Made by a program: the position numbers and the translations under genes
Assembly (NCBI RefSeq): GCF_004360225.1
Contig: NZ_SNUA01000011.1
Location: 62,001 to 126,000 of the forward strand
Length of the DNA: 64,000 nt
Direction of reading: 5' to 3'
Origin: Alcanivorax sp. 24
Lineage (GTDB): Bacteria > Pseudomonadota > Gammaproteobacteria > Pseudomonadales > Alcanivoracaceae
Shown: piece after piece, positions 1 to 64,000 of the stretch
How the letters are laid out: each line of letters starts with the position of its first letter
Numbering within the stretch: the first letter of the stretch is position 1
The notes under the pieces: generated by a model
Seen by the model: only the letters and a program-made list of their open reading frames with translations
The model's database searches: none
What the model was told of the DNA's origin: nothing

Positions 1-1983
1 AACATCGCCCAGGACAAGGACGCCCAACTGGCCTACGCCGAGAGTCGCTGGAATCTGGGTATGGAAACCGGCGTCACCGCCAGTTCCGACAACCATTTTC
101 GCGAACTGTGGCTGGGGTTCGGCCCGGGTACGGTGAAAACCCATGTGTTTGCTCCGGTGGTTACCGAGCGGGGGATTCTCGGGGCACTCCGGCGCGGCCA
201 CACGGTGCTGAGCCAGGGGGGGGCTCTGGCGCCGTTTCTGACGCTGGAAGCGGATGCCCAGGGTGACGGTGTCTTCGAGGCGTTACCCGGTGACGCGGTG
301 GTGGCGCCGGCGGGGCAGCCGGTGACGCTGAGGCTACGGGTGCGACGGGGGTTGGCGCACCGATTGCGGCTGTACGCGGCACCGGGCAGGGACGCCGGTG
401 CGCTGGCCACCTTCCGGCCTGCCTCCTCCGATGACACCTTCGTGACCACGGTGAACCGGCCCGAGGGCGATGCGCCTTACTGGGTTTACGCCGAGGTTAC
501 GGATTTGTTCGGGATACGCAAGGCGCTGACTTCCCCGCTGTTCCTGAGAGCCGCCGCCGAGGGGCCGTCACCTCGGGGCGAACGGGCGGTGCCGGCGTCC
601 CGGGACTGGGACGATAACGGCGCCCTGGCGTTGGGCCGCAGAGGCGTGTTCACCGGCTTCGCCGATGTGGCCGAAACGGCCGACGGCGTGCCGCTGGTGG
701 TGGCTGAACAACACGGTGCCGAAGGCACCGACATCCTGTTCCGGCGTGGCGATCAGGCTGACCCGGTGGTGCTCAACGCGTTGGCGGGCGCCGCGCGCTT
801 CCCGCGCATCGCCACCGGAGGCGGCCGGGTATGGGTGGTCTGGCAGGATGAGCGTCGCGGGCAACAGCCCCGTCGGCCACAGATCATTTTGCGCGGTTCC
901 GCCGACGGTGGTTTGACATGGGAGCCGGAGGTGCACTTGAGCGATGGTGAGGCGAGGGCGATCCGGCCGGCTCTGGCGGTGCTGGGCGACGGCCGCCCGG
1001 TGGTGGCATGGAGCGACAATAGCCGGCGCTGCTTCGATCTGATGATACGGGTTGGTGTCGACGCCACCACGGAATCTCTCAGCGGCGAAAAAAGCTGCGA
1101 CGGCGGCCATGCGCTGGACACGCGCAGTACTCGTGATCCCGCCTCCGTGCACCCGGCGTTGACGGTGCTGGCGGACGATACCGTGGTGGTGGTGTTCCAG
1201 GACAACCGCTTCGACGTCAATCCGGGCTGGACCGGACAGACCGGGTTTCATGATGGCTTGGAAGGGCTTGACCGCACCGATCCGGACAACTGGGAGATCG
1301 TCGCCCGCAGCCGGGAGCCGCGAACCGGCGTCTGGTCGCCGCTGGTCCGGGTCTCCAATAACGGCAGCCCGGACGATGCGTTCATCGAGACCGCGCTGGC
1401 GGATCGCCACCCAAGTCTGATCGCCGACGGCGACGGCCGACTGGTCGCCGCCTGGGATGCCAAGGTCTTGCGTAGCGCCGGAGTCAACAGCGCGATTCTC
1501 GCCAGCGTTTCCAAGGATGGGGGGCTGAGCTGGTCGGAGCCGGTACCGGTGGGGGCCAATGATCAGGCCATGAGCCAGCGGCCGACACTGTCGGTGCGCG
1601 GCGACGGTGGTGTCCAGGCGATCTGGATGGACAGCCGGGACAGTGACTGGCGTCATCGTTTGTGGGGCAGCACCTGGCACGAGGAGACCGGCTGGAGCGC
1701 GGCGCGGAGACTGTCCGGTAAAGGTAACGCGGTCTGGCCCCGGGCGATGGGCGATCAAGTGGTGTTCGCATCGGACCGGGGCGCCCTGGCGCAGCGGGAT
1801 CCTACCTGGCGGGTATTCCATCGCGTCACCGACAGCGTGGTGGGCGAGACGCCGTCGCTGCTGAGCGGAACCCGGAGCGTCACCACCGACACCCTGGCGA
1901 GCTGGCGGCAGCGCTGGCTGGACCGGGCCCGGGCGATGCCCTCGCCGGAAACGCGGGATCATGATCATCCCCATCCGCACTGA
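1..1983 (+). CDS. PHP-type metallohydrolase fused to BNR/sialidase-like propeller, 5' truncated by the window edge
   Basis: The frame is open from base 1 and the gene starts upstream of the window; 660 residues are visible. The first ~60 residues contain a TASSDNH motif and a later KTHVFAP segment, like the C-terminal end of a PHP-domain phosphoesterase of the CehA/McbA type. From about residue 190 the sequence has recurring short motifs such as SADGGLTWEPEV and SKDGGLSWSEPV. These are Asp-box (BNR) signatures of sialidase-like propellers, with WxDxR-type strand ends between them. The C-terminus is His/Asp-rich (DHDHPHPH), possibly metal binding. The two-part architecture is seen in the sequence. 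The substrate is unknown, and a periplasmic or extracellular location is only inferred because the N-terminus is missing. Confidence 0.7.
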   Translation, partial: NIAQDKDAQLAYAESRWNLGMETGVTASSDNHFRELWLGFGPGTVKTHVFAPVVTERGILGALRRGHTVLSQGGALAPFLTLEADAQGDGVFEALPGDAVVAPAGQPVTLRLRVRRGLAHRLRLYAAPGRDAGALATFRPASSDDTFVTTVNRPEGDAPYWVYAEVTDLFGIRKALTSPLFLRAAAEGPSPRGERAVPASRDWDDNGALALGRRGVFTGFADVAETADGVPLVVAEQHGAEGTDILFRRGDQADPVVLNALAGAARFPRIATGGGRVWVVWQDERRGQQPRRPQIILRGSADGGLTWEPEVHLSDGEARAIRPALAVLGDGRPVVAWSDNSRRCFDLMIRVGVDATTESLSGEKSCDGGHALDTRSTRDPASVHPALTVLADDTVVVVFQDNRFDVNPGWTGQTGFHDGLEGLDRTDPDNWEIVARSREPRTGVWSPLVRVSNNGSPDDAFIETALADRHPSLIADGDGRLVAAWDAKVLRSAGVNSAILASVSKDGGLSWSEPVPVGANDQAMSQRPTLSVRGDGGVQAIWMDSRDSDWRHRLWGSTWHEETGWSAARRLSGKGNAVWPRAMGDQVVFASDRGALAQRDPTWRVFHRVTDSVVGETPSLLSGTRSVTTDTLASWRQRWLDRARAMPSPETRDHDHPHPH

Positions 1984-2019
1984 GGGGGAAAATAAGTCGT
2001 CGGGAGCCATTGGTGCTCG

Positions 2020-2190
2020 CTGGTACGCAACGCGGCAACGCGGCAACACGCAGGCGGGCTAACAAGCCATTCGCGGCTAAGGCCGCTCCCGCAGACGGGA
2101 CTTCGAGGCCACCTCTGAAGTCATGTGATCAAAACCCGCAAGCAGGCTCGGACTTTAGCGTGCCAGCGTGTTGCGTGTAAGCGTGCCAGC
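2020..2190. repeat. Octamer-armed composite repeat element, copy 1
   Basis: The left arm (2020-2052) is a run of GCAACGCG-like units. The right arm (2158-2190) is a run of GCGTGCCA/GCGTGTTG units. The two face each other as an imperfect inverted repeat. The core (about 2064-2115) holds half of the REP-like palindrome seen elsewhere, with a TTCGCGGCTAAGGCCGC hairpin. The right arm is nearly identical (about 30 of 33 bases) to the right arm of the copy at 41314-41520. The right arm lies next to the terminator of the small gene at 2250. Confidence 0.65.
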
Positions 2191-2202
2191 AACGGCCCGG
2201 TC

Positions 2203-2231
2203 GTAAAAAAGCCCACCGCGAAGCGATGGGC
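2203..2231 (-). terminator. Rho-independent terminator of the small gene at 2250-2393
   Basis: Read on the minus strand, a stem GCCCATCGC / GCGGTGGGC (one mismatch, three-base loop) is followed directly by a run of six T. It lies about 20 bases past the stop codon of the minus-strand small gene. This supports a real minus-strand transcript here. Confidence 0.75.
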
Positions 2232-2249
2232 CAGAGCCCCCGATTGGCG

Positions 2250-2393
2250 TCAGGCAGAGAAAACGACAGCGCTTTGGGAGAAGGGTAAAGAAAAGGATGA
2301 GTCGGGTTCGTGGGCACGCGTGGAGGTGGTGGCGCCGAGCAGGTAGATCAGCGCGGATGCCAGCAGCAGTTTGTAAAGCAAACGGTCAGTCAT
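2250..2393 (-). CDS. Small single-pass membrane or secreted protein, 47 aa
   Basis: The start is chosen because ATG at 2393 has a strong Shine-Dalgarno sequence (AGGGAGGTT, 6 bases before the ATG); the longer upstream reading has none. The protein begins MTDRLLYK, has one hydrophobic stretch at residues 4-23 (LLYKLLLASALIYLLGATTS), and then a short polar tail. It could be a tiny inner-membrane protein or a signal peptide cleaved after TRA (a TRAHEPD-like site). I do not recognise the family. A clear terminator follows, and a ~300-base, hairpin-rich leader precedes the gene. No partner gene shares its orientation, so it looks monocistronic. Confidence 0.6.
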   Translation of the reverse strand: MTDRLLYKLLLASALIYLLGATTSTRAHEPDSSFSLPFSQSAVVFSA

Positions 2394-2700
2394 GGTATGA
2401 ACCTCCCTGTGAGGCCTCCTTCTGGGGGGCCGGTAATGGGCTGCGCATGGGGGCATCGAACGGAACCGTCTTGCCATCTCCAGTGGATCCGGCCGGATTC
2501 CTTCGAGACTGCTCCGGCGGGGGTAGTGCCGGCTCGGGAGTTGGTAAAACTCCGGGACCTGCTTGGGGAGCCCATCAGCTCCCGTATCGCCCGTGCGCCA
2601 TTTTCAGTCGGGTCTTGCTGCAACCTGTATCGCCCGATCCCTCGGGCGCGACCTCCGGCCTCTAACCGAAGGTTCTGCTCTTGAAACTACGCTTATGGAG
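2394..2700 (-). promoter_or_regulatory. Long hairpin-rich 5' leader of the small gene, candidate structured RNA
   Basis: There is no credible reading frame between the LysR gene and the small protein gene. The stretch contains several perfect short inverted repeats: CGCCCGA-tccc-TCGGGCG (2631-2648), GGGAGC-ccatca-GCTCCC (about 2566-2583), GGAGTT-ggtaa-AACTCC (about 2536-2553) and a CCGGC/GCCGG pair (about 2514-2532). A 10-base motif GTATCGCCCG occurs twice (2585 and 2627). The region is co-oriented with the small gene and ends in its ribosome-binding site. It matches no riboswitch consensus I could recall. A riboswitch, an attenuator or a separate small RNA are all possible. Confidence 0.35.
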
Positions 2701-2785
2701 GGATAAAGAAAAGCAAAAAGAATAAAAAATGATCACCGACCCCGTAACCGGGTCAGGCCACCGGGGTGGCACCTTAAGCCGGTGT

Positions 2786-3706
2786 TCAGGCGCGCAGGCG
2801 TTCCGGATCTTCCCGGGGGCGCAGCTGATTCTCGATGAACTGCACGAACGCCCGGGTTTTCGCCGGCACCAATTGGCGGCCGCCGTAGATCACGTAGAAA
2901 CTCAATTGAGGCATCTCGTAATCGGGCAGGACCTTGACCAATTCGCCCCGCCGCAGGTGTTCGGCGATGTCCCATTCGCTTTTCAGGGCCAGCCCGTGGC
3001 CGTCCAGAAGCCACTGCTTGAGCTGTTCGCTGTTATCGGTAACCTTGTGCGGGGCTACCTTGATGGTGTGGGTACCACCACGAGGATCACGCAGCACCCA
3101 ACGGTCGCGGAAGGCGCCGTGGCAATCGAGAATCAGGCAGTCGTGCCGATGCAGCTCGCGCGGGTGGCGGGGCGCGGGCCGCCGGGCCAGGTAGTCCGGC
3201 GCGGCGCACAGGCAGCATGGGTGGGTAATCAACCTGCGCGCCACCAGGGACTGGTCGGTGGGTTCACCGGGGGAGATCACCACGTCCACACCGGAGCGGA
3301 ACAGATCTTCCGGCGCGTCTCCGAGTTGCAGTTGGATCGAGACTTGCGGATAGCGGGCTCTGAATTCGGACAGCAATGGTGCCACCCGTTGGCGCCCCAG
3401 CGCGATGGAGGAGACCACTTTCAGAGTGCCGCTGGGATGGTCCAGCCGAGACATCGGCTCGCCAAGGATCGGGGTCAGCTCCGGCAGCATGTGATCGAGA
3501 CTTTCGAACAGTTCACGACCATGCTCGGTAAGATGGAAGCCGCGGGCACTGCGGGCCAGCAGGCGCAGCTTCATGTGCTGTTCCAGTTGTGAGAGATACT
3601 TGCTGATCGCCGCCGCGGACATGCCGAGAACCCTGGAAGCTTCCGACAGGGTGCCGGCTTTTACCACAGCGAGAAATAGGCTGAAGTCTGGCGTCCGTTT
3701 CATCAT
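2786..3706 (-). CDS. LysR-family transcriptional regulator
   Basis: 306 residues, the usual LysR length. The N-terminal winged helix-turn-helix (about residues 5-64) shows the family pattern: DFSLFLAVVKAGTLSEAS, then MSAAAISKYLSQLEQHM and LLARSARGFHLTEHG. The periplasmic-binding-protein-like effector domain follows (about 90-295). No divergently transcribed LysR-type target is obvious. The nearest plus-strand gene upstream is the DUF192 gene at 3887, sharing a 180-bp divergent spacer, so it could be a target. The effector cannot be read from the sequence. Confidence 0.9.
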   Translation of the reverse strand: MMKRTPDFSLFLAVVKAGTLSEASRVLGMSAAAISKYLSQLEQHMKLRLLARSARGFHLTEHGRELFESLDHMLPELTPILGEPMSRLDHPSGTLKVVSSIALGRQRVAPLLSEFRARYPQVSIQLQLGDAPEDLFRSGVDVVISPGEPTDQSLVARRLITHPCCLCAAPDYLARRPAPRHPRELHRHDCLILDCHGAFRDRWVLRDPRGGTHTIKVAPHKVTDNSEQLKQWLLDGHGLALKSEWDIAEHLRRGELVKVLPDYEMPQLSFYVIYGGRQLVPAKTRAFVQFIENQLRPREDPERLRA

Positions 3707-3886
3707 TCTTGTCCTTCGTTCCGCACTTGTTTTTTGTTATGCGCGGAGGTGTGCCGACGGAGAAGCCTTTCTCCGACCGAGAGTCCTTGATGCACACCTC
3801 AGGAAAGCGAATTCAGTCGACTATATCACAAATCAACTTTTTGAATACGATTGTGCACGGAAGTTAACCATAGGAGAAATCAGGCG

Positions 3887-4393
3887 GTGAGAGCAAGTGC
3901 TATCAAGTGGCGCCAGCGGGGCCGCCGGGTTGGGGCGGTCTGGCTGTTGTCGGGTCTGCTGGCGCCGGCGGTGGCGCCGGCGGAGCAGGTCACGCTGTGC
4001 GTCGAGGGCGTGCCCCGGCCGATTCAGGTGGAGCTGGCGAGCACTCGCGAGGCCCGGACCCGGGGATTGATGGAGCGGGACCGGCTGGGTGAGTTTGAAG
4101 GTATGTGGTTCCGGTATGAGCGGCCGCAGCCAATGGCGAATGGATTCTGGATGTTCAACACACGCATCCCGTTGGATATCGCCTTCCTGAACCCGCGTGG
4201 CGAGATTCTGACCATCCGCACCATGGCGCCCTGTGCGCATCGGGAGTCCTTCGCCTGCCCGGTGTACCGCTCCGATGCCCCCTATGCCAGTGCTCTGGAA
4301 GTGAACGCGGGCTTTTTCCAGCGCCATGGGGTGGCGCCGGGCAGCCGGGTCGGACCGGCCGGTGACGGCAATGAATGCGCTCCAGCGGGATAG
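3887..4393 (+). CDS. DUF192 family exported protein
   Basis: 168 residues. GTG at 3887 is preferred to the upstream TTG at 3851 because TAGGAGAAAT lies 10 bases before it. A basic n-region and hydrophobic stretch (about residues 8-30, GAVWLLSGLLAPAVAPAEQ) look like a Sec signal peptide. The body carries the DUF192 hallmarks: GLMERDRLGEFEGMWFRY, then FWMFNTRIPLDIAFL, and a late cysteine. DUF192 is a small conserved domain whose biochemical role is unclear. The gene stands alone between a divergent LysR gene and a NUDIX gene 83 bp downstream, with which it may be cotranscribed. Confidence 0.85.
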   Translation: MRASAIKWRQRGRRVGAVWLLSGLLAPAVAPAEQVTLCVEGVPRPIQVELASTREARTRGLMERDRLGEFEGMWFRYERPQPMANGFWMFNTRIPLDIAFLNPRGEILTIRTMAPCAHRESFACPVYRSDAPYASALEVNAGFFQRHGVAPGSRVGPAGDGNECAPAG

Positions 4394-4476
4394 GGAAACA
4401 AGAACCTTGCCGGACGTCGCATTCCGTTCAAGGACCGGCTATGGTGAAGGGAAAGAAGAATCAAGCGAGCTGATCT

Positions 4477-5223
4477 ATGCAACCACGTCCCGCGGCCACT
4501 CTGGCCCTGCTTCGGGACGCCCGTGAGGGCCTCGAAGTACTTATGCTGCAGCGCACCCACAAAGCGGTGTTCATGCCCGGTTTCTATGTTTTTCCTGGTG
4601 GCGCGGTGGATCGCGCCGATTCCGATCCGGCGCTGATGCCCCATCTGGGCGGTATCGATGAGGCCGCCGCCAACAGCTTATTGAATCTGGAAGCGGGCGG
4701 TCTGGGGTATCTGGTGGCGGCGATCCGTGAGTGTTTCGAGGAGGCCGGTGTGTTGCTGGCGCGGCCCGGCGATGCCGACTGGCCGGAGCCCCACCATCCG
4801 GTACTGGCCGATGACCGGGATGCGGTCATGAACGGAGAGCTGGACTGGCTGACGCTGTGCCGCCGTCACGATTTGCGTGTGCCGCTGGAGACTCTGGGGT
4901 ATTTCGACCATTGGGTGACCCCGCCGGGGCCGCCGCGCCGCTTCGACACCCGTTTCTTCGTGGCCGAGGCGCCGCCGTTCCAGCAGCCGCGCCATGACGG
5001 CCAGGAAACCATCGACCATTGCTGGGTCAACCCCCGTTTGGCGCTGGACTACCATGGTGGCGGCAAGCGGCAGTTCGCCACCCCGACGTTGAGCGTGCTG
5101 CGTCGTCTTGGACAGTTCGATTCGGTGACGGCGGTGCTGGAATACGCCAGCGTGCACAGCCCGCGGCGGATGGCGCCACTGAGCGAAGAAGACGCCGCCG
5201 AGCGCTTCGTCTCGCAGAGCTGA
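4477..5223 (+). CDS. NUDIX hydrolase, NUDT19/CoA-diphosphatase-like
   Basis: 248 residues. The NUDIX box is split as in the NUDT7/NUDT19 type: MPGFYVFPGGAVDRAD at residues 33-48, then an insertion, then IRECFEEAGV at 83-92 supplying the metal-binding Glu residues. The family hydrolyses nucleoside diphosphates linked to another moiety. The NUDT19-like layout suggests CoA or acyl-CoA derivatives, but the substrate is inferred. The ribosome-binding site is weak (GAAGGGAAAGAAG, more than 15 bases upstream). A heptamer arm begins 6 bases after the stop codon. Confidence 0.85.
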   Translation: MQPRPAATLALLRDAREGLEVLMLQRTHKAVFMPGFYVFPGGAVDRADSDPALMPHLGGIDEAAANSLLNLEAGGLGYLVAAIRECFEEAGVLLARPGDADWPEPHHPVLADDRDAVMNGELDWLTLCRRHDLRVPLETLGYFDHWVTPPGPPRRFDTRFFVAEAPPFQQPRHDGQETIDHCWVNPRLALDYHGGGKRQFATPTLSVLRRLGQFDSVTAVLEYASVHSPRRMAPLSEEDAAERFVSQS

Positions 5224-5229
5224 AAGAGA

Positions 5230-5257
5230 GTTGACAGTTGATAGTGGACAGTTGACG
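5230..5257 (+). repeat. Heptamer arm, family 1, single-armed copy
   Basis: Four units in register: GTTGACA, GTTGATA, GTGGACA, GTTGACG, then GCGAAAA. The arm starts 6 bases past the NUDIX stop codon. A REP-like palindrome follows at 5316. The matching inverted right arm seen in sister copies is missing before the aguB stop at 5420, so this is a degraded or one-ended copy. Confidence 0.7.
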
Positions 5258-5315
5258 GCGAAAAAAGAGCGAGGTCCGGGCGTCACACGGTGACGGAGCA
5301 GGTCGCTTACACGCT

Positions 5316-5386
5316 TATTCGCTGCCAAGGCAGCTGCCCGCGGAGGGAGCTATGGAGCCGCTGTGGGAAGCTGCCTTGGCAACGAA
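5316..5386. repeat. REP-like palindrome between convergent genes
   Basis: The arms are TTCGCTGCCAAGGCAGC and, inverted, GTGGGAAGCTGCCTTGGCAACG. Each arm contains its own small hairpin, TGCC-AA-GGCA. It lies between the convergent NUDIX and aguB genes. Confidence 0.75.
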
Positions 5387-5419
5387 GAAGTGCTCAAACG
5401 CCTTGATCGCGATTTTATT

Positions 5420-6313
5420 TCAGTCCCGGTAGCGCTTGGTGAGATCGCCGTAGGCATCCACGCGGCGGTCACGCAGGTATGGCCAGATTCGCCGCACCGC
5501 TTCGCTGCGGCGAGTGTCCACATCGACCACCAGCACGGTCTCCTCGTCGCCGCCGGCCCGGGCCAGGAATTCACCCTGCGGGCCACAGACAAAACTGTTG
5601 CCCCAGAACTGAATGCCGTCATCGCCGTTCGGACTGCTCTCGAAGCCGGTGCGGTTGGCCACCAGCACCGGCACGCCGTTGGCGACGCCGTGGGCGCGCT
5701 GCACCGTGATCCAGGCGTCCAACTGACGTTGTTGCTCGGCGTCATCGTCATTGCGGTCCCAGCCGATGGCGGTGGGGTAGAGCAGCAGTTCGGCGCCGGC
5801 CAGCGCCATCAGCCGGGCCGCTTCCGGATACCACTGGTCCCAGCACACCAGCACGCCCAGCTTGCCGACGCTGGTCTGAATCGGCGTGAAACCGGAGTGG
5901 CCGTCATTGAAAGTGGCGTCGCCGGGGGTGAAGTAGAATTTCTCGTAGAAGCCGGGGTCGTCGGGAATGTGCATCTTGCGATAAATGCCCGCCAGGGTGC
6001 CGTCCCGTTCCAGTACCACCGCCGTGTTGTGGTAGAGGCCGGCGGCGCGTTTTTCGAACAGACTGCCGACGATGACGATGTTCAGTTCCCGGGCCAGAGC
6101 GCCGAGCCGTTCGGTGCCGGGGCCGGGGATCGGCTCGGCCAGGTCGAATACCGAGGTGTCCTCGGTCTGGCAGAAATAGAGGCTGCGGTGCAACTCCTGC
6201 AGCAGTACCAACTCCGCCCCGTCGGCGGCGGCCCGCCGCACCAGATCCAGGGATTTTTCCAGGTTGGCTTCCAGGTCGTTGCCGTTGCTTTGTTGAACGA
6301 TAGCGATCCGCAT
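5420..6313 (-). CDS. aguB: N-carbamoylputrescine amidase
   Basis: 297 residues of the carbon-nitrogen hydrolase superfamily. The catalytic triad is visible as Glu40 (LLQELHRSLYF), Lys113 (YRKMHIPDD) and Cys157 (GVLVCWDQWYPE). The phrasing closely follows bacterial AguB, which converts N-carbamoylputrescine to putrescine, CO2 and ammonia in the cytoplasm. The ATG follows the aguA stop codon by a single base, so aguA-aguB is a translationally linked pair doing the last two steps from agmatine to putrescine. Confidence 0.93.
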   Translation of the reverse strand: MRIAIVQQSNGNDLEANLEKSLDLVRRAAADGAELVLLQELHRSLYFCQTEDTSVFDLAEPIPGPGTERLGALARELNIVIVGSLFEKRAAGLYHNTAVVLERDGTLAGIYRKMHIPDDPGFYEKFYFTPGDATFNDGHSGFTPIQTSVGKLGVLVCWDQWYPEAARLMALAGAELLLYPTAIGWDRNDDDAEQQRQLDAWITVQRAHGVANGVPVLVANRTGFESSPNGDDGIQFWGNSFVCGPQGEFLARAGGDEETVLVVDVDTRRSEAVRRIWPYLRDRRVDAYGDLTKRYRD

Positions 6314-6314
6314 G

Positions 6315-7328
6315 TCAGTCCTCCAGCACGCCTTCCGGTAATTGCATGGTAACGCAATGCAGGCTGCCGCCCTGTTCGATCAGCGCACGGCAGGGAATGC
6401 CGATCACCGGGCGGCTGCCCGCCGCCAGTTGCAGCGCGGCCAGCGCCGCTTCATCGGTGGGGCACTGATAGGTGGGCATCAGGATCGCCTGGTTGGTGAT
6501 CAGGAAGTTGGCGTAGGTGGCCGGCAACCGCTCGCGGTCGTCATTGTACTGCGACGACACCATCGGCAACGGCGCCAGCGTCAAACCATTCTGCTCGGCC
6601 AGTACCTGAAGTTCCCGTTCCATGGCAGCCAGGGCGGGGTAGTGGCTGTCGCTGTCGTCCTGGCACTGCACATAGGCAATGGTGGTGGGATTGACGAAGC
6701 GGGCCAGGGTGTCCACGTGGGCATCGGTGTCGTCGCCTTCAAGATGGCCATGTTCCAGCCACCAGATGCGCTCCACGCCGAGATGTTCGCGCAGGGCAGT
6801 CTCCAGGGACTGCTGATCCAGATCCGGATTGCGGTTGGGATGGCTGAGGCAGTGGCGGGTGGTGAGCAGCGTGCCCTGGCCATCGGTATCGATGGAACCG
6901 CCTTCCAGAACCAGCTCGACCCCCTCCAGGGGGACCCGCCAGGGTAGCCGGCCATTGAGGGCGTTATCGCGTTCCGCCGGAAACTTGTCACCCCAGCCAT
7001 TGAAGCGGAAATCCAGCAATCGCGGGGCGCCATCGTCGGTCACCGCGATGGGGCCGAAATCCCGCGCCCAGGTATCGTCGTAGTCGGCGTGGATCACGTG
7101 CAGCCGCGCCAGATTGGCGCCGGCGGCGCTCAGGCTCTCGCGGGCGCGGGCTTCCGCCGCCAGGTCGCGGCACAGCAGCAGCACGTTTTCGTGGCCGAGG
7201 ATGGCGCCGATCAGAGCGGTGAAGCTCTGCTCGGCCTCTTCCAGCTGCCCGGCCCAGTCGGTATTGACGTCCGGCCAGGCCAGGAGCACGCCCCATTGAG
7301 GATGCCATTCAGGAAGCAGGCGGCGCAT
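6315..7328 (-). CDS. aguA: Agmatine deiminase
   Basis: 337 residues from the ATG at 7328. That start matches the family N-terminus (MRRLLPEWHPQWGVLLAWP); the longer upstream frame is arginine-rich filler. The family motifs are present: HADYDDTWARDFGPI near residue 85, and the catalytic GGSLHCVTMQLPEG with Cys at about 325. The enzyme deiminates agmatine to N-carbamoylputrescine and ammonia, the substrate of the next gene aguB. No regulator of the pair is adjacent; the DNA upstream to 7504 shows nothing else. Confidence 0.94.
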   Translation of the reverse strand: MRRLLPEWHPQWGVLLAWPDVNTDWAGQLEEAEQSFTALIGAILGHENVLLLCRDLAAEARARESLSAAGANLARLHVIHADYDDTWARDFGPIAVTDDGAPRLLDFRFNGWGDKFPAERDNALNGRLPWRVPLEGVELVLEGGSIDTDGQGTLLTTRHCLSHPNRNPDLDQQSLETALREHLGVERIWWLEHGHLEGDDTDAHVDTLARFVNPTTIAYVQCQDDSDSHYPALAAMERELQVLAEQNGLTLAPLPMVSSQYNDDRERLPATYANFLITNQAILMPTYQCPTDEAALAALQLAAGSRPVIGIPCRALIEQGGSLHCVTMQLPEGVLED

Positions 7329-7504
7329 GATATCGGGTTCCAAGAAGGGATGGCCCGCGATTGTGGTATCGCCTGAAGGCGCCGTCAACTGGCCGCGATG
7401 TGGTGGCCTCCGGTGTTGGGTAATCGCTTGCCGGCCCGCTCCCACGGCGGCCCCGTGGCGCAAACCGTGGGAGCCAGCCCGCTGGTGAGTATCGGTCGAC
7501 GGTT

Positions 7505-8014
7505 TTACTGGCGCGCCGCCTCGCCGCCCTGATCCGTGGCCGGACGGTCGTCCATGACAATGCGCCCGGTGACCGGGTCGAAGCGGAATTGGCCGTCGTC
7601 ACCGCCGTCCCCGGTATCGCTGGCGGCATCATCGCGCGGCGCCGTCGATGGGGCGGTGCTGTCCCGGGCGGTTTCGGGAGCGAGCGGCGGGGGAGAGGAT
7701 TGCTCGTTGCCGGCGGCGTCGCTGGAATCCTTGTCTTCGGTATCGTCGATGCCATCGGCCGGCCTGGCGGTGTCCGTGGTTTCGCTCAATGACCGGGTGA
7801 CGCTGTGCAGCACCACCTGATTCTCGAAGTAAACGGTGTAGTCCGGATAAACCCAGCGGCTGATTGGCGGTTGGCCCACCGGCCCCTTGGTGTCCCGCGG
7901 GGCGCCGAACTGCGCCCGCACCTGGGCCTGGGTCATGCCACGTTGAGGCGCTTCTCCGGCCAGCACCGGGCCGCTCCCCGCCAGCGCCAACAGCGCCACG
8001 ACGATTCTTATCAT
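7505..8014 (-). CDS. Exported BamE/SmpA-like small protein with low-complexity tail
   Basis: 169 residues from ATG at 8014, chosen for the G-rich ribosome-binding site (GGGGGGATACACC) and because it places a signal peptide at the very start (MIRIVVALLALAGSGPVLAGE). The folded part (about residues 20-70) has the GMTQAQVRAQFGAP pattern typical of BamE/OmlA-like domains, followed by WVYPDYTVYFENQVVLHSV. The rest (about 75-169) is low-complexity, rich in Asp, Ser, Thr, Pro and Ala, and probably disordered. A periplasmic location is likely; the role is unknown. It is a single gene, transcribed divergently from lolC. Confidence 0.75.
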   Translation of the reverse strand: MIRIVVALLALAGSGPVLAGEAPQRGMTQAQVRAQFGAPRDTKGPVGQPPISRWVYPDYTVYFENQVVLHSVTRSLSETTDTARPADGIDDTEDKDSSDAAGNEQSSPPPLAPETARDSTAPSTAPRDDAASDTGDGGDDGQFRFDPVTGRIVMDDRPATDQGGEAARQ

Positions 8015-8204
8015 GGTGTATCCCCCCAACAACTTAAAAAAGGAATCCGGCCTGGCGACGGAGGCCGCCGGATCAATAAAAACGCGGATCATTGAATCAA
8101 TTGTGATTTGCGTGGTCGAGGATACTGGTCACAAAGCGAGTTGAGGTGATCCGACCAGGGGACGAGACCGAAAGCAGTTTCGTCATATCAGCAATAGTGC
8201 TTAA

Positions 8205-9449
8205 ATGCGCGCCATGTTTCGACCATTCTCTCTCTATGTTGGCCTGCGTTATACCGGTGCCCGGGCCCGCAACAGTTTTATTTCCGTTATCACGCTGATT
8301 TCGGCCCTGGGGCTGATGTTGGGAGTGGCGGTCCTGATCACCGTGCTGTCGGTGATGAACGGCTTTGACCGGGAATTGCAGACCCGCATCCTCGGCATGG
8401 TGACGCACCTGTCGGTCTACGGGCGCGAACCGGTCAATGACTGGCGGCAGTTGGCGGATCAGATCGAGGGTTACCCCGGAGTGGAGGCGGTGGCGCCGTT
8501 TCGGCAGTTGGAGGGCATGCTGACCTTTGACGGTAATGTGGCCGGGGCGCTGATTTCCGGGATCGAGCCGAAGGCGGAGCGCCAGGTGTCGATCGTCGGT
8601 GACATGATGTGGGAAGGGGAGTTCGATGCCCTGGAGCCCGGCAGTTTCGGCGTGGTGTTGGGCTACGGCCTGGCGCGTAAGCTGAGCGCGGAAGTCGGGG
8701 ACAAGGTCACTCTGGTGCTGCCCGAGGCGACGGTGTCGCCGGCGGGCGTGATGCCGCGCTTCAAACGCTTCACCGTGGCGGGTATTTTCCGTGCCCGCGC
8801 CGAGGTGGATTCACTCTATGCCTACGTCAATGTGGACGACGCCGCCCGCCTGGCCCGCCAGCCAGGCACCGTCGAAGGGGTGCATTTGCGGCTCACGGAT
8901 CTGTTCGCCGCTCCCCAGGTAGGCTGGGAGCTGCAGCAGAGCCTCGGCTATGGCTACTACACCAGTGACTGGACCCGCACCCACGGTAATCTGTTCCAGG
9001 CCATCAAGATGGAAAAAACCATGATGACGCTGTTGCTCAGCTTCATCGTCGCGGTGGCCGCCTTCAACATCATTTCCAGTCAGGTGATGCTGGTCACCGA
9101 GAAACGCGGCAACATCGCGGTGATGCGCACGCTGGGGGCGTCGCCTGGCGCGATCATGCGAATTTTCATGGTGCAGGGCACCGTGGTGGGTATGGTCGGG
9201 ACTCTTCTTGGTACCGCCCTGGGGATCGGGCTGGCGAAAAATGTCAGTGCCTTGGCGCAATGGATCGAGAGTACCTTCAACGCCCATTTGTTTGACGCCT
9301 ATTTCGTTAATTATCTGCCGTCCGAATTGCAGTGGAGTGATGTCGGCATCATCGTCGGTATCGCGATGCTGATCAGTTTCTCGGCCACTTTATATCCGTC
9401 CTGGCGCGCCAGCCGGGTGCACCCGGCGGAGGCACTGCGTTATGAATGA
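8205..9449 (+). CDS. lolC: Lipoprotein-releasing ABC transporter permease (LolC/LolE/LolF type)
   Basis: 414 residues; ATG at 8214 ([14 protein letters not shown]) fits the usual family N-terminus equally well. It has one membrane helix near residues 25-48, a large periplasmic domain (about 50-265), and three helices in the C-terminal third (about 275-300, 318-345, 378-400). [34 protein letters not shown] is the typical FtsX/MacB end. With LolD it extracts lipoproteins from the inner membrane for LolA. The next gene lolD overlaps it by 8 bases. No second permease (lolE) follows, so this may be a single-permease (LolF-like) system unless lolE lies elsewhere. Confidence 0.92.
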
Positions 9450-10125
9450 TACCGTGTTGCATGCCCAAGGGCTGATCAAGAGCTATCAGGAAGGACGGGG
9501 TGAGCTGCGGGTGCTCAATGGCGTGGAATTGCATGTGCGGCGCGGCGACATGGCGGCCATCATCGGCGCTTCCGGTTCCGGCAAATCCACTCTGCTGAAC
9601 CTGCTCGGCGGCCTGGATGTTCCCACCCGCGGCAGTGTCACCATCGGTGGCCAGCCGTTGGCGGGGATGAACGAGCGGGCGCTGGGGCAGGTGCGCAACC
9701 GCTATCTTGGCTTCGTCTATCAGTTTCATCATTTATTGCCGGAGTTCACCGCTCTGGAGAACGTGGCCATGCCGTTGCTGATTCGTGGCGAGTTGCCCAA
9801 ACAGGCCACCGAGCGTGCCGAGCAGGTGTTGTCCCGAGTGGGGCTGGGTGAGCGGCTGCGGCACAAGCCTTCCATGCTCAGCGGCGGTGAACGTCAGCGG
9901 GTGGCGATTGCCCGGGCACTGGTCACTGATCCGGCACTGGTGATGGCGGATGAGCCCACCGGTAATCTGGACGAGCGCACCGCCGCCCAGGTCCAGGACT
10001 TGATGCTGGAACTCAATCAAACGTTGGGAACGGCCTTCCTGCTGGTGACCCACGCGCCGGATTTCGCCAGCCGTTGTCATACCCGCCATGAATTACACGA
10101 CGGTCTGCTCAGACCACTGGATTGA
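9442..10125 (+). CDS. lolD: Lipoprotein-releasing ABC transporter ATPase LolD
   Basis: 227 residues. Walker [10 protein letters not shown] lies at 42-50, the ABC signature is [15 protein letters not shown], Walker B is [11 protein letters not shown] and the H-loop is [10 protein letters not shown]. The motif order and the [17 protein letters not shown] segment are typical of LolD. It powers lipoprotein release with the permease encoded just upstream (8-base overlap, probably translational coupling). A long perfect inverted repeat follows the stop codon. Confidence 0.95.
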
Positions 10126-10136
10126 GCTTTTACACG

Positions 10137-10219
10137 CACGCCATTCGCTGCCAAGGCAGCTTCCCACGGAAAGGGCTACGGAGCCGCTGTGGGAAGCTGC
10201 CTTGGCAGCGAATGGCGTG
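10137..10219. repeat. REP-like palindrome with 31-bp perfect arms
   Basis: 10137-10167 is the exact inverse of 10189-10219, with a 21-base loop. Each arm also folds on itself (TGCC-AA-GGCA). It begins 12 bases after the lolD stop, between lolD and the convergent betT. It could act as a bidirectional transcript end. Confidence 0.85.
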
Positions 10220-10261
10220 ATTTCATGTCTCCACGTTCATGGAGCGTGATGTTTCCGTGAT

Positions 10262-10286
10262 GGAAAAGCGGGCCCGAAGGCCCGCC
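10262..10286 (-). terminator. Terminator of betT
   Basis: On the minus strand, GCGGGCC-ttcg-GGCCCGC is followed by TTTT. It lies within about 10 bases of the betT stop codon. Confidence 0.75.
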
Positions 10287-10293
10287 CACCACC

Positions 10294-12327
10294 TCACCGC
10301 ATCATGTGCAGGAAGTGCATGTGTTTCTCATACTGATCGAGCACGTCGCCGATCACCTGCTCACGGGTAAAGCCCATCAGATCGTAATCCTGACCACCTT
10401 CACTGAGGAACACGTCGGCGCGATAGTAGCGATCGCTTTCCGCCTTGCGTTTGGAGTGCTCCAACTGACGCATGCTGATGGACGGCCGGGTATAGCCGCG
10501 TACCCGCACACCGTAGACAAAGTCCATTTCCTGCCCCAGGTCCACGGTCAGATAAACCCGATCCCCTTCGTCGCTCTCGCTGACCTCGACCTTGAGACCA
10601 TGGCCACGCAACTCGTCGGCCACTGACTGCAAGGCCGGAGCCGCGACCTCCGCCACGTACTGCATCACGCGTGCCTTGTCCGGGAAGCTGACCACGCCGC
10701 GCAGACGCGCCTTCCAGCCTCCGGTGGGGGTGCTGTGGCCCATGTGCACGGCGGGCGGCGGTGCCAGCGAGGCCTGGAAGCTGAGCTTGCGAATGCCTTC
10801 CACCTTGAGTGACCGCAGCAGGCCGACACAGGCCACCAGCAGCACTACCGAGAACGGAAGCGCCAGAGCAATGGTGGCGGACTGTAGCGCGCCGAGGCCG
10901 CCGGCGAGCATTAGCGCGATGGCCACGATCCCCTCGGAACTGGCCCAGAACACCCGCTGCCATACCGGTGTGTCGTCGTGTCCGCCGGAGGCGAGCATGT
11001 CGACGACCATGGAACCGGAATCGGAAGAGGTAACAAAGAACACCACCACCATCAGAGTGGCGATGGAGGACACCAGGCCGGACCAGGGGAACTGTTCCAG
11101 GAAGTGGAACAACGCCACCGCTTCGTCCGCTTTCACCTGGGCGCCCAGGTTTTCGTAGACGCCGGTGAGAATCATATTGATGGCGGTATCGCCGAACACG
11201 GTCATCCAGAACAGGGTGAAGGCGGCGGGGACCAGCATCACGCCGAGCGCGAATTCGCGAATGGTGCGGCCGCGCGAGATACGGGCGATGAACATACCGA
11301 CGAACGGCGACCAGGAAATCCACCAGCCCCAGTAGAACAGGGTCCAGCCACTGATCCAGCCTTGCGGTCCGCCACCGTCCTCGGCCACGGGCTGGTAGGC
11401 GTAGAGGTTGAAGGTCATATCCACCAGAGTGGACAGATAGGAACCCAGGTTCTGCACGTAGGTTTTCAGCAGGAACAGGGTCGGGCCCAGACAGAGCACG
11501 AACATCAACAGCAGGAAGGCGAGCGCCAGATTCAGTTCCGAGAGCCGGCGTATCCCGGCATCCAGGCCGGTGACCACCGATAAGGTGGCCAGCGCGGTGA
11601 TGGAGATGATCAGCACCACCCTCATGTTCTCGGTGTCGGGCAGATCAAACAAGTAGTGGAGGCCGGCGTTGACCTGTTCCACGCCAAGGCCGAGAGACGT
11701 CGCCACGCCGAACACCGTCCCGACCACCGCGAAGATGTCCACCAGGTGCCCCCAGAACCCGTAAATGCGTTTGCCGATCAGGGGGTATAGCGCGGATCGT
11801 AGTGTCAGAGGCAAACCGTGACGGAAGCTGAAGTAACCGAGGATCATCGCCACCACGGCGTAGATGGACCAGGCATGCAACCCCCAATGGAAGAAGGTGA
11901 TGCGCATGGCCTCCTTGGCGGCATCGATGGTGCCGGGTTCGGCCATTGGTGGCGACATGTAATGCAACACCGGCTCGGCCACGCCATAGAACATCAGGCC
12001 GATACCCATGCCGGCGGAAAACAGCATGGCGAACCAGGACGCGTAACTGTAGTCCGGCTCGGAATGATCCGGCCCGAGCTTGATATCGCCGTAGCGGCTG
12101 ACGATTAAAAACACCACCAACGCGAGAATAATTGCAACGGTGAGAATGTAAAACCAACTGGCGTATTGGGTAACACCTGTCTTGAGATCACCGAAGAATT
12201 CAGCGGCGGGTTTTTTGAATAAAACCGAAAACAGCACCAGACCGACAATAATGACGACGGAGGTGATAAAAACCGGCGGATTAATTTTGAGGTTCGAGGA
12301 AACCTCTTCAGTGGGATTGGAGTCCAT
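10294..12327 (-). CDS. betT: BCCT-family choline/betaine transporter, BetT-like
   Basis: 677 residues, the length of BetT rather than the shorter BCCT carriers. Twelve hydrophobic segments span about residues 18-510. The BCCT signatures are visible: the glycine-rich SAGMGIGLMFYGVAEP, WGLHAWSIYAVV, and FYWGWWISWSPFVGMFIARIS around the substrate site. A hydrophilic cytosolic tail of about 160 residues (from about 515) is the sort that senses osmotic strength in BetT. It probably imports choline with ions for osmoprotection. No betIBA genes are adjacent. A perfect 7-bp-arm palindrome lies upstream (12394-12410). Confidence 0.9.
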   Translation of the reverse strand: MDSNPTEEVSSNLKINPPVFITSVVIIVGLVLFSVLFKKPAAEFFGDLKTGVTQYASWFYILTVAIILALVVFLIVSRYGDIKLGPDHSEPDYSYASWFAMLFSAGMGIGLMFYGVAEPVLHYMSPPMAEPGTIDAAKEAMRITFFHWGLHAWSIYAVVAMILGYFSFRHGLPLTLRSALYPLIGKRIYGFWGHLVDIFAVVGTVFGVATSLGLGVEQVNAGLHYLFDLPDTENMRVVLIISITALATLSVVTGLDAGIRRLSELNLALAFLLLMFVLCLGPTLFLLKTYVQNLGSYLSTLVDMTFNLYAYQPVAEDGGGPQGWISGWTLFYWGWWISWSPFVGMFIARISRGRTIREFALGVMLVPAAFTLFWMTVFGDTAINMILTGVYENLGAQVKADEAVALFHFLEQFPWSGLVSSIATLMVVVFFVTSSDSGSMVVDMLASGGHDDTPVWQRVFWASSEGIVAIALMLAGGLGALQSATIALALPFSVVLLVACVGLLRSLKVEGIRKLSFQASLAPPPAVHMGHSTPTGGWKARLRGVVSFPDKARVMQYVAEVAAPALQSVADELRGHGLKVEVSESDEGDRVYLTVDLGQEMDFVYGVRVRGYTRPSISMRQLEHSKRKAESDRYYRADVFLSEGGQDYDLMGFTREQVIGDVLDQYEKHMHFLHMMR

Positions 12328-12393
12328 GCAGGTTCCTTATCCTGGAGAAAATCAGTACTGCGATTTTTTCTTAACAATCAGAAAAATAGTTCG

Positions 12394-12410
12394 TACCCTG
12401 GAACAGGGTA
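12394..12410. promoter_or_regulatory. Short perfect palindrome upstream of betT, candidate operator
   Basis: TACCCTG-gaa-CAGGGTA, 67-83 bases upstream of the betT start codon on the minus strand. The position suits a regulator site. No match to a known consensus is claimed. Confidence 0.3.
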
Positions 12411-12442
12411 ACAATTTGAGGTGGGAGCGTCGAATGAAGGCA

Positions 12443-12657
12443 GTTAATAGGGAACAGTGAATAGTTAACAGCGAAAATCAAAAACATTGCGTAGCCGGGG
12501 GACGATTGCGTATCGATAACGTCTGGCCGCAGCCGAGAAGCGGCTTGTTTTCTTGATGACGATAATGTCGCGCAAGGCTTTGGACGCGGCCTCTGTACTA
12601 TCTGCGTGGAAGGATCCGCCACGCGAAACTATTCACTATTCATTGTTCCTTATTAAC
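12443..12657. repeat. Heptamer-armed composite element, family 1 (GTTAATA variant)
   Basis: Left arm 12443-12470: GTTAATA, GGGAACA, GTGAATA, GTTAACA, then GCGAAAA. Right arm 12630-12657 reads, inverted, GTTAATA, AGGAACA, ATGAATA, GTGAATA. Four units are on each side of a 159-base core without a gene or REP. The right arm ends 6 bases from the stop codon of the DUF58 gene. The element fills most of the 336-bp gap between betT and that gene. Confidence 0.8.
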
Positions 12658-12663
12658 TGCTTT

Positions 12664-13986
12664 TCACAGTCTCCCCGCCCGTTTCAAAGCCAGATAGGTC
12701 TGCCCAAGGCGTTCGGCGAGGTGCTCCGGGGTGGCGGCGACGATATTGGCGCCGGCGCGGCGCAGGCGCACATGCAGGGCTCTCCGCTGTTCCTGTTCCT
12801 GAGCGTCCGCCGCCAGCCGCAGAGCATCGTCCAGGTCCTGGACCGGCGCCTGGTGCAATGCTTCCTGCTCCGGCGGACGGATGTCCGCCACCATCACCAG
12901 ATGGCGTCGACTCAGCAGCGTCACCGCGGCAAGCAGATCGTCGGCGTCCTCCGGGTGCAGCCGGCTGACCAGCACCACCAGGGAGCGGCGTTGCCAGCGG
13001 CCATGGAAGTAGCGGGCGGCCTGGCTGAAATCACTGGCGTGTTCCTGGGGATGAACGTCATAAAAGCCTTTCAGCAGGGTTTGAATGCCATCGGGGCCGT
13101 GCACCGGTGACAGCCAGCGCGGGGTGTCCCGGGAGAACAACAGGCTGCCCACCCGGTCGCCTTGACGAAGCGCCGACCAGGCCAGCAACAAGGTGGCGTT
13201 GAGCCCGTGGTCGAACAGGGTCAGATCACCTACTGGCAGCTTCATCCGCCGCCCGGCGTCCAACAGCACCCACAGGCTCTGGTTCTGTTCATCCTGATAG
13301 TGACGGGTGATCAGGTGACGGCGGCGGGCGCTGGCTTTCCAGTCGATGCGGCGCGGGCTGTCGCCGGGCTGATATTCCCGCAGCTCGTGGAACTCCAGTC
13401 CCTGGCCGCGGCGTGGCTGCTGGCGATTGCCGAAACGCAACTGGCTTTTGTCCACCGCCAGGGCCGCCCGGGCGATCGGTGAGAAGTCCGGATACACCGG
13501 CACGGTGCGGGCGGCGGCCACCCGGCGGCGGCCTTGCCACAGACGCGCCGGGGACGGCAGCCACACTTCGATATCGCCGAACGCCACCGGGCCGCGCCGG
13601 GAGGGACGGTAGCGATAACGGACCTCGGTGAGGTCCGCGGCGAGGGTCACGTCCCGGGGCAGGCCGGTATGGCTGTCATCATCGGGGTGATGATCGGCCA
13701 GACTCCAGACCTCGCCGGGTTTGCCGCCGCTCAGGCGCAGGGTGATGGTCTGCGGCACCCCTACCGACAGGGCGGCGGGCAGCGAGCGCTCGGCGGCAGG
13801 GGCCGGCCGTGCACTCAGGCGCAGGGCGTCCAGCGTCGCCCATAAGGCCAGCGCCAGCCCGGCCAGCACCCAGCCCAGCAAGGCACTGTCGCGCCATCCA
13901 GGGGCGAAGGCCGCCGCCAGTACCGGTAGCAGGCCCAGCGCCGCCCAACCCAGCAGCAGCAACAGCAGTCGTGACCCGGGTCTCAT
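12664..13986 (-). CDS. DUF58 domain protein, MoxR-associated
   Basis: 440 residues. Two N-terminal hydrophobic helices (about residues 5-50, LLLLLLGWAALGLLPVLAAAF and the next) precede a beta-rich middle and the DUF58 core FHELREYQPGDSPRRIDWKASARRRHLITRHYQDE (about 245-280). A von Willebrand-like half follows (LWVLLDAGRRM). DUF58 proteins are partners of MoxR ATPases and are thought to help assemble or mature complexes at the membrane. Its ATG overlaps the moxR stop in an ATGA arrangement, and five more genes upstream follow in the same way, forming one operon. Confidence 0.88.
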   Translation of the reverse strand: MRPGSRLLLLLLGWAALGLLPVLAAAFAPGWRDSALLGWVLAGLALALWATLDALRLSARPAPAAERSLPAALSVGVPQTITLRLSGGKPGEVWSLADHHPDDDSHTGLPRDVTLAADLTEVRYRYRPSRRGPVAFGDIEVWLPSPARLWQGRRRVAAARTVPVYPDFSPIARAALAVDKSQLRFGNRQQPRRGQGLEFHELREYQPGDSPRRIDWKASARRRHLITRHYQDEQNQSLWVLLDAGRRMKLPVGDLTLFDHGLNATLLLAWSALRQGDRVGSLLFSRDTPRWLSPVHGPDGIQTLLKGFYDVHPQEHASDFSQAARYFHGRWQRRSLVVLVSRLHPEDADDLLAAVTLLSRRHLVMVADIRPPEQEALHQAPVQDLDDALRLAADAQEQEQRRALHVRLRRAGANIVAATPEHLAERLGQTYLALKRAGRL

Positions 13987-14954
13987 TGACGCGGGGCCTC
14001 CACTTGCTCCAGCAAATGGGCCAGCACGGTCTCCACGGTCTGGCCCTCCAGTTCCGCGTCCACGCCCAGGCGCAGACGGTGGCGCAGCACCGGCGGCGCC
14101 ACCGCCTTGATGTCATCGGGAATGACAAAATCGCGGCCGTCCAGCAGGGCATAGCTCTTCGCCGCCCGGGCCAGGGCGATGCTGGCCCTCGGGCTCGCGC
14201 CCTGGACCAGGGCCGGGTGATCGCGGGTGGCGCGGGCCAGGCGCAGCAGGTAATCGAGGATGGCGTCGTCCAGCAGCACCTGCTCCGCCCAGTGGCTCAA
14301 GGAAAGCACGCCGGCGCTGTCGGTGACGGCACTGAGCCCGGCGTTGTCGAGACTGTCCGCCAGGGTGCCGTCCAGCACCATGCGCAGCATCCGGGCCTCG
14401 TCGTCCTGTTCCGGATAGCCGATCAGGATCTTGAACAGAAAACGGTCCAGCTCCGCCTCCGGCAACGGGTAGGTCCCCTCCTGGTCCAGCGGGTTCTGGG
14501 TGGCCATGACCACGAACGGCGGCGCCAGACTGAAGCTTTCGCCCTCGATGGTGATCTGCCGCTCCTGCATCACCTCCAGCAAGGCTGCCTGGGTCTTGGC
14601 CGGCGCCCGGTTGATCTCGTCCGCCAGCAGCAGATTGGTGAAGGCCGGTCCCTTGCGGATATGGAAGGTGGCGTTGCCGGCGTCATAGATAGCGTGGCCG
14701 GTGACGTCGGTGGGCATCAGATCCGGGGTGAACTGGATGCGCTGGAAATCGAGCTTGAGCACCCGCGCCAGGCTCCGCGCCAGCAGCGTTTTTCCCAGCC
14801 CCGGCACGCCTTCGATCAGCACGTGCCCGCCGGTGATCAGGGCGATCAGCACCTGGCGGGTGACTTCGGGTTGCCCGATCAGCACCCGGTTGAGCTGGGC
14901 CTCGATCTCGGCGGCCAGGGTGGTGGCCTGTTCCAGGGTTTCGGCGGTCTTCAT
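13983..14954 (-). CDS. MoxR-family AAA+ ATPase
   Basis: 323 residues from ATG at 14954 (AGGAGT, 5 bases upstream), which gives the family start MKTAETLEQATTLAAEIEAQ. Walker A GVPGLGKT lies at about 49-56, Walker B is NLLLADEINRAPAKTQAALLE, and sensor 1 is FVVMATQNPLDQEGTYPLPEAELDRF, all classic for MoxR. It is a cytoplasmic chaperone-like ATPase. It overlaps both neighbours by ATGA junctions: DUF4350 upstream and DUF58 downstream. Confidence 0.93.
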   Translation of the reverse strand: MKTAETLEQATTLAAEIEAQLNRVLIGQPEVTRQVLIALITGGHVLIEGVPGLGKTLLARSLARVLKLDFQRIQFTPDLMPTDVTGHAIYDAGNATFHIRKGPAFTNLLLADEINRAPAKTQAALLEVMQERQITIEGESFSLAPPFVVMATQNPLDQEGTYPLPEAELDRFLFKILIGYPEQDDEARMLRMVLDGTLADSLDNAGLSAVTDSAGVLSLSHWAEQVLLDDAILDYLLRLARATRDHPALVQGASPRASIALARAAKSYALLDGRDFVIPDDIKAVAPPVLRHRLRLGVDAELEGQTVETVLAHLLEQVEAPRQ

Positions 14955-16306
14955 GGTTGACTCCTGATCCTCTGCCTGACCTGTTGCAACAGCGCCACCA
15001 TGGCCACGCACTGAGCGCGGTCGGTGGGGGTTTGCTCCAGGGCTTGGGAAAGCGTGTGTTCGGGGATGTCCAGACGTTTGGCGGCGAGCGCCAGGGCCCG
15101 GGCCGGGTCCGCGTGTTGCAGGGCGATGCGACGTTGAATCTGCTGACGCAGGGAGGCCAGCAACCGGTCACTTTGGCCGGTGCGCCAATGGAAATGGCCA
15201 ATCGCTCGTAAGTGGCCGAGGTAATCGGTGTGCTGCCGGGCGGGATCGCGCCACAACGGGCCGCGTCGCGGCAGTCGCCGCCATAACCAGAACGCCAGCG
15301 CCAGTATCAAAGCGAAAATGGCGGGCCAGAATCGCTCCCACAGCCATATGGGCAGCGGTGGGATATCGATTCCCCGCACGAACCACACCGGCCCCGGGGC
15401 GGTCAGATCCGCCAGCAGACGGGCGTGATCGAAGTGGTGCAGGTGCTGGTTGTCCCACAGCCCCAGTTCGGTCAGCACGGTGACGGTGCCGGCGCCCGCC
15501 CGGAAGCGCAGCAGGGTTTCGCCGGTATCGTTGCTGGCCGAGGCCGCCAGCCACTGATCCGGCCCGCCGGTAGCGGTGTCCTCCGGCAAGGGGGTGTACA
15601 GGAGACGGCTCGGCGTCTCACTTTGCAACCGCCGGGGGTGGTCTCCGAGGTTGTGGGTCACCGCCGGTGGTTGCCAGTGCCCTGGTGCCTCGCAGGTAAG
15701 CACCTCGCATTGATGCAGCCGTTCCTCGGAGGCGTCGCCGCTGAGGCAATACTCCAAAAACCAGTCTTCCATCGGCCGGAAACGGTCGAACAGCTGCACC
15801 AGCGGGTCGTCTTCAGTGTCCTCGAGGGGAAGCGCCTCGACCGTCACCCCGAACAGGGACAGCAGTGGGTCGGGATCGCGCTGCTGTCCCTGTTCGGCTT
15901 CGTGCTGCTCGCTTTCCGCCTCTTCAGCCTCTTCAGCCTCGTCCGCCTCGTCGAACCAGGCGTCCAAGGGCGGCTGGTAGCGGCCGGCGATAATCAGATT
16001 GCCGCCGTCGTGAACCCAGTTGAGCAGATCCAACTGCCGTTCATAGCCCAGGGAGCCACGGTCGCCGTCGAGGATCAGGGTGGTATCGGTGTCCGGTAAT
16101 GGAAACAACGCCCGGGTACTGAAGATGCGGCGGCTGGGCCGTCCCCAGCGGTCCAGCAGCTGCTGCGCGGCGAGATACGGGTTGTTGCGCACGCCGGCGT
16201 CCGGTGAGGCCGGCGCGGCGTATTGCACCGGTACCGTGGCCCAGAAGTAGCCCGCCACCAGGGCCACCAACAGCACCAGAACAAGGTAGGGCCACCGGCG
16301 CTTCAT
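14951..16306 (-). CDS. DUF4350 domain protein
   Basis: 451 residues from ATG at 16306 (GGAGGTGGCACC before it). One membrane helix follows the start (WPYLVLVLLVALVAGYFWATV, about residues 5-25). The DUF4350 region comes next (NNPYLAAQQLLDRWGRPSRR, then LILDGDRGSLG and LLNWVHDGGNLIIAGRY), a ThuA/GAT-like fold. An acidic low-complexity insert of Glu/Ala/Asp runs around residues 120-145. A second helix (LPIWLWERFWPAIFALILALAFWLW, about 315-340) precedes a cytosolic tail. This is the membrane partner commonly found between MoxR and DUF4129 genes. Function is not established. Confidence 0.82.
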   Translation of the reverse strand: MKRRWPYLVLVLLVALVAGYFWATVPVQYAAPASPDAGVRNNPYLAAQQLLDRWGRPSRRIFSTRALFPLPDTDTTLILDGDRGSLGYERQLDLLNWVHDGGNLIIAGRYQPPLDAWFDEADEAEEAEEAESEQHEAEQGQQRDPDPLLSLFGVTVEALPLEDTEDDPLVQLFDRFRPMEDWFLEYCLSGDASEERLHQCEVLTCEAPGHWQPPAVTHNLGDHPRRLQSETPSRLLYTPLPEDTATGGPDQWLAASASNDTGETLLRFRAGAGTVTVLTELGLWDNQHLHHFDHARLLADLTAPGPVWFVRGIDIPPLPIWLWERFWPAIFALILALAFWLWRRLPRRGPLWRDPARQHTDYLGHLRAIGHFHWRTGQSDRLLASLRQQIQRRIALQHADPARALALAAKRLDIPEHTLSQALEQTPTDRAQCVAMVALLQQVRQRIRSQP

Positions 16307-17796
16307 GGTGCCACCTCCGCGCTGTGCAGCTGTTGCCAGCGCAGCAGCAACTGGCGCGCCTGATCCGGTGTCACCGGCTGGTGGGCCCAGGCAACGCGTG
16401 TCCATTGCCGCACCAGCTCTTCCAGATAGGTGACCCTGGCGTCATCACCGAGCTGGCGGCGATAGGCGTTCAGACAATCCCGCTCGGTGGCGCCGGGGGT
16501 GAGCCGGGTGGGGTGGCTCTGAAACAGGGTCACCAGAGCATGGCGCAACAGCAACGCCAGCGCCGCGCGCACATCGTCACCGGCCAGCGCCTGTTCCACC
16601 TCGTTACCCAGATCGTCCGGCAGGGACTCGGCGCGGGTATCCAGGCCCGCCACGCTCACCGGCATCTCCAGGGACCTGGAGCGGCCGCCTTTCAGGGCGC
16701 CGTGGTTGCGGAACAGGGCCAGCAGCAGGAACACGATCAGGGCCACCAGCACCAGAGTGGAGAGGACCGTGACCAGTTGATCCGGCATTTGCCAGTCATC
16801 GCCGGCACGGTCGCGATCCGCGTTGTCGTTGTTGAACAACCCATCGAGCAGGCGGTTCCAGAGGCTGTCCTTGTCATCGCCGCGCAAGGATGGGCGCAGT
16901 TGGCGCTCCTCGCGGATTTCCATTGGCATGAACCGTTCGTCGGCGAGCAGTTCGGTGGCCGCTTGTTTGGGGTTTTCCGGTTCGGCCGCCATTACGGGTG
17001 CCGGATGCGGCACCAGGGTGAGCATCACCAGTAACGCCAGGGTGGTGACGCCGAGCGCGCGGCGCCGTTGGCCAATACGGTCCAACCCCAGTTGCAGATC
17101 CCAGCCTTCCAGCCAGGTGCGCTGGTTGAGGTAGAGCGAAAAGGCGGCCGCCACGTAGAGCGGCTCGGTGATGGTCAGCGTCAGATACCAGGCCAGCGCC
17201 GCCAGGCTCAGGTGCAGATCACTCTGCTCGCTGAACCAGACGCTGAACTCCATATTGAAGTCCCAGGGCACCAGCGTCAGTGCCAGCACCAGCAAGCCGG
17301 TCAGCAGCACCTGCTCAAGCGCCACCATCAAACCCATGAGCGTGCCGGCCCGCTGTCCCGGCGGACGTAACAGCACCTGGATGCGGGCCGAGGCCTGGGC
17401 GCCACGGCATCCTTCCAACTGCCAGATGCCGGTCAGCAGGCCCCGGAACGGGCTCAGCCGGCGCCAGGTCAGCTGCCCCGCCAGGCCGTTCAGGCCATAG
17501 CCGGGAAAGCGTTTGAGCAGGGCCCAGGCGTTGGGGTAATCACCGAACAAGGCATGGCTGAAGAACGCCAGCAGTGGTCTTTCCCACAGTGGCTTCAACC
17601 ACCAGAACACCACTATCGGCCAGAGACTTTCCAGACTGATGGACAGGGCGCAAAGCAGGGCGTAGGGCAGGGCCGTGAACAACAGCCATACCAGGGTGAC
17701 CTGGCGCCACCAGCGGCGGTAGAAACGGGTGCCCAGATCCATGGCCTGCCAGGGGGAACGGGGGGCCAGACGGGCGCACAGGTTATTCAGATCCAT
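16303..17796 (-). CDS. DUF4129 domain membrane protein
   Basis: 497 residues from ATG at 17796, which removes an unsupported N-terminal extension. Hydrophobic helices occur around residues 30-65, 160-185, 205-235, 265-285 and 365-390 (LVTVLSTLVLVALIVFLLLALF). The C-terminal DUF4129 part has the VEQALAGDDVRAALALLLRHALVTLFQ and RLTPGATERDCLNAYRR motifs. It overlaps the SpoIIM-like gene upstream by 14 bases and the DUF4350 gene downstream by 4. It belongs to the MoxR operon; the biochemical role is unknown. Confidence 0.82.
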   Translation of the reverse strand: MDLNNLCARLAPRSPWQAMDLGTRFYRRWWRQVTLVWLLFTALPYALLCALSISLESLWPIVVFWWLKPLWERPLLAFFSHALFGDYPNAWALLKRFPGYGLNGLAGQLTWRRLSPFRGLLTGIWQLEGCRGAQASARIQVLLRPPGQRAGTLMGLMVALEQVLLTGLLVLALTLVPWDFNMEFSVWFSEQSDLHLSLAALAWYLTLTITEPLYVAAAFSLYLNQRTWLEGWDLQLGLDRIGQRRRALGVTTLALLVMLTLVPHPAPVMAAEPENPKQAATELLADERFMPMEIREERQLRPSLRGDDKDSLWNRLLDGLFNNDNADRDRAGDDWQMPDQLVTVLSTLVLVALIVFLLLALFRNHGALKGGRSRSLEMPVSVAGLDTRAESLPDDLGNEVEQALAGDDVRAALALLLRHALVTLFQSHPTRLTPGATERDCLNAYRRQLGDDARVTYLEELVRQWTRVAWAHQPVTPDQARQLLLRWQQLHSAEVAP

Positions 17797-18748
17797 GACG
17801 CCCCGCGAACAGCAAATAGAAATAGAGCAGGGCCCAACTGATGCCGCCGACGGTGTATTTGATCTGGGCATCCAGCTCCCGTGAGGACCAGAACGCCTCG
17901 ATCATCGCCGCCAGTACCAGCAGCAGGAACACGCCGTACATGACCGGAAGTGTTTCCCGCGCCGCCCGGCGCAAGGCGTCCACCCGTCGCCAGGAGCCCG
18001 GCGCCACCAGCGACCAGCCCAGGCGCAGCCCGGCGCCGCCGGCCAGCACGATGGCGGTCAACTCCGGGGCCCCATGGGCAATGACGAAGGTATAGAACGG
18101 CTGGCCAGCGCCCACCAGTGTCAGATGGGCGGCGGCGGCGCCGAGGAAACTGCCGTTGAACAGCATCACCACCAGGGCGCCGATGCCGAACAGCAGCCCG
18201 CCGGCGAAGGTGCGGAAGGCGATGCCGATGTTGTTGTAGATGTAGTAGCCGAACATCATCAGATCGTCGGCCCGGTTGCGGTCGCTGCTGTCACGCAGAT
18301 CCGGATGGTACATGTTTTCCAGATCGCTGATGCCGTTGCCGTCCACCACCGTGTGCACCAGCTCGGGGTCATGCAGGATCATGGCCGCCACCACCCCGGC
18401 GGACAGCACGAAGGCGAGGGCACTGATCAGATGCCAGCGCCACATGGCGCGCACCGCTCTCGGGAAACCGCCGCGCAGGAACGCCGCCAGCCCCGGCATC
18501 AGCGGCGCCCGGTGGCGGTAGAGTTGGCGATGGGCGCGCAGCATCAGGTCGTTCAGGTAGTCCTGCAGCACCAGGCTGTAGCCCCGTTCCCGCGACAGCG
18601 CCAACTGATGGCAAAGGTCCTGGTAATCACCGGTGAAGCGCGCCAAATCCACCTTCTTGGGGCGCTGCTTTTTCTCCAGTGCGGTCAGGCCCTGCTCAAG
18701 GCGATGCCACTGGGGCTGATAGCGCTGTTCGAACTGACTTTGTCTCAT
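17783..18748 (-). CDS. Stage II sporulation protein M-like (SpoIIM/DUF95) membrane protein
   Basis: 321 residues. The hydrophilic N-terminal ~105 residues are followed by five or so hydrophobic segments (about 110-130, 175-200, 205-225, 240-262, 280-315). The family pattern NNIGIAFRTFAGGLLFGIGALVVMLFNG and FVIAHGAPELTAIVLAGGAGL is clear. Despite the family name, these proteins occur in non-sporulating bacteria beside RDD and MoxR genes, as here. The ATG overlaps the RDD stop by ATGA. Function in this setting is not known. Confidence 0.87.
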   Translation of the reverse strand: MRQSQFEQRYQPQWHRLEQGLTALEKKQRPKKVDLARFTGDYQDLCHQLALSRERGYSLVLQDYLNDLMLRAHRQLYRHRAPLMPGLAAFLRGGFPRAVRAMWRWHLISALAFVLSAGVVAAMILHDPELVHTVVDGNGISDLENMYHPDLRDSSDRNRADDLMMFGYYIYNNIGIAFRTFAGGLLFGIGALVVMLFNGSFLGAAAAHLTLVGAGQPFYTFVIAHGAPELTAIVLAGGAGLRLGWSLVAPGSWRRVDALRRAARETLPVMYGVFLLLVLAAMIEAFWSSRELDAQIKYTVGGISWALLYFYLLFAGRHGSE

Positions 18749-19411
18749 GCCGCCCCCAGCACGTGATTGACTACCCGGCGCAAGCGCGCCAGGGCGGCCT
18801 CGTCGGCGAGTTCCGGGTAAGCCAGCCGGGCCAGTTCCCGCTGGCGCTCCTCGGACAGCCGCTGGCCGCGATCATGGAAGGCCAGCAGCACCAACTGGTC
18901 GTCCCGGTTCAGCGGCCAATCCGGCGGTTCGCCGCCACCGTCACCGGGGGCCGGGCGGGCTTGCGGCGCGGGCACGTGAATCACCAGGGTATCGGCGGCG
19001 AGATCGCCCAGCCGTTGCTGGCGGGAGGACACCAGCATGACGATGAAGCCGGTCAGGTAGGCAAAAGGGAACAGGTCGGCGGTGCGCAGCAGGTTGCGCA
19101 CCAGCGAGCCGCTGAAACCCACCGGCGCACCGTTGCCGTGCACCACCGCCAGGCCCATCACGGCCTTACCGGGCGTGCGCCCCTGGCGGAATACCTCGAA
19201 CAGCACCGGATAGAACCATTCCAGCAGGAACAGCAGCAACAAATACAGACCGGAGCCGCCACGGCCCAATAACATCAGGGGAGTGGCCACCATCACCAGG
19301 ATCAGGGCACGGATCATCAAATCGATGCCGTAGGCCATGCCGCGCGGCAGCGGCCCGGCCAGGGACAAGGTCAGCCGCGCGCCTTCCGGCGTATCGATAT
19401 GCAGACGTTCA

Positions 19412-19428
<17 letters not shown>
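18745..19428 (-). CDS. RDD family membrane protein
   Basis: 227 residues. The RDD domain fills residues about 20-140: LARGMAYGIDLMIRALI-type first helix, LLFLLEWFYPVLFEVFRQGRTPGKAVMGLAVVHGNG, then SLVRNLLRTADLFPFAYLTGFIVMLVSS and QQRLGDLAADTLVI. A polar C-terminal part carries a conserved-looking RLAYPELADEAALARLRRVV segment. RDD proteins are multi-pass proteins of mostly unknown function, often tied to MoxR/SpoIIM operons as here. The gene overlaps the DUF2069 gene by 17 bases. Confidence 0.87.
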
Positions 19429-20696
<1,268 letters not shown>

Positions 20697-20806
20697 GGCC
20701 TCGCTCCCCTTGCGAATATATGGGCGCTGCCGTCTCCGTGTCAGGCGGCGCGCGCGAAAGCCCCCGATTGTACGGCAGTGAGCCGTGTTTGTGGGAGATT
20801 CCACCG

Positions 20807-20876
20807 ATTCGCTGGCAAGCCAGCTTCCCACAGCGGCTTCGAGGCCCCTCCGTGGGAAGCTGGCTTGCCAGCGAAT
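20807..20876. repeat. REP-like palindrome between divergent arsC and yihY
   Basis: The arms are ATTCGCTGGCAAGCCAGC and its inverse around CTTCCCACAGCGGCTTCG. The inner stem is TGGC-AA-GCCA. Unlike most copies here it lies between divergent genes, 20 bases before the yihY start. Confidence 0.8.
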
Positions 20877-20896
20877 TATCAGGACATAGAAAACCG

Positions 20897-22198
20897 ATGA
20901 CGGACCAGGACGATACACCTCTGATTCCCTTTCGCGTGCGCATGCAATCCCTGGTGTCGTTCCTGCGCCTGCTGCGCCGCCAGTTCGTCGAGGACGGTTG
21001 TCTGTCATCGGCGGCGGCGCTCACCTATACCACCTTGTTCGCCATCGTTCCGGTGATGACGGTGATGTTCACCGTGATATCGGCGATCCCGGCGCTCAAC
21101 GAACGGGGGCTGGCGATTCGTCAGTGGGCGTTCCAGTATTTCGTGCCGTCCGCCGGAGATCAGATCCTCAGCCATCTGGAAGGCTTCTCGCGGCAGGCCA
21201 CCAATCTCACCGTGGTGGGGGCCTTGTTTCTGGTGGTGACCTCGGTGTTGATGTTGCGCACCATCGAGCAGTCGTTGAATCGCATCTGGCGGATTGGCAA
21301 GCCGCGCAAGGGGCTGACCAGTCTGATGATGTACTGGGCGGTGTTGTCTCTGGGCCCGATCCTGCTGGGTGCGGGCCTGGGTATCAGTTCCTATCTCACT
21401 TCCGTTTCCCTGGTCACCGACACAGTGGCTTATCTGGGGGGAGACCGTTTCTGGCTGCGCGCCTTGCCGGTGGTGATGACCACCGGTTTGCTATCGTTGC
21501 TGTACATCGTGGTGCCGAACACCTCGGTGCCGATTCGCCAGGGCGTGCTCGGTGCGGTGCTGGCGGCGTTGGCGTTCGAACTGGCCAAGGGCGGCTTCGC
21601 TTTCTTTATCCGGCAGGTGCCCAGCTATCAGGTCATCTACGGCGCCTTCGCCATGGTGCCGGTGTTTTTGTTATGGATTTATATCTCCTGGATCATCGTT
21701 CTCGCCGGCGCCGAGCTGGTGCGTGGCCTGGTGGTGTTCGAGGAGTTTCGTCGCCGGGTGCCGCGCACCCAATCGTTGCTGCGCTTGCTGTGTGTGCTGT
21801 GGACACGACAACGTAACGGAGAAGTGCTACGTGATAACGAGGTGCAGCGTGTGCTGCGGGAGGCCGGCGTCACGCACTGGGACGAATTCCGTAATCTGCT
21901 CGATGACCTCGGCTTGATTTGCCGCACCGACGAGGGCGGTTATATGTTGAGCGGGGATTTACGTTCGTTGACCCTGGCGGAGCTGCTCGCCATGTTACCC
22001 TGGACCAGCGAACAGCAACTGAGCGTCAATGCCCAGGGGCTGGAACCCTGGGAGGCGGTGCTCAAGGCACGATGCGATCAGGCGCGCGAGGGCATGCGCG
22101 CGCCACTGTCGTTTGCTCTGGAAACGCTGTTCGAGAACCAGTTGTCGGAAACCGACGACGGCCCTCCGCGGGCTGGTGACCGGCACGGCGGTGAATAG
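20897..22198 (+). CDS. YihY/BrkB family inner-membrane protein
   Basis: 433 residues from ATG at 20897; the longer frame reads through the REP upstream. Six hydrophobic helices fill about residues 35-275, with the family motif DGCLSSAAALTYTTLFAIVPVMTVMF near residue 35, then FLVVTSVLMLRTIEQSLNRIW and GAFAMVPVFLLWIYISWIIVLAGAEL. A cytosolic C-terminal domain (about 300-433) looks like a winged helix (VQRVLREAGVTHWDEFRNLLDDLGLI). Formerly miscalled ribonuclease BN; the function is unknown. It stands before acylphosphatase with a 38-base gap. Confidence 0.88.
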   Translation: MTDQDDTPLIPFRVRMQSLVSFLRLLRRQFVEDGCLSSAAALTYTTLFAIVPVMTVMFTVISAIPALNERGLAIRQWAFQYFVPSAGDQILSHLEGFSRQATNLTVVGALFLVVTSVLMLRTIEQSLNRIWRIGKPRKGLTSLMMYWAVLSLGPILLGAGLGISSYLTSVSLVTDTVAYLGGDRFWLRALPVVMTTGLLSLLYIVVPNTSVPIRQGVLGAVLAALAFELAKGGFAFFIRQVPSYQVIYGAFAMVPVFLLWIYISWIIVLAGAELVRGLVVFEEFRRRVPRTQSLLRLLCVLWTRQRNGEVLRDNEVQRVLREAGVTHWDEFRNLLDDLGLICRTDEGGYMLSGDLRSLTLAELLAMLPWTSEQQLSVNAQGLEPWEAVLKARCDQAREGMRAPLSFALETLFENQLSETDDGPPRAGDRHGGE

Positions 22199-22236
22199 AT
22201 CGTAAACAGGCTCTTGGCAAGAAGGGATGAGGGATC

Positions 22237-22506
22237 ATGATTGCCCGTCAAGTGGTGGTGCGTGGCCGTGTTCAGGGCGTGTATTTTCGTGCCAGCACCT
22301 GTGATGAAGCCCGCCAACGCGGCGTGGTGGGCTGGGTCCGCAATCTGGACGATGGCGGTGTGGAAGCCTGGCTGGAGGGCAGCGAGGAAGCGGTCAGTGC
22401 CTTGTTGGCCTGGATGCGCCGCGGCCCGACCCGGGCGCGGGTCACTGAAGTGACGCAAACCGAACGCAGCCCGAAAGGCTACGAGGACTTCGAGGTATCC
22501 CGGTGA
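22237..22506 (+). CDS. acyP: Acylphosphatase
   Basis: 89 residues, the normal size. The signature VVRGRVQGVYFRAST carries the phosphate-binding loop and catalytic Arg18. GWVRNLDDGGVEAWLEG carries catalytic Asn36. It hydrolyses carboxyl-phosphate bonds such as acetyl phosphate in the cytoplasm. The stop codon overlaps the GTG start of the next gene (GTGA), so the two are probably translated together. Confidence 0.93.
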   Translation: MIARQVVVRGRVQGVYFRASTCDEARQRGVVGWVRNLDDGGVEAWLEGSEEAVSALLAWMRRGPTRARVTEVTQTERSPKGYEDFEVSR

Positions 22507-23378
22507 AACGAGTTGAACTGGTGAACGGCGATCTGCGTTTTCCGGCGTTGCTGGCCGGTGATGGCGAGCCGGTATTGTTGCTGCATGGTTTTCCGGATAC
22601 CCATGAGAACTGGGCGGATATCATGGAGCGGCTGGCAGGCGCCGGTTATACCGCCGTGGCCCCGGCATTGCGCGGCTATGCGCCGTCCTGTCAGCCCGGC
22701 AGCGGTGACTATGCGCTGACCGCCGCGTTGGAGGATCTGATGGCCTTCACCGACCAGTTGGGCGGACGCCTGCACCTGGTCGGCCATGATTGGGGCGCGG
22801 TGCTGGGCTACCTGGCCTGTGCCCGTTACCCGGAAACCTTCAGCTCTTTTTCCGCGCTGGCGATCCCGCCTTTGAAGCGCTTGCCCCAGGCGCTGTTGCG
22901 GGTGCCGGAGCAGTTGGGCTTGAGCGCCTATATTCCGTTTTTCCAACTGCCATTGGCGGCGGAGACCTGGCTCAACCGCAACGATCTGGACGGTGTCGCC
23001 ACGCTGTGGCGGCGCTGGTCGCCGGGCTGGGAAGGGGGACGGTATCTGGAACAGGCCAAGCACACTCTGGCCCAGCCCGGCGTCCTGGCCGCCGCCTTGG
23101 GCTGGTACCGGCACTTGCCCCGGCTATGGCGGCGGGACCTGCGTCAGGCCAGCAAAACACTGCTGGGAGAAACCCGGGTACCGACTCAGGTTCTACTGGG
23201 CGAAAGCGACGGCTGCATGAGCCCGCGCCTGTTGGACCACACCATATACCCCGCCGATTTTCCCGAGGGCTTGTACGCTCATACCGTGGAGAACGCCGGC
23301 CACTTCCTGCACCTGCAACAACCGGGCGCCGTGGCGGAGCTTTTGGTGGAGCACATTCGCAGAGAAGAAGGCAGTTAG
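22503..23378 (+). CDS. Alpha/beta hydrolase, epoxide hydrolase/dehalogenase-like
   Basis: 291 residues, starting with GTG at 22503 inside the acyP stop. The fold landmarks are the HGFPDTHENW oxyanion loop, the nucleophile elbow VGHDWGAVLGY with Asp96 as nucleophile, and the late histidine in TVENAGHFLHLQQP. An Asp nucleophile points to the epoxide hydrolase/haloalkane dehalogenase branch rather than esterases. The substrate is unknown. The stop codon TAG lies inside the first heptamer (GTTAGGA) of the repeat that follows. Confidence 0.85.
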   Translation: MKRVELVNGDLRFPALLAGDGEPVLLLHGFPDTHENWADIMERLAGAGYTAVAPALRGYAPSCQPGSGDYALTAALEDLMAFTDQLGGRLHLVGHDWGAVLGYLACARYPETFSSFSALAIPPLKRLPQALLRVPEQLGLSAYIPFFQLPLAAETWLNRNDLDGVATLWRRWSPGWEGGRYLEQAKHTLAQPGVLAAALGWYRHLPRLWRRDLRQASKTLLGETRVPTQVLLGESDGCMSPRLLDHTIYPADFPEGLYAHTVENAGHFLHLQQPGAVAELLVEHIRREEGS

Positions 23379-23576
23379 GAGTGAATAGTGAATAGTTAAT
23401 AGCGAAAAAAAAAGTGCGGTTCATACGTTTTCTGTGGGAGCTTACCTGCAAGCGAATATTACTGAAAACTTGGGCAAACTCCATTCGCTTGCAAGCAAGC
23501 TTCCCACAGTAGCTAAGGCTCACCTGTTTTGGTTTTTCATTTTTTCACTGTTAACTATTCACTGTTCACTCTTAAT
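23374..23576. repeat. Heptamer-armed composite element with inner REP, family 1 (GTGAATA variant)
   Basis: Left arm 23374-23401: GTTAGGA, GTGAATA, GTGAATA, GTTAATA, then GCGAAAA. Right arm 23549-23576 reads, inverted, ATTAAGA, GTGAACA, GTGAATA, GTTAACA. A REP-like palindrome lies inside (23432-23510). The left arm contains the stop codon of the hydrolase gene and the right arm contains the stop codon of the convergent DUF1835 gene. Confidence 0.85.
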
Positions 23577-24859
23577 TGCCTTGTCGGTTGTCCACTACTC
23601 TTGTCAATGCACCAGCAGGCGTGGGTGCCGCCGATGGGGATGCCGCCGACCCAGCGTACCGGTGGACGACTGTCCAGCCAGTTACGGTAGCCACTAAGCA
23701 CACCATGGCCGGCATGGGTGACATCCAGCAGGCCCTCATCCCAGGAATGCCCCGGCGTGCGCTGGTATTCCAGCAGCGCGCGTTCGCCTTCCAGCAGGGG
23801 TTTTAAAACCCAACGGAACATTTGTGGAGATAAATAGGGAAGAGGTTCACGCTCCTCCTGCAAGGCGTGATACAGCCCGCGCACGGAAATCGGGCCCCGT
23901 TCCGCCACCAGTTGAGCCGCCAGTTGTTCGCTCAGTCCCAGGCCAGTGGCCGGGTCCGGCAGTTCCAACAGGTGACGGCGCAGCGCCCGGCCGAGCATGG
24001 GCAACGCCGAGGTAGTGTGCCGGGACAGGCGGTAAAGCGCTTCGGGGTGGTTGGCGGTCACCGCGTGCCAGGCCGCTTCGCCCAGCGATAATTGCGCGGT
24101 ATTGACGGTGTACCGTCGTCGCCACAACCAGTTGAGGACAAAGGGCGCCAGTTGGGTAAGACAGCGGAAACGCTTGACCCCCGGCACTGATTCCACCGCG
24201 ATCAATTGCAGCGGACCGCCATGGGGATTATGGCTGAACTGGTGCAACAGCCGGGCCAGAATCAGTTGGTCCTGACTGTCGTGCTGGAACCACAATACCA
24301 CGCGCCGTCCGCGCGCGACTTGCGCCAGCCGGTCCTGAATCTCTTGCTGCTCCCGTGCCACCCGTTGCCAGTCCTGTTGCCGCAGATTGGCCAGAAAGCG
24401 GCTGCGCCGCTGCCGGAACAGCGGTATCGGTTCGTTACGCAGGGGGCCGAGACTGTACGGGTCCGCCAGGCTCACTATTTCACCGACGAAGCCGGCTTCA
24501 CGTAGACGTGGGGTCAGGTCCATGGCGCCGCACAGATGCAGAGTGGCCTCATCGCCGTCGGGGCTGAGGCCGTACAGCGGCTGGCTGTGTTCCAGCTCGC
24601 GAATGTGGTGGCTCTGCGAGGCCCAGTCCGCGAAACCCTGTTCTCGAGCGATGGCGCGCCGGGCATCGGCCAGGGTGAAGGGTTGACGTTGTACACGGCG
24701 TCGCGCGGCCAGCCTCAACACCGCCGGGGTGTGATGTCGGCGCGCTCCGCGAAGCAGATTGCAGGCACGGCGTTCCTGTCTTTCCAGCGTTAGATGGCCG
24801 TGTACAAAGGGGCTGGATGGAGCGGGTACTGCGGAAGACATGTCATGGTCCCTGGACAT
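23555..24859 (-). CDS. DUF1835 domain protein
   Basis: 434 residues. The ATG at 24859 gives MSRDHDMSS; a second ATG at 24841 is also possible. An N-terminal segment of ~100 residues (ankyrin-like, DARRAIAREQGFADWASQS) precedes the DUF1835 region (HLCGAMDLTPRLREAGFVGEIVSLADPYSLGPL, from about residue 107). A WLWRRRYTVNTAQLSLGEAAWHAVTANHPEAL segment follows. Function unknown. The last ~7 residues (LRVNSE and stop) are encoded by the right heptamer arm of the adjacent repeat, so the original C-terminus may have been altered by the element. Confidence 0.82.
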   Translation of the reverse strand: MSRDHDMSSAVPAPSSPFVHGHLTLERQERRACNLLRGARRHHTPAVLRLAARRRVQRQPFTLADARRAIAREQGFADWASQSHHIRELEHSQPLYGLSPDGDEATLHLCGAMDLTPRLREAGFVGEIVSLADPYSLGPLRNEPIPLFRQRRSRFLANLRQQDWQRVAREQQEIQDRLAQVARGRRVVLWFQHDSQDQLILARLLHQFSHNPHGGPLQLIAVESVPGVKRFRCLTQLAPFVLNWLWRRRYTVNTAQLSLGEAAWHAVTANHPEALYRLSRHTTSALPMLGRALRRHLLELPDPATGLGLSEQLAAQLVAERGPISVRGLYHALQEEREPLPYLSPQMFRWVLKPLLEGERALLEYQRTPGHSWDEGLLDVTHAGHGVLSGYRNWLDSRPPVRWVGGIPIGGTHACWCIDKSSGQPTRQLRVNSE

Positions 24860-25021
24860 TCTTCAAACCGGTTCCTCCACCATAAATCGGTGAGGGAAAC
24901 GGTCAATATGCATACCGGCGGGAACGGCCAGGTTTTCATAAGTTTTACCAATCAAATAACACAGACACGCTGATTCGCCTTTGGCTCGCTAGCTCAGCCT
25001 TGCGGACATGATTTCGCACCG

Positions 25022-25092
25022 TATTCGCTGCCGAGGCAGCTTCCCACAGCGGCTTCGTGGTCCCTCTGTGGGAAGCTGGCTTGCCAGCGAAT
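25022..25092. repeat. REP-like palindrome downstream of the HSL-type esterase gene
   Basis: The arms are TTCGCTGCCGAGGCAGC and, inverted, GCTGGCTTGCCAGCGAAT around the constant CTTCCCACAGCGGCTTCG. The two arms carry different inner stems (TGCC-GA-GGCA and TGGC-AA-GCCA), so this copy is a mixed pair. Confidence 0.75.
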
Positions 25093-25123
25093 CATGGGGC
25101 ACCACCGGCTCACGAACCGCGAT

Positions 25124-26101
25124 TCAAGTTCGGGGCATCCGGCCCAGGAATTCACCGATACACCGATAGGTTTCCTCGCACGCCTCCGGCACCAGATCCT
25201 CCAGATTCAGGTAAGCGTGAATCATGTCGGGAAAATGTACGTGCTGGTGAGGGACGCCGACTTGATCCAGACGATCGCGGTAGCGCAGGCCCTCATCACG
25301 CAGCGGGCACAGGCCGGCGGTGATCACCAGGGTCTCCGGCATGCCCGCGCCCATGGGCATGTACAGCGGAGAATGGGCGCGCCGGTCCTCGCCGTGCTGG
25401 AAGTAATGGTCCACATACCATTCAATACGTGGTGTTTCCAACAAATAGCCGTGGCTGTTTTCCGTCAATGATGGCTGTTCCAGGGTGTAATCCAGGCTCG
25501 GGTAGATCAGTACCTGTCGTTGCGGGCGATGTTCGGTGTCGTCCTGCAACAGGGCGGAAATCGTGGCGGCCAAAGCGCCGCCGCCGGAGTCGCCGGCCAG
25601 CGTCAGCCACCGCTGTACCGGATAACCTTCCCGGGACAGCAGCGGGTAGAGTCCGCGTGTCACCGCCAGGCAGTCCTCCAGACCCGCCGGGTAGGGGTGT
25701 TCCGGCGCCAGCCGGTACTCCACCGACAGCAGCAGATGACCACTGGCCTCGGCCAGTTTGCGGCAGATCGGGTCGTACACCTGGACGCTGCCGGCCATGT
25801 GGCCGCCGCCGTGAAAAAACACACACACCGGCTTGCGCCGGCCCGGTGCCGGATCATAGGCGCGTACCGTGATGGCGTGCCCGTCCGCGTCCACAACCAG
25901 ATCGCGCACTTCGGCGATGTCGGGAATATCCGTGACCAGCGTTTCGGTCATCCCCGCCAGGCTGTCGCGCACCATGGCGGGGGTGGCGTCGATGCCTTTG
26001 TGGCGCTGTTCCTCGAGCAGGTGGTTGAGCCGGGTGAGCCAGGGCAACAGACCGGGGTGGAGAGTCTTGCTCAGCATGCCTCTCAACATTCCTCTCAGCA
26101 T
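25124..26101 (-). CDS. HSL-family alpha/beta hydrolase (esterase/lipase)
   Basis: 325 residues; in-frame ATGs at 26089 and 26077 (the latter with AGAGG before it) are alternative starts. The hormone-sensitive lipase pattern is complete: oxyanion motif FFHGGGHMAG, nucleophile elbow GDSGGGALA with catalytic Ser, and VITAGLCPLRDEGLRYRDRL and HFPDMIHAYLNL supplying Asp and His. It is a cytoplasmic carboxylester hydrolase for short or medium acyl esters. It is the last gene of a minus-strand run with two MaoC proteins and an acyl-CoA ligase, suggesting it frees an acid for CoA activation. Confidence 0.9.
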   Translation of the reverse strand: MLRGMLRGMLSKTLHPGLLPWLTRLNHLLEEQRHKGIDATPAMVRDSLAGMTETLVTDIPDIAEVRDLVVDADGHAITVRAYDPAPGRRKPVCVFFHGGGHMAGSVQVYDPICRKLAEASGHLLLSVEYRLAPEHPYPAGLEDCLAVTRGLYPLLSREGYPVQRWLTLAGDSGGGALAATISALLQDDTEHRPQRQVLIYPSLDYTLEQPSLTENSHGYLLETPRIEWYVDHYFQHGEDRRAHSPLYMPMGAGMPETLVITAGLCPLRDEGLRYRDRLDQVGVPHQHVHFPDMIHAYLNLEDLVPEACEETYRCIGEFLGRMPRT

Positions 26102-26478
26102 TGAAACAGCACCAGGGCTTCACCGGAACAGATCATCCGGCCATCGGCGCCGGTGCATTCGGTGGCCAGATTGACCAGCGCCTTATCGGCGCGCAGACGG
26201 GTCACGGTGACTTTGGCGGTGATCGCCTCGCCCACATCCGCGTCCTGTTCGAAGTGCAGGCTCTGCTTGAGATAGTTGGTGCCGTGGCCGGGCAGTTCCT
26301 CGCCGAGCAGATAGGAAAACAGACCGGCAATGAGCGGCTCCGGCACGGTGGCGCACCGGGCCTCCGGGAAGTCGACCAGCGCGCACCAGCGGTTCAGGTC
26401 CGCGGCGCTGAACTGACGGGAAACGGTGGCCTGGTCGCCGACCTTGAGGGCGTGAAAACGGGGCAGAGTCTCGCTCAC
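26095..26478 (-). CDS. MaoC-like hotdog-fold protein
   Basis: 127 residues. The hotdog pattern is recognisable (FHALKVGDQATVSRQFSAADLNRWCALVDF, then PLIAGLFSYLLGEELPGHGTNYLKQSLHF and VTVTRLRADKALVNLATECT). The usual D-x-NPxH catalytic motif of hydratase MaoC proteins is not obvious, so it may be a non-catalytic partner of the next-door MaoC protein or a thioesterase-like variant. It overlaps both neighbours by 4-7 bases. Pairs of short hotdog proteins often form heterodimeric enoyl-CoA hydratases; that is inference here. Confidence 0.75.
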   Translation of the reverse strand: MSETLPRFHALKVGDQATVSRQFSAADLNRWCALVDFPEARCATVPEPLIAGLFSYLLGEELPGHGTNYLKQSLHFEQDADVGEAITAKVTVTRLRADKALVNLATECTGADGRMICSGEALVLFQC

Positions 26479-26861
26479 GGGGTGTTCTCCTCGGCGCTGT
26501 GAATACGGGCGCGGCCTTCCAGGCAGACGCTGCCATCGGCCTTGATCACGCGGGTGGTGAACAGATCGTCCTGTTGCCGCGCCTCGACGATCATCGTCAA
26601 CTCTTCGCCGGCATAGGCGGGGGCGGGGAACATCAGTTCCTGCATGGACAGGGTGGCGCCGGGCCAGGACCGGGCGATCAGCGCGCGCAGATGGGAAAAC
26701 AACAGCATGCCATGGGATACGGTGGCGCCGAAGCGGGTCACCGAGGCGTACTGGGGATCCACGTGAATGGGATTGTGGTCGCCGCTGATCCCGGCGAAGT
26801 GATCAAAGTCCTGTTGGGACAAGGTCACGGCCTGCTCCAGCCGTGCTTTATTCAGCGCCAT
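26475..26861 (-). CDS. MaoC family (R)-specific enoyl-CoA hydratase
   Basis: 128 residues, a single hotdog domain. The hydratase signature is intact: FAGISGDHNPIHVDPQYASVTRFGATVSHGML, with Asp and His as the expected catalytic pair. It would hydrate 2-enoyl-CoA to (R)-3-hydroxyacyl-CoA. It is overlapped by the acyl-CoA ligase upstream (14 bases) and the second hotdog gene downstream (4 bases), so the three are one transcription unit. Confidence 0.88.
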   Translation of the reverse strand: MALNKARLEQAVTLSQQDFDHFAGISGDHNPIHVDPQYASVTRFGATVSHGMLLFSHLRALIARSWPGATLSMQELMFPAPAYAGEELTMIVEARQQDDLFTTRVIKADGSVCLEGRARIHSAEENTP

Positions 26862-28365
26862 TGCGCAACTCCTGTTTGGTGACTTTGCCCAGGGCGTTAC
26901 GGGGCAGTGCCTCCAGGCACTGGAAAACCTTGGGAACCTTGTAGCCGGCCAGCCGTTCGCGGCAGTGGGCGCGCAAGGCGTCCTCGTCGACGTTGCTGTC
27001 CGGACGCGGTACGTAGCAGGCCTTGCCTACTTCGCCCCAGCGCTGGTCGGCGATGCCCACCACCGCTACCTCGGCGATGGCCGGATGTTGCTCAAGTGCT
27101 TTTTCCACCTCGGCGGGATAGACGTTTTCGCCACCGGAGATGTACATGTCCTTCCAGCGATCGACGATGTAATAGAAGCCGTCCTCGTCGCGCCGGGCGA
27201 CGTCGCCGCTGTGCAGCCAGCCGTCGGCTTCGATGGCTTCGGCGGTGGCGTCGGGCCGGTTCCAGTAACCCGGCGTGATGTTGGGGCCGCGGATCAGCAG
27301 TTCGCCGGCTTCGCCGTCGGGCACGTCACGGCCGTCGCGGTCGACGATGCGGACTTCGGTAAGCAATTGCGGACGGCCCACGGAGCCGATTTTCTCAATC
27401 ACTTTGTCTTCGTCGAGCAAAAACACGGTGGGCCCGGTTTCGGTCATGCCCATGCCGGTGCGCACATGAATACCCTGATCCACATAACGCTGTGCCACGG
27501 GCAGGGACAGCGGGGCGCCGCCGCAACCCCAGGAACGCACCCGGCGCAGCCGCTCGCCGCTGAATCCCGGCTGCTCCAGCAGCGCCTGATATACCGCCGG
27601 TACGCCGAAGAAAATCGTCGCCCGCTGTTCCAGTACGTCGAGTGCCTGTCGCGGCTCGAAATTGCGCGCCACCAGCACGGCGCCGCCGACAAAAAACACC
27701 GCGCTGGAATAGAGATTGATGCCGGCGGTGTGGAACAGCGGCAGCACGTTCAGCAATACATCCTCGCCGGTGAGATTCACCGCCAGGCCGATGTTCAGGT
27801 AATTGGCCAGCATCATGCGAAACGTCTGCACCACGCCCTTGGGCCGGCCGGTGGTGCCGGAGGTGTAGAGCAGGTACCAGGGCGTGTCCGGACTCTTTTC
27901 CGGGTGCGCGCTGAGATCCGGGGCCACCTGTTGAAGATCCTGGTGATAGTGGCGTTCCGAGCCGACCGGCTGATCCAGCGCCACCAGCGTCAGGTCGCTG
28001 AAAACGTTTCCCAAGGCGCGGGCCGCGTCGGCCAGTTCGTCACCGAAGATCAAGGCCCCGGGTTGGCAGTCTTCCAACAGAACTTCCAGTTCCGGCACCG
28101 CCAGGCGCCAGTTCAGCGGCACCAGAATCAGGCCGGCCTTGGCGCAGCCGAACAGCATGGCGAAGAACTCCGCGCGGCTGTGACCGAGCCAGGCGAGCCG
28201 GTCGCCTTCCCGCAGTCCCCAATGCTCACGGGCCGCCGCCGCCAGCCGCGCGGCCCGCTCGTTGAGTCGCGCATAGTCGTAGCGTTCGCCGTCGTGCAGA
28301 TCTTCCAATGCCAGCCGGTCCGGGGTTACCCGGGCGCGTTGGGCCAGCAGGTCGAACATTTCCAT
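26848..28365 (-). CDS. AMP-dependent acyl-CoA synthetase/ligase
   Basis: 505 residues of the ANL superfamily. The phosphate loop is YTSGTTGRPKGVVQTF; the A5-A8 motifs are GMTETGPTVFLL and GWLHSGDVARRDEDGFYYIVDRWKDMYISGGENVYPAEVE; the catalytic Lys is in PRNALGKVTKQEL near the C-terminus. It activates a carboxylic acid to its CoA thioester through an acyl-adenylate. Length and motifs fit medium- or branched-chain acids; the exact acid is unknown. It is the first gene of the ligase-MaoC-MaoC-esterase unit. Confidence 0.9.
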   Translation of the reverse strand: MEMFDLLAQRARVTPDRLALEDLHDGERYDYARLNERAARLAAAAREHWGLREGDRLAWLGHSRAEFFAMLFGCAKAGLILVPLNWRLAVPELEVLLEDCQPGALIFGDELADAARALGNVFSDLTLVALDQPVGSERHYHQDLQQVAPDLSAHPEKSPDTPWYLLYTSGTTGRPKGVVQTFRMMLANYLNIGLAVNLTGEDVLLNVLPLFHTAGINLYSSAVFFVGGAVLVARNFEPRQALDVLEQRATIFFGVPAVYQALLEQPGFSGERLRRVRSWGCGGAPLSLPVAQRYVDQGIHVRTGMGMTETGPTVFLLDEDKVIEKIGSVGRPQLLTEVRIVDRDGRDVPDGEAGELLIRGPNITPGYWNRPDATAEAIEADGWLHSGDVARRDEDGFYYIVDRWKDMYISGGENVYPAEVEKALEQHPAIAEVAVVGIADQRWGEVGKACYVPRPDSNVDEDALRAHCRERLAGYKVPKVFQCLEALPRNALGKVTKQELRNGAE

Positions 28366-28434
28366 TGATGCCTCCGGTTTCTTGTTCCATGGGCGCGGGG
28401 CCGTCCACTGGCCGGATCCCCGCTCCCACCTTTT

Positions 28435-30906
28435 TTACGGGTTCAGTTCCGACCAGCTGAAGCGGGTGACGCGGTTGCTGATCAGTGAGAACACGAATAC
28501 CGAGCCGTCACCCACGGCCACCTGTTCGGCGTCGAACAGCCCGCCCGGACGGCTGCCGAGCGAGCGGTCCAGCCAGTGGCCGAGATAGTTCGGGCGAATC
28601 ACGCCGTTGCCGTCCGGGGTGCTGTCGTCCGGGTTGGCCCAGGCTCGCGCCGCCATGTTGAAACCATCGGCTACCAGCAGGCTGTCCTGCTGCGCGTCGT
28701 AGGCCAGGCCGGCGGGCAGGAACAGCCGATCCGCTTCCAGGTTTTCCGGATGGTCGTAGGTGCCGCCACCGACACCCACCTGCCCGAGCAGGCCGCCGTT
28801 GGCCGGCGACAGGGCCTGGATCCGCTGGTTGCGCCGGTCGGTGACGTAGATACGGTCGGACAGAGCCAGCACGCTGCCGATCTGATCGAAGGTGCCGGGC
28901 GCGCCCTGGTCGAAGAACGCCGGGCCGAGACTCCAGCTATCACCCAGGTCACTGCCTTTGCTGCTGTCGGCGCCACCGGCGTACCAGATCCGGTTCAACG
29001 TGCTGCTGCTGCTGTCATAGTCGAACCGCCAGGCGTAGTTGGCGAAACTGGTGAGGTACAACTCATGCTGGTCGCCGCCGCCGCGTACCGAGATCGATAC
29101 CGGGTAGTTGATGTTGCTGGAGGTCAGAGCGATGCGCGGCGCCGACAGGCCGCCGGTGCGATAGCTCAGATTGAACAGCTCTTCCAGGTTGCCATCGGCG
29201 TCGTAAATACGAACGCTGGCGTCGCCGGTGTAGGGCCAGGGCAGGGTGGCATCGGCGCCGACCAGAACGGCCACCATTTCGCCGTGGTTGCTGTCGTTGA
29301 AGGTGGCGATACCGGTGACCCCGTAGCTGATATTGGTGCCGGGGAAACGGCCCAGGAAGTTGCCGCTGCCGTCGTACATGTTGATGCGGGTATTGGGCGT
29401 GTCGCTTACCAGCAGGCGGTTCTTGCCGCCGAGCCATGCCATGCCGCTGGCGGAGTGCAGTTGTCCGGCGAGGGTGCGCGGGTGACCCCAGAATTCGTGG
29501 GTGGTCTCACCGCCGACGCCGGCGGAAACGGAACAGCGCAGCAGCGTGGTGCCGCTGGAATTGGTCCAGCATTTCTTGATGCGGTTATTGCCGGCGTCGC
29601 TGACCAGGTGTACGCGGGCGTTGCTGTAGTAGGCGCCCCAGGACCAGATGTTTTCCCGATGGAAATTGCCGTTGGCATCGATCACCGGCACCAGATCGTT
29701 GGGCAACTGGAACGCGGCATCTTCATTGGCGGCGGTGGTGGGGGCACGCATCTCCACCTGATGGATACCAAGATGGCCGTAGACCCAGGTGGCCTGGGCG
29801 TCGGCGCTGCCGCTGCCGCGGTACTTCACCGGGTTGGCGTCGGTGGTGGCCGCCAGGTTGGGGAAGCGCAGGATGCGACCGTTGTAGGTATCCGCCACGT
29901 ACAGGTTGCCCCGCAGGTCGGTGCGCACGCCACGGGGGCGTTTCAGATGATCGGCATTGCCGTCGTCGTCACGGATGCGTCCGAGCATATCGTCCAGCGT
30001 CAATTGCCCGGTGGCGGTATCGACGCGGAAAATCTTGATGCGATTGTTGCCGTTGTCGGCCACGTAGAGATAGGTAGCGCCGTTGTCCGGTGACTGGTAG
30101 TAGGTCATGCCCTGGGGAATACGGAAGCCGTCGCGTTTTTCCGGTTCACCGGCGTAGTCGTCGTAGTGGGTGGAATCGGTGCCGTAGTTTTTATCGACGC
30201 CGCGCAGGATCGGCCCGGCGCCGACGTACTGGCCGCTGCCGTCCTGCCAGCCGACGGTCTGGATCAGGCTGACCTGGTAGTTATTGTCCGGGTCGATGCT
30301 GAACGCCTTGATGCGATGGTTGAATTCATCGGAGACGTAGATGAACCCTTGCGGCGTGATCGTCATGTTGCGCGGCAGATACAGATCCTCGCCGCCACCG
30401 TGGCCGGGCTGGCCGATGGAGGTGACGTATTCGAAATTATCGGCGCTGCCGGCGACGGTGCGGAAAAAATGCACCTGCTGACGGCCCACGTCGTTGACGT
30501 AAAGACCGGCCAGACGATCGTCATCCGCTTCGCTTTTCGACAGAAAGGCGATACCCAGTGGCGCGCGGATATCCGGAACGGCACTGGCCGGGCTGTCCGT
30601 CGCCAGGGTCTGGTCGGCGTCGTCGAGGGTGCCGATGGCGGCGCCGTTGAGATTGAGCACGCGGATCTTGTAGTCGCCCATATCCGCCACGTAGACGCGG
30701 GTCTGGGCGGCGCCGAGGGCGACGGTGTCGCGATCATAGGTGACGGTGGTGGGCGTGTTGAATTGATAGCGTTGATGCGCGGGCTCGCTGCTCAACTCCG
30801 CCGAACGGTCCTCGTCGGCGAAGGTCTGGAAGGCGCTGGCCGACAGCGGCAGGGCGCTGATCAGCGCGGCCTGGCCAAGCCGGTATAGCAGGGTGTTTCT
30901 GATCAT
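28435..30906 (-). CDS. Secreted NHL-repeat beta-propeller protein
   Basis: 823 residues from ATG at 30906 (AGGAG, 7 bases upstream), which exposes a signal peptide (MIRNTLLYRLGQAALISALPLSASA). The rest is built of NHL-type blades: VYVADMGDYKIRVLNLNG, FIYVSDEFNHRIKAFSID, YLYVADNGNNRIKIFRVD, NLYVADTYNGRILRFPN, RLLVSDTPNTRINMYDGSG and RIYVTDRRNQRIQALS, spread over residues 60-800. That is enough for two propellers. No catalytic motif was found. It lies between the CoA ligase and enoyl-CoA hydratase genes on the same strand. A binding or surface role is possible, but nothing in the sequence fixes it. Confidence 0.8.
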   Translation of the reverse strand: MIRNTLLYRLGQAALISALPLSASAFQTFADEDRSAELSSEPAHQRYQFNTPTTVTYDRDTVALGAAQTRVYVADMGDYKIRVLNLNGAAIGTLDDADQTLATDSPASAVPDIRAPLGIAFLSKSEADDDRLAGLYVNDVGRQQVHFFRTVAGSADNFEYVTSIGQPGHGGGEDLYLPRNMTITPQGFIYVSDEFNHRIKAFSIDPDNNYQVSLIQTVGWQDGSGQYVGAGPILRGVDKNYGTDSTHYDDYAGEPEKRDGFRIPQGMTYYQSPDNGATYLYVADNGNNRIKIFRVDTATGQLTLDDMLGRIRDDDGNADHLKRPRGVRTDLRGNLYVADTYNGRILRFPNLAATTDANPVKYRGSGSADAQATWVYGHLGIHQVEMRAPTTAANEDAAFQLPNDLVPVIDANGNFHRENIWSWGAYYSNARVHLVSDAGNNRIKKCWTNSSGTTLLRCSVSAGVGGETTHEFWGHPRTLAGQLHSASGMAWLGGKNRLLVSDTPNTRINMYDGSGNFLGRFPGTNISYGVTGIATFNDSNHGEMVAVLVGADATLPWPYTGDASVRIYDADGNLEELFNLSYRTGGLSAPRIALTSSNINYPVSISVRGGGDQHELYLTSFANYAWRFDYDSSSSTLNRIWYAGGADSSKGSDLGDSWSLGPAFFDQGAPGTFDQIGSVLALSDRIYVTDRRNQRIQALSPANGGLLGQVGVGGGTYDHPENLEADRLFLPAGLAYDAQQDSLLVADGFNMAARAWANPDDSTPDGNGVIRPNYLGHWLDRSLGSRPGGLFDAEQVAVGDGSVFVFSLISNRVTRFSWSELNP

Positions 30907-31051
30907 TGTGGTTCTCCTGATTGTTGTTGTTATGCCCTGATGGAGCCCGTGAACGGGCTCGCTCTTGCTGCTTGGGCGGTTGCGCCGGAAAAGAAGGGTG
31001 TTCCGGCGGTTCGCTCTCCCGTTTGATTCGCTGCGCTTCGGTGTTTCCGTA

Positions 31052-31810
31052 TCAGCGGGCGAGGAAGGCGGCCATGCCGCTGTCCGCTTCGTCGCTGTCG
31101 ATCTGTTCCAGAAAGTGCTGACGCTCGTCATCCAGGGCGGCGCGAACCCGGTGTGGATCCGGACGCGTCAATGCCAGGGTGTGACGGACGCTGGAGGGTT
31201 GCGCCCGGCACAGCCGCCGTGCCAGCGCGAGCGCCTGATCCTGCTCCTCGCCCTCGTTCACCAGGTGCTGCACCAAACCGATGCGGTGCGCTTCCTCGGC
31301 ACTCACTCGCCGGTTGAGCAACTGGATGTCGAGGGCGCGGGCGCGGCCGATGCGCTCCGGCATCAGAGCGGTCCAGCCGCCGTCCGGGCTGTAGCCCACC
31401 ACCGTGTACCAGGGGGCGAAGCTGGCGCGCGGTCCGGCCACGGCGATGTCGCAGCCCAGTACCAGTCCGAGGGAGCCGCCGGTCACGGTGCCGTGTACCG
31501 CCACCACGGTGGGGCAGGGCAAGGTCAGCAGGGCCAGGATGACGTCATTGAGGCGGCCTACCACTCGATGGGCGTAGTCGCGGCGTTGGGATCGCGGTGT
31601 TTGATAGAAGCCGGCCACGTCGCCACCGGTGGAAAAGGAGCGGCCGTTGGCGTCCAGTAGCAGAGCCCTGGGGGCTTCGCCATGGGCGCGGGCCAGAGCA
31701 TCGGCAAGGGCATCCAGTAATTCCGGCACCAGGGCGTTATGCCGCTCCGGGCGGTTGAGGGTGAGCCGCGCCAGGCCTTCCTGGTTCTGATAAAGCACCA
31801 ACTCGTTCAT
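31052..31810 (-). CDS. Enoyl-CoA hydratase/isomerase family protein
   Basis: 252 residues from ATG at 31810 (AAGGAGAAGGC before it). The crotonase pattern is LARLTLNRPERHNALV, the oxyanion region GRSFSTGGDVAGFY, and VHGTVTGGSLGLVLGCDIAVAG. At the second catalytic position the sequence reads SPDGGWTAL, with Asp where hydratases usually have Glu, so isomerase or other crotonase chemistry is as likely as hydration. Its ATG overlaps the tetR stop (ATGA), showing that the regulator and this enzyme are cotranscribed. Confidence 0.87.
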   Translation of the reverse strand: MNELVLYQNQEGLARLTLNRPERHNALVPELLDALADALARAHGEAPRALLLDANGRSFSTGGDVAGFYQTPRSQRRDYAHRVVGRLNDVILALLTLPCPTVVAVHGTVTGGSLGLVLGCDIAVAGPRASFAPWYTVVGYSPDGGWTALMPERIGRARALDIQLLNRRVSAEEAHRIGLVQHLVNEGEEQDQALALARRLCRAQPSSVRHTLALTRPDPHRVRAALDDERQHFLEQIDSDEADSGMAAFLAR

Positions 31811-32433
31811 GCCTTCTCCTTGCCGTCCAGGGCCAGCCCATTGCGGAACAGATCGGATATGGTGGCGACGACCTCGTCGAAGGAGCGGTCCTGGTCCCAC
31901 AGGGCGAAACGCAGGCCGAGGAAATTGGACATGCCCATCAGGGCCCAGACCCGGATCTCATCGTTGCCGGGCCGCACTTCGCCTTTGCGGGTGGCGTCGG
32001 CCAGCATGCGCATGTAGCCCTTGCCGAACGCCTCGTAGTATTCGCGGAAGATCGCTTCGTCGACGAATTGCGCTTCCTGCAGCACCCGATACAGCGACGG
32101 GTTGGCGCTGACGTATTCAAGAAAAGCCCGCAGCCCCAGCTCCTCCGCCTGCAGCCGGTCGCGGGCGCCGATCACGCTGGCGGCCAGATGGGCCCGCACC
32201 TTGTGTCCCATGTCGCGCACCAGTTCGCGCAGGATTTCCTCCTTGCCGGAGAAGTAGCAATACAACGTGCCCTGGGCAACGCCGGCGGCACGGGTTATAT
32301 CGCTGATGCCGGCGCGGTGATAGCCAAGAGTGCCAAAGGTGTCCTCGGCGGCTTTCAGAATCCGGGCACGGGTGCGGGCACCGCGGGCGGTTTTCGGGGC
32401 GCTGGGGGCGATGTCCTTGGCGGCGGAACTCAT
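31807..32433 (-). CDS. TetR-family transcriptional regulator
   Basis: 208 residues from ATG at 32433 (AGGA, 7 bases upstream; the TTG at 32439 is weaker). The helix-turn-helix is RARILKAAEDTFGTLGYHRAGISDITRAAGVAQGTLYCYFSGKEEILREL (about residues 24-72); the rest is the variable ligand domain. TetR regulators beside CoA ligases and hydratases usually respond to acyl-CoAs; that is inference. It sits at the head of the minus-strand catabolic genes and faces the divergent ABC importer, with a palindrome between them (32468-32491) as candidate operator. Confidence 0.9.
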   Translation of the reverse strand: MSSAAKDIAPSAPKTARGARTRARILKAAEDTFGTLGYHRAGISDITRAAGVAQGTLYCYFSGKEEILRELVRDMGHKVRAHLAASVIGARDRLQAEELGLRAFLEYVSANPSLYRVLQEAQFVDEAIFREYYEAFGKGYMRMLADATRKGEVRPGNDEIRVWALMGMSNFLGLRFALWDQDRSFDEVVATISDLFRNGLALDGKEKA

Positions 32434-32467
32434 GGGCAAATCCTGTTTTGTTATTTGAAAACTGAAT

Positions 32468-32491
32468 CGGTAGTCATAAAAATTACGACCG
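32468..32491. promoter_or_regulatory. Candidate TetR operator palindrome
   Basis: A 24-bp imperfect palindrome, CGGTnGTnAT-4-ATnACnACCG (16 of 24 positions symmetric), begins 35 bases upstream of the tetR start in the 388-bp divergent spacer to the ABC importer. The symmetry and position fit an autoregulatory TetR site. The rest of this spacer (32492-32820) shows no gene, only an AT-richer stretch and the ribosome-binding site of the importer. Confidence 0.4.
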
Positions 32492-32821
32492 GAACGTCAC
32501 GGTGTCAAGTTGAACCGTGCCTCGGAGGATTTCTGGATAATTGCCGTTAATGGCTTTTTTATAGGGTTTTTTGGGAGTTTTAAGGGAGGGGGGAATAGCC
32601 GGGTAGACGAAATAATCAATTTTGTCTCCATCTTGGTGCTTGAAGAAACCTGATTCAGTTGTCATATTGTGAGTCAATGCAGTTCGCCCTGTTTGGACAA
32701 GGCGAAGTGCCACGCCGTCCGGCCGCGCCGGGGCGGTTCTCGACCCAATGACAACAACCGAACAACAAGCTCACTCATCGCGCTGCCGTGCAGACGATGA
32801 AGATAGAAAGGGAGAGATAAC

Positions 32822-34045
32822 ATGAAGCAGCGTCTGCTCGCCGTAACGGCGTTCACCCTGGGTACCCTGTCGTTTTCCGCTGTCGCCCAGGCCGATAGTG
32901 TCCGCATCGCCCACGTCACCGGATTCTCCGGTCCGCTCTCCGCCTACGCCAAGCAATTGAGCGACGGCATGAGCATGGGCTTCGAATACGCCACCGACGG
33001 CTCCATGGAAGTGGCCGGCCGCAAGATCGAGATCATCGATAAAGACACCCAGAACGACCCCGCCCGGGCCCGCTCCCTGGTGGAGGAAGCCTACGCCGAA
33101 GACGATGTCAGCATCGTGGTGGGGCCGGTGGCCTCCGGCGTGGCCCTGGCCACTTTGCCGATCGCCGAGGAATACGAGCGCATCATCATGCCGGAAGGCG
33201 TGGCCGATGCCATCACCGGTGAACAATGGAACCGCTATGTCTTCCGGGTGGGTCGTAATTCCTCCCAGGACGCCGTCTCCAATGCGGTGGCACTGGGTCA
33301 GCCCGGTGTTTGCGTGGCCACCATCGCCCAGGACTACGCCTTTGGCCGGGATGGCGTGGCCGCCTATAAAGAGGCCATGACCGCCACCGGCGGCAAGGTG
33401 GTTCATGAGGAATATCTGCCCACCGATGCCACCGACTTCACCGCCGCGGCTCAGCGTCTGTTCGGCGCGCTGAAGGATCGTGACGGTTGTGACAAGGGCA
33501 AGTACATCTTTGCTATCTGGGCCGGCAGCGCCAATCCGCTCAGCCGGATTCAGGATCTGCACCCGGAGCGTCACGGCATCAAGATCGCCACTGGCGGCAA
33601 TATCCTGCCCGCGTTGGCCAGCTACTCCGCCTTCCCCGGCATGGAAGGGGCTGGCTTCTATTACTTTGAATCGCCGAAGAACGAGATCAATGACTGGTTC
33701 GTGAAGGAACACTTCAAGCGTTTCAACGCGGCACCGGATTTCTTCACCGCCCAGGGCTTCGCCCAGGCCATGGCGATCACCGCCGCGCTGCGCAAGACCG
33801 AAGGGTCCACCGACAGCGAGGATCTGATCGAAGCCATGGAAGGGCTCAGCTTCGACACGCCCAAGGGCAAGATGACCTTCCGCGCGGAAGACCATCAGGC
33901 GATGCAGGCCATGTACCACTTCCGTATCGAATCGCAAGAACGTGATGACTGGTTCGCGGACCGTACCGTCACCGCCGGCGTGCCGGTGCTGGTGCGGGAA
34001 ATCCCCATGGACGAGATGAAAATTCCGCTGCGCAATCAGCGCTGA
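32822..34045 (+). CDS. Periplasmic substrate-binding protein of a Liv-type (HAAT) ABC importer
   Basis: 407 residues. The signal peptide is clear (MKQRLLAVTAFTLGTLSFSAVAQA). The mature protein starts DSVRIAHVTGFSGPLSAYAKQL, the opening beta strand of type I binding proteins of the branched-chain amino acid family. GPVASGVALATLPIAEEYERIIMPEGVADAITG follows. The ribosome-binding site is AAGGGAGAGATAAC. The ligand is unknown. The setting, four transporter genes and an SDR downstream and acyl-CoA genes divergent, suggests an organic acid or lipid-derived compound rather than an amino acid. Confidence 0.92.
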   Translation: MKQRLLAVTAFTLGTLSFSAVAQADSVRIAHVTGFSGPLSAYAKQLSDGMSMGFEYATDGSMEVAGRKIEIIDKDTQNDPARARSLVEEAYAEDDVSIVVGPVASGVALATLPIAEEYERIIMPEGVADAITGEQWNRYVFRVGRNSSQDAVSNAVALGQPGVCVATIAQDYAFGRDGVAAYKEAMTATGGKVVHEEYLPTDATDFTAAAQRLFGALKDRDGCDKGKYIFAIWAGSANPLSRIQDLHPERHGIKIATGGNILPALASYSAFPGMEGAGFYYFESPKNEINDWFVKEHFKRFNAAPDFFTAQGFAQAMAITAALRKTEGSTDSEDLIEAMEGLSFDTPKGKMTFRAEDHQAMQAMYHFRIESQERDDWFADRTVTAGVPVLVREIPMDEMKIPLRNQR

Positions 34046-34051
34046 TCACCG

Positions 34052-34081
34052 CCGGACGGCGTGCCCTGGCACGCCGTCCGG
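34052..34081. other. Perfect 14-bp hairpin after the binding-protein gene
   Basis: CCGGACGGCGTGCC-ct-GGCACGCCGTCCGG lies 7 bases past the stop codon and 54 bases before the next gene of the operon. There is no T-run. It could protect the upstream message from 3' decay and so keep the binding protein in excess over the membrane parts. Confidence 0.6.
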
Positions 34082-34134
34082 GTCGTTCACGGAGTCTCGC
34101 TCCACGGTTTGAGTTTGCGTACGGGGAAGTTGTC

Positions 34135-34914
34135 ATGGCGTCACCAACCGCCGTTCTCGAAACCCGCGACCTGACCATCCAGTTCGGTGGTCATGTGGCG
34201 GTGAATCGGGTGTCCTGCGCCTTTCAGGCGGGCACCCTGACCGCCATCGTTGGTCCCAACGGGGCGGGTAAAACCACCTGGTTCAATCTGATCTCAGGGC
34301 AACTGCGGGCCAGCGCCGGCAGTGTCCATCTGTTTAATGAAGACATCACCGGTCTGGGCGTGGCCGCCCGGGCGGACAAGGGGCTGGGGCGCGCGTTTCA
34401 GCTCACCAATTTGTTTCCCGATCTCAGCGCCCTGGAAAACGTGCGCCTGGCGGTGGCCTCGCGTCACCGTATCGGCCATGTGTTCTGGCAGATGGCGTCG
34501 AAGCGCCGGGATATCACCGAGCGCGCCGCCGACTATCTGCGGCAGGTCAACATGCAGCACCGCGCCGATGACGTGGTGGCCAACCTGTCCCACGGTGATC
34601 AGCGCAAGCTGGAAGTGGCTCTGATGCTGGCGCTGGAACCCACCGTGTTCATGTTCGATGAGCCCACCGCCGGTATGAGCGTTGACGAAGTGCCGGTGAT
34701 CCTGGATCTGATAGCCCAGATCAAACAGCGCGAAGACAAAGTGGTGTTGCTGGTGGAACACAAAATGGATGTGGTGCGCTCCCTGGCGGATCGCATCGTG
34801 GTATTGCACAACGGCGAACTGGTGGCCGATGGCGAGCCCGCCGAGGTGATCGCCTCGCCGATCGTGCAGGAAGCCTATCTGGGCGTGGCGGCGGAAACGG
34901 AGGAGGGCGCATGA
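34135..34914 (+). CDS. Liv-type ABC transporter ATP-binding protein (LivG-like)
   Basis: 259 residues. Walker A is VGPNGAGKTTWFNLI; the signature LSHGDQRKLEVALML and Walker B VFMFDEPTAGMSVDEV follow, with LLVEHKMDVVRSLADRIVVLHNGE as H-loop and tail. The LSHGDQ signature and the GRAFQLTNLFPDLSALENV stretch are typical of LivG rather than LivF. The ATG follows GGGGAAGTTGTC. Its 3' end overlaps the LivF-like gene by 4 bases. Confidence 0.93.
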   Translation: MASPTAVLETRDLTIQFGGHVAVNRVSCAFQAGTLTAIVGPNGAGKTTWFNLISGQLRASAGSVHLFNEDITGLGVAARADKGLGRAFQLTNLFPDLSALENVRLAVASRHRIGHVFWQMASKRRDITERAADYLRQVNMQHRADDVVANLSHGDQRKLEVALMLALEPTVFMFDEPTAGMSVDEVPVILDLIAQIKQREDKVVLLVEHKMDVVRSLADRIVVLHNGELVADGEPAEVIASPIVQEAYLGVAAETEEGA

Positions 34915-35636
34915 GCGAGCCGATTCTGTCTCTGCGGGATGTCCACGCGGACATCGACCAATACCACATTCTGCATGGCGTTGATCTGGACGTGCCGGCG
35001 GGGGAACTGACCGTGCTGTTGGGGCGTAATGGCGCCGGCAAGAGCACCACGCTACGCACCATCATGGGCCTGACCACCCTGACCAAAGGGCAGGTGCGGT
35101 TCCAGGGGCGTGACATTGGCGGTACGGCGACGCCGGCCATCGCCCGTGGCGGCATTGCTTTCGTACCGGAAAACATGGGCATCTTCGGTCAGCTCACGGT
35201 GCGGGAAAACATGGTTCTGGCGGCGGTCAGCGGTGTCATGGACGAGCAGCGCCTGGACTGGATTTTCGAAGTGTTCCCGCCGTTGAAAAAATTCTGGAAC
35301 CGCGCCGCCGGTAATCTTTCCGGCGGACAAAAACAGATGCTGGCGATCGCCCGGGCGGTAATCGAACCGCGTGAGTTGTTGCTGGTGGACGAGCCCACCA
35401 AGGGGCTGGCGCCGGCCATCATCAATGATCTCGCCGATGCCTTCGAGCAACTCAAACAACAACAGGTGTCGATCCTGTTGGTGGAACAGAACTTCAACTT
35501 TTCCCGGCGTCTTGGCCAGTCCGTGGCGGTGATGAGCGACGGACACATCGTACACCGGGGCACCATGGCGGAACTCGCCGAGGACGAGGATCTGCAGCAC
35601 GAGTTGCTGGGTCTGGGCCTCGGCGCGCACCAATAA
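34911..35636 (+). CDS. Liv-type ABC transporter ATP-binding protein (LivF-like)
   Basis: 241 residues. Walker A LLGRNGAGKSTTLRTIMGL, the LivF-type AFVPENMGIFGQLTVRENM, signature LSGGQKQMLAIARAV and Walker B LLLVDEPTKGLAP are all present. It pairs with the LivG-like ATPase just upstream (ATGA overlap). The permease gene starts 12 bases downstream with an AAGGAGAACAGAGC ribosome-binding site. Confidence 0.93.
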   Translation: MSEPILSLRDVHADIDQYHILHGVDLDVPAGELTVLLGRNGAGKSTTLRTIMGLTTLTKGQVRFQGRDIGGTATPAIARGGIAFVPENMGIFGQLTVRENMVLAAVSGVMDEQRLDWIFEVFPPLKKFWNRAAGNLSGGQKQMLAIARAVIEPRELLLVDEPTKGLAPAIINDLADAFEQLKQQQVSILLVEQNFNFSRRLGQSVAVMSDGHIVHRGTMAELAEDEDLQHELLGLGLGAHQ

Positions 35637-35648
35637 GGAGAACAGAGC

Positions 35649-36710
35649 ATGTCCGCTCCTCAAGATACTTTTGACGCCGACACCAGTAACAGGTCGTGGT
35701 GGGAGAGACTGCGCGCGTTCCAGCAGGACAAGCCGCACCTGTTCCTGCTGTTGATCATGGTGATGGTCCCGCTGTTCCTGATGAACCCTTCCACCTGGGC
35801 CGTGCTCACTCTGAGTGGTCTGGCGATGGGGGCGATGCTGTTTTTGATGGCATCCGGCATGACCTTGACCTTCGGCCTGATGAACGTACTGAATCTGGCC
35901 CACGGTTCCTTTATTTCCCTTGGCGCCTTCGCCGGCGCCACCGTGCTCACCATGTGGCTGAACGATTACACCAGCGGTTCACTGTGGGTCAATCTGGTGG
36001 CGGTGGTTCCGGCGCTGCTGTTCGCGCTGGTGGTGGCGGGGTTGCTCGGTGTGTTGTTCGAGCGGCTGGTGATCCGTCCGGTTTACGGTGATCACCTCAA
36101 GCAGATTCTGGTCACCGTGGGCGGCTCCATCATCGTCATGGAGCTGCTGCAGGTGATCTGGGGCTCCAACGAAATTCCGGTGCCGCGGCCGGAGGCGCTG
36201 CGCGGCGCGCTGCTGATCAGAGATGCGATTCCCGTTATTGGCGGCATCGCCCTGGAAAAATACCGTCTGCTGGCGGTGGTGCTGGGGTTGGCGGTGTACG
36301 CGCTGATGTTGTGGGTGATCGACCGTACCCGCCTGGGCATTCTGATCCGCGCCGGGGTGGAAAACCGCGAGATGGTGGAGGTGCACGGCTACCGCATCCG
36401 TTTGCTGTTCCTGGCGGTGTTCGTGGCCGGCTCCGCCCTGGCCGGCATCGGTGGCGCCATGTGGGCCATGTACCGGGAAATCATCACCGCGCACATGGGT
36501 GAGGAACTGATGATTTCAGTGATCGTGGTGATCATTCTTGGGGGGCTCGGTTCGGTGCGGGGCTGTTTTTATGGCGCCATGCTGGTGGGCCTGATCAATC
36601 TCTACGTGGGCTTTCTGGAGCCGCGCCTGGCGGCGGTGGCCACCGTTGGTCTTATGGTGGCGGTGTTGATGTGGCGGCCCCAGGGCCTGATTCCGGTCAT
36701 CAAGGTGTGA
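35649..36710 (+). CDS. Liv-type ABC transporter permease (LivH-like)
   Basis: 353 residues, longer than typical LivH (~300) because of an N-terminal hydrophilic lead (about 1-30). About eight hydrophobic segments follow. The family motif SGMTLTFGLMNVLNLAHGSFISLGAFAGA lies near residue 75, and AGIGGAMWAMYREIITAHMGEELMISVIVVIILGGLGSVRGCFYGAMLVGL near 260-310. It forms the channel with the LivM-like protein encoded 10 bases downstream. Confidence 0.92.
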   Translation: MSAPQDTFDADTSNRSWWERLRAFQQDKPHLFLLLIMVMVPLFLMNPSTWAVLTLSGLAMGAMLFLMASGMTLTFGLMNVLNLAHGSFISLGAFAGATVLTMWLNDYTSGSLWVNLVAVVPALLFALVVAGLLGVLFERLVIRPVYGDHLKQILVTVGGSIIVMELLQVIWGSNEIPVPRPEALRGALLIRDAIPVIGGIALEKYRLLAVVLGLAVYALMLWVIDRTRLGILIRAGVENREMVEVHGYRIRLLFLAVFVAGSALAGIGGAMWAMYREIITAHMGEELMISVIVVIILGGLGSVRGCFYGAMLVGLINLYVGFLEPRLAAVATVGLMVAVLMWRPQGLIPVIKV

Positions 36711-36720
36711 GGAGAGAAAC

Positions 36721-37959
36721 ATGCTGAAGACCTTGCTTTCCGGAGATTATCCGCGCAGCCGTCCACTTGCCGTGGTGCTGGTTTTGATGTTCCTGTGTCT
36801 GGCACTGGGGCCGTTCCTGTTCCCTGGTACCCGGGCGTTTTCCACGCTGGGCATGATTTGTGTGTTTGTGATCGTGGTGGCCTCCTACGATTTGATGCTG
36901 GGGTATACCCACATCGTGTCCTTCGCTCATACCATGTTTTTCGGCATCGGCGCCTATGGCGTGGCAATGACCATGGAGGCCATGGGCAAAGGCTTTGCTC
37001 CGATCTTTATCGGTCTGGGCGCGTCCCTGCTGGTCAGCTTGTTGTTGGCGTTGTTACTGGGGCTGTTGTCGTTGCGGGTGAAGGCGATCTTCTTCGCGCT
37101 GGTGACACTGGCGATGGCGTTCGCGTTTCTCAGTCTGGTGACCCAGCTGTATCACCTCACCGGCGGTGAGGATGGGTTGCGTGTACGGGTACCGCGTGAA
37201 CTGGGCCCGGCGTTCAAACCTTTTGATGGCGAACTGCGCGGTTTCAGTATCACCACTTTCCTGGGCGGATTGTTTACCGATCCGGGTAATCTGGGTGAGG
37301 TGTGGCGGGAATCCGTGTTCAAGGCGCGTATCACGGGCCGGGATCTGATGTATTACATCACTTTCTTCGTCACCGTCGGCGTGTTCCTGTTTCTGCTGCG
37401 TTTGGTGAATTCGCCATTCGGGCGGGTACTGCAAGCGATTCGGGAGAATGAATTCCGTGCCCAGGCGCTTGGTTACCGGACCGTGTTCTACCGTACCGCG
37501 GTGGTGATCATCTCCGCTCTGCTGGCGACGTTGGCCGGGGTGCTGTTCGCGCTGATCAACCGCTATGTGAACCCGGAGAACACGCTGAATTTCGAACTGA
37601 TGGTGTTCATTCTGTTGATGTGCGTGATTGGCGGCATGGGCACACTGTATGGCGCGGTGGTGGGCGCGGTATTGTTCCTGCTGGCGCAGAATTATCTGCA
37701 GGATGTGCTCAAGTGGCTGGGCGGTGGTCTGGAGCCGGGCACGCTGCTGGCGGAGCTGGTGGGACCGGAGCGCTGGTTGCTGTGGTTCGGTCTGCTGTTC
37801 GTGCTCAGCGTGTACTTTTTTCCCGCCGGCATCGTTGGTCAGTTACGGTTGTGGGCCGGGCGGTCGTCATCGCGGAAACAGGACAACGGCGATGACACCA
37901 CGGTGACCGGCGAGCAGGAAAGCGGCAACAAGGGCAAGGATGGTCCGGTGGTGTCATGA
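36721..37959 (+). CDS. Liv-type ABC transporter permease (LivM-like)
   Basis: 412 residues. Many hydrophobic helices fill residues 18-375. The LivM motif [27 protein letters not shown] lies at about 58-84, then [27 protein letters not shown], and [28 protein letters not shown] polar, Asp/Ser/Gly-rich tail of ~35 residues ends the protein. The gene start has GGAGAGAAAC before it. The following SDR gene begins near its stop codon. Confidence 0.92.
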
Positions 37960-37985
37960 ACGCGGCAGGAAAGGAGAGTAGTGGA

Positions 37986-38780
37986 ATGGGAGAGCAAGCG
38001 GGACGTCTGCACGGCAAGGTGGCGTTGATCACCGGCGCCGCTCGCGGCATTGGCCAGGGCATCGCCGAGCGCTATGCCCGGGAAGGCGCGCGGGTGGCGG
38101 TGGCCGACCTGGACGGTGACAGCGCTGGAGAAACGGCGGCGGCGATTCGGGCCGCCGGCGGCGAGGCCATGGCGGTGACCATGGACGTCACCGATGAAGC
38201 GGCGGTCAGCGACGGTGTCAGCGCCGTGGTGACCGCCTGGGGCGGTCTGGACGTGGCGTTCGCCAATGCCGGCATTCAGCACATCGACCCGCTGGATCAG
38301 TTGTCCTTCGCCAATTGGCGCAAGGTCATGGCGGTGCATCTGGATGGCGCTTTTCTGCTCACCCGGGAGGCGCTGCGGGCCATGTATGCCAGCGGCGGGG
38401 GCACCATGCTGTACATGGGGTCGGTGCATTCACTGGAAGCCTCACCGCTGAAAGCGCCCTATGTGGCCGCCAAGCACGCCCTGCTTGGCCTGTGCCGCTC
38501 GGTGGCGAAGGAGGGTGCCGCCCACGGTGTGCGCAGCAACATCATCTGTCCCGGCTTCGTGCGCACCCCGCTGGTGGATAAACAGATCCCGGAGCAGGCG
38601 AAAGAGCTCGGCATCTCCGAGGACGAGGTGATCCGCAACGTCATGCTCAAGAACACCGTGGACGGCGAATTCACCACCGTGGAAGACGTGGCCGAACTGG
38701 CCCTGCAACTGGCGGCCTTCCCCTCGGCGGCCCTCACCGGGCAATCGGTGGTGGTCAGCCATGGGTGGCATATGGGATGA
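37986..38780 (+). CDS. Short-chain dehydrogenase/reductase
   Basis: 264 residues. ATG at 37986 is preferred because AAGGAGAG lies 9 bases upstream; an ATG at 37956 overlapping the livM-like stop has no such site. The NAD(P) loop [22 protein letters not shown], the NAG motif [10 protein letters not shown], the catalytic Ser ([12 protein letters not shown]) and the [11 protein letters not shown] Tyr-x3-Lys pair are complete. VADLDGDS at the end of the second strand (acidic Asp) suggests NAD rather than NADP. The sequence resembles 3-hydroxybutyrate dehydrogenases. It closes the importer operon. Confidence 0.9.
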
Positions 38781-38787
38781 GAAGGGA

Positions 38788-39048
38788 GTTGACAGTTGAT
38801 AGTGGACAGTTGACAGCTCGCGGGACACGATAGATTAATCTGAAAAACAAGGAGGCCGCGTCCAAGGCTTGGGCGCGGCCTCCTTGCGTATAAACGATTA
38901 GGTTCAACTATGAGCAGCGGGTTGCGTATATGCAAATACGCCTTGCGGAAAAGCAATGTCTTTTTCTTTTCACTGTCAACTATCAACTGTCAACTGTCAA
39001 CTGTCAACTGTCAACTGTCAACTGTCAACTGTCAACTGTCAACTGTCA
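38788..39048. repeat. Heptamer-armed composite element, family 1, with expanded right arm
   Basis: Left arm 38788-38815: GTTGACA, GTTGATA, GTGGACA, GTTGACA. Right arm 38972-39048: eleven units of ACTGTCA (the second is ACTATCA), the inverse of the left unit. The core holds the terminator at 38845-38886 instead of a REP. The element starts 8 bases after the SDR stop and lies between convergent SDR and minE. The rest of the gap (39049-39195) shows nothing clear. Confidence 0.85.
38845..38886 (-). terminator. Rho-independent terminator of the min operon
   Basis: 12-bp perfect stem AAGGAGGCCGCG / CGCGGCCTCCTT (38849-38860 with 38874-38885), followed on the minus strand by TTTTT. It is 300 bases past the minE stop and sits inside the heptamer-armed element. 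It lacks a T-run in the plus direction. Confidence 0.65.
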
Positions 39049-39195
39049 ACTCCCTTAACGGGAGCCCGGTTCCATCCGTGGAACCTGGAGATCGATCAGG
39101 CCTTCAAGGGGTCACAGAAGGGAATCTGAAGGGGGCTCGCCGAACCGCAAAGATACTGTACGAAAGGACAGTGTGTCAAGGTTCGGCGATGGCGA

Positions 39196-39456
39196 TCAAT
39201 CGTCCTCGCCTTCCGGCAGGGTGATGTTCAGTTCCAGAACCTCACAGCCGGACTCCCGGTCCACTTGCACATTCACTGCCTCCGGGCTCACCGGGACGTA
39301 TTTGCGCACCACGGCCAGCAGCTCTTCCTGCAGTTGTGGCAGGTAGTCGGGACCGCCGCGTCCGCTGCGTTCGCGGGCAACGATGATTTGCAGCCGCTCC
39401 TTGGCGGTGGAGGCGGTGTTCTGCTTCTTAGGCAGCAAGTAACTGAAGATGCCCAT
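39196..39456 (-). CDS. minE: Cell division topological specificity factor MinE
   Basis: 86 residues. The N-terminal anti-MinCD part reads MGIFSYLLPKKQNTASTAKERLQIIVARER, and the C-terminal topological domain has YLPQLQEELLAVVRKYVPVSPEAVNVQVDRESG. MinE drives MinD off the membrane and produces pole-to-pole oscillation of MinCD. It lies 3 bases after minD in the order minC-minD-minE. Confidence 0.95.
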   Translation of the reverse strand: MGIFSYLLPKKQNTASTAKERLQIIVARERSGRGGPDYLPQLQEELLAVVRKYVPVSPEAVNVQVDRESGCEVLELNITLPEGEDD

Positions 39457-39459
39457 GAT

Positions 39460-40272
39460 TTAGCCTCCGAACAGTCGTCCAAACAACCCTTTTTTGGCGG
39501 CGGTGAGGAAGCGGTGGGGACGTTCCTCGCCAATGAACCGCGCCACGGCATCGGCGTAAGCCAGACCAGCATCGGATTCCAGATCCAGGATTACCGGCGC
39601 GCCGGAGTTACTGGCGTTGAGCACGGCCTGGGATTCGGGAATCACACCGAGCAGGTCCACGGCGAGAATTTCCTGCACGTCCTCCACGGACAGCATTTCT
39701 CCTCGCTCCACGCGTTCCGGAGAGTAGCGGGTCAGCAGCAACCGGGCGGGAATGTCGCCTTCGCCCAGTTCGGCCTTGCGGGTCTTGCTGGAGAGAATCC
39801 CCAGAATGCGGTCGGAGTCGCGCACACTGGACACTTCCGGGTTGGTCACCACGATCGCTTCGTCGGCGAAATAGGCGGCCATCAGCGCACCTTTCTCGAT
39901 CCCCGCCGGGCTGTCGCAGATCACGTATTCCATTTCCATGTCACGCAGGCCGTTGAGCACTTTCTCCACGCCTTCCTGGCTCAGAGCGTCCTTGTCGCGA
40001 GTCTGGGAGGCGGGCAGGATGAACAGATTCTCCACCCGTTTGTCCTTGATCAGACCCTGCTTGAGGTTGGCGTCACCGTTGATCACGTTGACCAGGTCGT
40101 AAACCACGCGGCGCTCGCAACCCATGATCAGGTCCAGATTCCGCAGCCCCACATCAAAATCGATTACCGTGGTTTTATGGCCACGCATGGCGAGACCGGT
40201 TGCCAGGGCGGCGCTGGTGGTGGTCTTGCCCACTCCTCCCTTGCCGGATGTCACGACCACGATTTTTGTCAC
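39460..40272 (-). CDS. minD: Septum site-determining ATPase MinD
   Basis: 270 residues from GTG at 40272 (AGGAGAAGAGATC before it), giving the family start TKIVVVTSGKGGVGKTTTSAAL with the deviant Walker A. Switch and dimer motifs VIDFDVGLRNLDLIMGCERRVVYDLVN and YVICDSPAGIEKGALMAAYFADEAIVVTNPE are intact. The C-terminal amphipathic helix (KKGLFGRLFGG) is the membrane-targeting sequence. It binds the inner membrane with ATP and recruits MinC; MinE stimulates its ATPase. Confidence 0.97.
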   Translation of the reverse strand: MTKIVVVTSGKGGVGKTTTSAALATGLAMRGHKTTVIDFDVGLRNLDLIMGCERRVVYDLVNVINGDANLKQGLIKDKRVENLFILPASQTRDKDALSQEGVEKVLNGLRDMEMEYVICDSPAGIEKGALMAAYFADEAIVVTNPEVSSVRDSDRILGILSSKTRKAELGEGDIPARLLLTRYSPERVERGEMLSVEDVQEILAVDLLGVIPESQAVLNASNSGAPVILDLESDAGLAYADAVARFIGEERPHRFLTAAKKGLFGRLFGG

Positions 40273-40342
40273 GATCTCTTCTCCTCGAAGTCCTTGCAGA
40301 CGTAGGTGCGAGCCGCTGCCGGACACCGGCAACGACGGGTTC

Positions 40343-41071
40343 TCAACTTTTGCCCATCAGATCGGCGAAGCTCATGGCATCGCCGTCCAGGCTCATTTGC
40401 ACGGGTTTGCGTCGATAGGCGTTCGGCAGATCCTCGGCGACCCGGTAATGGCCGGCGATGGACACCAGTTCCGCGTCCAGATCCTGACAGAAGATCCGCG
40501 CCGCCTCATTGCCTCGCACGCCGGCCAGAGCCCGTCCGCGCAGCGTGTTGTAAATATGGATATTGCCTTCGGCCAGCAATTCGGCGCCGGTGCTTACTGG
40601 CGCGAGCACGATCAGATCGCCGCGGGCGTAGACCTGCTGCCCGGAACGCACCGGCTGCTCCACTACCAGGGTGTCCTCGGCGGTGGCCGGGGCGGCCTTG
40701 CTGTTGCCGGAGCGTGCCGGCGGCTCACCGCGGGCCACATCGCGGCCATTGGCCAGGTTGATGCTGCCCAGGCCAAGCATGGCGGCCACCTGGTCGTCCA
40801 GCTCCGGGTGGCGGGCCAGGGCGACCAGATTGACGCCCAGCCCGCGCAAGGTGTCCACGGCGGTCAGCAGCTCCACCTGGGAGGCGTCTTCCGGATGGGC
40901 CACGTCCACCACCACCGGCGCGTCCAGCAGCCACTGGGCGGCGTCTTCCAGGCGTTGGGAGATTTGCTGATGCAGACTGCGGGAGTCCAGATCCTTGAGA
41001 TAGAGGACCGTCGCCATCAGCATGCGGCCCTTGAATTCGAAACTTGCCTTTTCCTCGATGGAAACTGTCAT
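40343..41071 (-). CDS. minC: Septum site-determining protein MinC
   Basis: 242 residues. The N-terminal FtsZ-antagonist domain (about 1-115) has FEFKGRMLMATVLYLKDLDSRSLHQQISQRLEDA. The C-terminal beta-helix domain (about 130-242) has RSGQQVYARGDLIVLAPVSTGAELLAEGNIHIYNTLRGRALAGVRGNEAARIFCQDLDAELVSIAGHY, the conserved core that binds MinD. It blocks FtsZ ring formation at the poles. It leads the min operon; minD starts 70 bases downstream. The joining segment (about 116-130) is Ala/Pro-rich. Confidence 0.96.
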   Translation of the reverse strand: MTVSIEEKASFEFKGRMLMATVLYLKDLDSRSLHQQISQRLEDAAQWLLDAPVVVDVAHPEDASQVELLTAVDTLRGLGVNLVALARHPELDDQVAAMLGLGSINLANGRDVARGEPPARSGNSKAAPATAEDTLVVEQPVRSGQQVYARGDLIVLAPVSTGAELLAEGNIHIYNTLRGRALAGVRGNEAARIFCQDLDAELVSIAGHYRVAEDLPNAYRRKPVQMSLDGDAMSFADLMGKS

Positions 41072-41271
41072 TGACTGGGTCTTTTTACCTGCTTATTGGG
41101 TCGAAGGCGGCCGCCGGAGCGGTCCCGGCCCCGGGGGAGCTCGCCGATGAGCGGGCCTTTGGAGGGCACTCGACATATCCGGCAAAGCGTAGACGAAACC
41201 GACAAGCGGCGAAAGACGCGCGACCCACGGTCATTGTTAAATTTGCCAATGTTGGGACCCGTCGATCAAAA

Positions 41272-41550
41272 AATCGCCGGGAGCGATTGCTGCCCCACAG
41301 TTGTGGAACGGGCCGCTAACACGCAACACGCCGGCACGCTAACACGCTTTGAAAACACTCGGGCATCCCGGGACCTCTCCCTACAGGGCGCACAACGTCG
41401 TAGCGGGAGATGCCGGATCAAGTCCGGCATGACGGGGTTGCTTTGACTTCGTGTCCCCAAGGCCGGCCAGCGGGCCTTGGGTTTGGCGTGCCGGCGTGTT
41501 GCGTGTCAGCGTGCCAGCGGATGGTGGGACACTAATCGCCGGGAGCGATT
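41272..41550. repeat. Octamer-armed composite element, copy 2, flanked by small palindromes
   Basis: Arms at 41314-41347 and 41486-41520 are inverted copies built of CGCTAACA/CGCAACA/CGCCGGCA units; 25 of 26 bases match over the best stretch. The core contains TGCCGGA-tcaag-TCCGGCA. Outside the arms the same 17-bp palindrome (AATCGC-cggga-GCGATT) occurs at 41272-41288 and 41534-41550. The element lies in the 640-bp gap between minC and dps; the rest of that gap (41072-41271, 41551-41711) shows no gene. Confidence 0.75.
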
Positions 41551-41711
41551 TTTGACGTCGCGCCAGCGACGGCCCGAAGGGCGGCCTTGTACCCTGGTCC
41601 GTGGCTGATTGAGTACCGCGGCAGCGAATGACTGGTGGACGGATTATCCCCTGATTTGCCATATTTGGTGATGACGGCTGAGCGGGTGTTGGTTTTCAAG
41701 AGGAGATTGGA

Positions 41712-42182
41712 ATGACTGAAATCAATATAGGAATAGGGCCTGAAGACAGAGAGAAAATCGCCGAAGGGCTGAAACGTCTTCTGGCGGATTCTTATACCCT
41801 GTATTTACAAACGCACAACTTTCACTGGAATGTAACCGGCCCCCAGTTCAGAGAACTGCATCTCATGTTTGAAGAGCATTACACTGAATTGGCGGTGGCC
41901 GTGGATGACATAGCGGAGCGTATCCGCACTTTGGGGGTGGCGGCTCCGGGCACCTATAAGGAGTTTTCGCGCTTGAGCTCCATTAAGGAAGTGGAGGGCG
42001 TGCCCGGTTCGGAAGAAATGGTGGATTTGCTGACGAAAGGCCATGAGCAGGTGGTGAGGACCTCGAGAGAGGTGTTGACGTTGGCGCAATCAGCGGATGA
42101 CGAATCAACCGCGGCGCTGGTCTCGGATCGTATGCGGATCCACGAAAAAACCGCGTGGATGCTGCGTGCCACCCGAAAGTGA
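41712..42182 (+). CDS. dps: Dps family DNA-protection/ferritin-like protein
   Basis: 156 residues, normal for Dps. The ferroxidase site is visible in [92 protein letters not shown] supplies the last helices. Dodecamers oxidise and store iron and shield DNA in stationary phase. The ribosome-binding site is AAGAGGAGATTGGA. The usual Lys-rich N-terminal DNA-binding tail is short here, so iron storage may dominate. Its regulation could not be read from the repeat-rich upstream DNA. Confidence 0.92.
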
Positions 42183-42278
42183 GTCCGAAAGTGAGTCAGA
42201 GTATCTTGCTCTCTGCCTGATAAGCGTCGAAGCAGACGGGCAGGCACGGGGCAAGACCCGCCCCTTCTCACGCACGGG

Positions 42279-42348
42279 GGAGAGTCGGCGGTCAGCGTGC
42301 CAGGACGCGGGAGAAGCACGGTCCTGGCACGCTGACCGCCGACTCTCC
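42279..42348. repeat. 28-bp perfect inverted repeat downstream of dps
   Basis: 42279-42306 and 42321-42348 are exact inverse copies with a 14-base loop. The stem contains the CGTGCCAG unit of the octamer-armed family, suggesting a collapsed copy. There is no T-run. The rest of the 288-bp gap to the GFA remnant is plain. Confidence 0.75.
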
Positions 42349-42470
42349 ACGAGCTCCACGGGCTCTCGCTCCGAATCTGGCCGGGCTATGATTGCCCGAG
42401 GACGATAGGCTCAAGACAGGGATTCAACAGCACCTGCCTTAAAGGTCACTGCCTGGGTTGTCTTCGAATC

Positions 42471-42811
42471 ATGAATACGTATCAAGGAAGCTGTCATTGC
42501 CAGTCAGTGGTATTCGAGGTCAGGTGCAGCCTGGACATGGCCTATATGTGTGACTGCTCCATCTGCTCAAGGAAAGGGGCGGGAATGGTCTACGCGGAAC
42601 AAGCCGATTTTAAGCTGTTAAGGGGAGAGCACAGTCTGGGGTGCTATCAGTTCATAAAGTGGCCGAGCATTATTTCTGCAGGACCTGTGGGATCCATACG
42701 CACCATAAGCCCCGCACTTTACCCGGTAAGTACGGTATAAACACAGGGTGTTTACAGGGCATCGATCCATTCAGTCTGGAGGTCACGAAGGTGAATGGCG
42801 CTTCCAGGTAG
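42471..42811 (+). pseudogene. GFA-family (glutathione-dependent formaldehyde-activating-like) protein, frameshifted
   Basis: The first frame encodes MNTYQGSCHCQSVVFEVRC, then YMCDCSICSRKGA, the zinc-binding cysteines of the GFA fold, up to about 42660. The homologous continuation is in the next frame: AEHYFCRTCGIHTHHKPR, then GKYGINTGCLQGIDPFSLEVTKVNG, ending with a stop at 42809. One base appears to be missing near 42660 (around CAGTTCATAAAGTGGCCGAG). GFA proteins are small CENP-V-like zinc proteins of about 115 residues; the two halves together give that length. It is either a true pseudogene or an assembly error. Confidence 0.75.
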
Positions 42812-42873
42812 TCGTTACCGGCGGTCTGGCCATACAGGATTTATTGTTTTTGTGTCTGATTGGCGAAATGCTG

Positions 42874-42899
42874 CCGGACGCCGGTCTCCCGGCGTCCGG
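42874..42899. terminator. Perfect 11-bp hairpin 8 bases past the fadE stop
   Basis: CCGGACGCCGG-tctc-CCGGCGTCCGG. It is suited to ending fadE transcription, though the T-run is weak. The stem consists of one GGACGCC heptamer on each side, so it looks like the smallest version of the family 3 elements that flank neighbouring genes. Confidence 0.55.
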
Positions 42900-42907
42900 G
42901 CCGCGAC

Positions 42908-45367
42908 TCACACCGGCCGTTCGGTGTGCATTTTCACCTCTTTGAGTTCGAAGTCGAAAGCGTCGGTGAGCAGGCAGTCGTAGCGCAAGGCGTCGTATTC
43001 GAGCAACTCGTTCACTTTGTCGCCGGCGATCACACCCTTGGCCACGGCCACATGCAGCCGTTCCTCCAGGGTTTCCCCATCCAGTTCGCCCTTGCCGTCG
43101 GCCTTGAGGAAGGCCAGGTAGGCGGGTTCCACTTCCAGCAGTTTGCGATAGGTGTTTTCCACCCGGCCGATGGCGTCCTCCGGGTCCTCGCAGCGGTAGG
43201 TGAAGCTGGCCAGGGATTCCCGCACGCTGGTGGGCTCCATGATCTGATCGCCCACGGTGCGGATCAGATCGTCACCGGGACGCTGGGCGCCGGCCGGGCG
43301 GCCGAGCGGGAAGAACCAGCCTTTCAGCAGGCAGCCGACGCCGAACACGCCCAGATTGCGGTAGAACGCTTCCAGGGCCTCGTGGGCCTGGCTCAGGGCG
43401 TGGTGCAGGGCGTAGGTGGCATGGGCGTCGTTGGCTTCGTCCCGGGGCAGGGTGCCGTGGTACTTGAGCACGGCACAGGCGATCAGCAACTGGCTGTGGG
43501 CGTCGCCAAGCCGGGCACTGAGCAACTCACGCCGCTTGAGGTCACCGCCGAGCAGCGCGAACGCGGCATCGGAGGTGCTCGCCAGCACCGCGCTGTAACG
43601 GCTGATCAGACGGTACCAGGGCGTGCTGAAGCTGTCCGCGTTGGCGGGGATATCCGCCAGACGGCTGCCGGTCAGCGCATGGACCAGGCCCCGGCACATA
43701 TTGCCGATGGTGTGGCCGGCGTGCTTGAGGAACAGCGTCTCGAAGGTCTCCAGGCCGCGCTCTTTGTCTTCGTCCTGCAGGGCGTTGAGCTCGTCGTAGA
43801 GGAACGGATGGCAACGCAACGCGCCCTGGCCGAAGATCATCAGCGAGCGGGTGAGGATGTTGGCGCCTTCCACGGTGATGGCGATGGGGATGGCCTGATA
43901 AGGCAGCGCCATGAAGTTGCGCGGCCCGGCCTGCACCGCGCGGCCGCTGGCGATGTCCATGCCTCGGTTAATCAGGCGGCGCATCATTTCGGTGGAATGG
44001 TACTTGGCCATGGCGGTGACCACCGAGATGGTGCCTTCCTCCAGGCCCCGGGTGACCAGATGGCGGTAGGCCTCCAGGGTGTAGGCGAGGCCGGCCACTT
44101 CGGCGGAGGCTTCCTGTACCCCCTCGAACTGCCCCACGGCGGTGTTGAACTGGCGGCGGATGCGGCCGAAGGCGCCGGCGGTCTGGTAGCCCATCTCAGC
44201 GCTGGCGGTGGCCAGAGCCGGCAGGGAGACGCCGCGCCCGGCGCCCAGACATTCGATCAGCATGCGCCAGCCTTTGCCGGCCATGTCCGGGCCGCCGATA
44301 ATGGCGTCCAGGGGCACGAATACGTCGGTGCCGTTGATCGGCCCGTTCATGAACGGAGAGCCGCCGGGGTTGTGGCGCCGGCCGATTTCCACGCCGGGGG
44401 TGTTGGCGGGGAGCAGGGCGCAGGTGATGCCCAGCTCTTCCTCGTCGCCAAGCAGATGATCCGGGTCATACAGTTTGAAGGCGAGCCCCACCACGGTGGC
44501 GATGGGTGCCAGGGTGATCCAGCGCTTGGCGAAACTCAGGCGCATGCCCAGCACTTCCTCGCCATCCACTTCCTGGGTGCAAACCACACCGCGATCCGGC
44601 AGGTTGCTGGCGTCGGAGCCCACTTCCGGGCCGGTCAGGCCGAAGCAGGGGATTTCCTTGCCGGCGGCCAGATCCGGCAGCCAGCGTTGTTTCTGTTCGT
44701 CGGTGCCGTATTTGGCCAGCAGTTCGCCCGGGCCGAGGGAGTTGGGCACCATGGCGGTGACGGCGGCGGTCAGTGAACGGGTGGCGATCTTGCTCATCAC
44801 CCTGCTCTGGGCGTAGGGGCTGAAATCCTTGCCGCCATACTCCTTGGGGATGATCAGGCTGAAGAAGCCTTTGTCCTTGAGGAATTGCCAGACTTCCTCG
44901 GGCAGGTCGCGCAGCTCATGATAAATTCGCCATTCATTGAGCATGCCGCAGAGCTGTTCCACCTCGTTGTCGATGAAGGACTGCTCCTCCTCGCTGAGGG
45001 TGGTGAAGCGGGTCTTGGAAAAATCATCCCAATCCGGCTTGCCGCTGAACAGCTCGGCCTCGAACCAGGTGGCGCCGGCTTCGATGGCTTCGCGCTCGGT
45101 GTCGCCGATCGGCGGCATCACCTTGCCCAGGCTGTTGAATACCGGCTGTACGATCAGCTTGCGGCGCAGTCCCGGGTGGTTGAGCACCACCAGGGCCGCC
45201 GCCACCAGAATCAGCAGCAGAGGATTCAACAACCAGCCGGCGAACAGCACGCCAGACAGCAGATACGCCACCACGAAAGTGATGGAGCCGACGGTCAGCG
45301 ACAGTTGTAAATAGAAAACGGTGATCAGAGTGGCGGCCAGAATCAGCAAGGCCAGCAGACTCAACAT
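42908..45367 (-). CDS. fadE: Acyl-CoA dehydrogenase FadE
   Basis: 819 residues from ATG at 45367, placed 6 bases after AAGGAG. The longer frame runs through heptamer repeats and is rejected. The size and layout match FadE of gammaproteobacteria (about 815). N-terminal hydrophobic segments (MLSLLALLILAATLITVFYLQLSL and LLNPLLLILVAAALVVL) lie in the first ~75 residues. The dehydrogenase core has FFSLIIPKEYGGKDFSPYAQSRVMSKI, CFGLTGPEVGSDASNLPDRG and GGSPFMNGPINGTDVFVPLDAIIGG. A DUF1974-type tail completes it. It does the first oxidation of beta-oxidation with FAD at the inner membrane. No other fad gene is adjacent. Confidence 0.95.
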   Translation of the reverse strand: MLSLLALLILAATLITVFYLQLSLTVGSITFVVAYLLSGVLFAGWLLNPLLLILVAAALVVLNHPGLRRKLIVQPVFNSLGKVMPPIGDTEREAIEAGATWFEAELFSGKPDWDDFSKTRFTTLSEEEQSFIDNEVEQLCGMLNEWRIYHELRDLPEEVWQFLKDKGFFSLIIPKEYGGKDFSPYAQSRVMSKIATRSLTAAVTAMVPNSLGPGELLAKYGTDEQKQRWLPDLAAGKEIPCFGLTGPEVGSDASNLPDRGVVCTQEVDGEEVLGMRLSFAKRWITLAPIATVVGLAFKLYDPDHLLGDEEELGITCALLPANTPGVEIGRRHNPGGSPFMNGPINGTDVFVPLDAIIGGPDMAGKGWRMLIECLGAGRGVSLPALATASAEMGYQTAGAFGRIRRQFNTAVGQFEGVQEASAEVAGLAYTLEAYRHLVTRGLEEGTISVVTAMAKYHSTEMMRRLINRGMDIASGRAVQAGPRNFMALPYQAIPIAITVEGANILTRSLMIFGQGALRCHPFLYDELNALQDEDKERGLETFETLFLKHAGHTIGNMCRGLVHALTGSRLADIPANADSFSTPWYRLISRYSAVLASTSDAAFALLGGDLKRRELLSARLGDAHSQLLIACAVLKYHGTLPRDEANDAHATYALHHALSQAHEALEAFYRNLGVFGVGCLLKGWFFPLGRPAGAQRPGDDLIRTVGDQIMEPTSVRESLASFTYRCEDPEDAIGRVENTYRKLLEVEPAYLAFLKADGKGELDGETLEERLHVAVAKGVIAGDKVNELLEYDALRYDCLLTDAFDFELKEVKMHTERPV

Positions 45368-45520
45368 GGTCATCTCCTTTGCCAACGTGAATGGCACCGG
45401 TGGCATCCGGTGTTGTCCCGTCCGTGTGCGCTCCCCCGCGACGACACTCGGGGACGACTTGAGTCTACCTTTATACCTGTGTTCGCGGGGGCTTTTAACC
45501 GTATTTGACGAGATGGCACC

Positions 45521-45712
45521 GGACGCTAGACGCCGGACGCTAAAGTCAAAACCCGGAGCTGCGGGCGTTGCGGAAATAAAAAAGCGCTTTGGTGCTTGCC
45601 AGGGGGTTGGGTCTGGTTTTGCATTACCGGCGTCCGGCGTCCGGCGTCCGGCGTCCGGCGTCCGGCGTCCGGCGTCCGGCGTCCGGCGTCCGGCGTCCGG
45701 CGTCCGGCGTCC
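45521..45712. repeat. Heptamer-armed element, family 3 (GGCGTCC), copy with 12 units
   Basis: Left arm 45521-45541: GGACGCT, AGACGCC, GGACGCT. The core has AAAGTCAAAACCCGG, AAATAAAAAAGCGC, and TGCTTGCCAGGG followed by GTTGGGTCTGGTTTTGCATTA. Right arm 45629-45712 is exactly twelve copies of GGCGTCC. It lies in the 422-bp divergent gap between fadE and cnoX. The remainder holds the promoters, but nothing could be assigned. Confidence 0.9.
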
Positions 45713-45789
45713 CCGGATGTCGTTGGCGCGCGGAATTACGTACAATTGCCGCTCTCCCCGGTCCCGACACCCCCGACAGGAGCATTGCG

Positions 45790-46659
45790 GTGCAAGACAA
45801 CGCCTCGATCATCGACGTTAACGAACAAAATATTCAGCAGGTGCTGGAAGCCAGTCGGCAGACGCCGGTATTGGTGGATTTCTGGGCGCCCTGGTGCCAG
45901 CCCTGCCTGCAGATGGCACCGATTCTGGAAAAACTGGCCGCTGAGTATCAGGGCAAGCTGATTCTGGCCAAGGTCAACGCCGATGAGCAGCAGAATATCG
46001 CCGCGCAGTTCGGCGTACGCAGCCTGCCATCCCTGAAACTGGTGTATCAGGGGCAACTGGTGGCCGAGTTGGAGGGGGCCCAGAGCGAAGGGGCGCTGCG
46101 CCAATGGCTGGCGCCGGTACTGGATCCGGAAGCCGCCGAGAAAGAGCAGGAAGAAGGGTTTCTTGAGCAGATACGCATGGCCATCGATGCCGGCCACGGC
46201 GATCAGGCGGAGCAGGCCCTGCGGCAGACACTGCAGCAACAGCCGGACAAACACGCCTTCCGTGCCCTGCTGGTGGAATTCCTGCTCGGCGAAGGCCGTC
46301 AGGACGAGGCGCAGTCGGTGTTGGCGGAAATCGCCGAGGACGTGGAGGAACTGCGCCCGTTCCGTGCCCGGTTCGCCCTGCTGGACAAGCTGCCGGCCGG
46401 CAACGAGAGCCTGAAGACGCTGGCCGAACGCATCCAGGCCGACGGCAAGCCGGAGGATCTGCATGCCTATGGGCTGCGCGCTGCCGCCGCCGGCCAGTTC
46501 CGTGAAGGGCTGGAAGCCTTGCTGACCTTGTTGCGGGATCATCGTGACTATGAGGAGGGAGTCGCCCGGGCAGCTTTGCTGCAGGTGTTCGACTGCCTGC
46601 CCAAGGGCGATCCGCTGGCCAGCGAATACCGTCGCAAGATGTTCACCTATCTGTATTGA
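45790..46659 (+). CDS. cnoX: Thioredoxin-like co-chaperone CnoX/YbbN
   Basis: 289 residues from GTG at 45790 (ACAGGAG, 7 bases upstream). The N-terminal thioredoxin fold (about 8-105) has LVDFWAPWCQPCLQMAPILEKLA, with both cysteines of a WCxPC site, and cis-Pro VRSLPSLKLVY. The C-terminal ~165 residues are TPR-like helices (DQAEQALRQTLQQQPDKHAFRALLVEFLLGEGRQDEA). This is the YbbN/CnoX architecture. CnoX works as a redox-controlled holdase that hands clients to GroEL. The CQPC site suggests some redox activity, unlike E. coli CnoX, which lacks one of the cysteines. Confidence 0.92.
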   Translation: MQDNASIIDVNEQNIQQVLEASRQTPVLVDFWAPWCQPCLQMAPILEKLAAEYQGKLILAKVNADEQQNIAAQFGVRSLPSLKLVYQGQLVAELEGAQSEGALRQWLAPVLDPEAAEKEQEEGFLEQIRMAIDAGHGDQAEQALRQTLQQQPDKHAFRALLVEFLLGEGRQDEAQSVLAEIAEDVEELRPFRARFALLDKLPAGNESLKTLAERIQADGKPEDLHAYGLRAAAAGQFREGLEALLTLLRDHRDYEEGVARAALLQVFDCLPKGDPLASEYRRKMFTYLY

Positions 46660-46725
46660 GGGGAGGGCTCGCAGGCAGCGCCCGAATCGAGGTCCGTGAC
46701 CACGGCTGCCCCACCGTGAAGCCGC

Positions 46726-47411
46726 TGTGGGAAGCGGCCTTGGCCGTGAATGGTCAACCCGGCCGGGCAAAACCGTTCGCTTGCCAGCAAGCTTCCCACA
46801 GCGGCGTCGTAGTGCCATCCGTGGGAAGTGGCCTTGGCCGTGAATGGTCAACCCGGCCGGGCAAAACCGTTCGCTTGCCGGCAAGCTTCCCACAGCGGCG
46901 TCGTAGTGCCATCCGTGGGAAGCGGCCTTGGCCGTGAATGGTCAATCCTCCCGGGCAAAACCGTTCGCTTGCCAGCAAGCTTCCCACAGTGGCGTCGTAG
47001 TGCCGTCCGTGGGAAGTGGCCTTGGCCGTGAATGGTCAACCCGGCCGGGCAAACCGTTCGCTTGCCAGCAAGCTTCCCACAGCGGCGCCGTAGTGCCATC
47101 CGTGGGAAGCGGCCTTGGCCGCGAATGGTCAACCCGGCCGGGCAAAACCGTTCGCTTGCCAGCAAGCTTCCCACAGTGGCGCCATAGTGCCATCCGTGGG
47201 AAGCGGCCTTGGCCGTGAATGGTCAATCCTCCCGGGCAAAACCGTTCGCTTGCCAGCAAGCTTCCCACAGCGGCGCCGTAGTGCCATCCGTGGGAGGCGG
47301 CCTTGGCCGTGAATGGTCAATCCTCCCGGGCAAAACCGTTCGCTTGCCAGCAAGCTTCCCACAGCGGCGCCGTAGTGCCATCCGTGGGAAGCGGCCTTGG
47401 CCGCGAATGCC
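46726..47411. repeat. Tandem REP array, 94-bp period, about 7.3 copies
   Basis: The anchor GAATGGTCA recurs at 46748, 46842, 46936, 47030, 47123, 47217 and 47311, with a final variant at 47405. Six spacings are 94 bp and one is 93 bp (a missing A in the GGGCAAAACC run). Each unit holds a TTCGCTTGCCAGCAAGC arm, CTTCCCACAGYGGC, GTAGTGCC, then CCGTGGGA and a GGCCTTGGCC arm. The array fills most of the 1,037-bp gap between cnoX and amtB. Long open frames across it on both strands are by-products. Confidence 0.92.
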
Positions 47412-47493
47412 CGCCCGTTGCACTGGTGCCGGGCAGGCAAGGGGGAAGACATCCATCCCGCCCCCATTCCGCACTGATTGATAACACCGAAAG

Positions 47494-47540
47494 TGCACAA
47501 TATCGGTGCTAGCCGCTTTTCCGGGGCACCGATATTGTGC
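47494..47540. promoter_or_regulatory. Two NtrC-type sites upstream of amtB
   Basis: GCAC-N7-GTGC occurs twice: GCACAATATCGGTGC at 47495-47509 and GCACCGATATTGTGC at 47526-47540. The second is the exact inverse of the first. Centre-to-centre spacing is 31 bp, about three helix turns. The GCAC-N7-GTGC layout is the established NtrC consensus. The sites lie about 60-90 bp upstream of the sigma54-like promoter. Confidence 0.75.
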
Positions 47541-47591
47541 GAAACAATGGTGCTCATGCCCTGTAATGCCCGAATTTCGGGCGGTGTCTGC

Positions 47592-47608
47592 CTGGCTCGA
47601 TTCTTGTA
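47592..47608 (+). promoter_or_regulatory. Sigma54 (-24/-12) promoter of amtB
   Basis: CTGGCTCGATTCTTGTA matches the sigma54 pattern YTGGCACG-N4-TTGCW, with the GG and TTG elements correctly spaced (one change in each half). It lies about 90 bases before the amtB start and downstream of two NtrC-type sites. Confidence 0.65.
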
Positions 47609-47696
47609 TGCCCTTGTCCGGTGCAATTGGGGCGGGCTGCTTCCCGCTGGTGCAACCGGCCGCCCGGGCGGCCTTCGAGGACCAGGAATTCGATCT

Positions 47697-49010
47697 ATGG
47701 GCATATCTCTGATTTCTTCGCGGCGGTGGCTGGGATGGATGGCGGTTTTGCTGCTGCCAGGCGTGGCTTCCGCCGACACCCTGAACCAGGCCGACACCGC
47801 CTGGATTCTGACCGCCACCGCACTGGTGTTGTTCATGACCCTGCCGGGGCTGAGCCTGTTCTATGGCGGTCTGGTGCGGGGCCGGAACGTGCTGTCGGTG
47901 CTGATGCAGTGTTTCGCCATCGCCTGTCTGGTGTCGCTGATCTGGCTGGTGGCCGGCTATTCCCTGGCGTTCACCGATGGCGGTGCCGCCAACGCCTGGA
48001 TCGGTGGTCTGGATCTGGCTTTCTTCGCTGGCATGACCCGTGAGAGCCTGTCCGGATCGCTGCCGCTGAGTCTGCACGCGCTGTTTCAGATGACCTTCGC
48101 CATCATCACCCCGGCGCTGATCGTCGGTGCTTTCGCCGAGCGCATGCGCTTTGGCGCCATGCTGACGTTCAGCGGCCTCTGGGTGCTGTTGGTATATGTG
48201 CCGGTGTGCCACTGGGTGTGGGGCGGCGGCTGGCTGGCCGAATTGGGATTGTACGACTTCGCTGGCGGCACCGTGGTGCATATCACCGCCGGGGTGGCGG
48301 CGCTGGTGGCGGCGCTGGAACTGGGACGCCGTAAAGGCTGGCCCGGGCAGGCGATGATGCCGCATAACATGACCATGACGGTGACCGGCGCCGGCATGCT
48401 GTGGGTGGGCTGGTTCGGTTTCAACGGCGGTTCCGCCCTGGCCGCCGATGGCAACGCCGCCATGGCCATGCTGGTGACCCATATTTCCGCCGCCGCCGGT
48501 TCACTGGCCTGGGTGACCATGGAATATCTCAAGTTTGGCAAACCTTCGGCGTTGGGGATCGCCACCGGCATGGTGGCCGGCCTCGGTACCATTACGCCGG
48601 CTTCCGGCTTCGTCGGCCCGGGCGCGGCGCTGGTGATCGGTCTGTGCGCCGGTGTGCTGTGTTTCTACATGGTGCTGGTGGTGAAACAGAAATGGCGCAT
48701 CGATGATTCCCTGGACGTCTTCCCGGTGCACGGCGTCGGCGGCATCCTCGGCACGCTCCTGGCCGGGGTCTTCGCATCCACCGAACTGGGTGTGTTCTCC
48801 GGTTTCGGCTTCGCCAAGCCGGACTACGGCATGCTGCAGCAGGTGGGCGTACAGGCTCTGGGCGTGGTGGTGACCTTTGTCTACACCGCCGTGGTGACCT
48901 GGGGTGTTCTAAAGCTGGTGGGACTGTTCTCGCCGCTACGGGTGACGCCGGATGAAGAGACCCAGGGGCTGGATCTGGCGCTGCACGAGGAACGTGGCTA
49001 TGACCTGTAA
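47697..49010 (+). CDS. amtB: Ammonium transporter AmtB
   Basis: 437 residues from ATG at 47697 (AGGA, 10 bases upstream), giving a signal-like first helix (WLGWMAVLLLPGVASA) as in periplasm-out Amt proteins. Eleven membrane helices follow. Conserved blocks are LPGLSLFYGGLVRGRNVLSVLMQCF, the first pore His in GGTVVHITAGVAALVAAL and the second His in DSLDVFPVHGVGGILGTLLAG, with WFGFNGGSALAADGNA. It conducts ammonium/ammonia across the inner membrane. NtrC sites and a sigma54 promoter upstream indicate nitrogen-starvation control. The usual glnK partner gene is not adjacent. Confidence 0.95.
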   Translation: MGISLISSRRWLGWMAVLLLPGVASADTLNQADTAWILTATALVLFMTLPGLSLFYGGLVRGRNVLSVLMQCFAIACLVSLIWLVAGYSLAFTDGGAANAWIGGLDLAFFAGMTRESLSGSLPLSLHALFQMTFAIITPALIVGAFAERMRFGAMLTFSGLWVLLVYVPVCHWVWGGGWLAELGLYDFAGGTVVHITAGVAALVAALELGRRKGWPGQAMMPHNMTMTVTGAGMLWVGWFGFNGGSALAADGNAAMAMLVTHISAAAGSLAWVTMEYLKFGKPSALGIATGMVAGLGTITPASGFVGPGAALVIGLCAGVLCFYMVLVVKQKWRIDDSLDVFPVHGVGGILGTLLAGVFASTELGVFSGFGFAKPDYGMLQQVGVQALGVVVTFVYTAVVTWGVLKLVGLFSPLRVTPDEETQGLDLALHEERGYDL

Positions 49011-49036
49011 GGCGCTGGACGTTTGAGGCAAAGGGC

Positions 49037-49262
49037 CGGACGCCAGACGCTGGACGCCTGACGCTTTAGAACATCGGATCTTGGAACGTTGCGGATATAA
49101 ATAGGCGTTTTTAATCCTTGCCAGGGTGTTGGGTCTGGTTTTGCATTATCGGCGTCCGGCGTCCGGCGTCCGGCGTCCGGCGTCCGGCGTCCGGCGTCCG
49201 GCGTCCGGCGTCCGGCGTCCGGCGTCCGGCGTCCGGCGTCCGGCGTCCGGCGTCCGGCGTCC
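49037..49262. repeat. Heptamer-armed element, family 3 (GGCGTCC), copy with 16 units
   Basis: Left arm 49037-49064: GGACGCC, AGACGCT, GGACGCC, TGACGCT. Weaker heptamer-like units run back to the amtB stop codon at 49010. The core shares GTTGCGGATATAAATAG and CTTGCCAGGGTGTTGGG with the sister copies. Right arm 49151-49262 is exactly sixteen copies of GGCGTCC, then GGCGTAA. It fills the 315-bp gap between amtB and ppk2. Confidence 0.9.
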
Positions 49263-49325
49263 GGCGTAACGACAATGCCATGCCGGGACCGTTATGCTCG
49301 AAGTATCGCAACGGGAGACCCCGGC

Positions 49326-50141
49326 ATGGAAATCGATCCCTACGGCTGGCCCGCCGCCGGCACCCTGGACGTGCGCAAGCTTTCCACTCTCGCCAGTGAA
49401 CCGCCTCCACCACTGGAGGAGAGCAGGGAACGATTGCACGAGCACCAGCGGCGGCTGTATGCCTGCCAGCGCTATGGGGTGTTACTGGTGGTGCAGGGGC
49501 TGGACGCGGCCGGCAAGGACAGCCTGATCCGTACTTTGGCGCGGGCCATGGACCCGGCGGCGTTTCGTGCCTATTCCTTCGGCCGGCCGCTGGGGAATGA
49601 ACTCAACCATGACTTTCTCTGGCGGGTATGGCCGCGTTTGCCAGCGCGGGGGCAGGTGGTGGCGTTCAATCGCAGCCACTATGAAGCGGTTCTGGCCGAG
49701 CGGCTCTGGCCGGTGGTGGAGGTCCCGGAAGAACCGGACTGGCCGGGGCGTTATCAGGCCATCAACGATTTTGAGCATCATCTGTACCGCGAAGGCACCC
49801 GCATCATCAAGGTGTGGCTGAACACCTCGGCGGAAGAGCAGCGCAAGCGTCTGCTCAAGCGCCTCAATAAACCACGCAAGCGTTGGAAATTCGAGCCGGC
49901 GGACATTGACAACTGGTTGTCCCGCGACCTGTATCTGGAGCGGGTCAACGAAACGCTGATCGCCACTCATACGGGGCATGCTCCGTGGCATCTGATTCCC
50001 AATGATGACAAGGACGACGCCCGTGCCCGGGTGGCGTATTTATTGTCGGAGACCCTGGCGTATCTGGCACCGGATTACCCGCGCGAGAACATTGAATGCA
50101 TCGACCGGTATCGGGCGTTGCTGGCCGGGCCGGAGGATTGA
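49326..50141 (+). CDS. ppk2: Polyphosphate kinase 2 family protein
   Basis: 271 residues from ATG at 49326 (GGGAG, 8 bases upstream). Walker A is VVQGLDAAGKDSLIR; the lid and Walker B regions are FGRPLGNELNHDFLWRVWPRLPARG and VVAFNRSHYEAVLAERLWPV. It is a single PPK2 domain. These enzymes move phosphate between polyphosphate and nucleotides (ADP or AMP, depending on class). The first helices resemble the class that makes nucleoside diphosphates from monophosphates, but the class cannot be fixed by eye. The SCP2 gene follows by 138 bases. Confidence 0.9.
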   Translation: MEIDPYGWPAAGTLDVRKLSTLASEPPPPLEESRERLHEHQRRLYACQRYGVLLVVQGLDAAGKDSLIRTLARAMDPAAFRAYSFGRPLGNELNHDFLWRVWPRLPARGQVVAFNRSHYEAVLAERLWPVVEVPEEPDWPGRYQAINDFEHHLYREGTRIIKVWLNTSAEEQRKRLLKRLNKPRKRWKFEPADIDNWLSRDLYLERVNETLIATHTGHAPWHLIPNDDKDDARARVAYLLSETLAYLAPDYPRENIECIDRYRALLAGPED

Positions 50142-50279
50142 CCTTTTTGGCCTTCATGGACCCGCGTACGGCTATTGCCACCCCCCGAGCCTTTCTATAA
50201 GGTACGGGAAAGTTTCGAACGCCCGTTTGAAAAGGAAAGGCGCGTCTCGAAGCCCTATCCCCAGAGCGAGGAGCACATA

Positions 50280-50666
50280 ATGAGCGTTGAATTCCTGTCA
50301 GACGAATGGTTCGCGAAAGTGAAGGAAATCCGGGATGCGGCCGGTGACGTGTCCGCGCCGGCGGCCTTGGCCGATCTGGTCATCAACATCACGGTCAGCG
50401 GCGACGGCGGCGAAAAAGCCTTGTCACTGGTGGGCGGCATGCTCGAGGAAGGGCATCGGGACGAAGCGCCTACTACCCTGATTCTGCCGGCCGATCTGGC
50501 CAAGCGCATCTTCATCGAAGGCGACCAGTCCGCCGGCATGCAGGGCTTCATGAGCGGTCAGATCCGTATCGAAGGTGATATGAGCAAGCTGATGGCGCTG
50601 CAGTCCGCCCAGCCCACCGACGATCAGAAGCAACTGATGAAGCAGATTCAGGACATCACCGCCTGA
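50280..50666 (+). CDS. SCP2 sterol-binding-domain protein
   Basis: 128 residues from ATG at 50280 (GAGGAG, 6 bases upstream). The SCP2 fold fills the protein: WFAKVKEIRDAAGDVSAPAALADLVINITVSG, then PTTLILPADLAKRIFIEGDQSAGMQGFMSGQIRIEGDMSKLMALQSAQP, the usual C-terminal hydrophobic tunnel segment. SCP2 domains bind lipids or acyl-CoAs and act as carriers. No enzyme domain is fused. A strong terminator lies 18 bases past the stop codon. Confidence 0.88.
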   Translation: MSVEFLSDEWFAKVKEIRDAAGDVSAPAALADLVINITVSGDGGEKALSLVGGMLEEGHRDEAPTTLILPADLAKRIFIEGDQSAGMQGFMSGQIRIEGDMSKLMALQSAQPTDDQKQLMKQIQDITA

Positions 50667-50684
50667 CACCGCCTTCTCAGCAAA

Positions 50685-50718
50685 ACGCCCGGTGCCTTCG
50701 TGGCCCGGGCGTTTTTTT
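50685..50718 (+). terminator. Terminator after the SCP2 gene
   Basis: Stem AACGCCCGG / CCGGGCGTT with a 10-base loop, followed by TTTTTT. A family 3 heptamer arm begins 3 bases after it. Confidence 0.9.
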
Positions 50719-50721
50719 GTT

Positions 50722-50814
50722 GACGCCGGACGCCGGACGCCGGACGCCGGACGCTAAAGTCAAAACCCGGGGCTGCGGGCATTGCGGGAATAAAAAAATT
50801 GCTGGGAGCAATTT
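50722..50814. repeat. Left half of a split family 3 heptamer element
   Basis: TGACGCC, then GGACGCC three times and GGACGCT (50722-50756), followed by the family core AAAGTCAAAACCCGG, GCTGCGGGCATTGCGGGAAT and AAAAAA. It continues into a 17-bp palindrome AATTGC-tggga-GCAATT (50798-50814). The right half is at 52111-52176, beyond the tandem REP array. Confidence 0.85.
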
Positions 50815-50889
50815 TAACGTCGCTCCGGCTGGGGCTCCCGTATTGCCCGGTTACCTCGAAGACCTCCCTTCGGAGGTGGCTACAGCGCC

Positions 50890-52033
50890 GCTGTGGGAAG
50901 CTTGCTGGCAAGCGAATCGCCAACGGCTCAGGGCATTCGCGGCCAAGCGGAGCGCCGCCCGGGCCGCTTCCCACAGCGGTTTCGTGGCGGACCTGTGGGA
51001 GACCAGCTTGCTGGCGAATTCCGACCCTTTGGTGTTGGGATATTCGCTTGCCAGCAAGCTTCCCACAGCGGCTTCGTGGCGGACCTGTGGGAGGCCAGCT
51101 TGCTGGCGAATTCCGGTCCTCTGGTGTTGGGATATTCGCTTGCCAGCAAGCTTCCCACAGCGGCTTCGTGGTAGATCCGTGGGAGGCCAGCTTGCTGGCG
51201 AATTCCGGTCCTCTGGTGTTGGGATATTCGCTTGCCAGCAAGCTTCCCACAGCGGCTTCGTGGTAGATCCGTGGGAGGCCAGCTTGCTAGCGAGTTCCGG
51301 CCCTCTGGTGTTGGGATATTCGCTTGCCAGCAAGCTTCCCACAGCGGCTTCGTGGCGGACCTGTGGGAGGCCAGCTTGCTGGCGAATTCCGGTCCTCTGG
51401 TGTTGGGATATTCGCTTGCCAGCAAGCTTCCCACAGCGGCTTCGTGGTAGATCCGTGGGAGGCCAGCTTGCTGGCGAATTCCGGTCCTCTGGTGTTGGGA
51501 TATTCGCTTGCCAGCAAGCTTCCCACAGCGGCTTCGTGGTAGATCCGTGGGAGGCCAGCTTGCTAGCGAGTTCCGGCCCTCTGGTGTTGGGATATTCGCT
51601 TGCCAGCAAGCTTCCCACAGCGGCTTCGTGGCGGACCTGTGGGAGGCCAGCTTGCTGGCGAATTCCGGTCCTCTGGTGTTGGGATATTCGCTTGCCAGCA
51701 AGCTTCCCACAGCGGCTTCGTGGCGGACCTGTGGGAGACCCGCTTGCTAGCGAATTCCGGCCCTCTGGTGTTGGGATATTCGCTTGCCAGCAAGCTTCCC
51801 ACAGCGGCTTCGTGGCGGATCCGTGGGAGGCCAGCTTGCTGGCGAATTCCGGCCCTCTGGTGTTGGGATATTCGCTTGCCAGCAAGCTTCCCACAGCGGC
51901 TTCGTGGCGGATCCGTGGGAGGCCAGCTTGCTAGCGAGTTCCGGCCCTCTGGTGTTGGGATATTCGCTTGCCAGCAAGCTTCCCACAGCGGCTTCGTGGT
52001 AGATCCGTGGGAGACCGGCTTGCCAGCGAATAT
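50890..52033. repeat. Tandem REP array, 92-bp period, about 12 copies
   Basis: The anchor TTGGGATATTCGCTTGCC recurs at exactly 92-bp steps: 51035, 51127, 51219, 51311, 51403, 51495, 51587, 51679, 51771, 51863, 51955. A diverged leader copy precedes (50890-51034). Each unit holds a TTGC-CA-GCAA arm and an inverted CCAGC-TT-GCTGG arm. Units 1-3 and 4-6 share the same variant bases, giving a 276-bp higher-order period. It fills the 1,610-bp gap between the SCP2 gene and yoaA. Open frames of up to 405 codons across it, on both strands, are by-products. Confidence 0.95.
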
Positions 52034-52110
52034 AGCGGCTTGGTAGCCCCTTCCGTTACAGACCCGTGCCCATGATTGAAGCGCGGTGGCCCGCCAAACC
52101 GCGATGAACC

Positions 52111-52176
52111 ATAAAAAGCGTTTTAGTGCTTGCCAGGGCGTTGTGTCTGGTTTTGCGTTATCGGCGTCCGGCGTCC
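52111..52176. repeat. Right half of the split family 3 heptamer element
   Basis: ATAAAAAGCGTTTTAGTGC, then TTGCCAGGGCGTTGTGTCTG and GTTTTGCGTTAT, then GGCGTCC twice (52163-52176). The order matches the 3' half of the intact copies at 45521 and 49037. Only two heptamers remain on this side. Confidence 0.85.
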
Positions 52177-52276
52177 TCCTTTGGCCTCTCTCTCCGATAT
52201 CCGCTATCCTCTGCCACCCGACCCGATGTTGCCGGCATGCCCCGGCGACCTTTCCCGACCGGTTCAAGGATACGCC

Positions 52277-54196
52277 GTGACTCGCGCCAGCGAATTGCTT
52301 AACGATGCCGACCATATGGGCCGCCTGCTGGACGATTATCGTCCCCGTGAGCCCCAGTTGCGCATGGCCGACGCGGTGGACGCGGCGATCCGTTCCCATG
52401 GCACTTTGCTGGTGGAGGCGGAAACCGGTACCGGCAAGACTCTGGCCTATCTGTTGCCGGCGTTGCTCGGCGACGGTCCGACGTTGGTTTCCACCGGCAC
52501 CAAGAGTCTCCAGGATCAGCTGTTCTTCAAGGACCTGCCGGTGGTACTCAAGGCACTGCCGGTACCGCGCAAGGTGGCGCTGCTGAAGGGACGCGCCAAC
52601 TACTTGTGCCCCTATCGCCTGGAACTGCACCAGGAAGAGGCCCGTTTCCTGACCCGGGAAACCGCCGAGCAATTACAGGTGGTGGCCCATTGGGCCGGTC
52701 GCACCCGCACCGGCGACATTGCCGAGCTGAAGCAGCTTCCGGAGGATGCGCCAGTATGGCCCTGGGTCACCAGCACCGCGGACAATTGTCTGGGCACGGA
52801 GTGCCCGCGCCATTCCGAGTGTCCGCTGATGAATGCCCGGCGGGAAGCACAGGAAGCGGATCTGGTGGTGGTCAATCACCACTTGTTCTTCGCCAACGCG
52901 GCTCTGCGTGGGGAAGGGGTGAGCGAGCTGCTGCCCAGCGTCAACGCGGTGATCTTCGACGAGGCACACCAGTTGCCGGAGGTGGCGGCCAATTTCTTCG
53001 GTGATTCGCTGAGTACCCGGCAATTGCAGGAATTGGGTCGGGACAGCCTGTCGGAGGCGTCCAGCAGTGCCATGGACGTGGGCGAACTGAATCGCCGCAT
53101 CAGTGCCCTGGACAAGGCTTGCCAGGACTTCCGGCTTGCTCTTGGCGAACAGGAGCGCCGTGCCCCCTGGTCCGAGGTGGCGGAGTTGGAGGTAGTACAG
53201 GAAGCGGGGCAGGTGCTGCGCGAAGCCGCCTCGGAACTGGACGCTTTCCTCAAACCCCATGCCAAGGCCAGCCGGGGGTTGGAGGCCTGTGCCCGGCGCG
53301 CCTGGGAGCACCTGCGTACTCTGGAGAATTTGTTGGAGGCGCAGGCACCGAATCGGGTCTATTGGTTCGAGACGTTCCGCCGCACCGTGGTGCTGCACGG
53401 CACGCCGTTGTCGGTGGCGGCGCAACTGCGGGCTCAGCGGGAGCAGCATCCGTGCGCCTGGGTGCTGACCTCCGCCACCCTGTCGGTGGCGGGTCGTTTC
53501 GAGCATTTACAGAAGCGGCTGGGACTGGACGAGGCCGAGACGCTGCGTCTGGAGAGCCCGTTCGACTTTAAGCGCCAGGCGGTGTTCTACGCCCCGGATG
53601 GCCTGCCGCCGCCGTCGTCGCCGAACTATACCGCCGCGCTGGCCGAAGCCATGGTGCCGGTGATCGAAGCCGCCGAAGGGCGGACGTTCTTTCTGTTCAC
53701 CAGCCACCGGGCGTTGCGCGAAGCCGCCGGTATTCTGCGCCAGCGTCTGAGTTACCCGTTGCTGGTGCAGGGCGAGGCCGGTCGGCGGGAATTGCTGGAC
53801 GAATTCCGGCGTTTGGGCAACGCGGTGCTGCTCGGCACCAGCAGCTTCTGGGAAGGCATCGACGTGCGGGGCGACGCGCTCAGCTGTGTCATAATCGACA
53901 AGCTGCCATTCGCCTCACCGGGCGATCCGGTGGCGGCGGCTCGCATCGAGTACATTAATCGCAATGGCGGTAACGCCTTTCGTGATTACCAGCTGCCGCA
54001 GGCGGTATTGGCCCTGCGTCAAGGGGCTGGCCGTCTGATTCGCGACCCGCGGGACACCGGCCTGCTGGTGGTGGCGGATCCGCGCCTGCTTGGCAAGGGC
54101 TACGGGCGCATGTTCATCGACAGCTTGCCGGGCATGACCCGCACCCGCAAGCTGGAGGTGGTGAAACGTTTTTTCGATTACATCAGGAATCGCTGA
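52277..54196 (+). CDS. yoaA: ATP-dependent DNA helicase YoaA (DinG/XPD family)
   Basis: 639 residues from GTG at 52277 (AAGGA, 6 bases upstream). The longer frame runs through the repeat and is rejected. The Walker A is VEAETGTGKTLAYLLPALL, Walker B is the DEAH box in VIFDEAHQLPEVA. Four Fe-S cysteines appear in order: NYLCPYRLEL, NCLGTECPRHSECPLM. Motif VI is LRQGAGRLIRDPRD. This is the XPD/DinG family with an iron-sulfur domain; length and phrasing fit YoaA, a 5'-3' helicase that helps replication past damage. Confidence 0.92.
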   Translation: MTRASELLNDADHMGRLLDDYRPREPQLRMADAVDAAIRSHGTLLVEAETGTGKTLAYLLPALLGDGPTLVSTGTKSLQDQLFFKDLPVVLKALPVPRKVALLKGRANYLCPYRLELHQEEARFLTRETAEQLQVVAHWAGRTRTGDIAELKQLPEDAPVWPWVTSTADNCLGTECPRHSECPLMNARREAQEADLVVVNHHLFFANAALRGEGVSELLPSVNAVIFDEAHQLPEVAANFFGDSLSTRQLQELGRDSLSEASSSAMDVGELNRRISALDKACQDFRLALGEQERRAPWSEVAELEVVQEAGQVLREAASELDAFLKPHAKASRGLEACARRAWEHLRTLENLLEAQAPNRVYWFETFRRTVVLHGTPLSVAAQLRAQREQHPCAWVLTSATLSVAGRFEHLQKRLGLDEAETLRLESPFDFKRQAVFYAPDGLPPPSSPNYTAALAEAMVPVIEAAEGRTFFLFTSHRALREAAGILRQRLSYPLLVQGEAGRRELLDEFRRLGNAVLLGTSSFWEGIDVRGDALSCVIIDKLPFASPGDPVAAARIEYINRNGGNAFRDYQLPQAVLALRQGAGRLIRDPRDTGLLVVADPRLLGKGYGRMFIDSLPGMTRTRKLEVVKRFFDYIRNR

Positions 54197-54245
54197 CCGT
54201 GTTCCGCCGCATCGGCTCAGCCGCCTTCTCGGGAGTAGCCAGCCA

Positions 54246-54923
54246 ATGACCCGTATTGTCGCCATCGAAACCGCCACTGACGCCTGCTCCGTGGCGCTAT
54301 GGCAGGACGGTGCCGTATTGGAAAAGTTCGAGCCCGGGGCGCGCCGGCAAACCGAACGGGTATTGCCGATGGTGGAGGAACTCCTGGCGGAAGCGGGTAT
54401 CGAACTCTCCTCGGTGGACGCGCTGGCGTTTGGCCAGGGCCCGGGCTCCTTCACCGGGGTACGCGTCGCCACCTCGGTGGTGCAGGGGCTGGCCTTTTCA
54501 CTGGACTTGCCGGTGGTCGGGGTCTCCACCCTGGCATCCTGTGCCCTGGCTGCCCATGATCTCCAGCCCCGCTTTCGGCGGATCGCCGCGACGTTCGACG
54601 CACGCATGGGTGAAGTCTATTTCGGCGCTTATCGCTGCGGCGGGGATGAAGCGGAACCGCTGTGTGACGAGGGCGTATTCGCACCGGAACAGGTTCCCGT
54701 GCTGGACGGCGGCGACTGGCTGCTGGCTGGCTCCGGAGCGATTTATCAGGACGCGCTGAGCGGCAGGCTGACCTGGGCCGGAATGGACGCCGAGGCGATG
54801 CCTCGCGCGGCCACCGTGGCCCGGCTGGCGGTGGCGGCGGTACGGGAAGGTCGCACCGTGCCGGCGGAGCAGGCGCAGCCGGTTTATTTGCGCGATCGGG
54901 TGGTTCAGATAGGGAGAAAGTAA
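54246..54923 (+). CDS. tsaB: tRNA threonylcarbamoyladenosine biosynthesis protein TsaB
   Basis: 225 residues. The ASKHA-fold start ETATDACSVALWQDG and the TsaB signature ALAFGQGPGSFTGVRVATSVVQGLAF are clear. FDARMGEVYFGAYR follows near residue 120. TsaB pairs with TsaD and TsaE to make t6A at position 37 of ANN-decoding tRNAs. It lies 49 bases after yoaA and its stop codon overlaps the next start by one base (TAATG). Confidence 0.94.
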   Translation: MTRIVAIETATDACSVALWQDGAVLEKFEPGARRQTERVLPMVEELLAEAGIELSSVDALAFGQGPGSFTGVRVATSVVQGLAFSLDLPVVGVSTLASCALAAHDLQPRFRRIAATFDARMGEVYFGAYRCGGDEAEPLCDEGVFAPEQVPVLDGGDWLLAGSGAIYQDALSGRLTWAGMDAEAMPRAATVARLAVAAVREGRTVPAEQAQPVYLRDRVVQIGRK

Positions 54924-55360
54924 TGATCGAGTGGGATTTGCCGGACGTGCACCATCTGCAGGTGGTGGTGCCGAAGCAGGCGATTGATGTCATGGGCCAC
55001 GTCAACAACACCGAGTATCTGCGTTTCATGGAGCAGATCGCCTGGCACCACACCCAGGCGCTGGGGCTGGGCTGGGATAAATACCAGCAGCTCAACCGGG
55101 GCATGGTGGCGCGCCGTACCGAAGTGGATTATCTGGCGCCGGCGTTTGAAGGGGAGTCATTGCTGATCGGTACCTGGATCGTGGAGAACGACGAACGTAT
55201 CAGCATTACCCGCCGTTACCAAATCATCCGTGAATCCGATGGCCTGACGCTGCTGCGTGGCCGCACTCGCTGGGTATGCGTGGCGTTGGATTCCGGTAAA
55301 CCTCGCCGCATGCCGCCGGAATTTTTGTCCGGTTACCAACTTACCGCCCGGGAAGACTGA
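54923..55360 (+). CDS. Acyl-CoA thioesterase, YbgC/4HBT-like
   Basis: 145 residues, a single hotdog domain. The 4HBT signature [29 protein letters not shown] carries the catalytic Asp in the usual place. [21 protein letters not shown] and [11 protein letters not shown]-like strands complete the fold. It hydrolyses acyl-CoA thioesters; chain length is unknown. Its ATG overlaps the tsaB stop and it lies 5 bases before uppP. Confidence 0.87.
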
Positions 55361-55365
55361 GCCGA

Positions 55366-56181
55366 ATGGATGCTTTTCAAGCCGTTATCCTGGCCCTGAT
55401 TCAGGGGCTTACCGAATTCCTGCCCATCTCCAGCTCCGCTCATTTGATTCTGCCCTCGGCGTTGTTCGGCTGGCCCGATCAGGGGCTGGCCTTTGACGTG
55501 GCGGTGCACCTGGGAACCCTGTTGGCGGTGGTGGTGTATTACCGCCGGGATCTGGTGGCGATGACCGGCGGCAGCCTCAAGGGCGTTCGCACTGGCACCA
55601 TGAACAACGAGCTGCGTCTGACCCTGCTGGTGGGGTTGGCGACGATTCCGGCGGTGGCCGCCGGTTTTCTGGCCAAGGATCTGATCGAAAACGAGCTGCG
55701 CTCGGCCACGGTGATCGCGGTCACCACGGTGCTCTTCGGGGTACTGCTGTGGCTCGCCGACGTGCTGGGTGCGCGTCGGCGTGGTACCGAAACGATGGGC
55801 GTGGGCAGCGCCTTGCTGATTGGCGTGGCGCAGGCGCTGGCCTTGATCCCTGGCACCTCGCGCAGCGGTGTCACCATCACCGCGGCGCTGGCGTTGGGCT
55901 TTCGCCGTGAAGACGCGGCCCGCTTTTCCTTTCTGATGTCGATACCGGTGATTCTTGGCGCCGGCCTGCTCAAGGCCAAGGATCTGGCGGAGAGTGCGGT
56001 GCCGGTGGACTGGCTGCATCTGATCCTGGGCGTGGCGGTCAGTGGGGTAGTCGCTTATCTGACCATTGTGTTTTTCCTGCGCTTGCTGGATCGCATTGGC
56101 ATGCTGCCGTTCATGGTTTATCGGCTGCTGCTCGGCGGCGTGCTGTTCTACGTTATTTATTCGGGAACGGTGCTGTCTTGA
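55366..56181 (+). CDS. uppP: Undecaprenyl-diphosphatase UppP/BacA
   Basis: 271 residues, eight hydrophobic segments. Both signature motifs are intact: [20 protein letters not shown] near residue 10 and [18 protein letters not shown] near 160. The enzyme dephosphorylates undecaprenyl diphosphate for reuse as the cell-wall lipid carrier and gives some bacitracin resistance. Its stop codon overlaps the TTG start of rsmJ by 4 bases. Confidence 0.95.
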
Positions 56182-56906
56182 TACCGCTGGCCTGTCTCCC
56201 CGGCGCCCCGGATCTGAAGGACGTTCCCCGTCTTGAGGATGCGGAGCGGGCCCGGGAGCAAGGCGTTGAACTGGTGTTGGGGCGCGTCGACGACCGTCTC
56301 TCCTTGTGGGCGCCGGCACGGAAGGCGGCGCCTTTGTGCGTGGATTTCCTCGGTGGCCGCCAGGGGTATCGCCTGGCGGCGGACCGGGTGCGTCATGAGC
56401 GGTTGATCAAGGCGCTGGGGAAAGTCATCGGGACGCCGGCGCGGGTTTGTGATCTCACCACCGGTCTCGGGCGCGATTCCGCGTTGATGGCTCAGGCCGG
56501 TTTTCAGGTTCTGATGGTGGAACGCGAGCCGGTGTTGCACGCCTTGCTGGTGGATGGTTTGGCTCGTGCCGCCGGCACGCCGTTGGCATCCCATCTCACG
56601 CTGTTGCCGCTATCGGATGCGCGGGACCTGGTGGCCGCGTTGACCGGGCCGTTCCACGCGGTGTTTCTTGATCCGATGTTCCCGCCCAGGGAGAAAAGCG
56701 CGGCGGTGAAACAGGATCTGCGCTGGTTACAGCAGCTTTGCCGGTACCCGGACCAGGACGAAGAACAGGCGCTACTGGCGCTGGCGCGGGGATTGGATGC
56801 CCGCAAGGTGGTGGTCAAGCGCCCGCGCCGGGCGCCGCCGCTGGCGGCGGTGGCGGCTTCGCACAGTCTCGAGGGAAAGACCGTTCGCTTCGATGTTTAC
56901 ACGTGA
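56178..56906 (+). CDS. rsmJ: 16S rRNA (guanine-1516 N2)-methyltransferase RsmJ
   Basis: 242 residues with a TTG start at 56178 overlapping the uppP stop (TTGA); no ATG lies near the expected N-terminus. The RsmJ pattern is clear: [26 protein letters not shown] loop [20 protein letters not shown], and [21 protein letters not shown], the family catalytic block. The methyltransferase modifies G1516 of 16S rRNA using SAM. It ends the co-directional run from yoaA; a REP follows. Confidence 0.92.
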
Positions 56907-56938
56907 TGAGCGCTGAAAAGAGATCGAGGTCACCCCTC

Positions 56939-57009
56939 ATTCGCGAGCAAGCTCGCTTCCCACAGCGGTGTTCCGAAGCCTCTGTGGGAAGCGAGCTTGC
57001 TCGCGAATG
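56939..57009. repeat. REP-like palindrome between convergent rsmJ and plsB
   Basis: Arms ATTCGCGAGCAAGCTCGC and its inverse around CTTCCCACAG. Inner stem GAGC-AA-GCTC, a stem variant not used by the other copies. It lies between the 3' ends of rsmJ and plsB. Confidence 0.82.
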
Positions 57010-57074
57010 GGGTTGCCCGCAAAAGAGCAGGTCCGCAACGGTGGGACGTCACTGGTTTACGGACCGCGACCTCT

Positions 57075-59585
57075 TTAAGCGGACGTCTGGCTGTCCGGCT
57101 CCTCCGCCAGGGCGCGTTCCAGCTCCGGGACCCGTGTCACCCGCTGGATCGCCTGGCTGACGTCGGTACTGAGGATACGGCGGGCCTCGTCATCGAGAGC
57201 TCGCAGATGGTCGCCGAACTGCAGCATGCCGGCCTCGTCCTTCCACACCAGCCCGGTATCCAGCAGCTGCTGGATGAAGGTGCGCAACACCACCTTGTCG
57301 AAAAACTCCGGTGAGTTGAATTCATACAGCAGCGACAGCCTTTGCGTGGTGCGGCTGGCCAGTTCCGCCAGTTGCTCCGCTTCCAGCCGGCCGCCACCGT
57401 ATTGCACCAGCAGGCGAATGGTCAGATAATAACGCTCCAGGGAGGGCATCACCGTCTGGCCGAGATGGGCCAGCATGTCCGACGCCACGGTGTGAATCGG
57501 CGCGCCATGCAGACAATCGCCGTCGCGTTCCACCAGACCGTGCGCTTCCAGCATGCCGACGATGCGATTGACGGCGTCGGTCAGTTCGTCGCCTTCCTGC
57601 CAGTGCAGGAAATACTCGTTACGGAAGAACGGGTAGAGCAGGGCGACCATGCGGTGCAGGGTATCCTGACTCAGGCTGCGGGCATTGAAGAACAGCGAAC
57701 AAATCAATCCCGGCAATACGAACAAATGCAGGCTGTTGTTGCGCACGTAGGCCATCTGCAGCGCGGTGGCCGGATCCGTGGTGACCACATCACCGAGAGG
57801 GTGGGACACCCGCAGCAGAAACTCGTGCTTGAGCCCGTATTCGATCAGGGTATCGGCGTCGGTGTCCGCCAGGCAGGCGGTGTCACTGTAGGGCGCTTCG
57901 TTCAGCAGCGTGATGTACAGCTGCAATTGCTGCCGCAGCTGTTGCAGATCCATGGTGTGTTTGGGCGTTGCCAATAGTGCCAGACTGATCAGGTTGACCG
58001 GATTGGCCACCGCGGCGGCGTTGATGCGCGTGGCCACCTCCTGGCCCAAGGCGTTGACCGCGTGTTTGAACCAGTCTGGTGACTCCTGGGCGCTCAGGGT
58101 CTCGGCGCGCCATCCTTCCCGGTGGTCATCAAGGAAGTCCACCAGCTTGATCGGTTCACCGAAGTTCACATGCACCTGACCGAAGTGGCTGCGCAGCACC
58201 TTCACGGATTTCAGCAGACCGAAAACGGATTCCTTTTTCTTTTTCTTGCCATGCAGCTCGCCAATATAGGAACCACCTTCGATGACCTTTTCGTAACCCA
58301 CATAAACGGGCACGAAGGCAATTGGCTTACGGGCGTCACGGAGAAAACTGCGCAATGTCATCGCCAGCATGCCGGTGCGTGGCTGCAACATGCGGCCGCT
58401 GCGGCTGCGGCCGCCTTCGATGAAGTATTCGATGGAAAATCCGCGCGCGGTGATGGTGTGCAAATACTCATAGAACACCGCTGAGTAGAGCGGATTGTCG
58501 CGGAAGCTGCGGCGCATGAAGAAGGCGCCGCCACGTCGCAGAATGGTGCCCACCACCGGCAGATTGAGATTGATGCCGGCGGCGATGTGCGGGGGCACCA
58601 GGCCGTTCCGGTAGACCACGAACGACAGCAATAAATAGTCGATGTGGCTGCGGTGGCAGGGCACATAGATGACCTCGTGGTCTCGCGCCACCTGGGTCAG
58701 ATTGTCCAGATTGTAGAGACGAATGCCGTCGTAAAGGCGGTTCCATAGCCAGTTGAGAAACAGCTCCAGCGCCCGGATTACCGTGTGGGAATAATCGGCG
58801 GCGATTTCCAGCGCGTAGCCACGGGCGCGGGCGGTGACTTTCTCTTCCTTGTCCTCGCTGCTGGCCATCTCCTCCTGGATGGCCTGACGTACCGCCGGAG
58901 ACTGAATGATGTCGTTGGTCAGGGTGCGCCGGTGAGACAAGTCGGGGCCGATGGCCGCTTCCTGCTGACGGCGGAAGTGCACCCGCAGAACACGGGAGGT
59001 CTTGCGTACCACCTGATCCTCGTCATCGGATTGGTCGGCGAGCACGCGCAGGGACACCGGCGGGCTGAACTGCAGGTACAGATCCCGGCCCTGGGTGAGG
59101 ATGATAAGAAACTTCTTGATGAAACCCGGTGGTGCCCAGGTATCGGAGAACAGAATCCGCCACAGGGAGTTTTCTTTTTCCGGCTGTCGTCCCCAGAACA
59201 CCGACACCGGCACCAGTTGCACGTCCATGTCCGGGTTGTCGTGCAGGGCGCGCACCAGTTTCCGCAGGCGTGGCGGCACCAGGGCATCCCGTTGACGAGT
59301 GCCGGTCACTCCGCGCTTATACAGGTAGAAATAGTTGCGGCGCAGATGCTGTTTGCCCAGACTGAGAGAGGAATTGGCGGGGCTCAGTTTCTGCTTTCGG
59401 GTGGCCTGATGCACCACCGCCGCGTCCGCCACGGAACGGTCGCGCATTACATAGACCACCGGTTTGTTCGGGTCCAGTTGCAGTTCTTCGGGATCCGCCG
59501 GTAGCGCGGTGGCACGGGTGCACAGCCGCATGAAGGCGCGGATCAGCAAAAACAACAGTCGGTCGAGGCCTAGCCATGGACTCAT
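57075..59585 (-). CDS. plsB: Glycerol-3-phosphate 1-O-acyltransferase PlsB
   Basis: 836 residues, normal for PlsB. Acyltransferase block I is VPCHRSHIDYLLLSF (His-x4-Asp, about residue 315); block II is GGAFFMRRSFR, block III SIEYFIEGGRSRSGRML and block IV AFVPVYVGYEKVIEG. The start ATG at 59585 opens MSPWLGLDRLLFLLIRAFMRL, an amphipathic membrane-associated stretch. It acylates glycerol-3-phosphate with acyl-ACP or acyl-CoA as the first step of phospholipid synthesis. The 211-bp divergent gap to the DyP gene holds both promoters, not assigned. Confidence 0.95.
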   Translation of the reverse strand: MSPWLGLDRLLFLLIRAFMRLCTRATALPADPEELQLDPNKPVVYVMRDRSVADAAVVHQATRKQKLSPANSSLSLGKQHLRRNYFYLYKRGVTGTRQRDALVPPRLRKLVRALHDNPDMDVQLVPVSVFWGRQPEKENSLWRILFSDTWAPPGFIKKFLIILTQGRDLYLQFSPPVSLRVLADQSDDEDQVVRKTSRVLRVHFRRQQEAAIGPDLSHRRTLTNDIIQSPAVRQAIQEEMASSEDKEEKVTARARGYALEIAADYSHTVIRALELFLNWLWNRLYDGIRLYNLDNLTQVARDHEVIYVPCHRSHIDYLLLSFVVYRNGLVPPHIAAGINLNLPVVGTILRRGGAFFMRRSFRDNPLYSAVFYEYLHTITARGFSIEYFIEGGRSRSGRMLQPRTGMLAMTLRSFLRDARKPIAFVPVYVGYEKVIEGGSYIGELHGKKKKKESVFGLLKSVKVLRSHFGQVHVNFGEPIKLVDFLDDHREGWRAETLSAQESPDWFKHAVNALGQEVATRINAAAVANPVNLISLALLATPKHTMDLQQLRQQLQLYITLLNEAPYSDTACLADTDADTLIEYGLKHEFLLRVSHPLGDVVTTDPATALQMAYVRNNSLHLFVLPGLICSLFFNARSLSQDTLHRMVALLYPFFRNEYFLHWQEGDELTDAVNRIVGMLEAHGLVERDGDCLHGAPIHTVASDMLAHLGQTVMPSLERYYLTIRLLVQYGGGRLEAEQLAELASRTTQRLSLLYEFNSPEFFDKVVLRTFIQQLLDTGLVWKDEAGMLQFGDHLRALDDEARRILSTDVSQAIQRVTRVPELERALAEEPDSQTSA

Positions 59586-59796
59586 AAAGCGAGCTCTTGG
59601 GTATCCGGGTAGAGGTCGATTCTACCGGACCGGGGCCGGGAGCGCCCACCATGATGATTCGCACTGGCGCGGCGCCCGGCCGCGTCCGCGGTCATGGCCT
59701 TGCCCGAATCGATTAACCTTGCCGCTCGTATGGTATTTCCGTTCGCAATCCGCGATCATCCTGATTCGCGATACCCCCGTATTAAAGGAGTAACCC

Positions 59797-60660
59797 GTGT
59801 TCGAGCACCAGGCCGGCCTGTTTGACCGTCACTATACCCATCATCTTTTTCTTGAGTTTGCCCTCGGCGCGGGCGCCGACATGGACGAGATTCGCCTGGC
59901 TTTGCGCGAGGTGCTGGCGCGGGCACCAGCCAATACCCCGTTGTTGATGGCGTTCGGTCCCGGGTTATGGCGGAAGCTGTCACGGGCCTTCACCTTCCCG
60001 CCGTTTTCTCTGGAGGGCAAGGCGCCCTCCACCCAGGGGGACTTGCTGATCTGGATCCAGGCGGAGAACCCCAGTGACCTGTTCGATACCGGCCTGGCGG
60101 CGTCACGGCGGTTGCGCGCGGCCCTGGCGTTGCAGCTGGAAGTGCAGGGTTTTGTTTACCACGATATGCGCGATCTGTCCGGCTTCGTCGATGGCATCGG
60201 CAACCCCACCGGCGACAAGGCCCTGGCCGCGGCGGTGATTCCGGAGGGACAACCCGGAGCGGGTGGCAGTTGGATGATCACGCAGAAATGGGTGCACAAG
60301 CTGGAAAACTTCCAGGCTTTGCCGGTGGAAGAGCAGGAAAAGGTGTTCGGCCGCACCAAAGTCGACGCGGTGGAGTTCGATGAAGAGAGCATGCCGGACA
60401 ATTCCCATGTGGGCCGCACCGACGTGGATCATGAGGGTGTGCCACAGAAAATCTGGCGCCGGTCGGTGCCTTATGGCACCACCACCGAACACGGTTCCTA
60501 CTTCATTGCATTCACCTGTGAACGGGAACGTTTTGAGTTCCTGCTGCGGCGGATGTACGGCATGATCGATGGCGTCCGCGATCGCCTGCTGGATTACAGC
60601 AGGCCGGTCACGGGTTCCTGGTGGTACGCGCCCAGTCAGGAATGGCTGAGCGCACTCTGA
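59797..60660 (+). CDS. Dye-decolorizing (DyP-type) heme peroxidase
   Basis: 287 residues from GTG at 59797 (AAAGGAGTAACCC before it). The DyP family hallmark GFVDGIGNP (G-x-x-D-G) sits near residue 129, with the proximal heme region DNSHVGRTDVDHEG and KIWRRSVPYG near 210-230. No Tat or Sec signal is visible, so it is cytoplasmic or encapsulin-bound rather than exported; no encapsulin gene is adjacent. It uses hydrogen peroxide to oxidise dyes or aromatics; the natural substrate is unknown. It overlaps the EamA-type gene by 22 bases. Confidence 0.92.
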   Translation: MFEHQAGLFDRHYTHHLFLEFALGAGADMDEIRLALREVLARAPANTPLLMAFGPGLWRKLSRAFTFPPFSLEGKAPSTQGDLLIWIQAENPSDLFDTGLAASRRLRAALALQLEVQGFVYHDMRDLSGFVDGIGNPTGDKALAAAVIPEGQPGAGGSWMITQKWVHKLENFQALPVEEQEKVFGRTKVDAVEFDEESMPDNSHVGRTDVDHEGVPQKIWRRSVPYGTTTEHGSYFIAFTCERERFEFLLRRMYGMIDGVRDRLLDYSRPVTGSWWYAPSQEWLSAL

Positions 60661-61559
60661 ACGGCCGCCAAGCGGGCGGGCAGGACGGCGTCGCGCCGCC
60701 GCCCGCACCGGCGCCGGCTCCGCGCCCCCTTACCGGCGTCCTGCTGATGGCCGCCGGCGTCGGCATCTTGCCGGTGATGGACAGTCTGGCCAAACACCTC
60801 AGCGATGAGTACCACGTGGTTCAGGTCACCTGGGCTCGCTATCTGTTCCATTTTCTGCTGCTGGGCGCGTTGTTATTATGGCGTCTGCCGTTGTCCGCGT
60901 TGATTCCCCACCATGCCGGTCTGCAGGTTATCCGCAGTGCTTTCCTGCTCAGTACCACTCTTTGTTATTTCGGTGCCATTGCCTTTTTGCCGCTCGCCAA
61001 TGCCCTGGCTCTGGCGTTTCTCGGGCCGCTGGTCAGTACCGCTCTGGCACCCCTGATTCTGGGGGAAAGCGCCGGCCCGCGTCGCTGGATCGCGGTGGCG
61101 GTGGGTTTTCTTGGCACTCTGGTGGTGATCCGTCCCGGCTGGGGGGAGTTCCACTGGGCTTCCTTGCTGGGCTTGGGGGCGGGCGTGTCCTATGGACTTT
61201 ACCAACTCACCACCCGGCGCCTGTCCGGCAGCGGCCGCCCCTCGGTGACTCTGTTTTACACCTCGGTATTCGGTCTGGCGGTGCTCAGTCTGGTCGTGCC
61301 GCTGGTCTGGCGCTGGCCGGAGCCCGCCAGCTGGGGGCTGATGCTGTTGATGGGGTCGGTGGGCGCATTGGCGCACTTCCTCATCATCCGTGCCTTCGAG
61401 TACGCCAGTGCCCCGGTGTTGTCCCCGGTCAGTTATATGGAAATGGTCTCCGCCGTTACCCTGGGCTGGCTGATCTTCGGCGACTTCCCCGACGCCTGGA
61501 CCTGGGCCGGTATTGGCCTGATCGTGGTCAGCGGACTATTGATTGTTATCTGGGAATGA
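60639..61559 (+). CDS. EamA/DMT-superfamily exporter
   Basis: 306 residues from ATG at 60639; GTG at 60621 is also possible and neither has a strong ribosome-binding site. Ten hydrophobic helices make two EamA repeats. The first half has LPVMDSLAKHLSDEYHVVQVTWARYLFHFLLLGALLLW and the second SYMEMVSAVTLGWLIFGDFPDAWTWAGIGLIVVSGLLIV. Such proteins export metabolites such as amino acids, or are of unknown substrate. Its N-terminus is Pro/Ala-rich. It starts inside the DyP gene and is probably cotranscribed with it. A heptamer element begins 9 bases after its stop codon. Confidence 0.85.
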   Translation, partial: GMAERTLNGRQAGGQDGVAPPPAPAPAPRPLTGVLLMAAGVGILPVMDSLAKHLSDEYHVVQVTWARYLFHFLLLGALLLWRLPLSALIPHHAGLQVIRSAFLLSTTLCYFGAIAFLPLANALALAFLGPLVSTALAPLILGESAGPRRWIAVAVGFLGTLVVIRPGWGEFHWASLLGLGAGVSYGLYQLTTRRLSGSGRPSVTLFYTSVFGLAVLSLVVPLVWRWPEPASWGLMLLMGSVGALAHFLIIRAFEYASAPVLSPVSYMEMVSAVTLGWLIFGDFPDAWTWAGIGLIVVSGLLIVIWE

Positions 61560-61567
61560 TAAGAGCT

Positions 61568-61795
61568 GTTGACAGTTGATAGTGGACAGTTGACAGCGGA
61601 AAGAAATGCGGAAGTGCAAAAGCCATTTGCGTATCAACAAAGTCGATTCATGCCTTTTCTGTGGGAAGCTTGCTTGCAAGCGAATGCCGTCAAGCGCCTG
61701 AACGAGCCCCATTCGCTTGCAAGCAAGCTTCCCACAGCGGCTAAAGATCACCTGTTTTTGTTTTCCGCTGTCAACTGTCCACTATCAACTGTCAA
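61568..61795. repeat. Heptamer-armed composite element with inner REP, family 1, symmetrical copy
   Basis: Left arm 61568-61595: GTTGACA, GTTGATA, GTGGACA, GTTGACA, then GCGGAAA. Right arm 61768-61795, its inverse: CTGTCAA, CTGTCCA, CTATCAA, CTGTCAA, preceded by TTTTCCG. The inner REP has arms at about 61659-61683 and 61710-61738 (inner stem TTGC-AA-GCAA). The element starts 9 bases after one stop codon and ends 6 bases before the convergent aldehyde dehydrogenase stop. Confidence 0.92.
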
Positions 61796-61801
61796 CTCTG
61801 T

Positions 61802-63373
61802 TTATTTCTGTTTCCCAAACATTTTCCAGACAAGGAACGGAGTCAGCTTCAGGCTGGCGCCGAGCCATTGCAGCGGGTTTTTGGGGAAGGCGAAACGCAG
61901 GGCGTTGAGCAATCCTTTGTAGGTGGCGCGGTCGAAGGGGTACCACCAGAGGTTGCGTTTGGCCGGCAGCAGGTCCCAGTTTATGGCCTTGACGTGGGTC
62001 ATTTCCTCCAGGCCTTCCGGACCGTGGGTGCGGCCGATGCCGGATTCCTTCCAGCCGCCCCAGGGCGTTTCCGACAGGCCATGACTGTAGAGGTGGTCAT
62101 TGAGGGTGGTGACGCCGGATTCCAGCCGGGCGGCAAGGGCGCGGCCCTTGTTGTTGTCGCGGGTCCAGATCGAGGAGGTCAGGGCCAGTTTGGAGTCGTT
62201 GGCTTTTTCCAGGGCGTCCTCGGCGCTGGCCACCGCGGTGACGGCAATGATCGGGCCGAAGGTTTCCTCGCGCATCACCAGCATGTCGTCGGTGACCTGG
62301 GTGAGCAGCGTGGCGGGCAGAAAATAACCGTTTTCCACCTCGCCCACCGGTTGTGACTGAGCCTCGATGCGCGCGCCTTTGGCGAGGGCGTCTTCCAGGT
62401 GCTGTTCCACCGTGCGTTTCTGGCCTTCGGTGGTGAGGCTGCCAATGTCCACCGGGATGCTTTTATCGTTGCCGGGACCGTGGCGCAGGGCGCGGGTTTT
62501 CTTCGCCAGTAACCCGATGAAGTCGTCGTACACCGAGGCTTCCACATAGACGCGCTCGACGCCGCCGCAGCTTTGCCCGGCGTTCTGGTAACCGGCCCAG
62601 GCGGCGCCGTTGGTGGCCCGCTCCAGGTCGGCGTCGGCCAGCACGATCATCGGGTCGTTGCCGCCCAGTTCCAGTGACAACGGCGTCAGTGTTTGCGCGG
62701 CCTGGGCCATCAGTACCTTGCCGGCGTTGACGCTGCCGGTGAAGAACAGCTTGTCCACGCCGTTCTCAAAGAAGGCGGTGGCCACCGCCGAGCCGGAGCC
62801 GACGATGTGCTGGAACAACCCGTCCGGCAACCGGCCGGCCTCGACGATGCCCTCGATGGCGCGGCCCACCGCCGGGGTGGCGGCGGCCACCTTCAGCAGC
62901 ACGGCGTTACCGGCCATCAGGCCCATGATGATTTCACCGAACGGAATCGACAGCGGGTAGTTCCAGGGGCTGATAATGCCCACCACACCCAGGGGAAGGC
63001 GGCGGATCTCGGTGCGTTTATTGGCGAACAACAGACTGCCACCGGGGCGGCGTTTCGGAGCCAGGACTTTCTCCGCGTTGCGACTGTACCACTGGCAGGC
63101 GAGGGCGCAGGGCAGCACTTCGGTGGCCAGGGCATCGACCAGGGTTTTGCCGTTGCTTTCGCTCACCACTCGCGCCAGTTCCTCGGCGTTGTCGCGAATG
63201 TAATTGCGCATACGCTTGATGTGGACGGCGCGTTCCTTGAACGATTTGGCGGCCCAGATCCGCTGCGCCTGACGCGCCTTCTCGAAACGCTCCGGCAGAG
63301 TCGTGAGGTCGGTTTCATTGAGCTCGGCTACGGCTTTGCCGGTGGCGGGGTTGGTGTCGATCACGACGGTCAT
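61802..63373 (-). CDS. Aldehyde dehydrogenase, fatty-aldehyde type
   Basis: 523 residues. The NAD-dependent ALDH pattern is complete: VGIISPWNYPLSIPFGEI, FTGSVNAGK, ELGGNDPMIVLADADLE with the base Glu, and catalytic Cys in YQNAGQSCGGVERVYVE. The last ~55 residues are hydrophobic and basic (NLWWYPFDRATYKGLLNALRFAFPKNPLQWLGASLKLTPFLVWKMF), unlike soluble ALDHs, and look like a membrane-association tail. In an alkane-using bacterium this would suit oxidation of long-chain aldehydes; the substrate is inferred. The stop codon lies 6 bases from the right arm of the heptamer element. Confidence 0.9.
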   Translation of the reverse strand: MTVVIDTNPATGKAVAELNETDLTTLPERFEKARQAQRIWAAKSFKERAVHIKRMRNYIRDNAEELARVVSESNGKTLVDALATEVLPCALACQWYSRNAEKVLAPKRRPGGSLLFANKRTEIRRLPLGVVGIISPWNYPLSIPFGEIIMGLMAGNAVLLKVAAATPAVGRAIEGIVEAGRLPDGLFQHIVGSGSAVATAFFENGVDKLFFTGSVNAGKVLMAQAAQTLTPLSLELGGNDPMIVLADADLERATNGAAWAGYQNAGQSCGGVERVYVEASVYDDFIGLLAKKTRALRHGPGNDKSIPVDIGSLTTEGQKRTVEQHLEDALAKGARIEAQSQPVGEVENGYFLPATLLTQVTDDMLVMREETFGPIIAVTAVASAEDALEKANDSKLALTSSIWTRDNNKGRALAARLESGVTTLNDHLYSHGLSETPWGGWKESGIGRTHGPEGLEEMTHVKAINWDLLPAKRNLWWYPFDRATYKGLLNALRFAFPKNPLQWLGASLKLTPFLVWKMFGKQK

Positions 63374-63491
63374 GGCTACGGCTCCGGCGGCGGTATTGAA
63401 TCACTGACGGTCATGGTGGAGTGATCGGCAAAGCCATGCCATGGCCGGGGCGCCCGGGAGGGGCGGATTGGACGCCAGGAATGAGAGCCGC

Positions 63492-63570
63492 CGTGGGAAG
63501 CTTGCTTGCAAGCGAATGGGGTTACTTCGGGCGTTGACAATATTCGCTTGCAAGCAAGCTTCCCACAGCG
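63492..63570. repeat. REP-like palindrome downstream of dapE
   Basis: The arms GTGGGAAGCTTGCTTGCAAGCGAAT and its inverse at 63541-63566 are separated by about 26 bases. Inner stem TTGC-AA-GCAA. It lies between the dapE stop and the aldehyde dehydrogenase start, both read on the minus strand. Confidence 0.85.
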
Positions 63571-63591
63571 GCTTCGTAGCGACCTGATAAG

Positions 63592-64000
63592 TCAGACCAG
63601 AAGGTTTTCCAGCACCCGGCGGTAGATTCCGGTGAGAGTATCCAGTTCGCTGATACTGGTGTGCTCGTCCACCTTGTGGATGGTGGCGTTCACCGGTCCC
63701 AGTTCCACCACCTGGGCACCGGTGGGGGCGATGAAGCGGCCGTCGCTGGTACCGCCGGCGGTGGACAGTTCGGTGTCACGGCCGGTTTCCTGGCGGATCG
63801 CCGTCACGGTGGCGTCCACCAGGGCGCCGCGATCGGTCAGGAACGGCTGTCCGGACAGCGTCCATTGCAAGTCATAGTCCAGGCCGTGTTTGTCCAGAAT
63901 CGCCTCGGTGCGCTCGCGCAACCGCGCTTCGGTGAGTTCGGTGGAGAAACGGAAATTGAACAGCACCCGGCACTGGCCCGGAATCACGTTGGTGGCCCCG
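63592..64000 (-). CDS. dapE: Succinyl-diaminopimelate desuccinylase, 3' part, truncated by the window edge
   Basis: The frame stays open to base 64000, so the start lies outside the window; about 135 C-terminal residues are visible. [35 protein letters not shown] is the dimerisation domain of M20 peptidases of the DapE type. [14 protein letters not shown] and [36 protein letters not shown] carry the late metal-binding residues (His of the HKVDE motif). DapE makes LL-diaminopimelate for lysine and peptidoglycan. Confidence 0.93.

What the first reader, a model, noticed from the sequence alone, without database searches (positions are those of the whole stretch)
23374..61795. Family 1 heptamer-armed elements: four-unit arms with position-specific heptamers
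Five copies (5230, 12443, 23374, 38788, 61568) each begin with four 7-bp units in fixed order: GTTrAyA, (GTTGATA, GTGAATA or GGGAACA), (GTGGACA or GTGAATA), GTTrAyA, then GC and an A-rich stretch. Unit 3 almost always starts GTG and the A-rich tail always follows unit 4. The whole four-unit arm is therefore inherited as a block and is not random slippage. Four copies have an inverted right arm 150-200 bp away; one (38788) has expanded that arm to eleven units. The cores differ (REP, terminator or plain). This looks like a mobile or dispersing composite intergenic element with heptamer ends.
Basis: seen in the sequence. Interest (0 to 1): 0.8.

Follow-up and report, generated by a model that had tools for sequence, protein, structure and literature searches.

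The report
Gene-end palindrome cassettes with heptamer arms
In oil-degrading marine bacteria, short palindromic DNA cassettes with seven-letter repeat arms sit right at the ends of genes; between related species they stay in place while their middles flip over or whole cassettes are exchanged, so a supposedly quiet part of the genome is rewritten in an orderly way.

Summary
In detail: five left arms and four inverted right arms; shuffles give no run of three units. The own genome has 102 arm hits in 61 clusters; all 36 two-arm clusters are inverted pairs. Arms are tied to genes: 84 of 102 start within 20 bp of the stop codon of a gene running into them (control 56 of 684), mostly between convergent genes.

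The "mobile element" reading is only partly right. Sites are conserved: 51 of 61 own clusters mapped to relative G006, 50 of them with arms. No target duplication was seen (0 of 70). The content changes. Both arms share one heptamer dialect in 106 of 115 elements. Where dialects differ between genomes no core is orthologous (0 of 72 comparisons); where they agree, 33 of 50 are. Arms and core are thus replaced together. Orthologous cores are often inverted (6 of 10, 3 of 18, 2 of 3).

Best reading: gene-end palindromic cassettes whose arms are matched and cores flipped by template switching, with whole-cassette replacement by an unknown route. Exact arms were found in Alcanivoracaceae and one bin of unchecked family.

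The parts
5230..5257 (+). site A, left arm of four heptamers directly after a stop codon; no right arm, a REP-like pair follows
   Evidence: in G006, G007 and G008 the gap holds a REP pair and no arm
12443..12470 (+). site B, left arm (A-dialect)
12471..12629 (.). site B core
   Evidence: orthologous and same orientation in G007 and G008, replaced in G006
12630..12657 (-). site B, right arm, abutting the stop of the gene on the minus strand
23374..23401 (+). site C, left arm (A-dialect); the stop codon of the left gene lies inside unit 1
23402..23548 (.). site C core with inverted REP pair
23549..23576 (-). site C, right arm
38788..38815 (+). site D, left arm (G-dialect)
38816..38973 (.). site D core with GAGGCCGCG hairpin; inverted relative to G006
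   Evidence: scores 65 forward, 262 reverse
38974..39050 (-). site D, right arm expanded to eleven units
61568..61595 (+). site E, left arm (G-dialect)
61596..61768 (.). site E core with inverted REP pair; inverted relative to G006 (18 forward, 139 reverse), but only seventh best among 33 G006 cores, so not counted as clean
61769..61796 (-). site E, right arm, exact inverse of the left arm
45513..45540 (+). GC-rich dialect, short left arm
45627..45712 (-). GC-rich dialect, right arm expanded to about 12 units
49035..49064 (+). GC-rich dialect, four-unit left arm
49150..49267 (-). GC-rich dialect, right arm expanded to about 17 units
50722..50754 (+). GC-rich dialect, single arm of about five units, followed by the same core start as at 45541

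Best explanation
These are gene-end palindromic cassettes: outer purines, four heptamers, a core with a strong hairpin (an inverted REP pair or a GAGGCCGCG stem), then the same arm inverted. Most arms start at the stop codon of the gene running into them, so convergent mRNAs should end in one long shared stem-loop (inferred). The sites are stable over species divergence. Two processes rewrite the content. (1) Within a cassette lineage, DNA replication template switching between the inverted arms keeps the two arms alike and now and then inverts the core (outcome shown, mechanism inferred). (2) At a fixed site a whole cassette, arms and core together, is sometimes replaced by a cassette of another heptamer dialect (outcome shown; the route, such as ectopic conversion from another copy or insertion plus loss of the old one, is not resolved). 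The likely use is a two-sided mRNA 3' end, as terminator or 3' stabiliser (inferred; weakly supported).
For: Arms at sense stop codons: 84 of 102 own and 85 of 102 G006 arms within 20 bp (two of the 104 G006 hits were not fetched), control 56 of 684. Own paired clusters between convergent genes 29 of 36, against 32 of 188 neighbouring gene pairs in rough gene calls. All 36 two-arm clusters are +- in each of two genomes. Arms within an element are alike: own distance 3.51 against 5.33 between elements, 0 of 5000 shuffles, 37 elements, one cluster dropped; dialects GG 58, AA 48, 9 others, of 115. Core inversions with collinear flanks: own-G006 6 inverted and 4 same, G007-G008 3 and 15, G027-G031 2 and 1. 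Replacement as a unit: different dialect 0 of 72 orthologous cores, same dialect 33 of 50, 18 mixed cases set aside; in comparisons across the two groups own/G006 and G007/G008, 8 of 10 same-dialect but 0 of 67 different-dialect cores are orthologous (summed; sites recur between genome pairs). Flanks run on to within a few bases of the arms in most of 20 sites. Stem covariation in 18 elements: 95.5% of arm cells paired, 22 of 50 pairs with two-sided change, 0 of 500 shuffles. RNA folds z -18.9 and -16.5 for two elements. Template switching between inverted repeats is published as causing arm homogenisation and spacer inversion (PMC8604942, abstract and passages) and as keeping RNA stems paired (PMC8794818, abstract and start of introduction).
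Against: G006 alone shows no arm matching beyond its genome-wide uniformity (2.47 against 2.60; 1188 of 5000 shuffles reach it). Two other genome pairs showed no inversion among their few orthologous cores: G006-G007 2 same and 0 inverted, own-G007 3 and 0. Cores of about 100-200 bp are far longer than the spacers of a few bases inverted in the yeast paper. Terminator-like sites are in only 34 of 73 elements in either direction (three shuffles 15-23) and 13 in both (shuffles 0-2), and none was found in the stretch around site D. The dialect blocks in the covariation set are related by descent, so those cells are not independent events; the number of further pair types does not exceed the shuffles (86 of 500).
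Confidence: 0.5

Rival explanations
1. A MITE-like non-autonomous transposon: the arms are terminal inverted repeats recognised by a transposase, and dialects are subfamilies amplified in different genomes.
For: Near-perfect terminal inverted repeats; 61 and 66 clusters in two genomes; the exact consensus arm 26 times in the own genome and 52 in G006; genome-specific dominant dialects: dialect-1 arms 19 in G027, 5 in G031, 0 in G029, dialect-3 pattern 1, 22 and 11; whole-unit replacement.
Against: No target duplication (0 of 70; G027 2 bp in 2 of 14, 1.07 expected). Sites are conserved between species at about 91% identity. Many cores are unlike each other between sites outside the REP or hairpin modules. 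The three 1.4-kb pairs looked at contain one and the same insertion sequence. No match of site E in plasmids or phages.
Confidence: 0.2
2. A dedicated site-specific recombinase or invertase acts on the heptamer arms, flipping cores and exchanging cassettes between sites, much as suggested for dRS3 repeats and a phage integrase in Neisseria.
For: Core inversion between near-exact arms and whole-cassette exchange at fixed sites; genome-specific arm dialects would fit a changing recognition protein.
Against: Flips look slow (3 of 18 between genomes about 94-95% identical, 6 of 10 at about 91%). No candidate gene was looked for.
Confidence: 0.12
3. Pure selection on an RNA stem: arms stay matched only because each change on one side is later compensated on the other.
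For: Strong covariation and folding; gene-end position.
Against: In the arm helix two-sided changes outnumber one-sided ones 46 cells to 8 (summed; related sequences). Whole dialects change at once, together with the core. Core inversion needs a DNA event.
Confidence: 0.1
4. Assembly artefact: inverted repeats make assemblers flip or swap cores.
For: Own, G007, G008, G027 and G031 are in many contigs; arms are near-identical across copies.
Against: Arms of about 30-45 bp are shorter than ordinary reads (inference). The cleanly inverted cores are each other's best match and have diverged in sequence. Dialect-core linkage would not arise from mis-assembly.
Confidence: 0.04

Closest known systems
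Neisserial intergenic mosaic elements (NIMEs: RS repeats with dRS3)
   Same: Short repeats go with interchangeable intergenic modules of 30-160 bp; recombination between the short repeats has been proposed (PMC3898611, passages read).
   Different: dRS3 is a 20-bp ATTCCC(N8)GGGAAT motif, absent from the window even with one mismatch. Here the flanks are 28-bp four-heptamer arms tied to stop codons, in several dialects linked to the core.
REP, BIME and REPIN elements
   Same: Type I cores are inverted REP-like pairs (likeness to REPs by eye and recall); one own core is an array of about ten REP-like units.
   Different: REPs here are cargo between heptamer arms; type II cores have a different hairpin. 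No REP transposase was looked for. Of PMC3116915 I saw the search listing and one reference-list hit.
Intergenic heptamer direct repeats (TAACTGA in Beggiatoaceae, Cyanobacteria and Bacteroidetes)
   Same: Seven-base direct repeats in gaps between genes, patchily distributed (PMC4679880, passages read).
   Different: Those were noticed particularly just upstream of start codons and as direct repeats, with one indirect repeat in the genome described; here they are ordered four-unit arms in inverted pairs downstream of stop codons.
Template-switch products at short inverted repeats
   Same: Arm homogenisation and spacer inversion (PMC8604942, PMC8794818).
   Different: Shown there for short spacers in yeast genes and for stems of RNA genes, not for dispersed bacterial cassettes with cores of about 100-200 bp.

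Membership tests
MITE | terminal inverted repeats | tested here: met
   36 of 36 two-arm clusters inverted in each of two genomes
MITE | target-site duplication | tested here: not met
   0 of 70 pairs with an adjacent duplication of 2-9 bp in own and G006; G027 2 bp in 2 of 14, 1.07 expected
MITE | related autonomous transposon with the same ends | tested here: inconclusive
   three long pairs looked at hold one insertion sequence; its ends were read in one of them and differ from the arms; no full search
MITE | filled and empty orthologous sites | tested here: inconclusive
   site D has no element in three distant congeners; two of 13 G027 sites hold a REP-like pair in G031; no clean junction
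NIME/dRS3 | ATTCCC(N8)GGGAAT repeats | tested here: not met
   0 matches in the window with up to 1 mismatch
NIME/dRS3 | short repeats flanking interchangeable modules | tested here: met
   cores of several kinds between the same arms
BIME/REPIN | paired inverted REPs | tested here: met
   in type I cores only, by reading
BIME/REPIN | RAYT transposase partner | not tested
   no search made
Bidirectional intrinsic terminator | GC-rich hairpin with T-tract on both strands | tested here: inconclusive
   both strands in 13 of 73 elements (shuffles 0-2), either strand in 34 of 73 (shuffles 15-23); G027 4 and 8 of 14; none by the pattern scan around site D
Rfam families | match above gathering score | tested here: not met
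   0 in the window

The most novel reading that the evidence does not exclude
A gene-end cassette exchange system: stop-codon-adjacent slots hold palindromic cassettes whose heptamer arms act as address tags, and a genome-specific trans-acting factor favours one dialect, so that most slots of a genome switch dialect and core together while the slots stay fixed.
Probability: 0.18. Interest if true: 0.88.

Novelty: new variant of a known kind. Interest (0 to 1): 0.66.

Why it matters
Bacterial intergenic repeats are usually seen either as decaying mobile elements or as passive hairpins. Here the slots are stable, the content turns over as a linked unit, and genomes that are close in their genes can carry different dialects at the same slots: G006 is closer to G007 by genes, but its cassettes resemble those of the more distant own genome. 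This gives a natural system for measuring template switching, core inversion and cassette replacement, and a set of gene ends on which to test whether long shared 3' stems matter to convergent genes.

Tried and rejected
Slippage as the whole story: rejected, because unit order, arm pairing and dialect matching persist over species; slippage could explain long arms such as the eleven units at site D. Autonomous transposon in the 1.4-kb pairs: rejected for the three looked at. Target duplications: none. Plasmid or phage carriage of site E: no match. Rfam: no match in the window. Simple vertical descent of cassettes does not fit easily: element content follows own+G006 against G007+G008, while gene identity puts G006 nearer G007 (window stretch 95.85% against own-G006 90.61%; 20 sites 92.81%). 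G007-G008 at the 20 sites is 94.29%, so a tree with G007 and G008 as sisters would ease but not remove this. My first count that four own sites lack arms in G006 was wrong for three of them on reading. Many own-G006 matches among REP-type cores are not each other's best match, so I used only the clean ones; the looser count was 9 inverted, 6 same, 4 ambiguous and 14 unrelated. Three of the 20 stretches (L281, L286, L287) could not be compared at both flanks. Three of the 21 elements (L260, L268, L279) were left out of alignment A2. Integron attC sites were thought of from memory and left; not tested by a tool.
Full report
OBSERVATION. In 50 shuffles of the window no run of three or more units appeared. 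Corrections: unit 1 at 23374 and unit 4 at 5230 deviate, the A-rich tail is not found at 38788, and 5230 has no right arm.

GENOME-WIDE. The exact 29-base G-dialect arm occurs 26 times in the own genome and 52 times in G006, never with the reversed control pattern, and in 11 of 57 genomes searched, the own genome included, in 2 of 29 genera. With up to three mismatches there are 70 matches in the own genome against 25 for the reversed pattern. With the 31-base arm the species collection gave 44 stretches, 41 of them titled Alcanivorax, Alloalcanivorax or Alcanivoracaceae and 3 from one bin titled only 'Pseudomonadales bacterium', whose family I did not look up; records near the own genome may be left out there. 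Of 369 gammaproteobacterial genomes, the own one included, 9 hold a four-unit run of the class; the places listed for the other eight (a capped list) are mostly runs of one to three unit types. A sequence-only model of the arm gives 102 hits in the own genome (61 clusters) and 104 in G006 (66 clusters). Two-arm clusters are +- in 36 of 36 in each; none is ++, -- or -+. The rest are singles (23 own, 29 G006, of which six are halves of pairs split by an insertion sequence) and multi-arm clusters (2 and 1).

POSITION. In the own genome 29 of 36 paired clusters lie between convergent genes, 4 in << and 3 in >>; in G006 25 of the 35 fetched. Convergent neighbours are 32 of 188 in rough gene calls on nine stretches. 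84 of 102 own arms and 85 of 102 fetched G006 arms begin within 20 bp of the stop codon of a same-strand open frame; random positions give 56 of 684. So an arm belongs to a gene end, and the pair arises mostly where two gene ends face each other. Gene calls here rest on open frames and third-base GC, not on annotation.

ANATOMY. Cores are of two main kinds: an inverted REP-like pair with alternative half modules, and a GAGGCCGCG hairpin with CGCG boxes near the ends. In one own element the core is an array of about ten REP-like units, and in three G006 elements an insertion sequence with rve and HTH_Tnp_1 domains sits in the core (calling it IS3-type is my reading of these). Two elements folded as RNA form one long stem (z -18.9 and -16.5). 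In 18 elements of genus g8 the arm helix is 95.5% paired with two-sided changes at 15 of 31 pairs, and the hairpin 88.6% paired with two-sided changes at 7 of 19. None of 500 shuffles reaches the observed percentage paired, two-sided changes or covariation score; the number of further pair types does not stand out (86 of 500). The sequences are related, so these cells are not independent events.

STABLE SITES, CHANGING CONTENT. 51 of 61 own clusters map to fetched G006 stretches. Four seemed to lack arms there, but reading showed arms at three; only site A lacks one. At the 20 extra sites sought in G007 and G008 all 20 flanks were found in both. Where both ends could be read, arms stand at the same gene ends, offset by a few bases in most rows of the 20 sites printed, with exceptions such as C18:47591 and the right end at C7:112608.

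INVERSION. With flanks collinear, cores that are each other's best match by a margin are inverted in 6 and in the same orientation in 4 cases for own-G006, 3 and 15 for G007-G008, 0 and 2 for G006-G007, 0 and 3 for own-G007, and 2 and 1 for G027-G031 in another genus (13 sites, 2 of them without an arm pair in G031). Further own-G006 core matches are REP-type and not unique, so they are left out of these counts.

REPLACEMENT AS A UNIT. Scoring each arm by the fourth base of its units gives 58 GG, 48 AA and 9 other elements of 115 in four genomes, at sites chosen from the own genome's clusters of two or more arms. The own genome is GG in 25 and AA in 6 of 36, G006 GG in 31 of 33, G007 AA in 20 of 22 and G008 AA in 22 of 24. 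In 72 comparisons between different dialects at the same site no core is orthologous; in 50 within a dialect 33 are; 18 mixed ones are set aside, 5 of them orthologous. Most different-dialect comparisons are between the groups own/G006 and G007/G008. Within those cross-group comparisons 8 of 10 same-dialect and 0 of 67 different-dialect cores are orthologous; within own-G006 the figures are 9 of 22 and 0 of 5 (summed; the same sites recur between genome pairs, so these are not independent). Between G027 and G031 the three sites with an orthologous core keep dialect 1, and at the sites with dialect 3 (ATTGATA ATTGAGA ATGGATA ATTGATA) or dialect 2 no core beats the best non-orthologous match clearly; unit 3 keeps TGG in dialects 1 and 3. 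The dialect-3 pattern has 22 matches in G031, 11 in G029 and 1 in G027. Content does not follow gene relatedness: G006 is nearer G007 (95.85% in the window stretch; 92.81% at the 20 sites) than the own genome (90.61%), yet its cassettes are like those of the own genome. I cannot say whether this reflects old polymorphism, exchange between species or convergent sweeps.

MECHANISM. Template switching between inverted repeats is reported to homogenise arms and invert spacers (PMC8604942, abstract and passages) and to keep RNA stems paired (PMC8794818, abstract and start of the introduction). That covers arm matching and core inversion, though the spacers there are a few bases long. It does not explain whole-cassette replacement, for which ectopic conversion or insertion with loss of the old copy are open. 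No target duplication is seen. A 3'-end role is plausible from position and folding, but canonical terminator features are present in only part of the set (34 of 73 in either direction, 13 in both; none around site D).

WIDER CLASS. A scan that assumes no heptamer sequence finds the same layout with GC-rich heptamers in this window (45513/45630, 49035/49154) and with several other heptamers in related genomes (AAGCTNC, AAGTTNC, GAGTTTC, GTTAAAA types, mostly single cases), and none in 10 shuffles of the window. In one search some rows may be overlapping copies of one element. Arms near a sense stop codon are 160 of 192, 54 of 60 and 23 of 26 for the three commonest AT-type groups and 14 of 24 for the commonest GC-rich group; no random control was run for that count. 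The GC-rich arm, with one mismatch allowed, is in 6 of 57 genomes.

LITERATURE. Nine searches gave no listed title or abstract start that describes these elements; only the top rows of each were seen, and subscription papers are not held. A small-RNA survey of A. dieselolei B-5 (PMC9788540, passages) does not mention them in the passages seen. G007, G008, G027 and G031 have contig lengths equal to records titled A. balearicus MACL04, A. xenomutans JC109, Alcanivorax sp. DSM 26293 and A. jadensis T9.

Noticed in passing
window 46727-47409 and 50966-52031: Long tandem arrays of 92-94 bp units made of REP-like pairs (7 and about 12 copies).
   Followed up: no
window 45513-45712, 49035-49267, 50722-50754: GC-rich heptamer arrays that follow the same inverted-arm layout, with one arm expanded to about 12 and 17 units; the two paired cores look alike.
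   Followed up: partly
L089, L102, L103: The same insertion sequence lies inside the cores of three G006 cassettes, as if the cassettes were safe landing places.
   Followed up: partly
L096 about 8590-9700: In the own genome the gap between two arms is filled by about ten REP-like units, so REP arrays can grow inside a cassette.
   Followed up: partly
own C2:117351 (L008): A hybrid element: left arm in A-dialect, right arm in G-dialect, which suggests half replacement.
   Followed up: partly
window 38974-39050 and other G-dialect arms: The heptamer GTTGACA contains TTGACA, the sigma-70 -35 consensus; the promoter scan at site D lists one such match inside the expanded arm. Whether arms start transcripts is untested.
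   Followed up: no
G302, G304, G387: Other gammaproteobacteria carry many runs of GTGAATA or GGGAATA; whether these form inverted pairs at gene ends was not tested.
   Followed up: no
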